Of a DNA stretch of 64,000 nucleotides, positions 1-64,000 are shown piece after piece. Made by a program: the position numbers and the translations under genes. Every line of letters begins with the position of its first letter. Position 1 is the first letter of the stretch. The stretch comes from Bryum argenteum (lineage: Eukaryota; Streptophyta; Bryopsida; Bryales; Bryaceae): positions 18,458,727 to 18,522,726 of the forward strand of contig CM073327.1 in the NCBI GenBank assembly GCA_037043015.1, written 5' to 3'. The notes beneath the pieces were generated by a model that did no database searches, was not told where the DNA came from, and was given only the letters and a program-made list of their open reading frames with translations.

Positions 1-216
1 CCTAGGCACGCACCCAGGGCAACGCCTCTTGGGCGCAGTGAGAGCCCCGCACCCGAAATTACCGCCATCACCGACCCGACACCCGCCACGGTTGACCCGA
101 CCCGCTCAACTCTCATCACCCCTTCGCGGGTCGGGCCGCCTCGAACAGATCGGGCGTGCGGCAGCTGGTCCCAAAGAACACCACCCGCCCGATCCTTCTC
201 GACTCCCCGGACGTAG

Positions 217-2196
217 TCCACTCGACGGACACTGAGTCGATACGGCCCTCCGCAGACCGACTCGGCCGCGATCCTACCAGCTCCAGTGAACCGGCCGTTG
301 TTCCGACAACCCCCGCCTATTCAGATGTCGGTCCCTACGAGCTCTCCTCTGCAACCTCCGCTCGCTTCTCCCCGCACTCCTCAGGCTCCCGACTCCCCCG
401 AAGCCCGTGTGGTTGGCGCGTCGAACGCCATCGTAGTCGTGAAGGACTGGCTGACATACATCGAGGAGATTAACAAGACGAATGGCCAGGAAGTTCTCGA
501 CTACCACGAACGTCGAGCCGCCTTCCAAACCCAACTCGACCAAGCCAATTAGGAGAAATCCCTCCTGACGCAGGAGGTCACCCAGTACAAAAAGGCGGTC
601 CAGACACACCTGGACACCATCCAAAGCCTTCAGACGTCGCTCGCCAACTCGAACACCCACCTCGAATCTCTGAAGAAGCTGCGAGATGAGCTTGTTCGCG
701 AAGTCAACCAACGCAACGTTGACCTCACGACTCTCCGAGCACAGATCCAGCAGCAAGCTGACCAACTCAAGGACTACAGGCTCAGAGTCGACACGCAGGA
801 ACAGACGATTCGAGACTTACAAGCGGCGGCCGACCAGGCCCGACAAACCATTGTCGACTAGAAGGCCGCGGTCCAGCACGCAGACGTCCGCGTTGCACAG
901 CTTACAAAGGAGCACTCGGAACTGTCGGCCGTCGCCGCGACACGGGCCACCCAGCTTAATACACTCCACCGACGGAAGTTCAAAATCCGCATGGCCGCTC
1001 GCCAGCGTATTGAAGATTTGAAGGCCCAACTTCGACAGGACCGGAGCCAGATGCTGCGTTATCAGAAGCAAATCGACGTCTTACAGGCCGAACACAACAT
1101 GGCGATTCCCGAGCCGGAGGAAGACGAAGACGAGCTCGAGGTCGACCCCAATGATGCCGACCCCACGACTTGGGAAAATCAACGCACCAACGACGATGAA
1201 TACAAGGATGAGTCTGACAGTAGCGAGGAGGCCAACCCCACGTTTCACAGGACCACACCAAAAAAGCCCGGACCCCGCGACGAGGATACCGAGGACGAGG
1301 AGGACGATCCCGACACTGGAGGACCAGCCACGTCGCGACGCTCTGACGATCCAAGAGGTCCTGGAGGCCCTGGCGGCCCCGGCGGTGGTAGTACTGGAGG
1401 AACAGGCAGTGCGGGTGGCCACACCGGCACAGGTGGCCAGGACGCAGCTCACGACACAGCCGCCTCCAGCAGTGCAGGGGGGACTGGCAATTCGGTCGGC
1501 GCCACGACCTCGGCGACAACAGGCTGCCCGCCAGCAGCCGACCCGACTGCTTCGCCTCCTTCATCCCGCACGAGGTCAGCACCCCTTACGGCAACCAGTG
1601 GACCCATTTTCGCACCCTCGTCGACAGCGACATCCACATACTCCGGACCCCTGTCACCACTTCCAACACGGCCATTCTTTCCCCTATCCCCCGAACATTC
1701 TCTCCTCTCTGACCGACAGGATGACTACCCGACAATGGAGGATTTGATGGAGCTCCAGGATGACTTTCCGTCCTTCAAGATTACGACCCTTCGACAGGAG
1801 ACACCGCGGACGCACTCGACAGATATGATCGAGTTGTCTCCACACTCCCACGATCAGGTCCACCCGAAGCTTGCCAATACAATCTATACCCTGTCACCCC
1901 CAAAACGACAACGCATTACACCTCGACCGGAGGACGAGGACCCCAGCCCCCGGACGACATCCCGAGTGCTTCACCCGACCATGGTCGACTTCCCCCTTCA
2001 GGAGACGACAAACCGTCGCGCCATCCGACCATCCACACCTTCCACGGGGAAGCTGAAAGCACCTCCGTCGTCCCCTTCGGCCGATCCCCAGACCACCAGT
2101 TCCGACTCGCCCCCTCCGACCCGCGATTTCGCCGACTTCCCGAATCGACCGATCACATGGCTGCCATCTGCTCGGTCCCATCGTGAAGGTTCTTAG
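217..2196 (+). pseudogene. Coiled-coil/acidic protein, two in-frame amber stops
   Basis: One reading frame stays open from about 217 to a TAG stop at 2196, except for TAG codons at 550-552 and 859-861. The longest clean stretch starts at ATG 991 and gives 401 residues. The part before 991 is rich in Q, L, E and R with heptad-like spacing, as in a long coiled coil. It is followed by an acidic D/E stretch, a Gly-rich stretch around 1350-1440, and a Pro/Ser/Thr-rich tail. I see no zinc knuckle, protease or polymerase motif. The ORF ends just upstream of a polypurine tract and probable LTR, so it would occupy the 3' accessory (env-like) position of a retrotransposon, or be a gag-like ORF of a non-autonomous one. 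Both stops could come from CAG by a C-to-T change. The true 5' end may lie outside the window. Function unknown. Confidence 0.5.
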
Positions 2197-2218
2197 TTTC
2201 GTCCACAGGGGGGTACTT

Positions 2219-2236
2219 GGCTTAGAGGGAGGACAA
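2219..2236 (+). promoter_or_regulatory. Polypurine tract next to probable LTR
   Basis: A purine-rich run (AGAGGGAGGA core) ends a few bases before TGTTAACC, the expected arrangement for the plus-strand primer of an LTR retrotransposon. It supports reading 2237 as the first base of a 3' LTR. Confidence 0.45.
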
Positions 2237-2797
2237 TGTTAACCGAATATTCTCCGAATATTCCCTTCGGTTAACTTTGGCTAGGTCGATACCCGGACGA
2301 TAGTTGATACTAGGCTTGTATCCAGGATAGAATCAGCCATACTTACAGTGGATACCCGACCTAGGCGGCCGACCAGTCAGCCGACACTGCTGGTCGACTG
2401 ACAGGGTCGACCCGACTGGATCGGGTTGATCAGGTCTGACAACTATGTCAGACCTAGGGCTATATGTACTCCTTCCCCGAGGGGAAGGGTGTGGTTTTTG
2501 GGATTATAACATATACTTTGTGATTCTCTCCCAAGTATCCGCCTCTAATCTTTCTTTGTGTTTTCTTTGTGATTAACTTGACCTGTCTACACTGTCTGGT
2601 CTGGTTGATTGTTGTTGTGATCTGAGGTTAGGAGAGTAGTGTGAGTAGATCAGAGTAGAGTCGATCTAGTGACTCCTTGTTGATCTCTTTCTTTGCTTCT
2701 CTCGTACTTTTGAGGTGTCACGATGTTCCACTCCAGGGAGTAATCTGGTCAACCTACTGTCGACCTCCTTGAGTACTCCTTGTCGAGTCAAGTTCCA
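2237..2797 (+). repeat. Probable LTR (3' or solo), right end uncertain
   Basis: The block starts TG after a polypurine tract, has a TATA-like sequence near 2460 and a CT-rich transcribed-looking region after it, and changes to AT-rich DNA after about 2800. I placed the right end at a CA dinucleotide at 2797, but no second LTR copy or clear target duplication is visible in the window. The 5' half holds several strong dyads, listed separately. Confidence 0.4.
2239..2488. promoter_or_regulatory. Cluster of perfect hairpins around the LTR TATA box
   Basis: Visible dyads are TTAACCGAA/TTCGGTTAA (2239-2274), CGACCAG/CTGGTCG (2370-2396), the palindrome GGGTCGACCC (2404-2413), AGGTCTGAC/GTCAGACCT (2432-2455), and CCTTCCCC/GGGGAAGG with a 2-base loop (2471-2488). 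A TATA-like GCTATATG lies between the last two. They are candidate protein-binding dyads or RNA structures in a U3/R region. Confidence 0.55.
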
Positions 2798-3882
2798 AAT
2801 GAAAAATGGTTAGGTACTGTCCCTAGAAACAGCCCTTAACAACTTCTTCTTTGTCATATAAAAGATTGAGATTTATTTTTTTGTACTTTTATTCTTTTAT
2901 ACTTTGAAAAGAAGTATGAAACTTTGTTTTCACTGTTTTGAATTTTGAATTTTCAAGATCCTCAATTTACAAAAAATCAAAATGCAAATTAGCAAGTTTT
3001 GAACTACTTCCACTTGCAAAACTATTTTGAGAATGCCACACTTTTGTGACACTTTAAATTTGGGAAAAGTATTGCTCATATGGTCTACATTTATATGGTA
3101 AAATCTCCTGAAAAGAAAAGATGCAAGGGATATTTTTTAAAGAGTAAACAAAGTGTGTCAAACTTGTTTTATATGGTCCAAAAATGACTATGTTTTCACT
3201 TCAAACACTACAATCTTCTAATCCATATGGTGAAAAAATTTGAAACAATCACTACTTATTACTGTAATAATCTAATTTCTGATATAATGATTAAGAATAG
3301 AAATTAAAGTTGTTTTTTCCTTCCCCTCTGTTTGCACTTGGAGACGTACTTTTCAAGTGTTTTCGGTAAGAAATTTGCAGAGAACATTAGGGGTTAAAAG
3401 AAAGATCTCTCCATGGTGGGACCACCACATATATAGTTTCTCCCTAACCACATACATAGTACACTAAAGGGATAGGAGGGGAGGAATATTATATTGGTGT
3501 TTAAAAATTTTAATTGATTTTATCTTTATTGAAGCTAAGGTTATCTAAAATGAAATATTGTTAAATATTAAAATGTTATAAGTGCCCTTTCATATCCCTT
3601 GTTTGTGAAAAATAATACACATATATTATGATTTAGATATCATAACTTCTAATGAATCATCAATGTCTACTAACACTAGAATGTATTTTTTTAAATACGA
3701 ATATTCATAAGGCTCCATATGAATTCTTCTAATCTCCGTTTATAAAGTATATATATATAATTTAAACAAAACATTGCAATAAAAGGATAAAAAATCAAAC
3801 TTTTCAAATAAAATATACTTCTAATAATGCCTTTATTCTAAAATATCTCAATTTTAGTGCAATATAGAAGAATATTCAAAAA
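2798..3882. other. AT-rich intergenic DNA
   Basis: No ORF of useful length, splice structure, inverted terminal repeat or RNA gene is recognisable here. It is A/T-rich with many short poly-A and poly-T runs, and it forms the 3' flank of the piggyBac-like fragment on the minus strand. Confidence 0.6.
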
Positions 3883-4194
3883 TTATTTGAAAATCAATGG
3901 ACAATCACAATTTGTACATGCTACATATTCATCTCCTTGTTCTATCCTAGTCTTTACTTTGCATATATCACAATAAGCCTTAGAAACCCTTGGAAAGATA
4001 GCTCTCTTCTGCCTAAAATGTGCCACATGCAAATAAGGTGGACGCTTTGAAAGTGGTTGTGGAGTGCTACATTCTTCTTCTCCTATTGCATTGCATTCTT
4101 ATCCATGCCCAATCCTTGTACGCTTAACATTCTCTTGAATGATGGCTATAGAACCACGTTGAGGAAGATCAATGGTGTGGAAGTCTAAAACTCC
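3883..4194 (-). pseudogene. piggyBac-like transposase, C-terminal fragment
   Basis: Read on the minus strand, about 100 codons end at TAA 3883-3885. The last part has the spacing YCDIC...C..CDC and an upstream basic segment containing RPPYLHVAHF. This resembles the cysteine-rich zinc-binding tail after the DDE domain of piggyBac-type transposases (DDE_Tnp_1_7 family). One in-frame TAA interrupts it near 4098. The upstream part, with the catalytic core, is missing because the family-B LTR begins at 4195. No TTAA-flanked terminus is visible. The Cys spacing is clear, but the family call rests on a short segment. Confidence 0.5.
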
Positions 4195-5079
4195 TGTCGA
4201 ACCTTGTTCTCCAATATTATTGTTTTCAGCAATTAATTAGGAGTAAAATAGTAAGTTTAGCAATTAGGAATAAACATCGGCCTGCTTAACCCAATCCGTA
4301 GATAGTAATTTTGTGTTAGGACTCCACCGGTTAGCCTTAAGGGATTTTTGAGCTTACCGGATAACCGTATTGGTACCCGGCTGATACCCTACGATGACCG
4401 GATGGGCCGGTTCCCCTACCGGATTGATGACCGGGGCTGCCGGTCGACCCGAAGAAAGGGCCGGAAACTTCGCGGGCGCCCCGATGGAACCACCGGCGGC
4501 TCAATCATGACCGGGGTAATTCCCGGTGTACTTCTCGAGTGCAGGGTGATGATGTCTCGGAAGGAGAACTCCGGTTTGTTGTTATTAGAAGCCGTCGCCA
4601 CCATTCTCAGTCATTCCAGTCCGCGCATTCTGAGAGATCGGGCATTGTTGCGCGCTCAGCAATCTGCGAGAGTGGGAAAAACAGAGTTTGGTGAGGTTAG
4701 GGTTTCGGGAAGTAGGGTTTCTACCAGGGCCATTCCGGAAAAGCAGAAAGTGAGGACTTCCGGACATCAGCAGGAGAGTGAGCCCAAAGCGATGACAAAG
4801 AAGAAGGAGATATTCCCGTGGCGACCCGGGATGCCGATTTCCCTCAAGTCGGTAAAGCCGCAGGTGCCCAAGCTTCCGCAGCACGAGGCGGAGCTGAGGG
4901 AGGACCTCCTCCGGATGGGGTGCGCCGGGCTTTACGACGCCCCGTGGGATTTGGCGGATCAGCTCATCATCGAGGAGACCGTCACCCACTGCTTCCCGGA
5001 GTTGTACTTGACGCATCCGTTGAGGAGGAAGACGGATAATTGGGGAGCTCGCCATTGGAGGGCGACTTACAAATTCCGG
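4195..5079 (+). repeat. Family-B LTR copy 1, left part
   Basis: It begins TGTCGAACC, exactly like the LTR that starts at 15778, and follows that copy for about 885 bases. It stops within the LTR-encoded ORF at AAATTCCGG (5071-5079), and the same LTR resumes at AAATTCCCGG (51830-51839). The two pieces are therefore halves of one LTR separated by a 46.7-kb insertion. This part holds the putative promoter/leader (about 600 bases) and the start of the ORF. Confidence 0.85.
4791..5079 (+). pseudogene. LTR-encoded ORF (family B), N-terminal part
   Basis: The likely start is ATG 4791, because the matching start in the other copy (16374) has the same spacing from the LTR end. The frame is open further upstream, but similarity of protein type begins here. 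Visible segments include PWRPGMPI.LKSVKPQVP, then LREDLLRMG, APWDLAD and NWG.RHWRATYKF. The ORF continues after the insertion at 51830. The same fold-like pattern (short acidic helix, ..G..GL.D.PW.L.D.., then W..D/R.HWR..Y) recurs in the ORF of the family-C LTR. Function unknown. Of the copies in this window, this is the better preserved for the N-terminal 95 residues. Confidence 0.7.
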
Positions 5080-5120
5080 GGAATGCACGGGTGTGAGCGG
5101 AGAGCGGTGAGCGGTGAGCG
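5071..5120 (+). repeat. Left end of giant element: target duplication and TIR
   Basis: AAATTCCGG (5071-5079) is the left copy of a 9-10 bp target duplication; the right copy is AAATTCCCGG at 51830-51839. The inverted repeat core starts at 5090 with GGTGTGAGCG and runs as GTGAGCG-type heptads to about 5120. The reverse complement of 51785-51815 matches it at 29 of 31 positions by eye. About ten bases between duplication and TIR core (5080-5089) match the other end poorly. Confidence 0.75.
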
Positions 5121-6758
5121 GTGATTGGCGATTTTTTTTTTTTTTCATGAAAGATTAAGACCCTATTACCACTCATTGCAGAAAAAATTTAAAAGTTAAT
5201 AGCCCTATTACCATGAAATGGGTGGTTCTGAATTTTTGAAATGGTCGTTTTTAGGCAAAAAAAAGAACCCAACACCGTGGGTATAGGTCCTTTATCCATT
5301 TATTTTTATGGTATTGAGGTTATACAGTATTTCATAAATTATCCACATTTGCAAGTTTAAATAAAAGTTAATTAAATTATGGGCTGGCATCTTCATGTGT
5401 AACCAATACAATTAAAATCATTTACAAAATATATACCATAATTTGGGATGGCCCTTTAGGTAATCAATAAGTTTAATTTATCAATATTAAGATTTAGAGA
5501 CTAATTAGGGCTGACGTCATCAATTCTCCAACTCTTTCTCCACGCTTACATTACACTGTACTGAGATACTTGGAGTAAACCTCAATTCCGTTAAAATGAC
5601 ACAATTCCTCTTGCCATATTACCAAAGCCATGTTGTGCCAATTTGGTCGCGTTTACGAAACGTGCCATTATACCGGCATATTTTTGAACTCAACATCTCA
5701 AAGATTTATGCTTGCAGAATGGCACGTTTTTTAATATCACCCACATCTTCCATAATATCAACAAATTTCTGTTATATCATCAAAAATCCATAATATCACA
5801 CTATTTGATGAATTTGACCTTCAAATGCCGGTGCTCATGCTCATGCTCAATGACGGTGCTCAATGTCGGTGCTCATGCTCATGCTCAATGTCGGTGCTCA
5901 TGCATTGTGATGTTGGACTTCATGACATTGGATGGGTTGTGTCATAAGGAGTGTCGGTTTAGGGGTGAATACATTCCATGAAGCTTTGCAGTGTCGGTGC
6001 TCATTGTGATGTGCTAGTAGAGATGGGAGAAAAGGATGCAGTAGTGATTCGATTACTCACGAGAATGTAAGAAAAGTGCAATGATGGTGTCCCTGAAAAC
6101 TCACGTCCATTGTCCGGTGAGCAAAACGGCCCTTCCATTACAATAACAGACATAAGATGCGACTTCAAATTAGCTCCATGAGCCGAAGTACAGCACCTGG
6201 CACCGGGCCCATCGGCTCGATGTACAAGGAGGGAGCAGGCCTGGCAGGGAGTGATCAAAATCGTTCTCGAGGACCTTCAAACGAGCACTCGCGGTGGTAA
6301 CAAAATGAATCAATTACAAATCGCCATGGAGCGAGGAGAGGAAAGAACCGCCCCGGGGCATCAAGATCCAACAAACATTAACATGGCACCGACAAACTAG
6401 CCGGAGGGACCGACAAACTAGCAGGAGGGACGAAGTGCAATGATGGTGTCCCTGAGAACTCTTGCCCTTGTCATGAGAGTGTAAGGGAATTGCTGTGTCG
6501 ATTTTTCATTCGTTGGAATGTCGGTGCCGGTGTAGAGTTCAGAAAAGCTGCCTTGTCGGTGCCGATTCTGACGGCGCTGCTGGTGTGCGGATACTGACTG
6601 CACTGCCGGCGCTGCGAAATCGGGTTGGTGAGGTTGGATGGGAAATCCAGAGTTCTCTCCTTATATACAAGAACGGAGGAGCCGGTTTACAGCATCTCAA
6701 AGCAATTGTTGACCATCTCTCTTTAGAAACTTCTCACTCTTGCACTGTTGTGGATCAA
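5121..6758. repeat. Subterminal region with short repeats
   Basis: No convincing gene is present. A poly-T run follows the left TIR. Positions 5826-5917 are a degenerate tandem of the words TGCTCATGCTCAATG and TCGGTGC. A 22-base unit (CCGACAAACTAGC.GGAGGGA) occurs twice at 6389-6431. A 27-base word starting GTGCAATGATGGTGTCCC appears at 6076-6102 and again at 6435-6461. ORFs of 60-90 codons here look like by-products of the repeats. Confidence 0.6.
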
Positions 6759-7165
6759 ATGGCGGGGCATTCGGGCGATTTTGATCCTTTGTACTTGTAT
6801 TCCTGCACTGCCTGTGGAGAGAAAAAAATCCGTGCTTGTTTGTTGGAGCATCCTCGTCTCGGTGTTGGCATATGCATTTCGTGCAAACTTGTGTTGGACG
6901 ACGTTGTATTCACGAAGAATGCCCAGTACGATGATGAGCAATGCAATTGGTGTGGGGAATTCAGTTTGTGATCCCGTGTGATTATTGTAACAAGTCGTGG
7001 TGTGCAGCGTGTATCGCACGGAACAAGGGAGACGACTACCTGAAGGACATGACGGGCAAAAATTGGGGGTGCTTCAGCTGCAACAAGTATGAGATAGTGC
7101 CTCTGCAGACGATTTGGGAGGATTTTGTGGAATTCACTTGGTCAGTGATCGCAAAGAAAGAATGA
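6759..7165 (+). pseudogene. ADD-type zinc-finger ORF, frameshifted
   Basis: ATG 6759 opens a small protein with the ordered Cys pattern of an ADD domain (ATRX/DNMT3/DNMT3L type): YSCTACG, LLEHPRLGVGICISC, then CNWCGE, and after a frame change CDYCNKSWCAACIARN and WGCFSCN. ADD domains bind the unmodified histone H3 tail. The two halves are in different frames; the shift falls at about 6955-6965, just after CNWCGE, where about one base is missing. The second half ends at TGA 7163-7165. No catalytic domain follows, so this is a stand-alone reader-like module or a truncated copy of a longer protein. It converges with the methyltransferase-like gene, whose stop is 250 bases away. The frame also extends upstream to 6495, but that part looks non-conserved. 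Confidence 0.65.
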
Positions 7166-8248
7166 TTCTGGGAGTGATTCCAACTACGACTAGTTGATTG
7201 CTAGTTATAGTAGTTGTTTGGCCAGGACTCACACTTGGATTGAGAGTTGGCTTGAATGTGCTGAAATTTTTTTAATACAAATTACCGACTTATAAAAATA
7301 TAAAACCGTATATATTGAAAAACAAATATCGATAGTATATAAGTAATAGAGCATGGAAAACTACGAATGTATGGCGCTACCATGTCCAGTACCTATCGGA
7401 AAACAAATCACAAACTAGGCAGACGGTGTAGTACCATTAAAGTGCTGATCACACTGATCTGCCTCAAAGTCTATAAACTTAAGGACACTCTTGCTATAAC
7501 GTCGACGTGGAGTGTCAGACAAAATGGGAGATGGAGCTTGAACAAACTCTTGAGCAAGACGCTCAGCGTACGATGGTAGGGTGAATTTTGATGGAGGGCT
7601 CTTGTAGAGATGAGCGTTGCGAGTCAATCGCTCTTTTAGACCTGCGATCCTAAAATTGCAAAGAAAGTCAGTCCTACCGATTTGTAAGTTCGTAATATAA
7701 AATCGAAAAAGAGAATACAAGATGGTAATACGCACCAATGAACTTTCGTGGTTTCTTCACGACCGGTTCGTCAGAGTCATAGTCTGCGAGGGGGGCTGAT
7801 TCTCCACTTTCCTCATCACCGGGAGGTCCGTTCTTGTAATCCGCGAGTACACCATCAAATATCTCTTCGTCAGGTTCCATAGCTATGAGGTGTCGGTTGG
7901 AGCGCGCGCAAGCAATCACAGATGCACCTATAAAATCAGAGGCCCACGTCAGAAATGCGAAATGTAGAAACGAATTGTAATGTAGAGTCTACGGAAACAT
8001 TACCTGTACTTGTGCTCGAAATAAGACTATACCCCCCTCGTCCGTGAGACAATCGACAAAACACTGAATGAAGGAGGGGTCCTTCTCTCGTGAGCCTCGC
8101 CACGGCGTATCGTCCGGACGATAACGCAAGGTTTCTTTCTCTGCAAAGTTACAGAGGTGGTCTTCCTCATCAGGTACGATTGCCACACCCGCGTATGCGT
8201 GTGCGACTTGCCGAGTTTGGAACTTCGAAACAAACTCTTTGCAACATA

Positions 8249-10161
8249 CAGTGGTTAGCAAAAGCGTTCGGACAGTAATGACAATCTTAGTTTATTAGTA
8301 ACACTTGTCAAGTTTGGAAAGTGCTGATTTTTTCAGCTAATTACAACTAAAGAGACATTTGTAAACCAGAAATAGTACCATCATTGATATTGTTGTTGTG
8401 AGAAAATGAGAGAGGCAAAAAAAATAAGATATTAATGAAAAAGATGTCTTAGAAGTGTCTCATGACCACATATTTATATGGAAGGATTGTAACCTTTTAC
8501 GTTACCTAAAAAAACCTAAAGTAAACTCTATGGATGGACAGAGACGACCTTTCATCTTGTCTCAACACTCCTCCCCAAACGATGAACTTCCTCGTTAAAA
8601 AACTTCAAGGAGATTGAAGAAAAAGAGTGAAGTCATCGTTAAACTTTCAATTCAACTCATGTCTACAAGTAAAATTTATGGTGGACAGAGACGGACTTTC
8701 ATTCTGTCTAAACAGAGCCACTTGCAAGGGCGGTCGTTCATGATGTGCCAATGATGGGTGCCCAATTCATTATGCACACAAGAAGAAAATAATCCTGAGA
8801 ATCAACATGTATTAATGGAGACCTCTGACTTGCATTTCAAGATTCATTGTGATTGAGTAAGATTACTTTTGATTAGCTATGGTTTCTAGAAGGTCTCTTG
8901 TTGAACGGAAGTTAGTTCTTCGATGCATGAGAGAAAAAACTCGTACTCTAAAATTTCAAAGGTTCTAGGCATCTCTCAAAGCACTTGTCATGCTATTGTG
9001 CGGAGGTTTACAATGAGAGGTCATTTGAGAAATGCTCTTTGACAAGGGAGGCATTGAATTCTTGATTGACGTAATGATCGTGAGGTTCTAAGGTTGTACA
9101 ATGCACCATCTAATGGTAAAGTGGGTAGAGAAATGCGATCTCAAGGATTGGATACGAGTGATGGGAACACGAGTGAAAATTGAGAAGCCATTATTGTCAA
9201 AGAAGCACAAAGTACGTCAATAGGCAAAGAAGTGTAGGCATGGAAGTTGGATGGATATGAGTTATGTGGTTTCTTTAAACGAGTCAAAAGTCAATTTGTT
9301 TGACTGAGATGGGAGCCAGTATTGTTGGAGGAAGAGAGGAGAGCATCTTTTAGATCAGCATGTGCAACCTACTATCAAATTTGGAGGTGGAAACATTACA
9401 ATTTTGAAATGTATGACTTGGAAGGAAGTTGGCAACCTTCATCTTATAGAAGGGAATATCGATAAGTTTATGTATCATAAAATTTTGGAGATGGAGCTCA
9501 GAATACTATACACATGCATTATTTAGGAGAGGAGAATGTTATCTTTCATCACAACAATGATCCCAAACATAATCCTAAGTATGTTTCATTGTTAGCACAT
9601 GAGTTTCAAGTAATTTGGCATCCGGCTCAGTCTCCTAACTTGAATCTTTTAGAACACCTTTAGAATGAAGTAGATTGTCGTATGAGAATGTTTGAGAAGA
9701 AACCCACTAACAAGAAGGATTTGTGGGAGAAATTGCAAGAAATTTGATATAGCATTGAGATTGATATTGGGAGGAAATTGATGCCTAACAGTGCTACAGG
9801 TGTTAATCGAGCAAGGTGGCTATACACAATGGTAGTCATTATGATTGTAAATTGAAGTTTTTAGGTAGGCATCATGATTCTACATTTAAGTTTTTAGCTT
9901 CATTTTGTAACTCATAGCTTTGTTTACAATGTAAATAGATAATGACTTCACTTTTTGCATAAAGAATTGGACACCCACATCATGTGTTTTATTTTTTATT
10001 GATTTCTCGATTGACAATTTTTGTTATGAATGTTATGCTACATCTTTGTTATACCTATGTGATTGTATGTTTAAATTCTACAACTTGAATGTGAGTTATA
10101 TAGGAAAACTAGCTCGTATTGGTCATGGAAGCGTTCTATCCAAACACTTCTCCTACCATTG
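8249..10161 (+). mobile_element. Degenerate Tc1/mariner transposon
   Basis: The left end CAGTGGTTAGCAAAAGCG starts after TA (8247-8248). The right end ends before TA (10162-10163), and its reverse complement matches with several transition differences (CAATGG.TAGGAGAAGTG). This is the TA target duplication and TIR pattern of Tc1/mariner elements. The 1.9-kb element lies in intron 7 of the methyltransferase-like gene, with its left end only about 12 bases from the splice acceptor of exon 8. Confidence 0.8.
8930..9835 (+). pseudogene. Mariner transposase remnant
   Basis: Pieces of Tc1/mariner (IS630-type) transposase are readable on the plus strand through many stops and frameshifts. There is a helix-turn-helix-like stretch with GISQSTCHAIVRRF near 8970-9010. 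Further on, HHNNDPKHN (about 9550) is followed by WHPAQSPNLNLLEHL (about 9620-9660), the second and third catalytic regions of the family, where the normal order is W-P-x-S-P-D-L-N. The first catalytic Asp region is too decayed to place. The copy cannot encode a functional enzyme. Confidence 0.75.
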
Positions 10162-13100
10162 TATTTGATTCATGAGTGTGCTCGTTTGAAATTGTCATTT
10201 GGTGACAGTGTTAGGAGAATTGGAACGAAAGTTTTGTGTTTAAGTACTAATTAATAGAAAAACATGGCCAACCAATATGTCAGTGAAATCAATTAACAAA
10301 CCTAGAAACATATTGGAGAAATGCATGTGTGACCACATATGTGTGTTACATTGCATTTTGGAAGTCATTTATGCATGCTCCATGCCTTTTCACGACACTA
10401 TAATAATCACGGTAGGTGGGGTTGGCCACCGCTCTCAATAAAGATGGCAACTTCGAACACGGGTACTTACGGTCTTTGCCAATCTGGGAGACAAGTTAGA
10501 AATTAGCTAGTGGCTAATAGATTTACCAGTACAAAACGTAATTAAGGAGATTATAAATGAGAAATGTACGAAATAATACCTTCTTGATGTGGTCGACGAT
10601 ATCTAGGATTTGCGAATCCCATTTTGCAGTCTTCGACGACTGATGAACCAAATCTCCAATGTTCCCCTTCTCAAGATACATTGGCAGAGTGACTGATATT
10701 TTTGACGACGAGCTGCTACCAATGTGATTGGGTTTCGGAAGAAGGCGTCTGGCGAATATTGGCTGGCTGAGGCGACATGGGGACTGCTGCGAGATGTGGT
10801 CAACGGTGAATGATTGAGGTGGGGACCCTGCATTCGTAAGTCCACTTGTAGACAGTTGAGTCAATCTTACACCGCGTCGAATTGTATTGTTGCCGACTCC
10901 CGCTGAAGCCTGAGTCAGATCAGCATCTTCACGTCCTGCAATGTCTTCTCCGAGGGGAGCATTTTCTTCGGATTCTTGCTCAAGATCTACAACAGGCTCT
11001 GCAACGGCGTTGCGTCGCTTCCTGTTCGCACGAGACTTGGGCGCTGCAACTGGTGAAGAAGGAGAAGAGATAGGATCAGGTGCGACTGGTAAAATGGAGA
11101 GGTGGTCATCGTCATCGTCGTCAATGTCCATTGGTGCAGAGTCAGCTGGGTTAGAAGCGAGGTTCCGAAGAAGATGCTTCTCCTCCTTGTGCACGTAGTT
11201 GTCGTCGCACTCAAGGAACCATCCACCTGTCGTAAGTTGGGAGTTGGAAAACCGCTCTTGTTGGGCTGAGGAGAAAAAGCTACGGAGATCATTCGAGACT
11301 GAAATGTCTTCGAACTCCATCGGAATGGAGAACGAAGCTATTGCTCCCTTCGCAACGAGCTCTAGTTTTAAGTACCTACGAAAGTGTGAACAAATCAGAT
11401 TGTTTAAATTGAAAAAGTAGTACCAAATTTATTAACATTGAAGAGAAAAGTAGAAATATACCGGAATAAAAGTCGCTTAATTGTGACTTTGCCACCGGTA
11501 ATCTTTTGAAGATCAGAGCCTTTGATGAATTTTGGGCTTGCTTTAGGACCAAGATAGTTGTTGAATGCCTTCTCCCACAAGAGCAACCTCCACTTCTCCA
11601 CATATTCAGATGGCTTGAGGACAACACTAGACCACTCAATGTTGAGGGTTTCGTTGTCAATCAGGTTCTGCAATTCATCTTGAAGTGATTGTTCGAGCTG
11701 TCGAATAAGAAAACGTGTTAAAGATGAAAATACCATATGAAATTTAACTTTAAAAACACGTAATGCAAATTTAAGTTACCTGTGCCCAAAAAGATGCGCG
11801 ATGCAGAAATGCAACCAGAGCTTTATCTTTCATTGGACGTTCATCTGGGAAGCGAAAAGATCGTCGAACTTCGTCTGATGAGTTCCACCATTGGAGCCAC
11901 TTTCCCTTGAAATTGCAATGAACATTGGTAGTAGCGACCATTTGTAAGCGATCGATTGTCATATCGGGTTTCAAGTTCTTGCTGTAATGGGAATAAATCT
12001 GCACATGAAATTCAGAAGTAAGAATCAAGTTATAAAACATGATTACAGATAGAGCCATATTAAAGATGGAAGAGGTGCTTTTTTTACCTCATTTGCAAAT
12101 ACTTTTCCAAGTCTGTTGTTGGCAACTGCGACCATCTTGTCGAAGTTCTTGCCACGTATTGCCTTAATTTCATATTTGATCGCATTATCCATGGCACTCC
12201 ATACTCCGGGTCCTGTTTGTTTCTCCTTTGGGACGGTGGCGTAGTAATTCGTTTCAGCGTCATCTGATACCTTTGCCAATCTCCTCTGTACAGCATATGG
12301 AAAGAATTAGAACGGTGGACAAAACCAAATACAAAGAATCAAATTACAAACACATTAAACCCATCTTACCGCGTATAAGAACTTTACAAAAACGTCAAGT
12401 GTTACAGGATACCAAGTTTCCTTTTTTGCTTTGGCGTTTTTGCATATTCTGAAATCCTCTGGGGATATCAGATCCTTGAAATCCTCAAGTTTCAATTTTC
12501 CAAACTGCCTCATTCGCTGCAATTTAGCACACAAACCGTCTTCGACATGGTCATGTTCAGTTGACCTGCAAGACAAAATCAAATATGAGCAACATTTAAG
12601 TGTAACAAAATATAACAAAATAAAGTTTTAAATGTAGGACAAGTACTCACCAATTTATGTCGTTCATAGCGTCCAGGACAACGTTGCTCTCTTCGCGAGC
12701 ATCAAGTACGATACAGTCCACAGAGATGTACCACGAGGGTTCCAGCTTATGATACCGCTCTATGTGTCGCATCCACGCCGTAAGACGGTGATTGCCTTTG
12801 TACACGTAGAAGTACTTGTCACTTAGGTGTCGAAGATCCGGATCAGACTATAGCGTTTTCTCAAACTCTTCGTTAGCGGATTTCCAAAGAGGATTTGTCC
12901 ACACTGCATCTCCGGCGTCGACCATTTTCTCTCTGCCTTTCCTATCGAAGGGAGAAACGTACATGACTCGGTCGCCCTCGCGATAGCCTTTGTTGAACTC
13001 ATTCTCTAATTTTCTGACGTCTTGTTCGGAGATGGGCCGAACCTTAGGATAACAAACAAGACGACACAGCGGAATCATCATGCGTGATTTTTTAACAGGT

Positions 13101-13618
13101 TTGAAACGCAACCTGTTGATGATCGCGATTGAATCACTTTTGTGAATCATTCGCATCTCATTGGCACTCCAGTCTGGGTCTTTGTTTTGGAGGTGAGGGG
13201 GCATCTGAACAATCCCCACATTGACACCTCCCGGCAATGGAGTGTCTTCATCTTCAGAATGAGAGACGTCTCCATCGTGATCGTGCATGGGTTGAGGTTG
13301 ACGGTCAGTTTCCACTGGACTTTCCTCCAAAACTGCGTTGCTCACGTCTTGAGCACTTCTGCCACTGTCATGTAAGAGTTCAATCTCATCCAGAGATCGA
13401 GTTGGTGGAGAATGAAGCGGACGTGGTGTGGCTTCCTCATCTTGGACTGATTGGTCTTGAGCTATGCTCATCTGACAATCCAAGAATCACAATCCAACAC
13501 ATCATATTAAGAAGAATAAGAAGATATCAAAATGACAATGACATAAAAGATGCACATTTAAACCTTGTTATAATTAAGTATATGATAAACATGATTATCA
13601 TATAATCCATGGTTACAA

Positions 13619-13930
13619 TCAAGAAGATTGCTTTTTCGCGGCAAGCCGCGGAGAACGTCTGGGTGCAAGTCTAGCTAATTCTTTCTCTTGGATTCGACGA
13701 GCTTTGGCCGCAGTCTTCCTAATTTGCCTGTTTATCGCAACCCGATCAACGTCTACCCGTGAAGAGTGACGGACAGGGGTGAGAGAAGGCGGAGTTTCAG
13801 GAACCGAAGACAATGGTATTACTAATCGACGGGACTCCACATAAGCTAACACTGAGTCTCTCAAAGTGGAGAGGTCGCTATCTCCATCAGATTCTTCTTC
13901 ACAATCAACTTCATGTTGCTTTATCGCATC
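13619..13930 (-). pseudogene. Terminal exon of an acidic/basic gene (U1)
   Basis: The exon begins after a polypyrimidine-CAG acceptor at 13931-13933 and ends at TGA 13619-13621. It encodes about 103 residues: an acidic start (CEEESDGDSDLS), a middle with VIPLSSVPETPPSL, and a basic end with KARRIQEKELARL and RRSPRLAAKK, which looks nuclear-localising. No domain is recognised. It lies upstream of the ParB/methyltransferase gene on the same strand. It is probably the 3' exon of the gene whose earlier exons are at 15693-15777 and 29095-29440, although an alternative first exon of the methyltransferase gene cannot be excluded. This exon itself shows no break. Confidence 0.45.
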
Positions 13931-14203
13931 CTGCAATACAAATCAAAACCATCAGGGACCAAATAGACGTATATTAAACAAGGTCAATCGAATGAACGAA
14001 AACCATACAAATACAACTATTGACCATTGTAAAGTAAAATTTAGCATATAAAGACACAATTAATGGCCTAAAGCAAACACAAGACACAGGCAGTTCGACT
14101 TCGAGCTCAGGGCGTTGCCAGAGACTCAATCCTGTCGCTAAGTGAAAGGTCCCATGCCACATTGTTGCAAGCAAACGTGAACCTGAAGAATTCAAATTTA
14201 CAC
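13931..14203. other. Intronic sequence before the tandem array
   Basis: No gene is supported. The minus strand is open for about 70 codons at 13974-14195, but this has no similarity or codon pattern I recognise. It most likely belongs to the intron separating the 15693-15777 exon from the 13619-13930 exon. Confidence 0.4.
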
Positions 14204-15448
14204 CCGGGCATGATGCTCACAACGACCACAGCCAACACGGGAAGAATTCAAATTTCAAAAAATTTCATGACAATCAGTCTGTCCTCAAACTTAAAACACC
14301 GATAAAATTTAGACACCCCCCCAGCCTTTCGTCGACGAAAGGCTGACTGAAGCTTAAACAATCCCACAACAAACGCGAGCTTGACGCCCCCGACATAATC
14401 ACCAAACAGCTTCCAGACGCTTGTGACATGCCTCGAGCGACCACCACCTGGGTGGCACTCTCCACACCTGCACCAGCCCGGGCAAGGCAGTGCCCCAGCC
14501 ACTGTGATGCGAGGTAGAGGAGGCCTCAAGCTGGCCACAACCAAGACACAACCCGAGCATGATGCTCACCAGCACCACAGCCAACACGGGAAGAATTCCA
14601 ATTTCAAAAAATTTCATGACAAAAAGTCTGTCCTCAAACTTAAAACGCCGAGGAAGTTTAGACACCCCCCCCCAGCATTTCGTCGACGAAAGGCTGACTG
14701 AAGCTCACACAATCCCACAACAAACGCGAGTTTGACGCCCCGACATAATCACCAAACAGCTTCCAGACGCTTGTGACATGCCTCGAGCAACCACCACCTG
14801 GGTGGCACTCTCCACACCTCCACGAACCCGGGCAAGGCAGTGCCCCAGCCACTGTGATGCGAGGTAGAGGGGGCCTCGAGCTGGCCACAGCTAAGACACA
14901 ACCCGGGCATGATGCTCACCAGCACCATAGCCAACACGGGAAGAATTCCAATTTCAAAAAATTTCATGACAAAAAGTCTGTCCTCAAACTTAAAACGCCG
15001 AGGAAGTTTAGACACCCCCCCAGCATTTCGTCGACGAAAGGCTGACTGAAGCTCACACAATCCCACAACAAACGCGAGTTTGACGCCCCGACATAATCAC
15101 CAAACAGCTTTCAGACGCTTGTGACATGCCTCGAGCGACCACTACCTGGGTGGCACTCTCTACACCTGCACCAACCCGGGCAAGGCAGTGCCCCAGCCAC
15201 TGTGATGCGAGGTAGAGGGGGCCTCGAGCTGGCCACAGCCAAGACACAACCTGAGCATGATGCTCACCAGCACCACAGCCAACACGGGAAGAATTCCAAT
15301 TTCAAAAAATTTCATGACAAAAAATCAGTCCTCAAACTTATAACGCCGAGGAAGTTTAGACACCCCCCCCAGCAGACCGGACAAGCCAGTGCTTCAGCCA
15401 CTGTGATGCGAGTTAAAGGGGGCCTCGAGCTGGCCACAGCCAAGACCA
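14204..15448. repeat. About 348-bp tandem repeat array, 3.5 copies
   Basis: The word GGGAAGAATTC.AATTTCAA recurs at about 14240, 14588, 14938 and 15285, a step of 347-350 bases, with unit identity by eye above 90 percent. Each full unit carries a C-run, a CGTCGACG palindrome and a GGGCAAGGCAGTGCCCCAGC segment. The last unit is shortened after 15370. Apparent ORFs of 60-110 codons recur in register with the repeat on both strands and are not genes. The array sits in what I infer to be an intron of gene U1. Confidence 0.85.
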
Positions 15449-15692
15449 CAGTCTAGCACGATGGGCACGACCAACGCCAAACACGAAAAACCCAAGCAGT
15501 TGAATGAGTTTCTGAGCATCACTTGCCGTATTAGTTGGATCCTACCTCTGTGCCTCACGAAGCACCCACGCAGACATAGAACTGAACCCCGTGTACTTCA
15601 AATACATAATCTCTTCTACATAGAATCGGAAAAAGAAGAACTCATTGAGTACAAGTATCAGATTGAGTAGATCATGAAGCACGGATTCTTAC
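15449..15692. other. Intronic flank of gene U1
   Basis: Nothing recognisable apart from the splice donor (minus strand GTAAGA) at its right end, which starts the intron after the 15693-15777 exon. Confidence 0.4.
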
Positions 15693-15777
15693 CTTGAAGC
15701 CCCTCGCGAACCACGCCTCCTTTTCTGCACGAGTCTTGAATTTTACTCCAGGAGCGTATTGAAGTGCGTATTCCCTG
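15693..15777 (-). pseudogene. Gene U1, exon part downstream of the family-B insertion
   Basis: On the minus strand this is the 3' part of an exon, encoding EYALQYAPGVKFK and KEAWFARGFK, followed by a good donor (AAG|GTAAGA). It stops abruptly at the family-B LTR (15778). The piece at 29095-29440 on the other side ends in frame with it (ELENV joined to REYALQ). The two were therefore one exon before the insertion. No known domain. Confidence 0.55.
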
Positions 15778-18108
15778 TGTCGAACCCTGTTCTCCAATAT
15801 TTTTTGTTTTTAGCAATTAATTAGGAGTAAAAGGGTAATTTTAGCAAGTAGAAATAAAAATCGGTCTGCTTAAACCGGTTCGTAGATAGTAGTTTTGTGT
15901 TAGGATCCTTCCGGCTAACCTTAGGGGATTTTAGAGCCTACCGGATACCCTTGTTGATATCCGGTTGATACCCTGAGATGCCCGGATGGACCGGTTCTCC
16001 TACCGGGTTGATGACTGGGGCCGCCGGGTCGCCCGGAGAAAGGGCGAAAAAACTTCGCGGGCGCCCGACATAACCACCGGCGGCTCAATGATGACCGGGG
16101 TAATTCCTGGTGTACGTCTCGAGCGCTGGGTGATGATGTCTCGGAAGGAGAACTCCGGTTTGTTGTTATTAGGAGCCGCCGCCTCCATTCTCAGCCATTC
16201 CAATCCGCGTTTTGAGAGATAGAGCGATGTGAGAGCTCAAAGAATCCGAGAGAGTTGGAAAAGCAGAGTTTGGAGAAGTTAGGGTTTCGGGAAGTAGGGT
16301 TTCTACCGGAGTCAGTCCGGGAAAGCAGAGAGAGGATATTTCCGGGCAGCCACAGGAGAGTAGAACCGGAGCAATGCCGAAGAGGAGGGAGGTGGTCCCA
16401 TGGCGACCGGGGATGCCGATCCCCCTCAAGTCGGTGAAGCCGCAGGTGCCCGAGCTGCCACTGCACCAAGCGGAGCTGAGGGAGGACCTCCTCCCGGATG
16501 GGATGCGCGCGGGTCGACGATGCCCCGTGGGATTTGGCGGACCAGCCATCATCGAGAGACCGCCACCCACCGCTTTCCCGAGATGTACGTGACGCACCCC
16601 CTGAGGGGCAAGACGGACAACTGGGGACCTCGCCATTGGAGGGCGACCTACAAATTTCCGGACTCCCCGATCGGCTACATCAAGAAGAAGGGCGACGACG
16701 GATTGAGGAACCGGTTCCGCAAGGGGCCAACAGAGAAGGACGGATTCAAACCGGAGGACTGCAAGGACCCCCGGGTGATGCGCCTCCTCCGGTTTCTCCT
16801 CCCCATACTCAGCCCGGACAAGCCAACCACCTGCACCGTGAAGCTGATGAAGGCCATCCTGGCGAACTACGATGGGCGGATGCAGGTCGGGTGGCACCAC
16901 ATCATCAGCGAAGTGGTGCAGCGGGAGTTGATGAAGATCGGGAACCAGAAGGGGTGCCCACTGGCCCCCTACATTTTCCACCTCTATCAACGGTACGGCA
17001 TCCTCACCGACCGGGAGATCTTCTCTCGGCACGAGAAGCACGACCTCCCATCCGAGAGATCCGCAGGGGCCGACCTCTTCCGAGTCCGGGGGCGAGATGG
17101 AGGAAGTCCGGGCCACCGACCGGAGGGGTCACCGAACCAAGCCCACTCGGCCGGCCGAGCGGTGGGACCCGGTCAAGCCGACCCAAAGACAAAGACCCCA
17201 GTGGCCACGCAAGAAGGAGAAAGTAGCCGGGTGAACCCTACCCGGACTCCCCAGACGATGCCCTCCCTGTTCATGCCAAATGCAGAGGAGGAAGAGGAGG
17301 AAGAAGAAGAGATCGTCCCCCTCATCCGGAGGACAAGAGCCCAGCAGCGAAGGGCCGAGGAGATAGCCGAGGCGGGTGGAGACCAGTCTGCGGAAGAGGA
17401 TGACCGGGACGAAGATGACGAGGAAGAGGAAGAAGAGGAGGCCCCACCTCGACAGACAAGACCATCCCGAGGGGTGAGGAGGAAGGACACGACGGGCTTT
17501 GGGAGGAGACGTTCTCCCGTCCGACTTCCTCCCCCGGTAGAACAGGAAGTCCCAAACGAGGAGGTGGCTGCAGCAGGGGCCATTGCGGAGGTGCCTCCAC
17601 CCGGAGAGAGACCCCCAAGAGGGAGAGTGCCCAACCTGAAGCGCAAGGCCAAGAAGAGGAAGAGGTCAGCGAGTCCGGTAGCACAGCCGAGGGCCATCGA
17701 GGAGGAGCGGGCCCCAAGTCCGGACCCCGCACCAATGCAAGATCCGGCTCCTGCCCCGATAGCAGAGCCAATCCCGGAGAGCCAACCCAAGGTGAAGAGA
17801 AGGCTGCTCATTTCAGAGGAGGAGAGCACTCCGGAGAGGGCCACACCTCCCCGACTGGAGTTACCGGAGCAGAGGAGTGACCCCGCCCCGGCCACTCCAG
17901 CATCAGTGGCAGCTCCGGAGTCGTCCCATAGAGGACTCGTAACCCCCGGAACGGGAAACACCACCCCGGTGCTTCCCCGCCCCTACTACCGGATACCCAG
18001 CGAGGGTATCCTCCACCCCATCCGGCTAGCCATGGAGGAGGTGGATCGGGAGAATGAACAATTGTTCACCTCCCTGGCGCGACTCGAGCGGGTCTTCCAG
18101 ACCCCCAA

Positions 18109-19402
18109 TGTCGCGCACCTCTCCTTGAGGAGTGCCCGCAACACCAAGGGCCCAAGGGGGACACCGGAGTGACGCCCGGGCCTTGGGGTGCCAAGGTGAA
18201 GGGAACCTAAGTGGGCCTAGTGTGGGAGAGGACCCCGGGCGTTGGAGACGCCTCTCACCCACGGAGACTAGGAGCCACGAGGGAATGGACATGAGATTAT
18301 GGAAGCTCATGTTGCCACGATTCCGGAATGCTAAGGAGCACCTCATTTGGAGGTGTGAGCTAAAAGTTATGGGAGTTGGAAGATTGTGGGACTAAAGGGA
18401 GTGCTGTCCAGGGACAGTGCTGGACTGGGAAGCTGGCCCGGGACTCCCGAATCTTCAGAGGGGCATAACTCCCTCAATACTTGTCGGAATGAGGCAAGTA
18501 AGGTGTCTATCGGCATCTACTTGACGAGTAGATGTCGATAGAGTGGTCGCTCGTCGCGTTTGGATGCGGGACGAGGTAGATACGAGCCCTGGAAGGTTCG
18601 GGAAGTCTCCCGGGGCCTTCCAGCGGCTAAGGCATTGGGAGATTGGGTGGTCTTCCAAAACTAAGAGGTGTGAGGGTCCAGCCCTTCACCTAGGACCAGG
18701 GGCTGCCGAATCCCACAGAGTATACTATGGGGAGGGCTGGTCTCCTCCCCACTCCCATGGTGCCTTGGTGGTGACCAAGGTGGGAGTCCCGAGTGGTGTG
18801 GCTAGTGTTGGGGCCTCACCATGGGGACTCCCAAGCCAAGGTGAGTCCCAATGGGTGGAGCTAGTGTTGGGGCTCCACCATGGGGACTCAAAGTGCAAAA
18901 TGAGGCACGGTGGGTGGAGCTAGTGTTGGGGCTTCACCACGGTGGCTCATAAGGACAAGGTGAGTCCCGGTGGGGGAGCTAGTGTTGGGGCTTCACCACG
19001 GGGACTCATATAGGCAAATGGAGGACCATGAGTGCTACCGATGTGGGGTGGTGTCTCACCGCCGGCGTTGTGATTACTTGGTGGCCTTGGGGTCACCATG
19101 GTGGTCATGGGCGGTGGTGAGGAGACACCACCAAGTGCGGTTAGGCCGCGTGGTATGGGAGTGCCACCAAGTTGGGCCTTGGACATAAGTGGAAGTCCGC
19201 ACCTAACCATTGGCTACCTACGAAGGGGTTGAGTCCCGGTTGCATGAGTAGGAGGGATTGATAACCAAGCGGTGAGCTTGGTGGTTGGTATGGAGAGCTA
19301 ACTTTGTGCATGTGGGGGATGTGCAGAGTTAGCGCTCGTGACACTTGCTAGAGTTGGGAAAAAGTTGGTGTAAGCTAAGGTGAGCTAGCAAGGGTTGCGA
19401 CA
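18109..19402 (+). repeat. 5' LTR of A1
   Basis: Bounded by TGTCGC and GCGACA. Two internal structures recur in all six family-A LTRs of the window. A 16-base stem (18506-18521 with 18527-18542, one mismatch, loop TGACG) lies in the first third. A 59-bp tandem repeat with the word GCTAGTGTTGGGG at 18801, 18860, 18919 and 18978 lies in the middle. Confidence 0.92.
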
Positions 19403-19404
19403 CT

Positions 19405-19416
19405 TGGTATCAGAGC
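19405..19416 (+). promoter_or_regulatory. Primer-binding site of A1 (tRNA-Met)
   Basis: TGGTATCAGAGC starts two bases after the LTR. It is complementary to the 3' end of plant initiator tRNA-Met, the usual primer of chromoviruses. The same site is at 36574-36585 in A2 (minus strand). In A3 (41039-41050) the third base is changed, giving TGATATCAGAGC. Confidence 0.85.
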
Positions 19417-19454
19417 GGGCTTTTAGTACCCAAGTGCAAAGTTGTGAGGGAGCA

Positions 19455-20770
19455 ATGGGCAAGAAGAAGACCATTGAGGGTGATGAGCCTGGAGCTTCCA
19501 AGCGGCCACGCACGAGGGGGAACAAAGACCCCGATCCTACAAGTGAGGCTCATTCTCATGACTCCAATGAGCAAGCTGCCACTAGTGAGGGCAATGAGCA
19601 AATGGAATTGTCACTTCAAGAGGAGCCCTTGGGTGAAGAGGAGCGCTCTAGGTCGAGACGCCTAGAGTCTTCCCAAGGGTGGAAAAACAAGATCCTCAAT
19701 TGGCTTTCCAAATGAGAATGCTTGAGTTCATGGACTCCGTGAATCAAGAGCTCAAGCGTGGGAAGGAAGAAAGGGATCACCAAGAGAGGTTGATTGAACA
19801 CCTCATGATGCAAGGGTCCCGACCTTCATCTTCCACCAAAAAGTTGGCTAAGGTAAACATGCCAAGCACCTTCTCGGGACTTGGTAAGGCAAGGAAGGTG
19901 AAGGAATTCCTTCTTGAGATGGATAACTACTATGATGTCCAAAAGCCGGATGAGGAGGACAAGGTTTCCATTGCGGTGACATTTCTCAAGGATCATGCTC
20001 TTCAATGGTGGACACAAGCAAAAAGGAGCAAGAGCCGGAGTTGGTGGCAAACTTGACTTGGGGTGGCTTCAAAGACTTGTTGAGTGAACGCTTCACACCG
20101 TAGTATCAGGAGTTGAGGGAAGGCATGAACTTGGTGCAAATGAGGCACACTGGGTCTCTCAAGGCCTATGTGCGTGACTTCAATGCCCAAATGAATGCCA
20201 CACCCAAGATGGATGAGTTCTCTAAGAAGTACATCTTTTTGGGTGGGCTTCAAAAGTGGGTGGTGGATGCCTTGTTCAAGTTCCCAAAACTTCCTGAGGA
20301 TGTGGCGGGCATCATCAAGATTGTTGAAAGGATTGAGGCTGATGGACCCGGGAGGAAGTCAAGTGGCCCCTCTCAACAAAGCCGATCAAATAGGAATGCG
20401 GCTCGAGGCAAAGAGCGCAAGAAGTTTCGCTTTGGCAACAAACACAAGGGACAAGTGGATGGTGGAGCGTCTAACAAAAGGGAACACCAAGGGGGAAAGC
20501 CATCTAAAGGGGGAGACAAAGGTGATGACACCAAGGCCAAGAGGTGCCATGGTTGTGGCAAGATTGGCCACTTCATTGCGGAGTGCCCCGACAAGAAGGT
20601 GAGTACCATTGCAAGTCTTGCTTGTGTTGAAGACCGCATACTAGAAGGAGGTTTTGTGGCCAAGGCAAGTAGCCTCAAGCCAAGGCCGGGCCTCTTGTTT
20701 CTTGAGGCCCAAGTGAAGGACAAAGATGTCTCATGTTTGGTTGATACGGGGCAACGCACTCCTTCATGAG
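19455..20770 (+). pseudogene. A1 gag with zinc knuckle, then protease start
   Basis: ATG 19455 (MGKKKTIEGDEPG) opens gag. An acidic N-terminus is followed by a capsid-like helical region (STFSGLGKARKVKEFLLEMD, DHALQWWT, LTWGGFKDLLSERF), a basic linker and one CCHC knuckle, [14 protein letters not shown] (20544-20585). A protease-type VDTG follows at 20740-20751. Frame breaks lie near 19676, near 20010 and at the bases just after VDTG. TAG 20101-20103 falls where copy A2 has GAG. The same TAG and the same post-VDTG deletion are in A3. Gag packages the RNA; this copy cannot make the full protein as read. Confidence 0.85.
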
Positions 20771-23700
20771 TCCCAAACTAGCAAGGAGTTGGGCTTGCCA
20801 CCGCAAAAAGGCAAGCAAGCCCATCAATGTGCGTTTTGCAAAGGGCGAACCCGCACAAGACGGAGGAAGTGGCGTTGCAAGTGACCTTGAAGTGTGGGAC
20901 ATTGGAGTTTGTTGAGAATTTCACATTATGTGAGATGGATGAGGTAGACCTCATCTTAGGGGATACCTTCTTTGAGGCGCACACGGTGGATGTGAGGCGC
21001 AAGCCAAAGAGACGGTTTAGTGGTGCGCCGTGATGGCAAGGAGTTAGTGTTGAAGTTAACTCGTGGCCCTTCAATAGCGGGGGGCAAATTAAACTTGGTC
21101 TCTTTAGACCAAATGTTGGAACATCAATTTGTGGTGATGGCTCGTGAAGAGCAACTTGGGCATGAGGGGAAGAGGGTGCAACAACCACTTCCCAAAGAAA
21201 TTCAAGAGGTGTTGGCCAAGTACAAGGATGTGCTTACCAATGAGTTACCCAAAGAGCTACCCCCAAGAAGAGAAGTGGATCACAAGATCGAGGTGCTACC
21301 TGGAGCTGAGCCACCTTCTAAGGCACCTTATCGGTTAAACCAAAACGAGTTGATGGAGCTAAAGAAGCAACTAAACGACTTGTTGGAAAGGGGTTATGTG
21401 AGACCAAGCAAGTCACCATATGGTGCACCGGTCCTCTTTGTGGACAAGAAGGATGGCAAGCTTAGGATGTGCATTGATTATAGGGCCTTGAATAAGGTGA
21501 CCATCAAGAACAACTACCCTTTGCCTCGAATTGATGATCTCTTTGATAGATTGGCGGGAGCTAAGTACTTTAGTCGCATAGACTTAAAGTCGGGTTACTA
21601 CCAAATCCGCATTGCGGATGCGGATGTGGAAAAGACCGCGTGCCGCACAAGGTATGGGTCTTATGAGTTCCTTGTGATGCCCTTTGGGTTGTGCAATGCA
21701 CCCTCAACATTCACAACCCTTATGAACACCATCTTTCGAGAGGAAATGGATGACTTTGTGATTGTCTACATCGATGACATCTTGGTGTTTTCCAAGACGG
21801 CCGAGGAACATGCAAGGCACCTTGAGGCGAAGACTCATGAAGCTTAGAGACAACAAGCTTTATGCTAATGGGGAAAAGAGTGAGTTTGCACAACTTGAGA
21901 TGGAGTTCTTGGGCCATGTGGTTACCGGAGATGGAATCAAGCCGGACATGAAGAAGGTGAAGGCAATTCAAGAGTGGAAGCGGCCTTCTACACAAAAGGG
22001 ACTTAGGTCATTCCTTGGCCTAGCAAACTACTATCGCCGCTTCATACGCAACTTCTCTAAGATTGCCAAGCCTTTGTCCGACTTGTTGAAAAAAGGGGTG
22101 AACCAAGTATGGGATGAATTTTGCTACCAAGCCTTTGAGGAACTCAAGAACAAGTTGTCATCTCCACCAGTGTTGAAGTTCCCTGAGTTTGATAAGCCCT
22201 TTGAGGTCCACACAGATGCAAGTGACTTTGCCATTGGAGGCGTCTTGATGCAAGATGGTAGGCCAATTGCCTACGAGAGCAAGAAGTTGGATGGGTGTCA
22301 AAGGAGGTGGCCAACTCACGAGAAGGAGCTCTTTGCGGTGGTGCATTGTTTGAAGACATGGCAACATTACTTGGGGTTGCACAAGACTAAGGTCTACACC
22401 GATAATGTGTCTTTGAAGTATTTTGAGACACAAGCACAAATGAGTGCCAAACAATTGAGGTGGCATGATACCTTGGCGCTCATGAATGTGGACTTGATCC
22501 ACAAACCGGGCCGTGACAATGTGGTGCCGGATGCGCTAAGTAGAAAGGAAGAGTTTCATGCCATGAGCACCACCCAAGTCTTGCGGCTCATGTATAAGGG
22601 TGAAGGCAATTGGGAACGGCGGATAAGAGAGGGGTACATGAAGGACCCCGAGGCACAACAAATGCTTGGTGATCTTAGGAAGGGCAAGAAGCTCAAGGAG
22701 ATCAAGTTGGTGAATGGATTGCTCAAGTATAAGCAAAGTAGGGTGTATGTTCCTCAAGGCAAGCTTAGATTGTTGGTTTTGAAGGAGGAACATGATAGTC
22801 CCATAGCCGGCCATAGGGGAGAAAAGGCTACCATTGCAACGGTGTCAAGGAGGTACTATTGGCCGGGGATGAAAGATGACATAACCCACTTTGTGAAGAC
22901 TTGTGTGAAGTGCCAACTTAACCGGGCTTCATATCAAAAGCAAGCGGGCTTGTTGCAACCATTGCCAATTCCGCCGGGTCCTTGGCATAGTGTGTCTATG
23001 GACTTCATCACAAGCCTTCCCGAGTCGCAAGGTATGATGCCATCTTAGTGATGGTGGATCGGTTTAGCAAGTTGGCTCATATGGTGCCAACTAGAGGAAC
23101 TACAATCTCGCTTTGAGACCGCCAAGATCTTTCTCGATGCATGGTGGAAGCATCACGGGTTGCCAAGAGTGATTGTGTCGATCGAGACCCAAAGTTCACA
23201 AGTGCATTTTGGAGACACTTCTTTAGGAAGGTGGGAACCAAGTTGACATTTAGCACTCGCCTTTCATCCCCAAACAGATGGGCAAACCGAAAGGGTGAAT
23301 GGGGTCTTGAACCAATACTTGAGGAACTTTGTGAGTGCGGACCAACGTGATTGGGTAGACTATGTGGGGTTGGCGGAGTTCGATTACAATGCGGCCACAC
23401 ACTCGGCGACTAAGGAGTCACCTTTCAAAGTGGCCTATGGAGTGGAGCCACTCCAACCTCGCTGACTTAGCTCTCGAGGGGCACATTCAACACCGAGTTC
23501 AACCAAGATGGTGAAGACTTGGCCAAGAAGCGGGAACATATGTTGGAAAAAACCAAGTTGTTGTTGGAGAAGGCAAGAAGGCGCTATGAGAAGCAAGTTA
23601 ATGCCGGAAGACGTGAAGTGGAGTATGAGGTGGGACAAAAGGTGTTGTTGAATGTGAAGAACTTCACCATGTCCGAAGGCCTCACTCCAAAGTTCATGTC

Positions 23701-24082
23701 CAAGTTTGCGGGTCCGTTTCCCATTGTGGAACGGGTGTTCAAAGATGTGTATAAGTTGGAGCTACCACCCGAGATCAAAGTGCATCCAACATTCCATGTT
23801 TCATTGTTAAAGCCATTCAAGGAGGATACCTTGTGGCCGGATCGCAAGCAAGTGATTCGGCCACCACCAGAGTTGGTTGGACAACATTTGGAATATGAGG
23901 TAGAGGCCATCCTCAAGAGTAGGAACCTCAAAAACAAGAGCAAGGAATACCTTGTGAAGTGGCGAGGATACCACGAGAAAGAAGCAACGTGGGTGGCGGC
24001 AAAGGACATGGTGAATGCTAAGGAGGTGGTGGAGAACTTTGAGAAGAATAGGAGCTCCAACAAGAAGCAACGTAGGCATTGA
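20771..24082 (+). pseudogene. A1 pol: RT, RNase H, integrase, chromodomain
   Basis: Order of domains: the protease remainder, with [11 protein letters not shown]; reverse transcriptase with [26 protein letters not shown] and the catalytic YIDD at 21767-21778; RNase H with HTDASDFAIGG and WPTHEKELFAV; integrase with an HHCC finger (H...H.GEKAT...C.KC), DFITSLPES and the later catalytic block near 23170-23300; and a chromodomain with EAILKSRN, YLVKWRGY and ATWVAA (about 23900-24010), ending at TGA 24080-24082. The chromodomain places it among chromoviruses, which target H3K9-methylated chromatin. Frame changes near 21010, 21840, 23030, 23100, 23180, 23250 and 23460 break the polyprotein. Confidence 0.9.
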
Positions 24083-24880
24083 TGAGGACATCAACCTCCG
24101 TAGTGGGGGAGGATGACTTGTAGCTTGGGCGTAGATCCACAACACTTGTACTTGTTCTTTGGATTTGGCAATAAAGTTTGGCTTTGGTGTGCGCAAAGAG
24201 AAGAGTATGAGATGGAGTCCTAGTCTTGTACTTGTGCTAAGTTGGTGGAAGAGGGGGATAGAGATGTGAAACCGAGTTGGGAAGGCCGAGTAATGGGGAC
24301 CAAGGCTAGGAGAAAGAGTGGATAAAACCATGAAGTCCCTTGGCCTTGGGCTTGTCGGGCGGGGACAAGGTAATGGCGCGTGCTCATAAAAGCGCCACTC
24401 CCACAAACTAGTGCAAGCTAGTGCATGGGAGTCATGAACCCATGCCTCGAAAGAGATAGTGGGATCCGAGTTGGGCGGAACTTGGCATTACCCCCGTGCG
24501 ATCGAGTCGTGGTGTAAAAGCCATCTTGGGTTTGCAACCAAGACAACTTGGTGGAAGCATTGAGGTCCAGCCTAGTAGTCAAGGAAGAAGTGTTAGGCTA
24601 GTGGAGCCTAACTTGGAGAGCCAAGGTAAGGGCAATCCAAGAGGGTCTCAAAGTAGGTGGGTCTAGAGTAGTTTAGTTGCCTTGGAAGAAGTCCAGGGTT
24701 CTAAACGGACCACCTAGTGACGACACCTTTGAGACTTTGCCAAAGTGTGAGAGTGCATTGTGGGGGTCGCGCCCTGGTGAAACACAATGTTTGCACCAAT
24801 GGGGATGGCAACCCAAGAGTTGGTGTGACCGACTACAAGTATAGTCGATGAGGGCATCGACTCCATTAGGTGGGGGTGAG
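24083..24880 (+). other. A1 lead-out region and polypurine tract
   Basis: About 800 bases between the pol stop and the 3' LTR contain no ORF shared in frame with A2 and A3. The last bases, AGGTGGGGGTGAG (24868-24880), are the polypurine tract. It abuts the 3' LTR directly. Confidence 0.8.
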
Positions 24881-26170
24881 TGTCGCGCACCTCTCCTTGA
24901 GGAGTGCCCGCAACACCAAGGGCCCAAGGGGGACACCGGAGTGACGCCCGGGCCTTGGGGTGCCAAGGTGAAGGGAACCTAAGTGGGCCTAGTGTGGGAG
25001 AGGACCCCGGGCGTTGGAGACGCCTCTCACCCACGGAGACTAGGAGCCACGAGGGAATGGACATGAGATTATGGAAGCTCATGTTGCCACGATTCCGAAT
25101 GCTAAGGAGCACCTCATTTGGAGGTGTGAGCTAAAAGTTATGGGAGTTGGAAGATTGTGGGACTAAAGGGAGTGCTGTCCAGGGACAGTGCTGGACTGGG
25201 AAGCTGGCCCGGGACTCCCGAATCTTCAGAGGGGCATAACTCCCTCAATACTTGTCGGAATGAGGCAAGTAAGGTGTCTATCGGCATCTACTTGACGAGT
25301 AGATGTCGATAGAGTGGTCGCTCGTCGCGTTTGGATGCGGGACGAGGTAGATACGAGCCCTGGAAGGTTCGGGAAGTCTCCGGGGCCTTCCAGCGGCTAA
25401 GGCATTGGGAGATTGGGTGGTCTTCCAAAACTAAGAGGTGTGAGGGTCCAGCCCTTCACCTAGGACCAGGGGCTGCCGAATCCCACAGAGTATACTATGG
25501 GGAGGGCTGGTCTCCTCCCCACTCCCATGGTGCCTTGGTGGTGACCAAGGTGGGAGTCCCAGTGGTGTGGCTAGTGTTGGGGCCTCACCATGGGGACTCC
25601 CAAGCCAAGGTGAGTCCCAATGGGTGGAGCTAGTGTTGGGGCTCCACCATGGGGACTCAAAGTGCAAAATGAGGCACGGTGGGTGGAGCTAGTGTTGGGG
25701 CTTCACCACGGTGGCTCATAAGGACAAGGTGAGTCCCGGTGGGGAGCTAGTGTTGGGGCTTCACCACGGGGACTCATATAGGCAAATGGAGGACCATGAG
25801 TGCTACCGATGTGGGGTGGTGTCTCACCGCCGGCGTTGTGATTACTTGGTGGCCTTGGGGTCACCATGGTGGTCATGGGCGGTGGTGAGGAGACACCACC
25901 AAGTGCGGTTAGGCCGCGTGGTATGGGAGTGCCACCAAGTTGGGCCTTGGACATAAGTGGAAGTCCGCACCTAACCATTGGCTACCTACGAAGGGGTTGA
26001 GTCCCGGTTGCATGAGTAGGAGGGATTGATAACCAAGCGGTGAGCTTGGTGGTTGGTATGGAGAGCTAACTTTGTGCATGTGGGGGATGTGCAGAGTTAG
26101 CGCTCGTGACACTTGCTAGAGTTGGGAAAAAGTTGGTGTAAGCCAAGGTGAGCTAGCAAGGGTTGCGACA
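24881..26170 (+). repeat. 3' LTR of A1
   Basis: 1290 bases with the same ends, stem and 59-bp repeat as the 5' LTR. It differs by loss of one base in several short runs (for example GATTCCGG to GATTCCG) and one C/T change close to the end. Confidence 0.92.
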
Positions 26171-28465
26171 CCCAATGTGGAGAGGTATCCAGAGTTAGCC
26201 GAGGAGATGCGGCGAAATGCACTGCCAAGGAAGAGAGAGAGTTGAGCTGGTGTGAAGGCCCGGCCGAAGGAGAAGGCATCCGTGGGAGTCCAGTGTGGAC
26301 CGGACCCCTCGGACACGGAGGCACATCCGGAGGTGGAAGCCCTCAAGAGGATTGTGGAGGAGCAGGAGGCTGCACTCCGGAAGCTGCAGAACATCGACAG
26401 GACGGTGTTGCACTCCATCCTGAAGGTGTTGCAACCGGATGCTGAGGCTCTCGATTTAAGGCGGCCTTCTATGATGCCCGGATTGGGATCAGCGAATCAC
26501 CCCAATCCCTGGAGCTGCTCAGGAGGCACACAACCGGGATCAATCAGTGCCTCAAGGAGTTCCGGACTCTTACGGGTAGGTTGTTGGGGGCCCTCCCCCA
26601 CGTGGAGATGACGGAAGCCCTTCCGGAAGAGGAGGCTCTCGCACCCCCAGAGGTGCCCACGGAGGGGCCGGTGCCCATGGAGGTTGAGGAAGTGTCCCTG
26701 CCCGTTTCGGAGGAGCAGGGGATTCCACTTGATGGTGGAGTTCCGGTGGACAGGGAGAGAGAGCGAGCCGCAACTCCCCCTCAGGGAGTTGATACCTCGG
26801 GTGAACCAGGATTAACCGGGCCCTCCAAGGTGGAGCAGGTGGTGGAAGGAGAGGTTAACCCCTCTCAACAACCGGATGAGCACCCGGTTGGCGGTGTCAC
26901 AGGAGAAGGGGCAGGACTCCCCGAGCAAGTCGAGGAGGTAGTACCTCACCCGGAGGTCCAAGTCAACGAGGTGGGAGATCCGGGCGAACAGGATCATCAG
27001 GATGAACCCGTGGCCCCTCAGGAGCAGCAGGAGGAGCCCGTGGTGCCTCAGGAAGAAGTCGAAGTTCAACCCGTGCCCCCTCCATCAAAGTTGAAGGCAC
27101 TCCGGGACATGTGGAAGAGCCGGAGGACACAGTAAAACCCGAGGTTTTACATCGACACTCGGGTCGATCACAGAGGCACACCCCCCCCGCGAGTAGGCAG
27201 GCACTTCCAGGAGGAACACCCCGCCGCCAGACCCCTCGAGCCGCCCCACGCCGCCGGAAGAAGACCTTAGTTAGTAATTAGTTAGGTTAGAAGTAGCTAG
27301 AAATAGTAGATGCCTTTTTGCCACTCACTCGAAAATCTCGGAGGCCCGGGAATTCGGATCTGATAGGGTTCCCGGAAATCCGAACCTTCATACTTACCAA
27401 GACTCTCGCGGAGTCCTTCGGGTCTTTCCCGCGATCCACCCCTGTGAGTAAAGGTCCAATTTTGCATCTGAAACCTTGCGTCCTTCTTTGTGTATGTGTG
27501 AGAGATTTGCTTGGTCTTGTGTGTGAAGTGAGGTTTTGAAAATCAATTTGGGGTGCAGAAGTCCCTTGTTGGTCTGGTAGTTACGAGTTTGAGATATCCG
27601 AGAAGGGGATAGCCGGAGGAGTGACTCCGTCAGTAAGAGGTCCTAGTGAGAGGAGTCCGAGCGTCCTGGAAGTGTTGTAGCGAGTGCCAAAGGGGAGAGG
27701 TTGTGACTCCAACCGGATCGGACAGGGAATTGGGAGTGGCGAGTAAAACCACCCTGCATAACCACCCCCCGGATGGGATATTCGGGTGAGGAAAGTCCAC
27801 GACGGGAGTTGTACATAACCCCGGAGGCCAGTTACCTACCGGTGTGCGTGGTAGGAACCTCGTGGGCCGGGTAGTGGGATGCTACCCACCGCACTGCATC
27901 ACAAGTTGTGTCGCCCGAGAGAAGGAGAGAACCGGACACCGCGGTGTGACCTATCGTTTAAGCAAATTAACCAAGCGGTAGCGGCGATTTATAAGGAGGA
28001 ACCCGGGTAGAGAGGGAGAGAGGGATACGAGTATAGGTGAAACTCCAAATACCCTAATCAACCGGAGGAGAGTGCCCCTTCCGTGCTCGTTAAAAACTTA
28101 CAGGAGAACCCCTCCGAGGATTTACGGAGGTTAAATTAAATCATCACTCACTAACATGCCCTAACCGGTCAAAATAATAATTGAGTTAAGAAGAGTAACC
28201 GGATCAGAATCAACCGGTTGCCCTGGGGTTTTGGGTTAAGGAACCAGTCAGTCTAAACTCTTGCGTTCCCGATCCGGTATACCGTAATGTGTTGGTCGTT
28301 GTAGTGTTAAACCGGTGATCGATCCGGATTTCGTCTTGTCTTCACACTTCACTGAATCTCCGTGGAACGTTACCCGGAAGGTGGACCATTTTTGCTAAGT
28401 TGTAAGGGCAAATTGAGTTAATTTTGGCCTCCTCGGTTCGGTAACTCACGACATGAGTGAAACTT

Positions 28466-28482
28466 TGGCGCCGCTGCCGGGA
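28466..28482 (+). promoter_or_regulatory. Primer-binding site of family B (tRNA-Asp)
   Basis: TGGCGCCGCTGCCGGGA lies 12 bases after the LTR end. It is complementary to the 3' end of plant tRNA-Asp(GTC) except for one internal mismatch and the last base. This is the primer class typical of several plant Ty3/gypsy lineages, including Athila/Tat-like ones. It fixes the LTR/internal boundary and the plus orientation. Confidence 0.8.
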
Positions 28483-28656
28483 TTCTAAAGTCTGTGAAGC
28501 CAAGAATTCCCAGTGTAACGCTGAATTTCCTTTTTGTAGATCTGATGGGAGGCTGCGGAGATCGGGATCTTTGGTGAGCTCGTCAGGACGAAGTCGCAAG
28601 TGTGAGTCGGACTGAACGAGGGAGGGGCCTGCTGAGGAATACCAGCAAGTTGCTTC

Positions 28657-29094
28657 ATGACTCAAGGGCAAACCAGTGAACCGGACTCACGACGTGTTAC
28701 CCGGTCTGCGAGAAGGAGTACCATTCCGGTAGTTACCCCAACTGCCCAAGCACGAGAGTTTCTGTACGGCCTAGAAGAAACACTATACGCCGCGCCACCG
28801 GAAGAGGTTGTTGCCCCTGTGAGGGAGTTGAACGTACCAGCCCCTCCACCGGGTGCGGAGATACTAGTTGCACCGGAGGAAAGGAGGCCAAACCCCATGG
28901 ACGCTCCTGCCGGTCAAAGGAGAGCTGCTCCACTCACTCGCCTGAAGTATAACCGCTTCCAAGGAGATGGTAGCAAGGACGTGGACGACTGGTTGCAAGA
29001 GTTCACCACCACGGCGAACGCCAACCAGGAAGATCCGGAGTCCCGGCTGAGAGTCTTCTCCGGAATGATGAAGGGGGAAGCACTCAAGGGGGAA
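28657..29094 (+). pseudogene. Family-B gag, N-terminal fragment
   Basis: ATG 28657 opens a gag-type protein. A basic start (SRRVTRSARRS) and a Pro-rich stretch lead into the retrotransposon gag core, YNRFQGDGSKDVDDWLQEF followed by ESRLRVFSGMMKGEAL. The fragment stops after about 145 codons at 29094, where the sequence changes to the interrupted exon of gene U1. The rest of gag, all of pol and the 3' LTR are absent from copy 2. A conventional gag after the primer site shows that the LTR ORF is an additional protein, not a displaced gag. Confidence 0.75.
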
Positions 29095-29440
29095 CTCACA
29101 TTCTCCAACTCCTTCTCCACGTCCTCCCCCCCTTCACGCTGCATTGTGATCTCCTCTTCTCGCCGCATTGTGATCTCTTCTTCAACGCCCAGGTTTGCCA
29201 TTGTACCTCCTTCCTTCAAACCAAACTGAACATTGACAAGAAAGGAGTTGTTGATAGGAACAAGTACGCCATATTAGTTCATCAAGACCATCTTCACTAT
29301 TTCCATCCTGTCTTTTGTGATAACTACATTCCAAATTCTCACTCTTTCAGTCAGGCATCTCTCCTGACAGCTTTTCAAAACTGTCGCTTGTAAAGCCAAT
29401 CTATCCTCATCGGCGGTTTGTCTTTCTAGGGTTTTGCGCC
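29095..29440 (-). pseudogene. Gene U1, exon part upstream of the family-B insertion
   Basis: On the minus strand one frame runs through ADEDRLALQATVLKSCQERC, RVRIWNVVITKDRM and KEGGTMANLG, then the short repeat EEEITM(R/Q)RE, to ELENV, with one in-frame TAA near 29262. It is charged and likely helical. The frame continues directly into the 15693-15777 piece beyond the family-B insertion. Its 5' limit is unclear; weak AG acceptors lie around 29420-29435. It may be a downstream exon of the acidic gene at 38361-38997, separated from it by an intron that now holds chromovirus A2. No known domain. Confidence 0.45.
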
Positions 29441-29995
29441 GGCGCACAAAGGAGGACCTCCCCCTTCCTAAATTTCACAGAATCACTTGCCGATCTTGCC
29501 GGCATCACCTGGAAATTCCACGGTACGCGCCGCAGGAGGAGCTCGGCGGACAGGCACGCTGCGGACGGAGAAAGCACGCTGCGGACGGAGAGGGAGGGCG
29601 CTGGCTACGATGGACACCTGTGCAGGGTATACAAGGCCCGGGGCTGCTGCCATGCAGCGGGGCTGGTGCCATGGGGCCGGGGCTGGAGCCATAGGGCCGA
29701 GGCTAGTGCCATGGTGCTGCGGCTGCTGCCTCGGGGCCGGGCCTGCTCCCATGGGTCCGGGCCTGCTGCCGTGGGGCCGGGGCTGCTGCCATGGGGGCGG
29801 GGCTGCGGCCATGGGTCCGGGGCTGCCGCCATGGAGTCAGAGCCATGCTGCACGCATTGGGCCGGGGCTTCATACCCCTAAACCCTATTGCCGCGCTGCT
29901 GCCGGGGCCGGGGCTTTACAACCCGGTACCCAACGACGCTGCTGCCAGGGCCGGGAATTAATACCCAGGTCTGGGTCGGCCCGGCCGAGGTTTTA
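29441..29995. repeat. GC-rich minisatellite-like repeats
   Basis: From about 29639 to 29850 the words GGGCCGGGGCTGCTGCCAT and variants repeat with a step near 18 bases. Up to 29995 it grades into a degenerate GGCCGGG..TTTA..ACCC pattern. Similar text (GGCCGGGGGTTTATATCCTGG) resumes at 37894, right of chromovirus A2, so A2 lies within this repeat. Open frames here reflect the repeat. Confidence 0.65.
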
Positions 29996-31291
29996 TGTCG
30001 CAACCCTTGCTAGCTCACCTTAGCTTACACCAACTTTTTCCCAACTCTAGCAAGTGTCACGAGCGCTAACTCTGCACATCCCCCACATGCACAAAGTTAG
30101 CTCTCCATACCAACCACCAAGCTCACCGCTTGGTTATCAATCCCTCCTACTCATGCAACCGGGACTCAACCCCTTCGTAGGTAGCCAATGGTTAGGTGCG
30201 GACTTCCACTTATGTCCAAGGCCCAACTTGGTGGCACTCCCATACCACGCGGCCTAACCGCACTTGGTGGTGTCTCCTCACCACCGCCCATGACCACCAT
30301 GGTGACCCCAAGGCCACCAAGTAATCACAACGCCGGCGGTGAGACACCACCCCACATCGGTAGCACTCATGGTCCTCCATTTGCCTATATGAGTCCCCGT
30401 GGTGAAGCCCCAACACTAGCTCCCCCCACCGGGACTCACCTTGTCCTTATGAGCCACCGTGGTGAAGCCCCAACACTAGCTCCACCCACCGTGCCTCATT
30501 TTGCACTTTGAGTCCCCATGGTGGAGCCCCAACACTAGCTCCACCCATTGGGACTCACCTTGGCTTGGGAGTCCCCATGGTGAGGCCCCAACACTAGCCA
30601 CACCACTCGGGACTCCCACCTTGGTCACCACCAAGGCACCATGGGAGTGGGGAGGGAGACCAGCCCTCCCCATAGTATACTCTGTGGGATTCGGCAGCCC
30701 CCTGGTCCTAGGTGAAGGGCTGGACCCTCACACCTCTTAGTTTTGGAAGACCACCCAATCTCCCAATGCCTTAGCCGCTGGAAGGCCCCGGGAGACTTCC
30801 CGAACCTTCCAGGGCTCGTATCTACCTCGTCCCGCATCCAAACGCGACGAGCGACCACTCTATCGACATCTACTCGTCAAGTAGATGCCGATAGACACCT
30901 TACTTGCCTCATTCCGACAAGTATTGAGGGAGTTATGCCCCTCTGAAGATTCGGGAGTCCCGGGCCAGCTTCCCAGTCCAGCACTGTCCCTGGACAGCAC
31001 TCCCTTTAGTCCCACAATCTTCCAACTCCCATAACTTTTAGCTCACACCTCCAAATGAGGTGCTCCTTAGCATTCCGGAATCGTGGCAACATGAGCTTCC
31101 ATAATCTCATGTCCATTCCCTCGTGGCTCCTAGTCTCCGTGGGTGAGAGGCGTCTCCAACGCCCGGGGTCCTCTCCCACACTAGGCCCACTTAGGTTCCC
31201 TTCACCTTGGCACCCCAAGGCCCGGGCGTCACTCGGTGTCCCCCTTGGGCCCTTGGTGTTGCGGGCACTCCTCAAGGAGAGGTGCGCGACA
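29996..31291 (-). repeat. 3' LTR of A2
   Basis: 1296 bases. At the site near 31058-31080 it carries the A1-type sequence (CCAAATGAGG, CATTCCGG). The polypurine tract lies just outside it at 31292-31304. Confidence 0.9.
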
Positions 31292-32090
31292 CTCACCCCC
31301 ACCTAATGGAGTCGATGCCCTCATCGACTATACTTGTAGTCGGTCACACCAACTCTTGGGTTGCCATCCCCATTGGTGCAAAGATTGTGTTTCACCAGGG
31401 CGCGACCCCACAATGCACTCTCACACTTTGGCAAAGTCTCAAAGGTGTCGTCACTAGGTGGTCCGTTTAGAACCCTGGACTTCTTCCAAGGCAACTAAAC
31501 TACTCTAGACCCACCTACTTTGAGACCCTCTTGGATTGCCCTTACCTTGGCTCTCAAGTTAGGCTCCACTAGCCTAACACTTCTTCCTTGACTACTAGGC
31601 TGGACCTCAATGCTTCCACCAAGTTGTCTTGGTTGCAAACCCAAGATGGCTTTTACACCACGACTCGATCGCACGGGGGTAATGCCAAGTTCCGCCCAAC
31701 TCGGATCCCACTATCTCTTTCGAGGCATGGGTTCATGACTCCCATGCACTAGCTTGCACTAGTTTGTGGGAGTGGCGCTTTTATGAGCACGCGCCATTAC
31801 CTTGTCCCCGCGCCGGACAAGCCCAAGGCCAAGGGACTTCATGGTTTTATCCACTCTTTCTCCTAGCCTTGGTCCCCATTACTCGGCCTTCCCAACTCGG
31901 TTTCACATCTCTATTCCCCCTCTTCCACCAACTTAGCACAAGTACAAGACTAGGACTCAATCTCATACTCTTCTTTTTGCACACACCAAAGCCAAACTTT
32001 ATTGCCAAATCCAAAGAACAAGTACAAGTGTTGTGGATCTACGCCCAAGCTACAAGTCATCCTCCCCCACTACGGAGGTTGATGTCCTCA

Positions 32091-35000
32091 TCAATGCCTA
32101 CGTTGCTTCTTCTTGGAGCTCCTATTCTTCTCAAAGTTCTCCACCACCTCCTTAGCATTCACCATGTCCTTTGCCGCCACCCACGTTGCTTCTTTCTTGT
32201 GGTATCCTCGCCACTTCACAAGGTATTCCTTGCTCTTATTTTTGAGGTTCCTACTCTTGAGGATGGCCTCTACCTCATATTCCAAATGTTGTCCAACCAA
32301 CTCTGGTGGTGGCCGAATCACTTGCTTGCGATCCGGCCACAAGGTATCCTCCTTGAATGGCTTTAACAATGAAACATGGAATGTTGGATGCACTTTGATC
32401 TCGGGTGGTAGCTCCAACTTATACACATCTTTGAACACCCGTTCCACAATGGGAAACGGACCCGCAAACTTGGACATGAACTTTAGAGTGTGGCCTTCGG
32501 GCATAGTGAAGTTCTTCACATTCAACAACACCTTTTGTCCCACCTCATACTCTACTTCACGTCTTCCGGCATTGACTTGCTTCTCATAGCGCCTTCTTGC
32601 CTTCTCCAACAACAACTTGGTTTTTTCCAACATATGTTCCCGCTTCTTGGCCAAGTCTTCACCATCTTGGTTGAACTCGGTGTTGAATGTGCCCCCTCGA
32701 AGACCTAGGTCAGCAGGTTGGAGTGGCTCCACTCCATAGGCCACTTTGAAAGGTGACTCCTTAGTCGCCGAGTGTGTGGCCGCATTGTAACTGAACTCCG
32801 CCAACCCCACATAGTCTACCCAATCACGTTGGTCCGCACTCACAAAGTTCCTCAAGTATTGGTTCAAGACCCCATTCACCCTTTCAGTTTGCCCGTCTGT
32901 TTGGGGATGAAAGGCGTGTGCTAAATGTCAACTTGGTTCCCACCTTCCTAAAGAAGTGTCTCCAAAATGCACTTGTGAACTTTGGGTCTCGATCGACACA
33001 ATCACTCTTGGCAACCCGTGATGCTTCCACCATGCATCGAGAAAGATCTTGGCGGTCTCAAGCGCGATTCCGATTCCTCTAGTTGGCACCATATGAGCCA
33101 ACTTGCTAAACCGATCCACCATCACTAAGATGGCATCATACCCTTGCGACTCGGGAAGGCTTGTGATGAAGTCCATAGACACACTATGCCAAGGACCCGG
33201 CGGAATTGGCAATGGTTGCAACAAGCCCGCTTGCTTTTGATATGAAGCCCGGTTAAGTTGGCACTTCACACAAGTCTTCACAAAGTGGGTTATGTCATCT
33301 TTCATCCCCGGCCAATAGTACCTCCTTGACACCGTTGCAATGGTAGCCTTTTCTCCCCTATGGCCGGCTATGGGACTATCATGTTCCTCCTTCAAAACCA
33401 ACAATCTAAGCTTGCCTTGAGGAACATACACCCTACTTTGCTTATACTTGAGCAATCCATTCACCAACTTGATCTCCTTGAGCTTCTTGCCCTTCCTAAG
33501 ATCACCAAGCATTTGTTGTGCCTCGGGGTCCTTCATGTACCCCTCTCTTATCCGCCGTTCCCAATTGCCTTCACCCTTATACATGAGCCGCAAGACTTGG
33601 GTGGTGCTCATGGCATGAAACTCTTCCTTTCTACTTAGCGCATCCGCACCACATTGTCACGGCCCGGTTTGTGGATCAAGTCCACATTCATGAGCGCCAA
33701 GGTATCATGCCACCTCAATTGTTTGGCACTCATTTGTGCTTGTGTCTCAAAATACTTCAAAGACACATTATCGGTGTAGACCTTAGTCTTGTGCAACCCC
33801 AAGTAATGTTGCCATGTCTTCAAACAATGCACCACCGCAAAGAGCTCCTTCTCGTGAGTTGGCCACCTCCTTTGACACCCATCCAACTTCTTGCTCTCGT
33901 AGGCAATTGGCCTACCATCTTGCATCAAGACGCCTCCAATGGCAAAGTCACTTGCATCTGTGTGGACCTCAAAGGGCTTATCAAACTCAGGGAACTTCAA
34001 CACTGGTGGAGATGACAACTTGTTCTTGAGTTCCTCAAAGGCTTGGTAGCAAAATTCATCCCATACTTGGTTCACCCCTTTTTTCAAGTCGGACAAAGGC
34101 TTGGCAATCTTAGAGAAGTTGCGTATGAAGCGGCGATAGTAGTTTGCTAGGCCAAGGAATGACCTAAGTCCCTTTTGTGTAGAAGGCCGCTTCCACTCTT
34201 GAATTGCCTTCACCTTCTTCATGTCCGGCTTGATTCCATCTCCGGTAACCACATGGCCCAAGAACTCCATCTCAAGTTGTGCAAACTCACTCTTTTCCCC
34301 ATTAGCATAAAGCTTGTTGTCTCTAAGCTTCATGAGTCTTGCCCTCAAGGTGCCTTGCATGTTCCTCGGCCGTCTTGGAAAACACCAAGATGTCATCGAT
34401 GTAGACAATCACAAAGTCATCCATTTCCTCTCGAAAGATGGTGTTCATAAGGGTTGTGAATGTTGAGGGTGCATTGCACAACCCAAAGGGCATCACAAGG
34501 AACTCATAAGACCCATACCTTGTGCGGCACGCGGTCTTTTCCACATCCGCATCCGCAATGCGGATTTGGTAGTAACCCGACTTTAAGTCTATGCGACTAA
34601 AGTACTTAGCTCCCGCCAATCTATCAAAGAGATCATCAATTCGAGGCAAAGGGTAGTTGTTCTTGATGGTCACCTTATTCAAGGCCCTATAATCAATGCA
34701 CATCCTAAGCTTGCCATCCTTCTTGTCCACAAAGAGGACCGGTGCACCATATGGTGACTTGCTTGGTCTCACATAACCCCTTTCCAACAAGTCGTTTAGT
34801 TGCTTCTTTAGCTCCATCAACTCGTTTTGGTTTAACCGATAAGGTGCCTTAGAAGGTGGCTCGGCTCCGTAGTAGCACCTCGATCTTGTGATCCACTTCT
34901 CTTCTTGGGGGTAGCTCTTTGGGTAACTCATTGGTAAGCACATCCTTGTACTTGGCCAACACCTCTTGAATTTCTTTGGGAAGTGGTTGTTGCACCCCTT

Positions 35001-36535
35001 CCCCTCATGCCCAAGTTGCTCTTCACGAGCCATCACCACAAATTGATGTTCCAACATTTGGTCTAAAGAGACCAAGTTTAATTTGCCCCCCGCTATTGAA
35101 GGGCCACGAGTTAACTTCAACACTAACTCCTTGCCATCACGGCGCACCACTAACCGTGCTGGCTTGCGCCTCACATCCACTGTGTGCGCCTCAAAGAAGG
35201 TATCCCCTAAGATGAGGTCTACCTCATCCATCTCACATAATGTGAAATTCTCAACAAACTCCAATGTCCCACACTTCAAGGTCACTTGCAACGCCACTTC
35301 CTCCGTCTTGTGCGGTTCGCCCTTTGCAAAACGCACATTGATGGGCTTGCTTGCCTTTTGCAGTGGCAAGCCCAACTCCCAATGGTACTCACCTTCTTGT
35401 CGAGGCACTCCGCAATGAAGTGGCCAATCTTGCCACAACCATGGCACCTCTTGGCCTTGGTGTCATCACCTTTGTCTCCCTCTTTCGATGGCTTTCCCCC
35501 TTGGTGTTCCCTTTTGTTAGAGGCTCCACCATCTACTTGTCCCTTGTGTTTATTGCCAAAGCCAAACTTCTTGCGCTCTTTGCCTCGAGCCGCATTCCTA
35601 TTTGATCCGCTTTGTTGAGAGGGGCCACTTGACTTCCTCTCGAGTCCATCAGCCTCAATCCTTTCAACAATCTTGATGATGCCCGCCACATCCTCAGGAA
35701 GTTTTGGGAACTTGAACAAGGCATCCACCACCCACTTTTGAAGCCCACCCAAAAAGATGCACTTCTTAGAGAACTCATCCATCTTGGGTGTGGCATTCAT
35801 TTGGGCATTGAAGTCACGCACATAGGCCTTGAGAGACCCAGTGTGCCTCATTTGCACCAAGTTCATGCCTTCCCTCAACTCCTAATACTCTGGTGTGAAG
35901 CGTTCACTCAACAAGTCTTTGAAGCCACCCCAAGTCAAGTTTGCCACCAACTCCGGCTCTTGCTCCTTTTTGCTTGTCCACCATTGAAGAGCATGATCCT
36001 TGAGAAATGTCACCGCAATGGAAACCTTGTCCTCCTCATCCGGCTTTTGGACATCATAGTAGTTATCCATCTCAAGAAGGAATTCCTTCACCTTCCTTGC
36101 CTTACCAAGTCCCGAGAAGGTGCTTGGCATGTTTACCTTAGCCAACTTTTTGGTGGAAGATGAAGGTCGGGACCCTTGCATCATGCGGTGTTCAATCAAC
36201 CTCTCTTGGCGATCCCTTTCTTCCTTCCCACGCTTGAGCTCTTGATTCACGGAGTCCATGAACTCAAGCATTCTCATTTGGAAAGCCAATTGAGGATCTT
36301 GTCTTTCCACCCCTTGGGAAGACTCTAGGCGTCTCGACCTAGAGCGCTCCTCTTCATCCAAGGGCTCCTCTTGAAGTGACAATTCCATTTGCTCATTGCC
36401 CTCACTAGTGGCAAACTTGCTCATTGGAGTCATGAGAATGAGCCTCACTTGTAGGATCGGGGTCTTTGTTCCCCTCGTGCGTGGCCGCTTGGAAGCTCCA
36501 GGCTCATCACCCTCAATGGTCTTCTTCTTGCCCAT
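32091..36535 (-). pseudogene. A2 gag-pol region
   Basis: The same domain order as A1, read on the minus strand: gag (36535 to about 35400) with knuckle [14 protein letters not shown], a deletion removing VDTG, RT with YIDD (34403-34392), RNase H, integrase and chromodomain. The stretch [11 protein letters not shown] downstream of the protease is intact here, whereas A1 and A3 each have different small indels at the same place. Breaks occur near 36414, 35890, 34870, 33655 and 32985-32915. Confidence 0.85.
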
Positions 36536-36587
36536 TGCTCCCTCACAACTTTGCACTTGGGTACTAAAAGCCCGCTCTGATACCAAG

Positions 36588-37882
36588 TGTCGCAACCCTT
36601 GCTAGCTCACCTTAGCTTACACCAACTTTTTCCCAACTCTAGCAAGTGTCACGAGCGCTAACTCTGCACATCCCCCACATGCACAAAGTTAGCTCTCCAT
36701 ACCAACCACCAAGCTCACCGCTTGGTTATCAATCCCTCCTACTCATGCAACCGGGACTCAACCCCTTCGTAGGTAGCCAATGGTTAGGTGCGGACTTCCA
36801 CTTATGTCCAAGGCCCAACTTGGTGGCACTCCCATACCACGCGGCCTAACCGCACTTGGTGGTGTCTCCTCACCACCGTCCATGACCACCATGGTGACCC
36901 CAAGGCCACCAAGTAATCACAACGCCGGCGGTGAGACACCACCCCACATCGGTAGCACTCATGGTCCTCCATTTGCCTATATGAGTCCCCGTGGTGAAGC
37001 CCCAACACTAGCTCCCCCACCGGGACTCACCTTGTCCTTATGAGCCACCGTGGTGAAGCCCCAACACTAGCTCCACCCACCGTGCCTCATTTTGCACTTT
37101 GAGTCCCCATGGTGGAGCCCCAACACTAGCTCCACCCATTGGGACTCACCTTGGCTTGGGAGTCCCCATGGTGAGGCCCCAACACTAGCCACACCACTGG
37201 GACTCCCACCTTGGTCACCACCAAGGCACCATGGGAGTGGGGAGGAGAGACCAGCCCTCCCCATAGTATACTCTGTGGGATTCGGCAGCCCCTGGTCCTA
37301 GGTGAAGGGCTGGACCCTCACACCTCTTAGTTTTGGAAGACCACCCAATCTCCCAATGCCTTAGCCGCTGGAAGGCCCCGGGAGACTTCCCGAACCTTCC
37401 AGGGCTCGTATCTACCTCGTCCCGCATCCAAACGCGACGAGCGACCACTCTATCGACATCTACTCGTCAAGTAGATGCCGATAGACACCTTACTTGCCTC
37501 ATTCCGACAAGTATTGAGGGAGTTATGCCCCTCTGAAGATTCGGGAGTCCCGGGCCAGCTTCCCAGTCCAGCACTGTCCCTGGACAGCACTCCCTTTAGT
37601 CCCACAATCTTCCAACTCCCATAACTTTTAGCTCACACCTCCAACTGAGGTGCTCCTTAGCATCCCGGAATCGTGGCAACATGAGCTTCCATAATCTCAT
37701 GTCCATTCCCTCGTGGCTCCTAGTCTCCGTGGGTGAGAGGCGTCTCCAACGCCCGGGGTCCTCTCCCACACTAGGCCCACTTAGGTTCCCTTCACCTTGG
37801 CACCCCAAGGCCCGGGCGTCACTCCGGTGTCCCCCTTGGGCCCTTGGTGTTGCGGGCACTCCTCAAGGAGAGGTGCGCGACA
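36588..37882 (-). repeat. 5' LTR of A2
   Basis: 1295 bases. Near 37645-37670 it has the A3-type sequence (CCAACTGAGG, CATCCCGG), unlike its partner LTR. The primer-binding site follows at 36585-36574. Confidence 0.9.
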
Positions 37883-38360
37883 AATTATACCCTGGCCGGG
37901 GGTTTATATCCTGGGTTTATACTCTGATGTTACTTGCCCACGGCCTTATACCCTGCCCTAACTTACTCGGGGCTTCCTGTGCCTGGGTATTATACCACGA
38001 TATCCGGATACCCCCAATACCCCAATACCCCGATTCCCTATTATCGATACCAAGGATGTGTCCATGTATACCCGTACCTTCTAGGGGTTATACCCTTCAA
38101 TCCTTTGTATTATCATTCTGTGCCTCTTTTGTTCAATGGACTTACACTTGTACCGCATTAAAATCTGACATGATTTATAATAATCAAAACTAATCCAACA
38201 TGTATTCAGTATTACGTCACAGTTTTTTTACTGAACCAATACTTAATAATCTATATTGGAGTACAGTGCAAACATAATCTCATATCTAATCTAAGGACGT
38301 GAATGCTAAAATGTGCCCAGACTCCTTCATGACACTAAAGAAAAACGTCATGTCATTTAC
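37883..38360. other. Non-coding flank of A2
   Basis: The first 200 bases continue the degenerate TTATACCC-type repeat. The remainder is AT-rich. It probably belongs to an intron of the minus-strand acidic gene, since the donor at 38355-38360 opens into it. No gene or RNA recognised. Confidence 0.5.
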
Positions 38361-38997
38361 CTCCTCCTCTAAAACACGGTCAATGGTTTCCTCATCTTCT
38401 TCAACATCTACCAACTTCTTCTTTTGATCCATCCTCTCCGCGTTCTCAGAACTGTCCTTCAAATCTTTCTCCGTATTCTCAAAACTTAATTCATCTACCT
38501 CATCGTCCTTGAGACCTTCATCGGCATTACCCTAGTAGACAAACATTCAACTCAACAAACTTAAACTGCAATAACTGAATAGCGAAAACTCAAGAATACT
38601 ACCGTACCTGCTTCTCAGAATCCTGTGCAACCTCATCACCGCCTATGTAATAACATAGAGAATCGCTAGATGTCGATCTACTTCTTCCGCGCTCTTGCTC
38701 TTCTGTAAATCTCTTGAACTCGTTCCCATCTTCAACAGTATCTTTCTCGTTAATCTCGATCACTGTGTTAAGATTGATCGACCGCATTTTGAGATTCCGC
38801 CTATACAGGGGCCCGACTTCATCATCGTTCAGATCATAATCAGCAGAGCCTCTCTCATCTCCACTCGACCTAGACGCACCCACCTTTCGCAATGCACTTC
38901 GTTTGCGAGCTTTCGTATTACTGAATCGAGTACCCCCTCTCTTCTTCTTAGGCACACTCTCACTGGATCTCTCAGACCCCAAGCTCACCACATCCAT
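38361..38997 (-). CDS. Acidic nuclear-looking protein, first two exons
   Basis: Exon 1 (38997-38608) starts at ATG and encodes a basic stretch (SVPKKKRGG, NTKARKRSALRK) followed by acidic sequence. Exon 2 (38531-38361) joins in frame across a GT-AG intron and is very acidic (KDDEVDELS, VDVEEDEETIDRVLEEE). It ends at a clear donor, GAG|GTAAAT. The next exon is not visible before chromovirus A2. Because gene U1 lies on the same strand beyond A2, the two may be one gene. No known domain. The PKKKRGG-type stretch suggests nuclear entry. It is transcribed away from the MULE transposase gene, sharing a roughly 510-bp upstream region with it. Confidence 0.5.
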
Positions 38998-39507
38998 AAC
39001 GTCAAGACTCTAAGCACAAGCACACAGTTTGTACCGTCTCAATACCTTACCAACACCAACTAAACGATCAAAAGAAAGAACCATCTCGTCTTCCTACTCC
39101 TATTTATACAAAGTTCACAAGCCGCCCCTAACGTATGTTGTGCAGTTCATCATAAATTATCGCAACAACTATGACGGCTCGTGGTCTGCCAAATGTGACA
39201 GTCTCTGACATGAGATGCTAATCTATTTTTTGAATTTGCATACAAATGCTCTGACAGTGACGGCCGCCGTTACTTTTCCAATTTTGAGACTGTCAACACT
39301 TGCACATTAATGACACTAATTACATTTGCCTAATGGTATACAATATTCACTCTTCATCATGGTAATTGTCTGATTTATTCACTCTCCTCATCTTATTTAC
39401 TTCATTACGAGATCTTAGTACAAATTTCCTCTTATAAACTGTATCATATCTACTGTGTATCCTTTTCTTACATCCACTGTCGATGCTCGTTGTTCCTCTC
39501 GCACATC
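38998..39507. promoter_or_regulatory. Divergent intergenic region
   Basis: About 510 bases separate the start of the acidic gene (minus) from ATG 39508 of the transposase gene (plus). It is AT-rich toward both ends. No ORF or strong dyad is evident. It probably holds both promoters, but I could not identify specific elements. Confidence 0.4.
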
Positions 39508-39743
39508 ATGGCTTCCTCCTCTTCTGAACCCTCTACTGCAGACATCGTTGAGATTGTGTCACAGGGAGCAGTTGTTCCCATTTGCATGTCCGTAGGGCTT
39601 GAAGGTGTTGTAGACATCACTGCATCGTGGCTTGGAATTCTATTTGGCTACGATGCATCTTCCCTGTGGTTAGAGAGAGAAGTTCTAGAACCTCATACTA
39701 ATCATGTTCAGTACTCCATGGTCGTAGATCCAATCATCCTAGA

Positions 39744-41036
39744 TGTCGCGCACCTCTCCTTGAGGAGTGCCCGCAACACCAAGGGCCCAAGGGGGACACC
39801 GGAGTGACGCCCGGGCCTTGGGGTGCCAAGGTGAAGGGAACCTAAGTGGGCCTAGTGTGGGAGAGGACCCCGGGCGTTGGAGACGCCTCTCACCCACGGA
39901 GACTAGGAGCCACGAGGGAATGGACATGAGATTATGGAAGCTCATGTTGCCACGATTCCGGGATGCTAAGGAGCACCTCAGTTGGAGGTGTGAGCTAAAA
40001 GTTATGGGAGTTGGAAGATTGTGGGACTAAAGTGAGTGCTGTCCAGGGACAGTGCTGGACTGGGAAGCTGGCCCGGGACTCCCGAATCTTCAGAGGGGCA
40101 TAACTCCCTCAATACTTGTCGGAATGAGGCAAGTAAGGTGTCTATCGGCATCTACTTGACGAGTAGATGTCGATAGAGTGGTCGCTCGTCGCGTTTGGAT
40201 GCGGGACGAGGTAGATACGAGCCCTGGAAGGTTCGGGAAGTCTCCGGGGCCTTCCAGCGGCTAAGGCATTGGGAGATTGGGTGGTCTTCCAAAACTAAGA
40301 GGTGTGAGGGTCCAGCCCTTCACCTAGGACCAGGGGGCTGCCGAATCCCACAGAGTATACTATGGGGAGGGCTGGTCTCCTCCCCACTCCCATGGTGCCT
40401 TGGTGGTGACCAAGGTGGGAGTCCCGAGTGGTGTGGCTAGTGTTGGGGCCTCACCATGGGGACTCCCAAGCCAAGGTGAGTCCCAATGGGTGGAGCTAGT
40501 GTTGGGGCTCCACCATGGGGACTCAAAGTGCAAAATGAGGCACGGTGGGTGGAGCTAGTGTTGGGGCTTCACCACGGTGGCTCATAAGGACAAGGTGAGT
40601 CCCGGTGGGGAGCTAGTGTTGGGGCTTCACCACGGGGACTCATATAGGCAAAATGAGGACCATGAGTGCTACCGATGTGGGGTGGTGTCTCACCGCCGGC
40701 GTTGTGATTACTTGGTGGCCTTGGGGTCACCATGGTAGTCATGGGCGGTGGTGAGGAGACACCACCAAGTGCGGTTAGGCCGCGTGGTATGGGAGTGCCA
40801 CCAAGTTGGGCCTTGGACATAAGTGGAAGTCCGCACCTAACCATTGGCTACCTACGATGGGGTTGAGTCCCGGTTGCATGAGTAGGAGGGATTGATAACC
40901 AAGCGGTGAGCTTGGTGGTTGGTATGGAGAGCTAACTTTGTGCATGTGGGGGATGTGCAGAGTTAGCGCTCGTGACACTTGCTAGAGTTGGGAAAAAGTT
41001 GGTGTAAGCTAAGGTGAGCTAGCAAGGGTTGCGACA
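39744..41036 (+). repeat. 5' LTR of A3
   Basis: 1293 bases with the same stem and 59-bp repeat as in A1. The primer site after it has one substitution, TGATATCAGAGC at 41039-41050. Confidence 0.92.
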
Positions 41037-41088
41037 CTTGATATCAGAGCAGGCTTTTAGTACCCAAGTGCAAAGTTGTGAGGGAGCA

Positions 41089-44000
41089 ATGGGCAAGAAG
41101 AAGACCATTGAGGGTGATGAGCCTGGAGCTTCTAAGCGGCCACGCACGAGGGGGAACAAAGACCCCGATCCTACAAGTGAGGCTCATTCTCATGACTCCA
41201 ATGAGCAAGCTGCCACTAGTGAGGGCAATGAGCAAATGGAATTGTCACTTCAAGAGGAGCCCTTGGGTGAAGAGGAGCGCTCTAGGTCGAGACGCCTAGA
41301 GTCTTCCCAAGGGGTGGAAAGACAAGATCCTCAATTGGCTTTCCAAATGAGAATGCTTGAGTTCATGGACTCCGTGAATCAAGAGCTCAAGCGTGGGAAG
41401 GAAGAAAGGGATCGCCAAGAGAGGTTGATTGAACACCGCATGATGCAAGGGTCCCGACCTTCATCTTCCACCAAAAAGTTGGCTAAGGTAAACATGCCAA
41501 GCACCTTCTCGGGACTTGGTAAGGCAAGGAAGGTGAAGGAATTCCTTCTTGAGATGGATAACTACTATGATGTCCAAAAGCCGGATGAGGAGGACAAGGT
41601 TTCCATTGCGGTGACATTTCTCAAGGATCATGCTCTTCAATGGTGGACAAGCAAAAAGGAGCAAGAGCCGGAGTTGGTGGCAAACTTGACTTGGGGTGGC
41701 TTCAAAGACTTGTTGAGTGAACGCTTCACACCGTAGTATCGGGAGTTGAGGGAAGGCATGAACTTGGTGCAAATGAGGCACACCGGGTCTCTCAAGGCCT
41801 ATGTGCGTGACTTCAATGCCCAAATGAATGCCACACCCAAGATGGATGAGTTCTCTAAGAAGTACATCTTTTTGGGTGGGCTTCAAAAGTGGGTGGTGGA
41901 TGCCTTGTTCAAGTTCCCAAAACTTCCTGAGGATGTGGCGGGCATCATCAAGATTGTTGAAAGGATTGAGGCCGATGGACCCGGGAGGAAGTCAAGTGGC
42001 CCCTCTCAACAAAGCGGATCAAATAGGAATGCGGCTCGAGGCAAAGAGCGCAAGAAGTTTGGCTTTGGCAACAAACACAAGGGACAAGTGGATGGTGGAG
42101 CCTCTAACAAAAGGGAACACCAAGGGGGAAAGCCATCTAAAGGGGGAGACAAAGGTGATGACACCAAGGCCAAGAGGTGCCATGGTTGTGGCAAGATTGG
42201 CCACTTCATTGCGGAGTGCCCCGACAAGAAGGTGAGTACCATTGCAAGTCTTGCTTGTGTTGAAGACCGCATACTAGAAGGAGGTTTTGTGGCCAAGGCA
42301 AGTAGCCTCAAGCCAAGGCCGGGCCTCTTGTTTCTTGAGGCCCAAGTAAAGGACAAAGATGTCTCATGTTTGGTTGATACAGGGCAACGCACTCCTTCAT
42401 GAGTCCCAAACTAGCAAGGGAGTTGGGCTTGCCACCGCAAAAAAGGCAAGCAAGCCCATCAATGTGCGTTTTGCAAAGGGCGAACCGCACAAGACGGAGG
42501 AAGTGGCGTTGCAAGTGACCTTGAAGTGTGGGACATTGGAGTTTGTTGAGAATTTGACATTATGTGAGATGGATGAGGTAGACCTCATCTTAGGGGATAC
42601 CTTCTTTGAGGCGCACACAGTGGATGTGAGGCGCAAGCCAAAGACGGTTAGTGGTGCGCCGTGATGGCAAGGAGTTAGTGTTGAAGTTAACTCGTGGCCC
42701 TTCAATAGCGGGGGGCAAATTAAACTTGGTCTCTTTAGACCAAATGTTGGAACATCAATTTGTGGTGATGGCTCGTGAAGAGCAACTTGGGCATGAGGGG
42801 AAGAGGGTGCAACAACCACTTCCCAAAGAAATTCAAGAGGTGTTGGCCAAGTACAAGGATGTGCTTACCAATGAGTTACCCAAAGAGCTACCCCCAAGAA
42901 GAGAAGTGGATCACAAGATCGAGGTGCTACCTGGAGCTGAGCCACCTTCTAAGGCACCTTATCGGTTAAACCAAAACGAGTTGATGGAGCTAAAGAAGCA
43001 ACTAAACGACTTGTTGGAAAGGGGTTATGTGAGACCAAGCAAGTCACCATATGGTGCACCGGTCCTTTGTGGACAAGAAGGATGGCAAGCTTAGGATGTG
43101 CATTGATTATAGGGCCTTGAATAAGGTGACCATCAAGAACAACTACCCTTTGCCTCGAATTGATGATCTCTTTGATAGATTGGCGGGAGCTAAGTACTTT
43201 AGTCGCATAGACTTAAAGTCGGGTTACTACCAAATCCGCATTGCGGATGCGGATGTGGAAAAGACCGCGTGCCGCACAAGGTATGGGTCTTATGAGTTCC
43301 TTGTGATGCCCTTTGGGTTGTGCAATGCACCCTCAACATTCACAACCCTTATGAACACCATCTTTCGAGAGGAAATGGATGACTTTGTGATTGTCTACAT
43401 CGATGACATCTTGGTGTTTTCCAAGACGGCCGAGGAACATGCAAGGCACCTTGAGGCGTGACTCATGAAGCTTAGAGACAACAAGCTTTATGCTAATGGG
43501 GAAAAGAGTGAGTTTGCACAACTTGAGATGGAGTTCTTGGGCCATGTGGTTACCGGAGATGGAATCAAGCCGGACATGAAGAAGGTGAAGGCAATTCAAG
43601 AGTGGAAGCGGCCTTCTACACAAAAGGGACTTAGGTCATTCCTTGGCCTAGCAAACTACTATCGCCGCTTCATACGCAACTTCTCTAAGATTGCCAAGCC
43701 TTTGTCCGACTTGTTGAAAAAAGGGGTGAACCAAGTATGGGATGAATTTTGCTACCAAGCCTTTGAGGAACTCAAGAACAAGTTGTCATCTCCACCAGTG
43801 TTGAAGTTCCCTGAGTTTGATAAGCCCTTTGAGGTCCACACAGATGCAAGTGACTTTGCCATTGGAGGCGTCTTGATGCAAGATGGTAGGCCAATTGCCT
43901 ACGAGAGCAAGAAGTTGGATGGGTGTCAAAGGAGGTGGCCAACTCACGAGAAGGAGCTCTTTGCGGTGGTGCATTGTTTGAAGACATGGCAACATTACTT

Positions 44001-45710
44001 GGGGTTGCACAAGACTAAGGTCTACACCGATAATGTGTCTTTGAAGTATTTTGAGACACAAGCACAAATGAGTGCCAAACAATTGAGGTGGCATGATACC
44101 TTGGCGCTCATGAATGTGGACTTGATCCACAAACCGGGCCGTGACAATGTGGTGCCGGATGCGCTAAGTAGAAAGGAAGAGTTTCATGCCATGAGCACCA
44201 CCCAAGTCTTGCGGCTCATGTATAAGGGTGAAGGCAATTGGGAACGGCGGATAAGAGAGGGGTACATGAAGGACCCCGAGGCACAACAAATGCTTGGTGA
44301 TCTTAGGAAGGGCAAGAAGCTCAAGGAGATCAAGTTGGTGAATGGATTGCTCAAGTATAAGCAAAGTAGGGTGTATGTTCCTCAAGGCAAGCTTAGATTG
44401 TTGGTTTTGAAGGAGGAACATGATAGTCCCATAGCCGCCATAGGGAGAAAAGGCTACCATTGCAACGGTGTCAAGGAGGTACTATTGGCCGGGGATGAAA
44501 GATGACATAACCCACTTTGTGAAGACTTGTGTGAAGTGCCAACTTAACCGGCTTCATATCAAAAGCAAGCGGGCTTGTTGCAACCATTGCCAATTCCGCC
44601 GGGTCCTTGGCATAGTGTGTCTATGGACTTCATCACAAGCCTTCCCGAGTCGCAAGGGTATGATGCCATCTTAGTGATGGTGGATCGGTTTAGCAAGTTG
44701 GCTCATATGGTGCCAACTAGAGGAACTAGAATCGCGCTTGAGACCGCCAAGATCTTTCTCGATGCATGGTGGAAGCATCACGGGTTGCCAAGAGTGATTG
44801 TGTCGGATCGAGACCCAAAGTTCACAAGTGCATTTTGGAGACACTTCTTTAGGAAGGTGGGAACCAAGTTGACATTTAGCACCGCCTTTCATCCCCAAAC
44901 AGACGGGCAAACCGAAAGGGTGAATGGGGTCTTGAACCAATACTTGAGGAACTTTGTGAGTGCGGACCAACGTGATTGGGTAGACTATGTGGGGTTGGCG
45001 GAGTTCGATTACAATGCGGCCACACACTCGGCGACTAAGGAGTCACCTTTCAAAGTGGCCTATGGAGTGGAGCCACTCCAACCTCGCCGACTTAGCTCTC
45101 GAGGGGGCACATTCAACACCAGAGTTCAACCAAGATGGTGAAGACTTGGCCAAGAAGCGGGAACATATGTTGGAAAAAACCAAGTTGTTGTTGGAGAAGG
45201 CAAGAAGGCGCTATGAGAAGCAAGTTAATGCCGGAAGACGTGAAGTGGAGTATGAGGTGGGACAAAAGGTGTTGTTGAATGTGAAGAACTTCACCATGTC
45301 CGAAGGCCTCACTCCAAAGTTCATGTCCAAGTTTGCGGGTCCGTTTCCCATTGTGGAACGGGTGTTCAAAGATGTGTATAAGTTGGAGCTACCACCCGAG
45401 ATCAAAGTGCATCCAACATTCCATGTTTCATTGTTAAAGCCATTCAAGGAGGATACCTTGTGGCCGGATCGCAAGCAAGTGATTCGGCCACCACCGTGAG
45501 TTGGTTGGACAACATTTGGAATATGAGGTAGAGGCCATCCTCAAGAGTAGGAACCTCAAAAACAAGAGCAAGGAATACCTTGTGAAGTGGCGAGGATACC
45601 ACGAGAAAGAAGCAACGTGGGTGGCGGCAAAGGACATGGTGAATGCTAAGGAGGTGGTGGAGAACTTTGAGAAGAATAGGAGCTCCAACAAGAAGCAACG
45701 TAGGCATTGA
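41089..45710 (+). pseudogene. A3 gag-pol region
   Basis: Gag starts at 41089 and is intact to TAG 41734-41736, the same stop as in A1. The CCHC knuckle, VDTG (followed by the same one-base loss as A1), RT with YIDD at 43396-43407, RNase H, integrase and a chromodomain ending at 45710 follow. Further breaks are near 42655, 43063 (CTTTG for CTCTTTG), a TGA at 43459-43461, 44440-44470, 44550, 45090-45120 and a TGA near 45497. Gag up to 41733 is the best preserved gag segment in the window. Confidence 0.88.
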
Positions 45711-46506
45711 TGAGGACATCAACCTCCGTAGTGGGGAGGATGACTTGTAGCTTGGGCGTAGATCCACAACACTTGTACTTGTTCTTTGGATTTGGCAATA
45801 AAGTTTGGCTTTGGAGTGTGCAAAGAGAAGAGTATGAGATGGAGTCCTAGTCTTGTACTTGTGCTAAGTTGGTGGAAGAGGGGAATAGAGATGTGAAACC
45901 GAGTTGGGAAGGCCGAGTAATGGGGACCAAGGCTAGGAGAAAGAGTGGATAAAACCATGAAGTCCCTTGGCCTTGGGCTTGTCCGGGCGGGGACAAGGTA
46001 ATGGCGCGTGCTCATAAAAGCGCCACTCCCACAAACTAGTGCAAGCTAGTGCATGGGAGTCATGAACCCATGCCTCGAAAGAGATAGTGGGATCCGAGTT
46101 GGGCGGAACTTGGCATTACCCCGTGCGATCGAGTCGTGGTGTAAAAGCCATCTTGGGTTTGCAACCAAGACAACTTGGTGGAAGCATTGAGGTCCACCTA
46201 GTAGTCAAGGAAGAAGTGTTAGGCTAGTGGAGCCTAACTTGGAGAGCCAAGGTAAGGGCAATCCAAGAGGGTCTCAAAGTAGGTGGGTCTAGAGTAGTTT
46301 AGTTGCCTTGGAAGAAGTCCAGGGTTCTAAACGGACCACCTAGTGACGACACCTTTGAGACTTTGCCAAAGTTTGAGAGTGCATTGTGGGGGGGTCGCGC
46401 CCGGTGAAACACAATGCTGCACCAATGGGGATGGCAACCCAAGAGTTGGTGTGACCGACTACAAGTATAGTCGATGAGGGCATCGACTCCATTAGGTGGG
46501 GGTGAG

Positions 46507-47798
46507 TGTCGCGCACCTCTCCTTGAGGAGTGCCCGCAACACCAAGGGCCCAAGGGGACACCGGAGTGACGCCCGGGCCTTGGGGTGCCAAGGTGAAGGG
46601 AACCTAAGTGGGCCTAGTGTGGGAGAGGACCCCGGGCGTTGGAGACGCCTCTCACCCACGGAGACTAGGAGCCACGACGGAATGGACATGAGATTATGGA
46701 AGCTCATGTTGCCACGATTCCGGGATGCTAAGGAGCACCTCAGTTGGAGGTGTGAGCTAAAAGTTATGGGAGTTGGAAGATTGTGGGACTAAAGTGAGTG
46801 CTGTCCAGGGACAGTGCTGGACTGGGAAGCTGGCCCGGGACTCCCGAATCTTCAGAGGGGCATAACTCCCTCAATACTTGTCGGAATGAGGCAGGTAAGG
46901 TGTCTATCGGCATCTACTTGACGAGTAGATGTCGATAGAGTGGTCGCTCGTCGCGTTTGGATGCGGGACGAGGTAGATACGAGCCCTGGAAGGTTCGGGA
47001 AGTCTCCCGGGGCCTTCCAGCGGCTAAGGCATTGGGAGATTGGGTGGTCTTCCAAAACTAAGAGGTGTGAGGGTCCAGCCCTTCACCTAGGACCAGGGGC
47101 TGCCGAATCCCACAGAGTATACTATGGGGAGGGCTGGTCTCCTCCCCACTCCCATGGTGCCTTGGTGGTGACCAAGGTGGGAGTCCCAGTGGTGTGGCTA
47201 GTGTTGGGGCCTCACCATGGGGACTCCCAAGCCAAGGTGAGTCCCAATGGGTGGAGCTAGTGTTGGGGCTCCACCATGGGGACTCAAAGTGCAAAATGAG
47301 GCACGGTGGGTGGAGCTAGTGTTGGGGCTTCACCACGGTGGCTCATAAGGACAAGGTGAGTCCCGGTGGGGGAGCTAGTGTTGGGGCTTCACCACGGGGA
47401 CTCATATAGGCAAAATGAGGACCATGAGTGCTACCGATGTGGGGTGGTGTCTCACCGCCGGCGTTGTGATTACTTGGTGGCCTTGGGGTCACCATGGTAG
47501 TCATGGGCGGTGGTGAGGAGACACCACCAAGTGCGGTTAGGCCGCGTGGTATGGGAGTGCCACCAAGTTGGGCCTTGGACATAAGTGGAAGTCCGCACCT
47601 AACCATTGGCTACCTACGATGGGGTTGAGTCCCGGTTGCATGAGTAGGAGGGATTGATAACCAAGCGGTGAGCTTGGTGGTTGGTATGGGGAGCTAACTT
47701 TGTGCATGTAGGGGATGTGCAGAGTTAGCGCTCGTGACACTTGCTAGAGTTGGGAAAAAGTTGGTGTAAGCTAAGGTGAGCTAGCAAGGGTTGCGACA
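46507..47798 (+). repeat. 3' LTR of A3
   Basis: 1292 bases, preceded by the AGGTGGGGGTGAG polypurine tract. It matches the 5' LTR of A3 including the A3-type diagnostic bases. Confidence 0.92.
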
Positions 47799-50700
47799 CT
47801 AGAGAACAATACTACAATCTGGAAGCTTAGAGCTGGAAAGTATCGCCTCTACGGCTTGACGGAGTCCGTCATGAACGCGTCAACAGTTCTCCTGACCCCA
47901 CCTAGTTCTTCTACTATCTCCACGGTTGCTCCAGCTCTTACTCGTGTCAAGGTCGAACCAGGTCTTGAAGTCACCATTGACATATCGGATTCAACAGAAG
48001 ACGAGAAGAAGTCTCCTCTGCAACCATGTCGTCTGTCGTCTGATATTCCATTGCCACCTCTTCTTAGGGATAACTATCTAAGAGCCACCCCTCCTTCTTT
48101 AGTTTCATCGCAAATTGTAAAACCCCAAAAAATTCTTCCATCCCTCTGCAATCTCGCTAGTATGCCCAGTAGCAAGACTCTCCTCAAAAAAATTGATTTC
48201 AAAACCATCCGCACTGTCAACGTTTCTTTCTTGCCTCCGTCATTCAATGGCGATGTTCTCTTCATCTTTCCGCCCACTCTTCCGTCTGCAACTCACAAGG
48301 TCGCGAAGTCCATGGAGGGGATGGATAAACGGTACGACGGTCATGTGTGGACCAGGACGATGACCACCAACATCAGCAATACGCAAGGGTTGTCTTTCCG
48401 ATACTCAAACTGTGTAGGTCATCTACAGTGCCACAACCCCAACTGCGACTTCTTGCAACGACCTGATCGAGTTGCTGGAGTGAACGATGTGGAGTTTGAA
48501 GGCATTACTAAAGACCCCTTCCTAGTAGGCGGATCACCCCCGCCCACCTCGACGTTGGTCTGTAAGCTTTGCAAACAACCTCCTGTTTGTGTTGCACCTT
48601 GTTATGCGAAAATCTTTTACGTACTCGGAGAAGATTGTCAAGAGCGTGCATGTGTCCATATAGGAACACACGAACATCCTGTCAATGAAAGTTGGAGATT
48701 ATAGATGTGTACGGAAAAAAATTGATGAGTTGTTAGAGGAGCATGTTGACCGTAACCCTCAGGCAACCGTTTCCAAAATAGTTATGGAAACCAGCAAAGA
48801 CTTGTTAGGTTACTTACTTCTCCGTGACGAAGGTGACCCCGAAACTGGCAACCTTTCTCTTCAGCAGCTGGAACCAGTCTTTGAACAATGCAAAGAGTTA
48901 AACTCTCCCAACATGCGCAATCGTATCTACACTTTCAAGTACTTGCGTAGGTATGGAATTCTTGATGGGATCACAAAGCTCAGAGGTCTCAGCAACTGGG
49001 CATATGTGCAACGCAACATGTTCCCTGGCCAAGGGGATGAATCCGAGAAAGTCTTCATCTTCAAGATGTCGGAGGTCGGCCCCGGTAGCGGTGTTGATCT
49101 CGTTCGCCGTATGCAGCCTGGAGGAAATCTCTCCCACGCATGGATGATGTTCGACCATGTCAAACGCGTTACGGATTGGACCACCATGGCCTGCCACGTG
49201 TACGACTCACGTTACCAACGCATTCTAACCATTGCATGCTGTGATTTTCAGTCAGAGGACAAAGATGCTCAACTCGTCTTCTGGAAGAACCTTAATCATG
49301 TGATGGCAAGGCACGGAGTACCTAAGCCGCAGTTCCAAGGATTTATGGCTGACAGTGCCCAAACCAACTGGAACGCTGTGCGCATCATCTACGGCTCTGG
49401 AAACCCTGCTGTCCCCATGGAAGGCCGCGAACGCACATGTTATTTCCATTGGACTCAGTCTCTTGAGAAACATACGAAACAATATATTGTGCCCGAATTG
49501 CAAGGCCAACACCGGATTCTCTGTAAGCAGTACAAGGATGCGCGCACCATGGAAGAGGCTGAGACCCGATATTGGGCTATAAGAGCGTGGTGGGCATCTT
49601 CGAAGGCCACTTCCGAAGTTGGTTTAGAACACTTAGGTCATTGGCTTGCGTACTGGCACTTCAGATACCGACAATGGGGTGGATTAATGGAATTAGTAAG
49701 TATACAATTTCTTTGCTTATGACATGCTCTACAGTAGCTTCTAGAATGTTATGCCAGTACCAAAGAAATTGACAGTTTTTGTTTTAATAATATATATTAT
49801 TAGTTGAATTTTTATGTGGATTTATATATTGTGAATCTGTATTAAATACAGATCTAAATTATGAATAAAGTCTTAATACGTTTGTACATTGCAGGAAAAA
49901 AAGTATTCGGCAGAAGAACTCGCAGAGATGCCTTCATGAAATCTTGCGGAGTCAATCCATAACAAGTGGTTGCAAGCGTCTGGCAATAAGGGTAGGGATC
50001 TCTACGTCGCAGCCGTTGACGACTACGTTCGGGCCTTCCTCCAAGTGGTCGGCTACCATCAATTCAACAAAGGCGGTGCAAGTGGTTCTAGACCATCTCT
50101 AGAAGAACTTCGTCAGCGTCTATATACTGCTCAACGTCGGGCTAATCGATCCGGCAATCCATATTGCCTCAACAAGGCAGTTATAGACTTTCCTGAAGCT
50201 GAAGCTTATTGTACGCGTGACGCCCACTTGGAGGGGGCAGAGATTTTTGGTTCCAGGAAACATAAGGCTGATGTTCCCATTGGTGCTGAAGATGAAACTC
50301 ATCGACCTGACACCGTGAGTTACTCACGTCCTCGAATAGGGAGAAGAGTCACACGAGCTCTTGGTGAGAATCTCAGTCCTATTCACGAAGAAGATGAAGT
50401 TCAGGAGCAACCGATGGAACCCCCTGCTTCTCCAAGACCCAGTATTCAGCGCGTCATTGCTATCCAAGAGACGAGAGTGAATGAGCGTCTATGGCACATT
50501 GCTTGTTTGAAGGAATCCTCATCCAAGGCTTGTTGGGGTATTATGGCTAAGACCAGGAAGAAATGCGAATCCCGCATTGTCCAAAACGGGAAGGCGACCG
50601 CAGCTCCTACCTACACTGGAGTATGGCAACGTCCTCAAGAGGGTCCAAAAAAAACTGATCAGTTTTTCTTTTGTGCAGACGACATTGAGCGTTGTGTGAA

Positions 50701-51346
50701 AGGCAGCCGTCGTAAATGGATTGAGCCGTTCTCTCGGAAACAAGGACGGCCGCCTATCCCCTCTGTTTGGCCCGTGAAGATTGGGACCAATCTGACAGTG
50801 GACGAAATAGAGGCGTTGGAGAATGCGGGTTTTCGGCTCCCACGAAAGGAACGCCTTCCTCTCAACCGCACATTCAATACTTCTGCGCCACCGAGAGACT
50901 TGTCACATATTCCTGTGCCGGACAAGGCTGATCTATACTCCAAATCACGCAAGTCTAAAGTTCTTCGACGCATCAAGGCTGTGACTTCGAAGCACATGAA
51001 GAACATTGACTCAGCTCGTGCCATGGAGGCAAAAATACTCGAGGTGACCATGATACCGCAACCTGGTTTTGGATGTGTCGTTGCTTTGGAGTCGGATTCA
51101 GAGTCTATCTATAAACTATCTCTTAGTGAGAACCCTGAGTGTTCTTGCCCGGTGTTCAAAAAAACCATAGCTAAGTTAGGACGAAAAGGCCAACCGTATA
51201 GACATTGCAAGCACCTATACTTCGTGTTGGTATTGGTATGCAAATTTGATATTGATAGAGACCTCTTCATCCACGCGCCCACCCTCAGTTTCAACGAGGT
51301 GAAAATGATCCTAGAGAGGGGAATCCTAGACCAAGTTAGAGAGTAG

Positions 51347-51784
51347 ACTACCTCAAGGTCACATTACATAAACCAACATCCACATCTACCCATTCTACAT
51401 GTTATCCCTGTAATCGTGTGTTTCACACGTTATTTATTTTGATTTCAGTGGTTTACTTTAATCAATAAATGTATCCGTATTTACAAAAAAATTATGATTT
51501 GCTATACAAACTTGGACTGTTGATTTCACAGTTATAATAAACTAGTCTACTCTGTAAAATTCCTGAATGTCTCTTAGCGTTTGAAGAACGTGGTTTAAGT
51601 CGACCAAATTTCAAAAATTTTAGCCTTACCTTCACGGGTTTAGGTACCCAAAACCACGGTAATAAGTCAAGAATGTTCGAATATTCCAGGGAATATTCCG
51701 GAAAATAGTAAAATATTATTTTTAGAAATTCTTTTACTAAAAATACCAATTCACCGCTCAAATTCATGAAACTTGATGGCTAAA
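51347..51784. other. 3' flank of transposase gene inside the right TIR
   Basis: AT-rich, with no gene. A GGAATATTCC-type dyad occurs at about 51675-51703. An AATAAA-like signal (CAATAAATG) near 51462 may serve the transposase mRNA. Confidence 0.4.
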
Positions 51785-51839
51785 CGCTCACCGCTCACTG
51801 CTCTTCGCTCACACCGTAGCTACGTCCACAAATTCCCGG
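51785..51839 (-). repeat. Right TIR and target duplication of giant element
   Basis: Read as reverse complement from 51815, GGTGTGAGCG is followed by GTGAGCG-type heptads that match the left TIR. Fourteen unmatched bases (51816-51829) separate it from AAATTCCCGG (51830-51839), the right copy of the target duplication. Confidence 0.75.
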
Positions 51840-54165
51840 AGTCCTCAATCGGCTACATCAAAAAGAAGGGCGAGGACGGGCTGAGGAACCGGTTCAGCAG
51901 GGGACCGACGGAGAAAGACGGGTTCAAACCGGAGGATTGCAGGAACCCCCGGGAGATGCGCCTCCTCCGGTTTCTCCTTCCCATACTGAGTCCGGATAAA
52001 CCTACCACCTACATCGTCAAGCTTATGAAGGCAATCATGGCGAGCTACGATGGGAAGATGCAGGTCGGGTGGCATCACATTATTCACGAAGTGGTGCAGC
52101 GGGAGGTGGTGAAGATCGGAAACCAGAAGGGGTGCCCACTGGCCCCCTACCTCTTCCACCTTTATCAGCGGCACGACATCCTCACCGACCGGGAGATCTT
52201 CTACTGGCACGAGAAGCATGATCTCCCATCCGGGGATCCGCAGGGACCGTCCTCATCCGAGTCCGAGGGCGAGGTGGAAGGAGTACGGGCTACTGACCTG
52301 GAGGGGTCACCGGAGCCAGCCCCCATGAAGAACAGGGCGGTGGGACCCAGCCAAGCCGGGCCCAACACTACACCCCGGGTGGCTGCACAGGAAAGAGAGG
52401 TCAACCCGGTAAATGCTGCCCGGACGCACAGTACAGTGCCTTCTCTGTTCATGCCAAGCGCAGAGGAGGAAGAAGAGGAAGAAGAGGAGTGCACCCCCCT
52501 CATCCGGAGAACGAGAGCCTAGCAGAGGAGGGACGAGGAAGTGGCCGAGGCGGTGGAGATCAGTCCTCAGAGGAGGATGATCAGGACGAAGAAGACGAAG
52601 AGGAGGACACCCCACCTCGACGCGCAAGGCCATCCCGAGGGGTGAGGAGGAAGGACAAGACGGGTTTTGGGAGGAAACGTTCTCCCGTCCGACTCCCTCG
52701 CCCGGTAACACAGGGAGCCTCCAACCCAGGAGCTGCATGAGTGGCCGCAACCGGGCAGAATGCGGGGGTGCCCCCACTTGGAGAGAGACCCCCAGGAGGA
52801 AGGCTACCCAACCTGAAGCGCAAGGCCAAGAAGAGGAGGAGGTCGGCCAGTCCGGTGGTGAACCCAAGGGCCATCGAGGAGGATCAGGCCCCGAGTCCGG
52901 ACCCTACGCCCATGCAAGACCCGGCTTCTATCCCGGTAGAAGAACCGATTCCGGAGAGTCAGCCCAAGGTGAAGAGAAGGCTGCTCGTCGTGGAGGAGGA
53001 AGACACTCCAAAGAGGACCAACCCCCCTCGGCTGGAGTTACCGGAGTAGAGGAGCGACCCAGCCCCTGCAACCCCAGCATCAGTGGCGGCCCCGGAGTCG
53101 TCCCACAGGGGAGGCATGACACCCGGGACGGGGAACACAACTCCAGTGCTCCCTCGCCCCTACTACCGGATACGCAGCGAGGGTATCCTCCACCCCATCC
53201 GCTGGCCATGGAAGAGGTGGACCGGGAGAATGAACAGTTGTTCACCTCGCTGGCGCGACTCGAGAGGGTCTTCCAGACGCCTAACGTGGAGCGATATCCG
53301 GAATTGGCCGAGGAGATGCAGCGAGAGACGGCGAGGCTGAGGAGAGAGAAGGTAGAGCTGGTGCTGAAAGCCCGGCCGAAGGAGAAGACATCCGTAGGAG
53401 TCCAGTGCGAATTGGACCCCTCGGACACGGGGGCCCACCCGGAGGTGGAAGCCCTCAAGAGGATCGTACAAGAGCAGGAGGCTGCACTCCGCAAGTTGCA
53501 CAACATCGACAGGACGATGCTGCACTCCATCCTGAAGGTGCTGCAACCGGATGCGGAGGCCCAAACGAAGGCGACCTTCTACGACGCCCGGATTGGGATT
53601 AGTGAGTCACCTCAATCGCTGGAGTTGCTCCGGAGACACTCAACGGGGATTAATCAGTGTCTCAAGGAATTCCGGACACTCACAGGCAGGTTGCTGGGGG
53701 CCCTCCCCCACGTGGAGGTGAGGGAAACAACCATTCCGGACGAGGATATGATCGCACCCCCAGGGATGTCTACTGATAGGCCGACACCAATGAAGGTCGA
53801 GGAGGTGTTCCCACCCATTCCGGAAGAGCAGAGAATTCCAGGGGATGGCAATGTGCCAGAGGAGAGGGAAGAGGATCCTCCGGGAGGTGAGACCATGGGT
53901 GAAGTAGGGATATCCGGACCTACAGAGGTGGAGGGGACAGTAGAAGGAGAGGTCGGCCCCTCTCAACACCCGGGTGAAAACCCGATTGCCAGTACCGAAG
54001 GAGAAGGGACAGGACCCACCGGGCAGTCTGAAGAGGTAGTACCCCAATCGAAGGCCCACGTCGAGGAGGTGGGGGATCAAGGTGGACAGGGACAGCAGGA
54101 GGAACCCACGGCCCCACAGGAAGAACAGGAAGTCCTCCCCGTTCCCCCTCCGTCAAAACTAAAGG
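51830..54165 (+). pseudogene. Family-B LTR copy 1, middle part with LTR ORF
   Basis: It resumes the LTR at the base where copy 1 was cut. The ORF continues with SIGYIKKKGEDGLRNRF, KDGFKPEDC, RLLRFLLPILSPDKPTT, VGWHHIIHEVVQRE and PYLFHLYQRHDILTDREIF, then the acidic/Pro linker, coiled coil (EVEALKRIVQEQEAALRKL) and acidic tail. Compared with copy 2, TAG at 52520-52522 and at 53047-53049 replace CAG, and indels near 52545 and 52740 shift the frame. The middle helical domain is well preserved here. The family-C solo LTR interrupts it at 54166, 14 codons before the stop at 57658-57660. Confidence 0.75.
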
Positions 54166-57100
54166 TGTCGGATGCCATGTATTCACTTTATCTTCCCTTA
54201 CACGTTTATTGGTGTAAAACCCGTGTTCAGGTGACTCGTGTATCTTTCCAGGGATTCTGTGAAGTGACCAAGACAAGTAGTGCTAAAACAACCAAACCTC
54301 CAAACGTTTCTAGTCCAAACTTATGTTTTAGCCTTGCATGGCAAGGGTATCCCTTTCCAAGAGGGGATGCACAAAGACTCTTTCCCTTATATTTACCGTC
54401 GCAGAAACTTCCACACTTAGACTCTCCACACACACAAACACACTAAGGCACACATTACATCCTCACAACTAATCCGTCCTATCCGTCCAAACTAGCAGGT
54501 CACGCAGGCCGTCCTGGTTACCCTATCACGCTTACTACAATGACAGACTCCAAGAGCTCCGAATCCGGCTAGAAGACGTCTACACGTATTCTGGTTACAT
54601 ACTGCGCTTGATCCGTCCTCTGAGACTACAGAGGAACCCAAGTCTGTGGCAGCTGAAGGTCGGATTTAAATCCGGCCTCGCACACTTCTACTCCCTGACC
54701 CTCCCGGACCGTAAAGTGTTTACCACAGCAGTTTCCCTCTCTCAGACACCTAGACCAGTTCAAGACACAAGGCACTCAAGAATACGCCCAACCCGACTTC
54801 AACTCCACAGAAACGATCTAACAAAGAATCCGGATTCCTAACTCCCAACTCATAACCCAACACAGTAGATCCGACTTTCCAAGCACTCAACTGAAAAGGA
54901 GACAGGGAAATGATCACACCGAGTATGCGCATAAGAAGGTTCGATTAACACTCAAGCAATAAATGTTTTAGGTGGCCAAACTACCACCTATAAGTACTTC
55001 TAAGTCCACAACTTAGATACCTAACTGGATTGCGGCGCCGGCCTACAAGGCCTACTCCTCAAAAAGCGGCACGCATTCCCAAAAAGAAAACACTATACTA
55101 GCCTAGGACGGATACCAATCCGACCTCCTAACCCTGGCCGTCCTCTGACTGCCGACCTCTAAAACGTCCTACCTCCTCCTTTGCGAACTAACCCCGTGCT
55201 TCGGCCGCTTCAGTGGCGTAGCTGCGATACGTCCTGCCTTCACTCTCTTGCCCGTATCGGTTATCACGTACTCGTCCTCGCTGGAGTTGGTCTCGTCCCC
55301 GCTCTTCAGCTCTTCTTCTTCGGAGTGCTCGAGGCCGATGTCGTGAAGCTTCTGGGTTCCAAGAGACTTCTCGTATTCCTTGGCCATAAGCTTTCGCTTC
55401 GCGGTTCGAGTATTCTTGGCCGGAGAATCTGCTGGGACGGGTGCGTCTCCCTCCGTCTTCACCTTCGCTTTGCCCTTCGTGTCGGTCGGACTGGAGGGTC
55501 CAGCATCCGTCCTCTCCATCTTAATCGGATCCGGCCTCGGAGTCTTGGCCGGAGTAGAAGTGAAAGCTGGCATGACTACCTCCTTCATCTGTTCCCGGAC
55601 GGCGTCGAGCAGCACCTTGACCTCGGCGTTGCTCTTCTCAACCTTCGCGGCGTACGTCTTCGCTGCCAAGAGAAACTTTCTGAAAGTTTCCGCCTTGAAC
55701 ACCTCCGACTCCAGGATTCCGGCCTCGTACAGGTTCGCCTTCTGCAATACCTCGGCCGGAGTCTCGTAGATCTCGACGAGCTTTACGACCTGCTCGTTCG
55801 CCGTGATTACGGCATGCCGTCCGACCAGGAGTTCTTCCTCCCTTCTTCTGACCGTCTCGCGAAGACGTCTATTCTCCAGGGTTAGCTTTGTCACTTGCTT
55901 CTCCATCTGTCGGAACTGCTCCTCGTCCGGCTTGGAGTCCCACTTCTGCTTCACCTCCAGCAACGTCTTCACCCCAAACTCTTGGCATAGCTGCGACATT
56001 AGCTGTTGGTAGAAGAAGTACTAGCACCTGGCTTCCGTGAAGTGGTGCCATGCTCGCCTCATGGGATCCCGGTGGTTGGCGGACGGACTGAGAGGTGGGG
56101 GAAGTCTGGGGTCGTTCGGGTTCATGGGGTTCTCCCAGTCGGCCGTAACTTCCCCTTCATCCACCGGCCTCGAAGGCTGTCCTCGCTCAGTCTGAATTCC
56201 GGCCTCGGTCGGGATCGTAGGAGGGGACGGGGACGGAAGAATTATTACCTCTGGTCCCGTACGGGGTGGGGTTGCCTCTGGAGCCGGCTCTTCTGGCGCG
56301 TCCGGTGGGACGTCCCCGTCGTCTGATCCGACCTCGTCCTCCTCCTCGTCCGAGTATACGGCCTTGCTGTCCGCGCTCTCCTCCGACTCGAACACTCCGT
56401 TGATTTGCGATGATAGCGCAATCTCGTAGTTCGACTCCTCCTCCTCCGTCAGCACCTCCTCCTTCTTGTACAGGTGGTAAAGAAAAGGAGTAATAGGGCT
56501 AGGACGGGTTTTACCTACGTTATCCGCAAGCCGGGCGACCAGGTCGCGGATAATCATTCCCCAGTCGACCTCTCGTTCGCGGCGCAGGGACCCCAGGACG
56601 GTGTTGGCGAGCCGGACGGTTATGCGATGCGGCTTCTCCCCGTGGATAATCGGCGCCAAAAATTTGATGATGGCGCGCTCCCTCGGATCCTTGCAATCCT
56701 CCACCGAGTAGCCGTTGTTCTTGTGCGGACTCCCGTGGAACGCCTTCTTCGCCCATTTGTGTTTCCGGCCGCACAACCCTACTCCACTGTTTACGGTCAG
56801 GCCGTAAACAACTCTCCAGTGGTCGGCCGTCCAGGAAGCCGGCTTCCCTCTAACCGTCCCTTCGAATTGATTTGGCGAGCCGACCTTGATCTCGCGCACC
56901 ATCTCCGCGTCGCGCAAACCCCAGGGCGTGTCCAGCAGGCCGGCTAGTCCCATCTTCTCGAGATCCTCCGTCAAGGACTTCTTCTCGTCCTCATCAATCG
57001 GAATGCACGGTGACACTAACTTGATGGAGATCTTCAGCTCTTCCTGCGCCTGAGCGGAAGCGGACGCCGTTCCTGCCATGGGAAAGAAGTGCGAGAGAAA

Positions 57101-57617
57101 ATACAAAGTGGCCGGGCTAAGATCGGCCAGTGGGCCGGATCGGCACTAAGGGACGGAAAAGAGAAGACGGAAGGCAGGGGCGCAAGAAGACAAAAGGCGC
57201 AGAAAGCGAGGAGGCAGGTGACGACAAGGGCGGACCGGTGGCCTTTTATAGAGGGAGCCGGAGTTAAGTCCGACCATCATGACTTGGTCCGCCGCCATCA
57301 TTGCCATCTCCGTACGGAGTCGCCTTCTAGATTTCTCGCCATTATTAAATTCTTCGCCACTCTGTCCTTCAGCCACCGTAATAACTTCCATTCCGGCCTC
57401 TAACAGCACGTCCTATCCGTACGGTGACAGAGTACGGCTTCGCAAATCCGTCCTTATTAACACAAACTAGATTTTAACTAATACACTTATTTGTAAAAAC
57501 GTAATCGCCTTATAGTATAAGGCCTAGCACATACATAGGTCGGATTCTAGACTCTATACTTATTCTTAATGCGCATTAGAACTTAGTGGCCAAAAATCGA
57601 AAAAACGGGGTCCGACA
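54166..57617 (-). mobile_element. Family-C solo LTR (3.45 kb)
   Basis: TGTCGG...CCGACA ends are flanked by the 5-bp duplication AAAGG (54161-54165 and 57618-57622). No second LTR, primer site or pol lies between, so this is a solo LTR left by recombination. Its ORF runs on the minus strand, starting about 540 bases from the 57617 end; this sets the orientation and resembles the 600-base leader of family B. About 1 kb of non-coding sequence (54166-55168) follows the ORF. Confidence 0.82.
55169..57079 (-). pseudogene. LTR-encoded ORF (family C), one amber stop
   Basis: ATG 57079 opens a frame of about 636 codons to 55169, interrupted only by TAG 56021-56023. Both sides are in the same frame. 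The N-terminal domain has GLAGLLDTPWGLRD, WTADHWRVVYGL, VEDCKDPRERAIIKFLAPI, VDWGMIIRDLV and TPFLYHLYKKEEVLT, matching the family-B ORF in order and key words (HWR..Y, EDCK.PR, FL.PI, W..II, P..HLY, LT). An acidic linker is followed by a coiled coil (QMEKQVTKLTLENRRLRETV) and ETPAEVLQKANLYEAGI, aligning with family-B QPDAEAQTKATFYDARIGI. A basic tail follows (KNTRTAKRKLMAKEY). No enzyme motif. Apart from the stop it looks undamaged. Confidence 0.75.
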
Positions 57618-57622
57618 AAAGG

Positions 57623-58975
57623 CACTCCGGAATAGGTGGAAGAGCCAAAGGACTCAGTAAATCCTACGGTTTTCCATCGACCCCCGGATGGGACAGAAGA
57701 GCAGATTCCCTCAGTAAATGGAAGGGTACCCGCAGGAGGAATGCCCCGCCGCCAGACACCTCGAGCCGTCACACGCCGCCGGAGAAAGATAGCATTTAGA
57801 GTTAGTTAGGTTAGAGTTAGCTAGAAATAGCAGATGCTTTTCTGCCACTCACCCGGGGAATCTCAGATTCCGGGAATTTCGGATCTGATAGGGTTTCCGG
57901 GAAATCCGGGGCCCCCTGTACTTATCGAAGGCTCTGCGGAGCACTTCGGGTCTTTCCTGTAATCCACATCTGTGAGTAAAGGTTGAAACTTGCATCTGAA
58001 AACTTGTGTCCTTGCTGTGTGTGTGTGAGTGATTTTGGGGTGTCGTGTGCAAGTAAGGACTGGATCCGGTTGTAGGTACAGGGAATCCCTTGTTGGTTCG
58101 GTAGTTATAACTCTAAATACTCGGAGAGGGGTTGCTAGAGTGACGCAATCAGTAAGAGGTCCGAGTGGGAGAGTCCTAACGTTCTGGAGGCGTTCAGTTG
58201 ATTAAAAGGGAGTGTCGCACCAACCGGTTTGGACAGAGGAGTCAGGCTGGTGAGTGAAGCCACCCTGTGTACCAACCTCCCGGATGGGATATTCGGTTGA
58301 GGGAAGTCCTCATTCGGGGTCGCGTGCAAACCCGGATACTAACTAACCACCAGTATTCGTCGGTAGAAATCTCGCGGACTGAGTAGTGGGATGCTGCTCA
58401 CTGCAAACCGGATCACAAGTAGTGTTGACCAGGGAGAGGGAGACAACCGGATAGCTGCTGGTGTGACCTACTGTTCGGGAAAGAGAACTGGGCAGTAGCA
58501 GCAGTTGTAAGGGAGGAACTCCGAGGAGAGAGAGAAAGAGAGAGGCACGAATAGGTGAAATTCCAGTCACCCTAATCAATTGGAAGAGAGTGACCCTTCA
58601 GCACTCTTTTAAACAGATAGGAAGGACCCCTCCGAGGATTTACGGAGGTGAAACTAAATCACCATTTACTAACAAGTCCTATCCGGTCAGTAGAATAAAC
58701 CCCCTCGAAAGAGGGAGACCAAATCAGCAGTTGATTGGTTACCCTGGGGTTGTGGGCTAAGAGTACCAACCGGATCTACCTGCACGAGTAACCGGATCGG
58801 TAAACCGGGTTGTAATAGGTCGTTGTAGCGTAGAATCGGTAACCCAACCGGATCATACATTGTCTTCACATTTCACAGAATCTCCGTGGAACGTTACCCG
58901 GAAGGTGGACCATTTTGCTAGGTTTTAGAGGTAAATTGGGTCATTTTTGGTCTCATGGGTTCGGTAACTCACGAC
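57623..58975 (+). repeat. Family-B LTR copy 1, right part
   Basis: It resumes after the AAAGG duplication, finishes the LTR ORF (WKSQRTQ, stop TAA 57658-57660), and continues 1.3 kb parallel to 27136-28453. It ends at CACGAC, one base short of the CACGACA end of copy 2, and passes directly into pol sequence without a primer site. Confidence 0.8.
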
Positions 58976-59599
58976 TCAACGCGGCAGAAGCAGTGTATCA
59001 ACCAGCGGAGGGACAGGGCACTGGGAGAAGCAAGTGTGGAGCTGACAGCAAAATGGGTGCGGCAGCAAATCTCGGACGGCCTTCTTCCAACAGTCGGGTT
59101 AAGCATTGGCAAGGTAGGACGGAAATGGTCCGACCTACTTCCCGATCCAGAGGAAGCAGCAGTGGATAAGGTGAAGTCCATTGTAAACCCAAATGACTAT
59201 GAGAAGACGGAGGTGATAGAAGGGAAGTTCTTCTTTTTGGGCAAGTCAATGGCAGAAGAGGAGAGAGCCGCATACATAAAGACCTTGAAGGAATACCAGG
59301 ACGTGTTTGCCTGGGCACCATCTGACCTCAGGGGTATTCCGGCCTGGTTGGGGGAGCACAGAATAGATCTCGAGGACGGAGCCACTCCGGTGAGGCAGAG
59401 GCAGTACCGGCTGAATCCAAAATACTCACTCATGATGAAGGACGAGATCGACAAACTCCTCGAGGCCGGATTCATTTATCCGGTTGACAACTCGGAGTGG
59501 GGGACGTTTGCCTTCAATCGCATGCCCTTTGGGCTATGCAATGCACCAGGGACATTTCAGCGCCTCCTGATGGACATCTTCAGAGATTTCCTTCGAACA
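58976..59599 (+). pseudogene. Family-B pol fragment: partial reverse transcriptase
   Basis: The frame running from the LTR junction encodes a linker and the start of a Ty3/gypsy reverse transcriptase: QDVFAWAPSDLRGIP, RQRQYRLNP, EIDKLLEAGFIYPVDNSEWG. It then jumps to [18 protein letters not shown] and ends soon after. The normal 60-70 residues between SEWG and FAFNRMPFG are missing without breaking the frame. The fragment stops before the YxDD motif at about 59599. Its style (DVFAW, PVxxSEW) is that of Athila/Tat-like elements, consistent with the tRNA-Asp primer. Gag, protease, the rest of pol and the 3' LTR are absent. Confidence 0.75.
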
Positions 59600-60060
59600 C
59601 GTAATTCGTTATAATGGGAATATCCAAACTCTCAAAAACCAATCGACCTAAATTCCAACATATATATCGAGCTAAACGTGCATGTTTTAGAGCAAAACGC
59701 GCGTGATGTAGAGCTAAACGCGCATGTAGTAGAGCTAAACTGAATACAAAAGATGATGAAAATAGCAAGAGAAAATGCAGCCTGACAGCAGTTTGCTAAA
59801 AGAGCACAATAAAACGATAAAGTCAATTAAACTGGGAATCGACGACCAAGTCCGGAAATGTACAAACACTTCCATTGTTAACTTTAAGGCATAAAAACCG
59901 TCCCAATACTTAACTACGAATGGTAGGACTTCTAGAACGACCATTTCAAAGATGAATGTATTGACAAAAAGTCACACGATAAATTGACAGCTCAAATTGC
60001 ACTGAGGTCATTTAGCTCGACTAGAGCTAAATGGGCATGCCCAAATAGAGGGATGTCAGG
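59600..60060. repeat. 3' flank of the DUF7869-like gene with half-site repeats
   Basis: Positions 59668-59738 hold four imperfect units of the type TAGAGCTAAACGCGCATG. At 60009-60033 there is one copy of the palindrome CATTTAGCTCGA/TCGAGCTAAATG with one mismatch. Both contain the AGCTAAA word that dominates the array on the other side of the gene. No ORF is supported. Confidence 0.7.
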
Positions 60061-63000
60061 CTACTCCTCTCCAACGTCGAACCGCTCAATACTTTGTTTG
60101 ATGATGTCGATTTGACGCTCCGATAAAGAAATAATAGGACGCCGAGAGCCCAGTTTTGCACTTGATTTCCATGACGTAAAAATTGCATCAGCATGAAGCC
60201 ATTCCGGAATGTGAGTGTCTTCAACTTTCCATTTGAATGTCTTCTTCGTATCCCAACCAGCATAGGTTTCCTGAACAACACTATTTCTCGATGCAGGTTG
60301 AAAATATTGCATTTGAATACAGCCTGGATAGTTGTGATCAACATCGAAATCAGTCAGGGCCCTAGCAATCCAGAAAGGACGAGCATCCCCATCAGCTGGC
60401 CGTAGAGCTACAAAGTATCCAGCAAAAACATCTCGACCAACCCGAAAGGACTCCCTTGGTCTATCACACAACCGTCCGATAAAGTGCGGATCACGCCCAT
60501 ATTCTTCTCGCAGTTCGCCAGTATTTAAGAATTCTCGTGTCGCAGGTACTCGAGTTAAAGGCCAACAACCGTTCTTCAAAAATGAGGACACTTCTATAGG
60601 CTCAACCAACGCCCGACACACACTCCAATAGCGAATAACAAATTCATGACGCCGACCAAATTCTCCCGATATGTCCTCCGTACTTGAAGTCTCCCACATC
60701 TTAATAAACCCTCCAATGCCTTTTACAATGTCATCACGGTTCTTCATGGGAATGGGCGCCAAAGGTTTCATGTCACCTGTAGGTAACATTGGTTTCCCCG
60801 TACTTCGGTCCTCTTTCCACAATTTTATACCTCCATCAGTAGAAGGTAACCACTCCTTGTCTGTGCATAACATCTTATACTGCATCATGGGCCATCCATT
60901 GTCATGCTTGTAAAACTTGAACTGCTGACCCTCCGAATGCCCAACTAAAATTTCATCTCTGGAACCAATGTAGTCTTTGATATAACCCTTAAAGTCAGGT
61001 ATTTCCTCTATCAAATGAGGAATGACGGGCAAAGCCTCCGCGTCCATAAATGACTTCATCAACTGAGGAAGTGTGAGAAAGTCGTTCTCTTTGAGAGTCA
61101 TGCTCCAACGTCCAAAGAGGGCGTCAATGTCTTCGTGGGTATGTCCAACTAACAAGAAATTAACGTATACTTCACGGAACACACCCATGTGTACCAGAAG
61201 AGACCAAAAGCAAAACATAAATCTATTCTTGTTATCAAAAGCTGCGTTGTCGAGTTGCACATGCAGGACAGGAGGTAGAGGCTCCGCCACCCCACAAACT
61301 TCACTTTCAGGTAGAAGAGAGTTTAAACACCCTTCTTTTCCGAACAGTACAGCTTCAAATAAAGGCAGCGACCCCGAATTTGCGAATAATGACTTCGAAT
61401 ACGAGATCGGAACACCTTCTAGATCTCGTAAAAGCTTTAATATTGATCCAACAGTGTGATTGCAATCACTTGGATAAATATCGAGCCTATAATGAGCATA
61501 TCGGACATCGCTATGCCCGTGAGCAATCATGCCAGTCACAGCAATTGGAAGCTTCATTAATGCATCATTTGCCTTCGTTTTATGTGAAAATACAGGGCAG
61601 GCAGTCTTCGCATGATCCATTTTGTCATGTATTATACAGAGGACATCTCTCGGCCGCTGAATAGAAAGAGAACGACTTGAATAATAATACTCACGATGTT
61701 TTCTTGATGATGCAAATGCTCCTCTAGCTTCTTGATCCACATATTCTCTTCACATGAATCAGGTACCATAGACTTGATCATTGTCTCCATCCTGTCACAA
61801 GTTGAGCAACGAGCAAAGTTGTCCCCAGGCGCCTTCTTTGAATACTCAGAAAATTTTGACCTCCTAATCCTGCTCAGTGTGCTCTGAGAAATAGACTTCA
61901 AGCCCAACCTCTCATTGATGTCATTGATGCCTGGTATGGCATCCTTCCATCTAAAGGACGATGGCAAGGACCGCGAGACAACCTTCTCACCAGATGTCAA
62001 CATCTTCGACCGGTGGGGCATATGATCAGCAGCATTGTCAATGAATGTCTTGAGAGTAGCAACAGCTTGCTTCACGTGCAATCGAGGTTTCTTCTGACCA
62101 ACATTCCCATGGTGCCGAGCACGTAGTCCAGCTGCAGCTTCTGCCTTCCGCCTGTAAAATGTGGAAATCGGAACTCCACTAATATGTTGCCATGCACGCG
62201 CGCAAACATCAATGCCTTGATGGTAACCATCATCTTGCCGTCCGGTGCCTGATGAAAACGATTATGAACATCGATCTTGAAATGTGATTTAAATTTAAAA
62301 CCCGACGCCTCGTACATCTGCTTTCGGAGAGCCATAATTTTCTCACGAGGGAAAGGTTGGCAACAGTTCTTGCTGCAGCAAATCTTGCTTGCAACCAAGT
62401 TGACTGAATCTAACGTCAAGAGTTCCTCCTCCCTCTTGGTCCTCACAACCCGTTGGTTCCGTTCTCCCAAATCATACGGTCGCACCCCCTTCTTCTTTGG
62501 ATGATCGCGGGCATAAACAGCGACGTTAAACTGATCAACTCGTAAATGATCAAGTAGTGACCAACCCTCATGCATAGCATGGCTGAGCTTCCAGTTCCTA
62601 GTTCCATAAATGGTCTCAGCAGGTATGAACTCGAAATTCAAACACTTCACGATCTGCACAACTACTTGATCTTCACATAAGGGCTCGTCATTATTCTCAA
62701 GCATTCTTTCAGCGTCCAGAGTCTGACAAATGCCTTCACCCACAACGTCGCCACCATCGTTGAGAAGTGTCACAAATTTCGTAACCCATTTACTTCTGGG
62801 TAGTCCGGGGCAATCTTTTAAATGGTCCGGAAGAACAAGCTCAAGAGGACCATCCAAGTCCTACAAGACCACAAACATAGACGAATTAGTACGAATGGAT
62901 AAACTCAGAACAAGGATGTATTATGCAAAATAAGTAAGTCCAGTACCTCCGAAAAAAGACGCCGCAAATCATCCTCGCCATCGGACTCACTCAATTCCAT
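60061..63000 (-). pseudogene. DUF7869-like protein gene, spliced
   Basis: Exon 1 (63000-62947) starts MELSESDGEDDLRRLF, and exon 2 begins at 62860 after a GT-AG intron. The region 62860-62150 has SKICCSKNCCQPF followed by REKIMALRKQMYEASG. Next, RHHGN..QKKPRL (about 62110) and SRSLPSSFRWKDAI precede a CSTCD motif. The C-terminal part has LHVQLDNAAFDNKNRF, VNFLLVGHTHEDIDALFGR and PEWLHADAIF, ending at TAG 60061. The order resembles proteins annotated with DUF7869 in many animals and algae, whose biochemistry is unknown. The LDN...NKN...HTHEDID acid/His pattern looks like a metal-dependent active site. Two joins are uncertain: one near 62140 (probable intron ending TTTTACAG) and one near 61640-61680 (a 38-base intron or a frameshift). 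If those are introns, the gene may be intact. Confidence 0.6.
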
Positions 63001-63101
63001 GATAACCTGAATGCCAGCAATAAATAAACAATCATGAGAAACCACTGGTAGCTAAATCTATGTGCAGTCAGAAATGCTTACTACCATTATGAATATATGA
63101 C
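63001..63101. promoter_or_regulatory. Presumed upstream region of the DUF7869-like gene
   Basis: About 100 bases between the start codon and the first palindrome. AT-rich, with no unambiguous TATA box. Its position between gene start and array suggests that the array is the gene's upstream region. Confidence 0.35.
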
Positions 63102-63804
63102 CATTAAGCTAGACTCGAGCTGAATGGACTTCAAGATCAGAAGTCACCACTCAGTCACGATGCAAGTGTATACTGTCGACCGTTTAGCTCGAATCGAGCT
63201 AAATGGTCATCACGCGTTAACGCCTTCGAGGTAAGCGTGATGAACAGTTTTCTGAATGAACATTTAGCTCGACTCGAGCTAAATGGTCTTCGAGATAATT
63301 GTTCACCATTCACCGCGAAGCAGTCAAACCAGGATGACCATTTAGCACGGCTCGAGCTAAATGTTCTTGACGATCTAAATACATTTTGTTTACCCCGAAG
63401 CATGTCGAAGAGGAAGACCATTTAGCTCGAGTCGAGCTAAATAGTCATCCAGATCAACCAGCGGTAGCGTGATGAACGATTATCTAAATGACTATTTAGC
63501 TCGACTCGAGCTAAATGGTCTTCAAGATAATCGCTCAACGCCACCACGACGATTAAAACCGGATGACCATTTAGCTCGAGTCGAGCTAAATGGGCATACC
63601 ACTCGATGTAGGTTAAGCCCATTTAGCTCGAGTCGAGCTAAATGGGCTTGCACTGAAGTTAAGCGTACGCCCATTTAGCTCGACTCGAGCTAAATGGGCT
63701 TGAATCGCTACGATACAATGCAAGCCCATTTAGCTCGACTCGAGCTAAATGGGCGATCGCCCTCATGTGAGATCAAGCCCATTTAGCTCGACTCGAGCTA
63801 AATG
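63102..63804. repeat. Array of eleven 25-bp palindromes
   Basis: The unit is CATTTAGCTCGA, a central C or G, then TCGAGCTAAATG. Copies are centred near 63114 (degenerate), 63194, 63273, 63351, 63431, 63505, 63580, 63632, 63684, 63739 and 63792. Steps are about 80, 79, 78, 80, 74, 75, 52, 52, 55 and 53. Several of the distal units extend to longer palindromes, with AAGCCC/GGGCTT arms in the unit at 63615-63649. The spacers are not repeats of each other. Possible roles are transposase/regulator binding sites or transposon subterminal repeats. Confidence 0.9.
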
Positions 63805-64000
63805 GTCTTCGAGTGAGTCCTTCATTACAGGACTTGAGAGCATATCATGCATATGTTATATGAAATCGCCTCGATATTCGTGCGACAAAAAATACTATAA
63901 ATCGTTCTTGGGAACTGTGCAGAAGTAAAACAGTATCTTTGCCTCGATTTCCGTGCACAACTAAACCGACGATATCCACATTGTTATCAGGAATGCACCA
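63805..64000. other. No feature recognised at window end
   Basis: A short dyad of CATATG-type words is present around 63841-63862. No ORF or repeat related to the array continues to the end. Confidence 0.5.

Follow-up and report, generated by a model that had tools for sequence, protein, structure and literature searches.

Structure of the element in the window

The window, the whole stretch of 64,000 nucleotides that was analysed, contains one DNA transposon that has been opened by retrotransposon insertions of later date (Table 1). It is almost certainly an old, insertion-riddled member of a family of giant (about 15–17 kb) cut-and-paste transposons in a moss-like plant genome. The element carries a two-exon transposase gene, an ORF for an ATRX-type ADD finger and, on the strand opposite to the transposase, a ParB-like plus methylase-like gene, here called the accessory gene. 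Arrays of long palindromes (24–38 bp in the family) are located between the two divergent genes. The original prediction had placed the element at 5080–51829; the element itself stands, with its exact boundaries shifted to those of Table 1, and the predicted duplication of 9–10 bp is the 9-bp ACAAATTCC that flanks the window copy.

The uninterrupted counterpart of the target is the second repeat-B copy (15778–18111), which is uncut at the insertion point and aligns across both flanks, as had been claimed. Its alignment reaches 83.5% with the left flank and 81.8% with the right one, the two overlapping by 12 bp where they meet. The identification of repeat B as an LTR is not borne out; its sequence looks like that of a GC-rich repeat with an open frame.

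Table 1. Coordinates of the transposon, its genes and the later insertions in the window
Feature	Position	Strand	Remarks
Target-site duplication, left copy	5069–5077	.	9 bp, ACAAATTCC
Whole transposon	5078–51827	.	starts GGGGAATG, terminates CTACGTCC
Left terminal inverted repeat	5078–5124	+	contains GTGAGCG heptamer repeats
ATRX-type ADD finger ORF	6477–6968	+	frameshifted in window copy
Accessory gene (ParB-like plus methylase-like)	7421–13930	-	ten exons located in window copy
Accessory exons 12, 11, 10	7421–7648, 7734–7925, 8022–8240	-	
Stretch in place of exon 9	8251–10453	.	no match in clean copies compared
Accessory exons 8, 7, 6, 5	10580–11374, 11464–11697, 11780–11998, 12088–12285	-	
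Accessory exons 4, 3, 2	12370–12564, 12653–13471, 13628–13930	-	exon 3 holds the ParB box
Tandem repeats of the middle block	14202–15437	.	~349-bp units; the block is hypervariable
Palindrome 1, window variant	14322–14345	.	24 bp, perfect
Palindrome 2	14673–14696	.	11/12 pairs
Palindrome 3	15021–15044	.	11/12 pairs
Second repeat-B copy, later insertion	15778–28452	+	
LTR retrotransposon nested in second repeat-B copy	18109–26171		
LTR retrotransposon, later insertion	29996–37882	-	inverted
Transposase exon A, residues 1–97	39454–39744	+	
LTR retrotransposon, later insertion inside exon A	39744–47800	+	CTAGA duplicated (5 bp, seen by eye)
Transposase exon A continued, residues 96–691	47799–49590	+	frame change near 48.65 kb
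Transposase exon B	49895–51343	+	third acidic residue motif, SWIM-type finger
Right terminal inverted repeat	51785–51827	-	
Target-site duplication, right copy	51828–51836	.	9 bp, ACAAATTCC

Copies of the family in the genome

A first look gave 253 candidate left ends, 40 of which were scored. For 18 of these 40 (the pair of the window copy counted), a scored right end lies within 70 kb in the correct order and orientation, while no misordered same-strand pair and one opposite-strand pair were seen. This pairing of the ends is beyond chance and confirms a genuine transposon family. The ten shortest pairs span 14.8–16.8 kb from end to end, in agreement with the length of about 15.5 kb predicted after removal of the insertions; ends paired 12–20 kb apart around the same genes, the check that had been called for, were thus found at ten loci, most of them with 9-bp duplications.

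Twelve copies were examined: the ten shortest of the 18 pairs, the subfamily copy B and the window copy. An exact 9-bp duplication is present in ten of the twelve (9–10 bp in three of these), the exceptions being c6, which matches at 8 of 9 bases, and c4, which has none. The end sequences GGGGAATG and CTACGTCC are common to the ten fetched pairs with small changes, in c6 at the left start and in c8 at one base near the right end, and copy B is more divergent. The left end of the window copy matches the inverted right ends of the ten fetched pairs over 34–35 bp at 88.6–97.1%, and the two ends of copy B match each other at 32 of 32 positions. The GTGAGCG heptamers were also detected by TRF in clean copies.

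Copy c1 is nested inside another family copy. When its flanks are joined minus the second duplication, they align with family copies that are not interrupted there, with copy B at 81% over 263 bp (10 gaps) and with c6 at 77% over 300 bp (11 gaps). The empty sites that had been asked for are therefore available as uncut counterparts both for c1 and for the window copy.

Transposase and superfamily placement

The transposase has CxxH, E and SWIM-type motifs. The C-terminal SWIM-type CxC...CxH finger is recognised at motif level, with CxC in 11 of the 12 copies (c5 is incomplete) and CKH in all 12. The predicted fold of the transposase finds its best PDB matches in ISCth4, which we take to be of the IS256/Mutator type, at weak TM-scores (0.12–0.13 by query and 0.22–0.24 by target, rmsd 17–18) and with VIA Z below 8. 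These weak fold matches point to a DDE RNase H-fold of the Mutator/IS256 type. Since the ISCth4 matches are combined with a 9-bp duplication and with CxxH, E and SWIM-type motifs, the family fits a divergent Mutator-like element. It is best placed as a divergent lineage of that kind, with a duplication inside the 8–11 bp range, terminal inverted repeats and the SWIM-type finger motif.

The earlier assignment as a MULE-type transposase holds through fold, motifs and duplication, and it does not extend to detection by Pfam. The Pfam MULE model (PF10551) matched none of 37 transposase homologues, with one weak Transposase_mut match (E 0.034), and exon B of copy B had no match in a Pfam scan. Scans of the transposase with Pfam, NCBIfam and PHROG gave nothing useful, and a PDB sequence search with exon A returned no matches. 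The comparison of the transposase core with five local MULE proteins by hhalign gave no profile alignment, a result of little weight because the profiles are shallow. These null results, together with the low ISCth4 TM-scores, would also suit a transposase from a non-Mutator superfamily that happens to make a 9-bp duplication, which we consider quite unlikely.

The ParB-like plus methylase-like gene

The accessory gene has 11 exons seen, of which exon 9 was not found in the window copy, and encodes a protein of at least 1273 aa. It is found in all 12 copies examined and also in L045 and L046. The gene is under purifying selection, with dN/dS of 0.10–0.18 in 11 comparisons. Between one and eight stops occur in the ten copies compared with c1, and none in copy B.

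A PHROG ParB-like match was obtained in five of the six copies scanned (best E 0.005), while Pfam ParB gave no match in the accessory protein. An AF2 model built for the ParB exon, with a mean pLDDT of 39.9, was unusable and had no match at E <= 0.001. Four matches of the ParB exon in a PDB sequence search (E 0.07–0.9), and five matches of a profile of four accessory proteins (E >= 0.07), were taken as chance.

The protein also shows sequence similarity to N6/N4 DNA methylases. The motif expected of such a methylase is of the DPPY type; here the catalytic motif is DAPE or DSPE instead, and the glycine-rich motif I is DWSAST in most copies. The methylase motifs are thus degenerate. Ceratodon has both states as well, at about 55% identity, and the matches listed in the accessory-protein searches include three Ceratodon proteins and no algal relatives.

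The prediction of a ParB/methyltransferase-like gene is supported at the level of sequence similarity. The wider claim that the element carries chromatin- and DNA-modification genes as cargo survives in part: the genes are present, but the evidence supports the ParB-methylase gene as a core component of the family with degenerate motifs, and not as captured cargo.

The ADD module

The full ADD frame is readable in c4, c8 and c9. The ADD of copy c4 matches the solved ADD domains of ATRX (E 2e-14), DNMT3L (2e-3) and DNMT3A (0.02), while Pfam ADD_ATRX stays below its cut-off in all three copies scanned. Among the 40 left ends the module was recognised in 18, at 1.0–2.3 kb from the end; with 40 of the 102 ADD candidates scored, this count is a minimum. 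The ADD-finger ORF was correctly recognised, but it belongs to a subset of copies. An origin of the ADD stretch as an unrelated insertion was rejected on its recurrence at this distance inside those 18 left ends.

Palindrome arrays

The palindrome arrays are missing from the original prediction. In total, 472 palindrome sites were found, against none in the control. Their two central bases vary (CG, CC, GG, AG, GA or CA). The arms covary in 15 of 17 arrays, with a shuffle P of 0.0006 that is uncorrected for element relatedness and was obtained on 50 of the 472 sites, all on one contig. The sites of ParB, called parS, are clustered palindromes. The arrays resemble them in being clustered, palindromic and under selection, with the same reservation on the covariation P.

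Copies c5 and c9 have a single site each, that of c9 at 3 mismatches, and one of four fetched arrays sits in a gene-free 223-bp satellite. When c0 and c1 were compared with the other copies, the site-bearing stretch of the middle block gave no alignment of at least 80 bp at E 1e-10, while other parts of the block align in some copies. The palindromes as a mere product of tandem duplication were set aside between elements, where at this threshold the stretch around the sites does not align and the sites are alike. A first positive result for accessory-protein residues that track the palindrome variant was dropped, since the window copy gave five columns and controls with other elements substituted gave 2–24.

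Proposed mechanism and alternatives

In the mechanism that we propose, the transposase would move the element and the ParB-like protein, as a dimer, would bind the palindromes of the element that encodes it. Its methylase-like domain may have lost methylation and been kept for another role. The ParB-like and ADD proteins would protect the divergent promoters from silencing by the host and so keep them active, in the way that VANC proteins act for the Arabidopsis VANDAL elements, although through an unrelated protein, and the palindromes would be self-recognition sites comparable to the VANC targets. This mechanism is the most likely of several, and the whole explanation, which joins it to the divergent Mutator-like anatomy, has in our judgement an even chance of being right.

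A tentative extension, which we would not expect to hold, is that a bacterial-style partition device has been rebuilt in a plant Mutator-type transposon for self-recognition and anti-silencing. The ParB-like protein would then load onto the clustered palindromes and coat the adjoining DNA, helped by a methylase domain that is no longer active and by a histone reader of the ATRX-type ADD kind. The arrays are mostly uniform inside one element and different between elements, so that on this reading an element would mark itself and leave its rivals unmarked.

The palindromes could instead be sites of another protein, such as the transposase or a host factor at the divergent promoters, or transcript hairpins, with the ParB-methylase acting otherwise, for example by aiding transposition. 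We regard this reading as doubtful: the variable central two bases suit two half-sites of a protein dimer, and in length and clustering the site resembles those of ParB. On the other hand, the arrays lie between two divergent genes, the expected place of promoters, the palindromes could fold as hairpins, and accessory residues do not co-segregate with palindrome type beyond controls.

An accessory protein with N4C/N6A methylase activity, directed at the DNA of its own element, is improbable. The similarity to methylases is real, and such marking of element DNA has been proposed for the 1104-aa ParB-methylase of Sola1-1_Ec32 from Ectocarpus (PMC12477816), but the DAPE/DSPE and DWSAST states, both also present in Ceratodon, speak against it. 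Pack-MULE-style capture of the extra genes, as cargo that does nothing for the element, is very unlikely given the selection on the accessory gene, its presence in every copy examined and its relatives in Ceratodon, even though Mutator elements tend to pick up host gene fragments (PMC6446971, in part) and the ADD module is found in part of the copies only.

Relation to known systems

VANDALs are Mutator elements. They are listed as a clade in the Mutator table (PMC6446971), and in the portions of the VANC reports considered, their target motifs lie in fast-evolving tandem repeats in non-coding element DNA, as the palindromes do (PMC5735166; PMC10398659). The VANC21 sites are short (YAGTATTAY) compared with the 24–38 bp palindromes of the present family, the accessory protein is ParB/methylase-like, unlike VANC, and methylation loss has been demonstrated for VANC (PMC5735166; PMC10398659). 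With Mutator-like elements in general, as far as the relevant sections describe them, the family shares the 9-bp duplication, inverted ends, the SWIM-type finger and the antisense second ORFs of some lineages, and it differs in a transposase that is invisible to the Pfam MULE model (PMC6446971). ParB-methylase and ADD genes are absent from the examined part of the Mutator clade table (PMC6446971), and no ParB-methylase gene was found described for a Mutator-like element, or for any element of a moss, in the mostly open-access literature covered, including parts of PMC3671162 and PMC5512222.

The accessory protein shares with bacterial and phage ParB-CTPases the GxxR P motif, here GNHR, and with phage ParB-N6N4-methylase proteins the fusion to an N6/N4 methylase fold; the present gene is eukaryotic, intron-rich and inside a transposon, unlike those described in the sections consulted (PMC12704722). 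Sola1-1_Ec32, with which green and red algal transposons have been compared, is likewise a giant DNA transposon with a ParB-like plus N4/N6 methylase gene opposite the transposase, its protein being smaller than the at least 1273 aa seen here (PMC12477816). The superfamilies differ, with Sola-1 in Ectocarpus and, in red algae, giant EnSpm elements that carry accessory genes, and the passages on Sola1-1_Ec32 make no mention of degenerate methylase motifs, an ADD protein or a palindrome array (PMC12477816). ParB-methylase genes were already known in these algal giant transposons, so that the predicted "notable new class" was partly anticipated in other superfamilies (PMC12477816, in part).

If the proposed mechanism is true, sequence-specific, element-encoded anti-silencing would have more than one origin among the Mutator-type elements of plants, and its source here would be a bacterial ParB-methylase module. 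The proposed protein–site pair can be tested directly: the palindrome is defined, its natural variants have arms that covary, and one genome contains stop-free gene copies. The range of ParB-methylase accessory genes, known from other superfamilies in algae, now takes in a Mutator-like family of a moss-like plant, and the loss of the methylase motifs is shared with Ceratodon.

Insertion Site and Family of Paired Ends

The transposon of the window interrupts repeat B, its dispersed host repeat, after ACAAATTCC at 5077, and by direct reading the same nine bases restart repeat B at 51828. A second repeat-B copy in the window is uncut at this point; alignment of the two flanks to that copy gives 83.5% and 81.8% identity, with a 12-bp overlap at the junction. 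Repeat B behaves as a dispersed GC-rich repeat with long open frames. The frames of repeat B and its neighbours, some of them acidic, have no Pfam match above the cut-off (Table).

The genome (259 Mb, 25 contigs) was searched with each element end; the first look gave 253 and 237 candidates, and 40 from each set were scored. For 18 of the 40 scored left ends, a correctly ordered and oriented right end was also scored within 70 kb, while a wrong-order partner on the same strand was found for 0/40 and an opposite-strand partner for 1/40 over the same distance. The ten shortest correct pairs (c0–c9; 14.8–16.8 kb) were fetched and, with the window copy and a second-subfamily copy, copy B (L037/L038), make up a set of 12 copies. 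The 9-bp duplication is exact in 10 of these; in c6 it matches at 8/9 positions, and c4 has none. c1 is nested within another family copy, and its flanks, joined minus one duplication, match the uninterrupted copy B (81% over 263 bp, 10 gaps) and c6 (77% over 300 bp, 11 gaps). The paired ends, target duplication and empty sites expected from the original prediction of a Mutator-like element were observed, the duplication in most copies and an uncut counterpart for the window copy and c1. Genome-wide first-look candidates, which are not confirmed numbers of copies, amount to 1183 for the accessory exon and 1687 for transposase exon A and point to a very abundant family.

Table. Coordinates of insertions and other features
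Feature	Location	Remarks
LTR retrotransposon, copy 1	window 18109–26171	inside window element
LTR retrotransposon, copy 2	window 29996–37882	inside window element; inverted
LTR retrotransposon, copy 3	window 39744–47800	within transposase exon A; 5-bp duplication (by eye)
Long open frames, repeat B and neighbours	window 862–2193, 16364–18169, 52581–54443	
Second 24-bp palindrome, TCAAGAATATTCGAATATTCTTGA	L020:7365–7388; same place in other right ends	~160 bp inside right end
Satellite of 223-bp units	L047:3–7033	7 kb; palindromes weakened
Leucine-rich-repeat ORF	L038:8626–9000	next to copy B; plant resistance gene-like (by eye)

The Accessory Gene and Its Methylase-like Domain

The accessory gene lies on the strand opposite to the two-exon transposase gene (exons A and B). 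Eleven exons, numbered 2–12, are seen, with GT-AG borders chosen by eye on the alignment, and a splice acceptor implies a further exon upstream of exon 2. In c1, the product is 1273 aa long and stop-free. Whole-gene dN/dS is 0.10–0.18 in 11 comparisons with c1, excluding stop codons (0–8 per copy); for the transposase it is 0.09–0.26 in exon A and 0.09–0.25 in exon B. Relative to c1, dS across c0–c9, copy B and the window copy is ~0.4–2.0 in accessory exon 3 and 0.2–0.33 in the methylase exons, and 0.14–0.26 in transposase exon A, with copy B at 1.5. The elements are thus mosaic, and gene blocks seem to recombine between subfamilies.

Twelve of 14 copies have a GNHR box in exon 3, and a PHROG ParB-like partition profile matches five of six copies scanned (best E 0.005). 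For the C-terminal part, there are matches to phage DNA methylase profiles (E 2.5e-5 in P0128). Using tblastn, it matched eight phage records, six of them annotated as adenine-specific, generic or plain DNA methylase, one as cytosine methyltransferase and one unannotated. The match to Pfam N6_N4_Mtase is below the cut-off, and that to DpnA has E 0.09. Motif IV precedes motif I, as in beta-class amino-methylases. Of the 12 copies listed for the catalytic motif, 10 have DAPE and copy B has DSPE; the motif is unread in the genomic stretch L046. For motif I, 8 of 13 listed copies have DWSAST; c4 and c8 show altered versions, and the motif is truncated or unread in c7, L046 and the window. Both motif states are shared by three Ceratodon purpureus proteins (52–54% identical) among the matches listed, where relatives carrying an organism name come from Ceratodon only, the basis for describing the host as moss-like. 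The predicted ParB/methyltransferase-like gene is supported by these similarities. Its methylase domain would, by inference only, have long been catalytically dead.

Neither the element type nor the ParB-methylase gene is new in kind. Sola1-1_Ec32 of Ectocarpus, likewise a giant transposon, has such a gene in opposite orientation to its transposase, and green and red algae are mentioned as well (PMC12477816). The portions of the literature covered by our search contain no Mutator-like, moss-like version with shared methylase-motif loss, an ADD partner and palindrome arrays.

Palindrome Arrays

The stretch separating the divergent accessory and transposase genes contains repeated palindromes. 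In searches with c0 and c1, the site-holding stretch gives no alignment of at least 80 bp to other copies, while other parts of this hypervariable middle block do align in some. Some palindromes are perfect over 20–38 bp in c1, c2, c3, copy B and the window; in c0, c4, c5, c6, c7 and c8 they pair at 10–11 of 12 positions. Across 11 copies and all places, near-palindromes (at least 10/12 pairs) number 75 vs. 6.1 in shuffles, and 0.7 perfect palindromes of at least 18 bp are expected from shuffles. The site consists of two 11-bp half-sites flanking two variable central bases. All 12 copies match this pattern somewhere with no more than three mismatches: c5 and c9 at one place each (c9 at three mismatches) and the other ten at 3–9 places. 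Genome-wide, the pattern occurs 472 times vs. 0 for a reversed control.

Arm positions 2/23 (c2, c3), 4/21 and 8/17 change together. Covariation was scored on 50 listed sites of the 472, all on contig C1 in 17 arrays; 43 of these sites have complementary bases at positions 4 and 21. When each array is represented by a single site, the two positions are complementary in 15 of 17 (shuffle mean 8.1, P 0.0006); the shuffle takes no account of descent, so independent changes are fewer than the arrays. The covarying arms suggest that selection maintains dyad symmetry, as would be expected of a hairpin or of a site bound by a protein dimer. Two of four fetched arrays, chosen at a distance from scored genes, are flanked by an accessory gene and a transposase in divergent orientation. 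The other two were chosen for lost 4/21 symmetry in listed sites: one has decayed accessory exons, and the other is a satellite (Table) in which 8 kb yielded no element genes. Variation in accessory-protein residues follows the palindrome variant no more closely than in controls. Of 11 copies, six have the right-end palindrome TCAAGAATATTCGAATATTCTTGA in perfect form, and some others have it nearly perfect.

The ADD Gene and Proposed Working of the Element

The predicted ADD-finger ORF was recovered: at the left end of c4, a plus-strand ORF of ~185 aa matches the ATRX ADD domain (E 2e-14), with weaker matches to DNMT3L/3A, and the module lies 1.0–2.3 kb inside at least 18 of 40 scored left ends. 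Its nonsynonymous rate is ~0.35–0.41 of the synonymous rate (three comparisons, 152–156 codons, few changes). ADD domains connect to histone H3, and the ADD protein would do likewise.

The transposase would act on the inverted ends. ParB-like proteins bind palindromic sites and then spread. Because of this, and because the accessory gene adjoins palindromes of this kind in all 12 copies as well as in the genomic stretches L045 and L046, its protein would most likely serve as a self-recognition factor of its own element. This proposed function comes nearest to that of VANC, a protein that binds short motifs within rapidly evolving tandem repeats of the element encoding it and causes loss of methylation (PMC5735166, PMC10398659).

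Later Damage of the Window Copy

The window element holds three LTR retrotransposon copies of one family (98.5–99.7% alike over aligned stretches) and the second repeat-B copy. None of these is matched in the clean family copies compared, and they are therefore read as later insertions. Accessory exon 9 was not found in the window copy, its place being occupied by sequence unmatched in clean copies. The ParB exon has one stop, the ADD frame is shifted, and the frame of transposase exon A changes near 48.65 kb. Given the missing exon, the stop, the frameshifts and the LTR copy in exon A, the window copy is unlikely to be autonomous.
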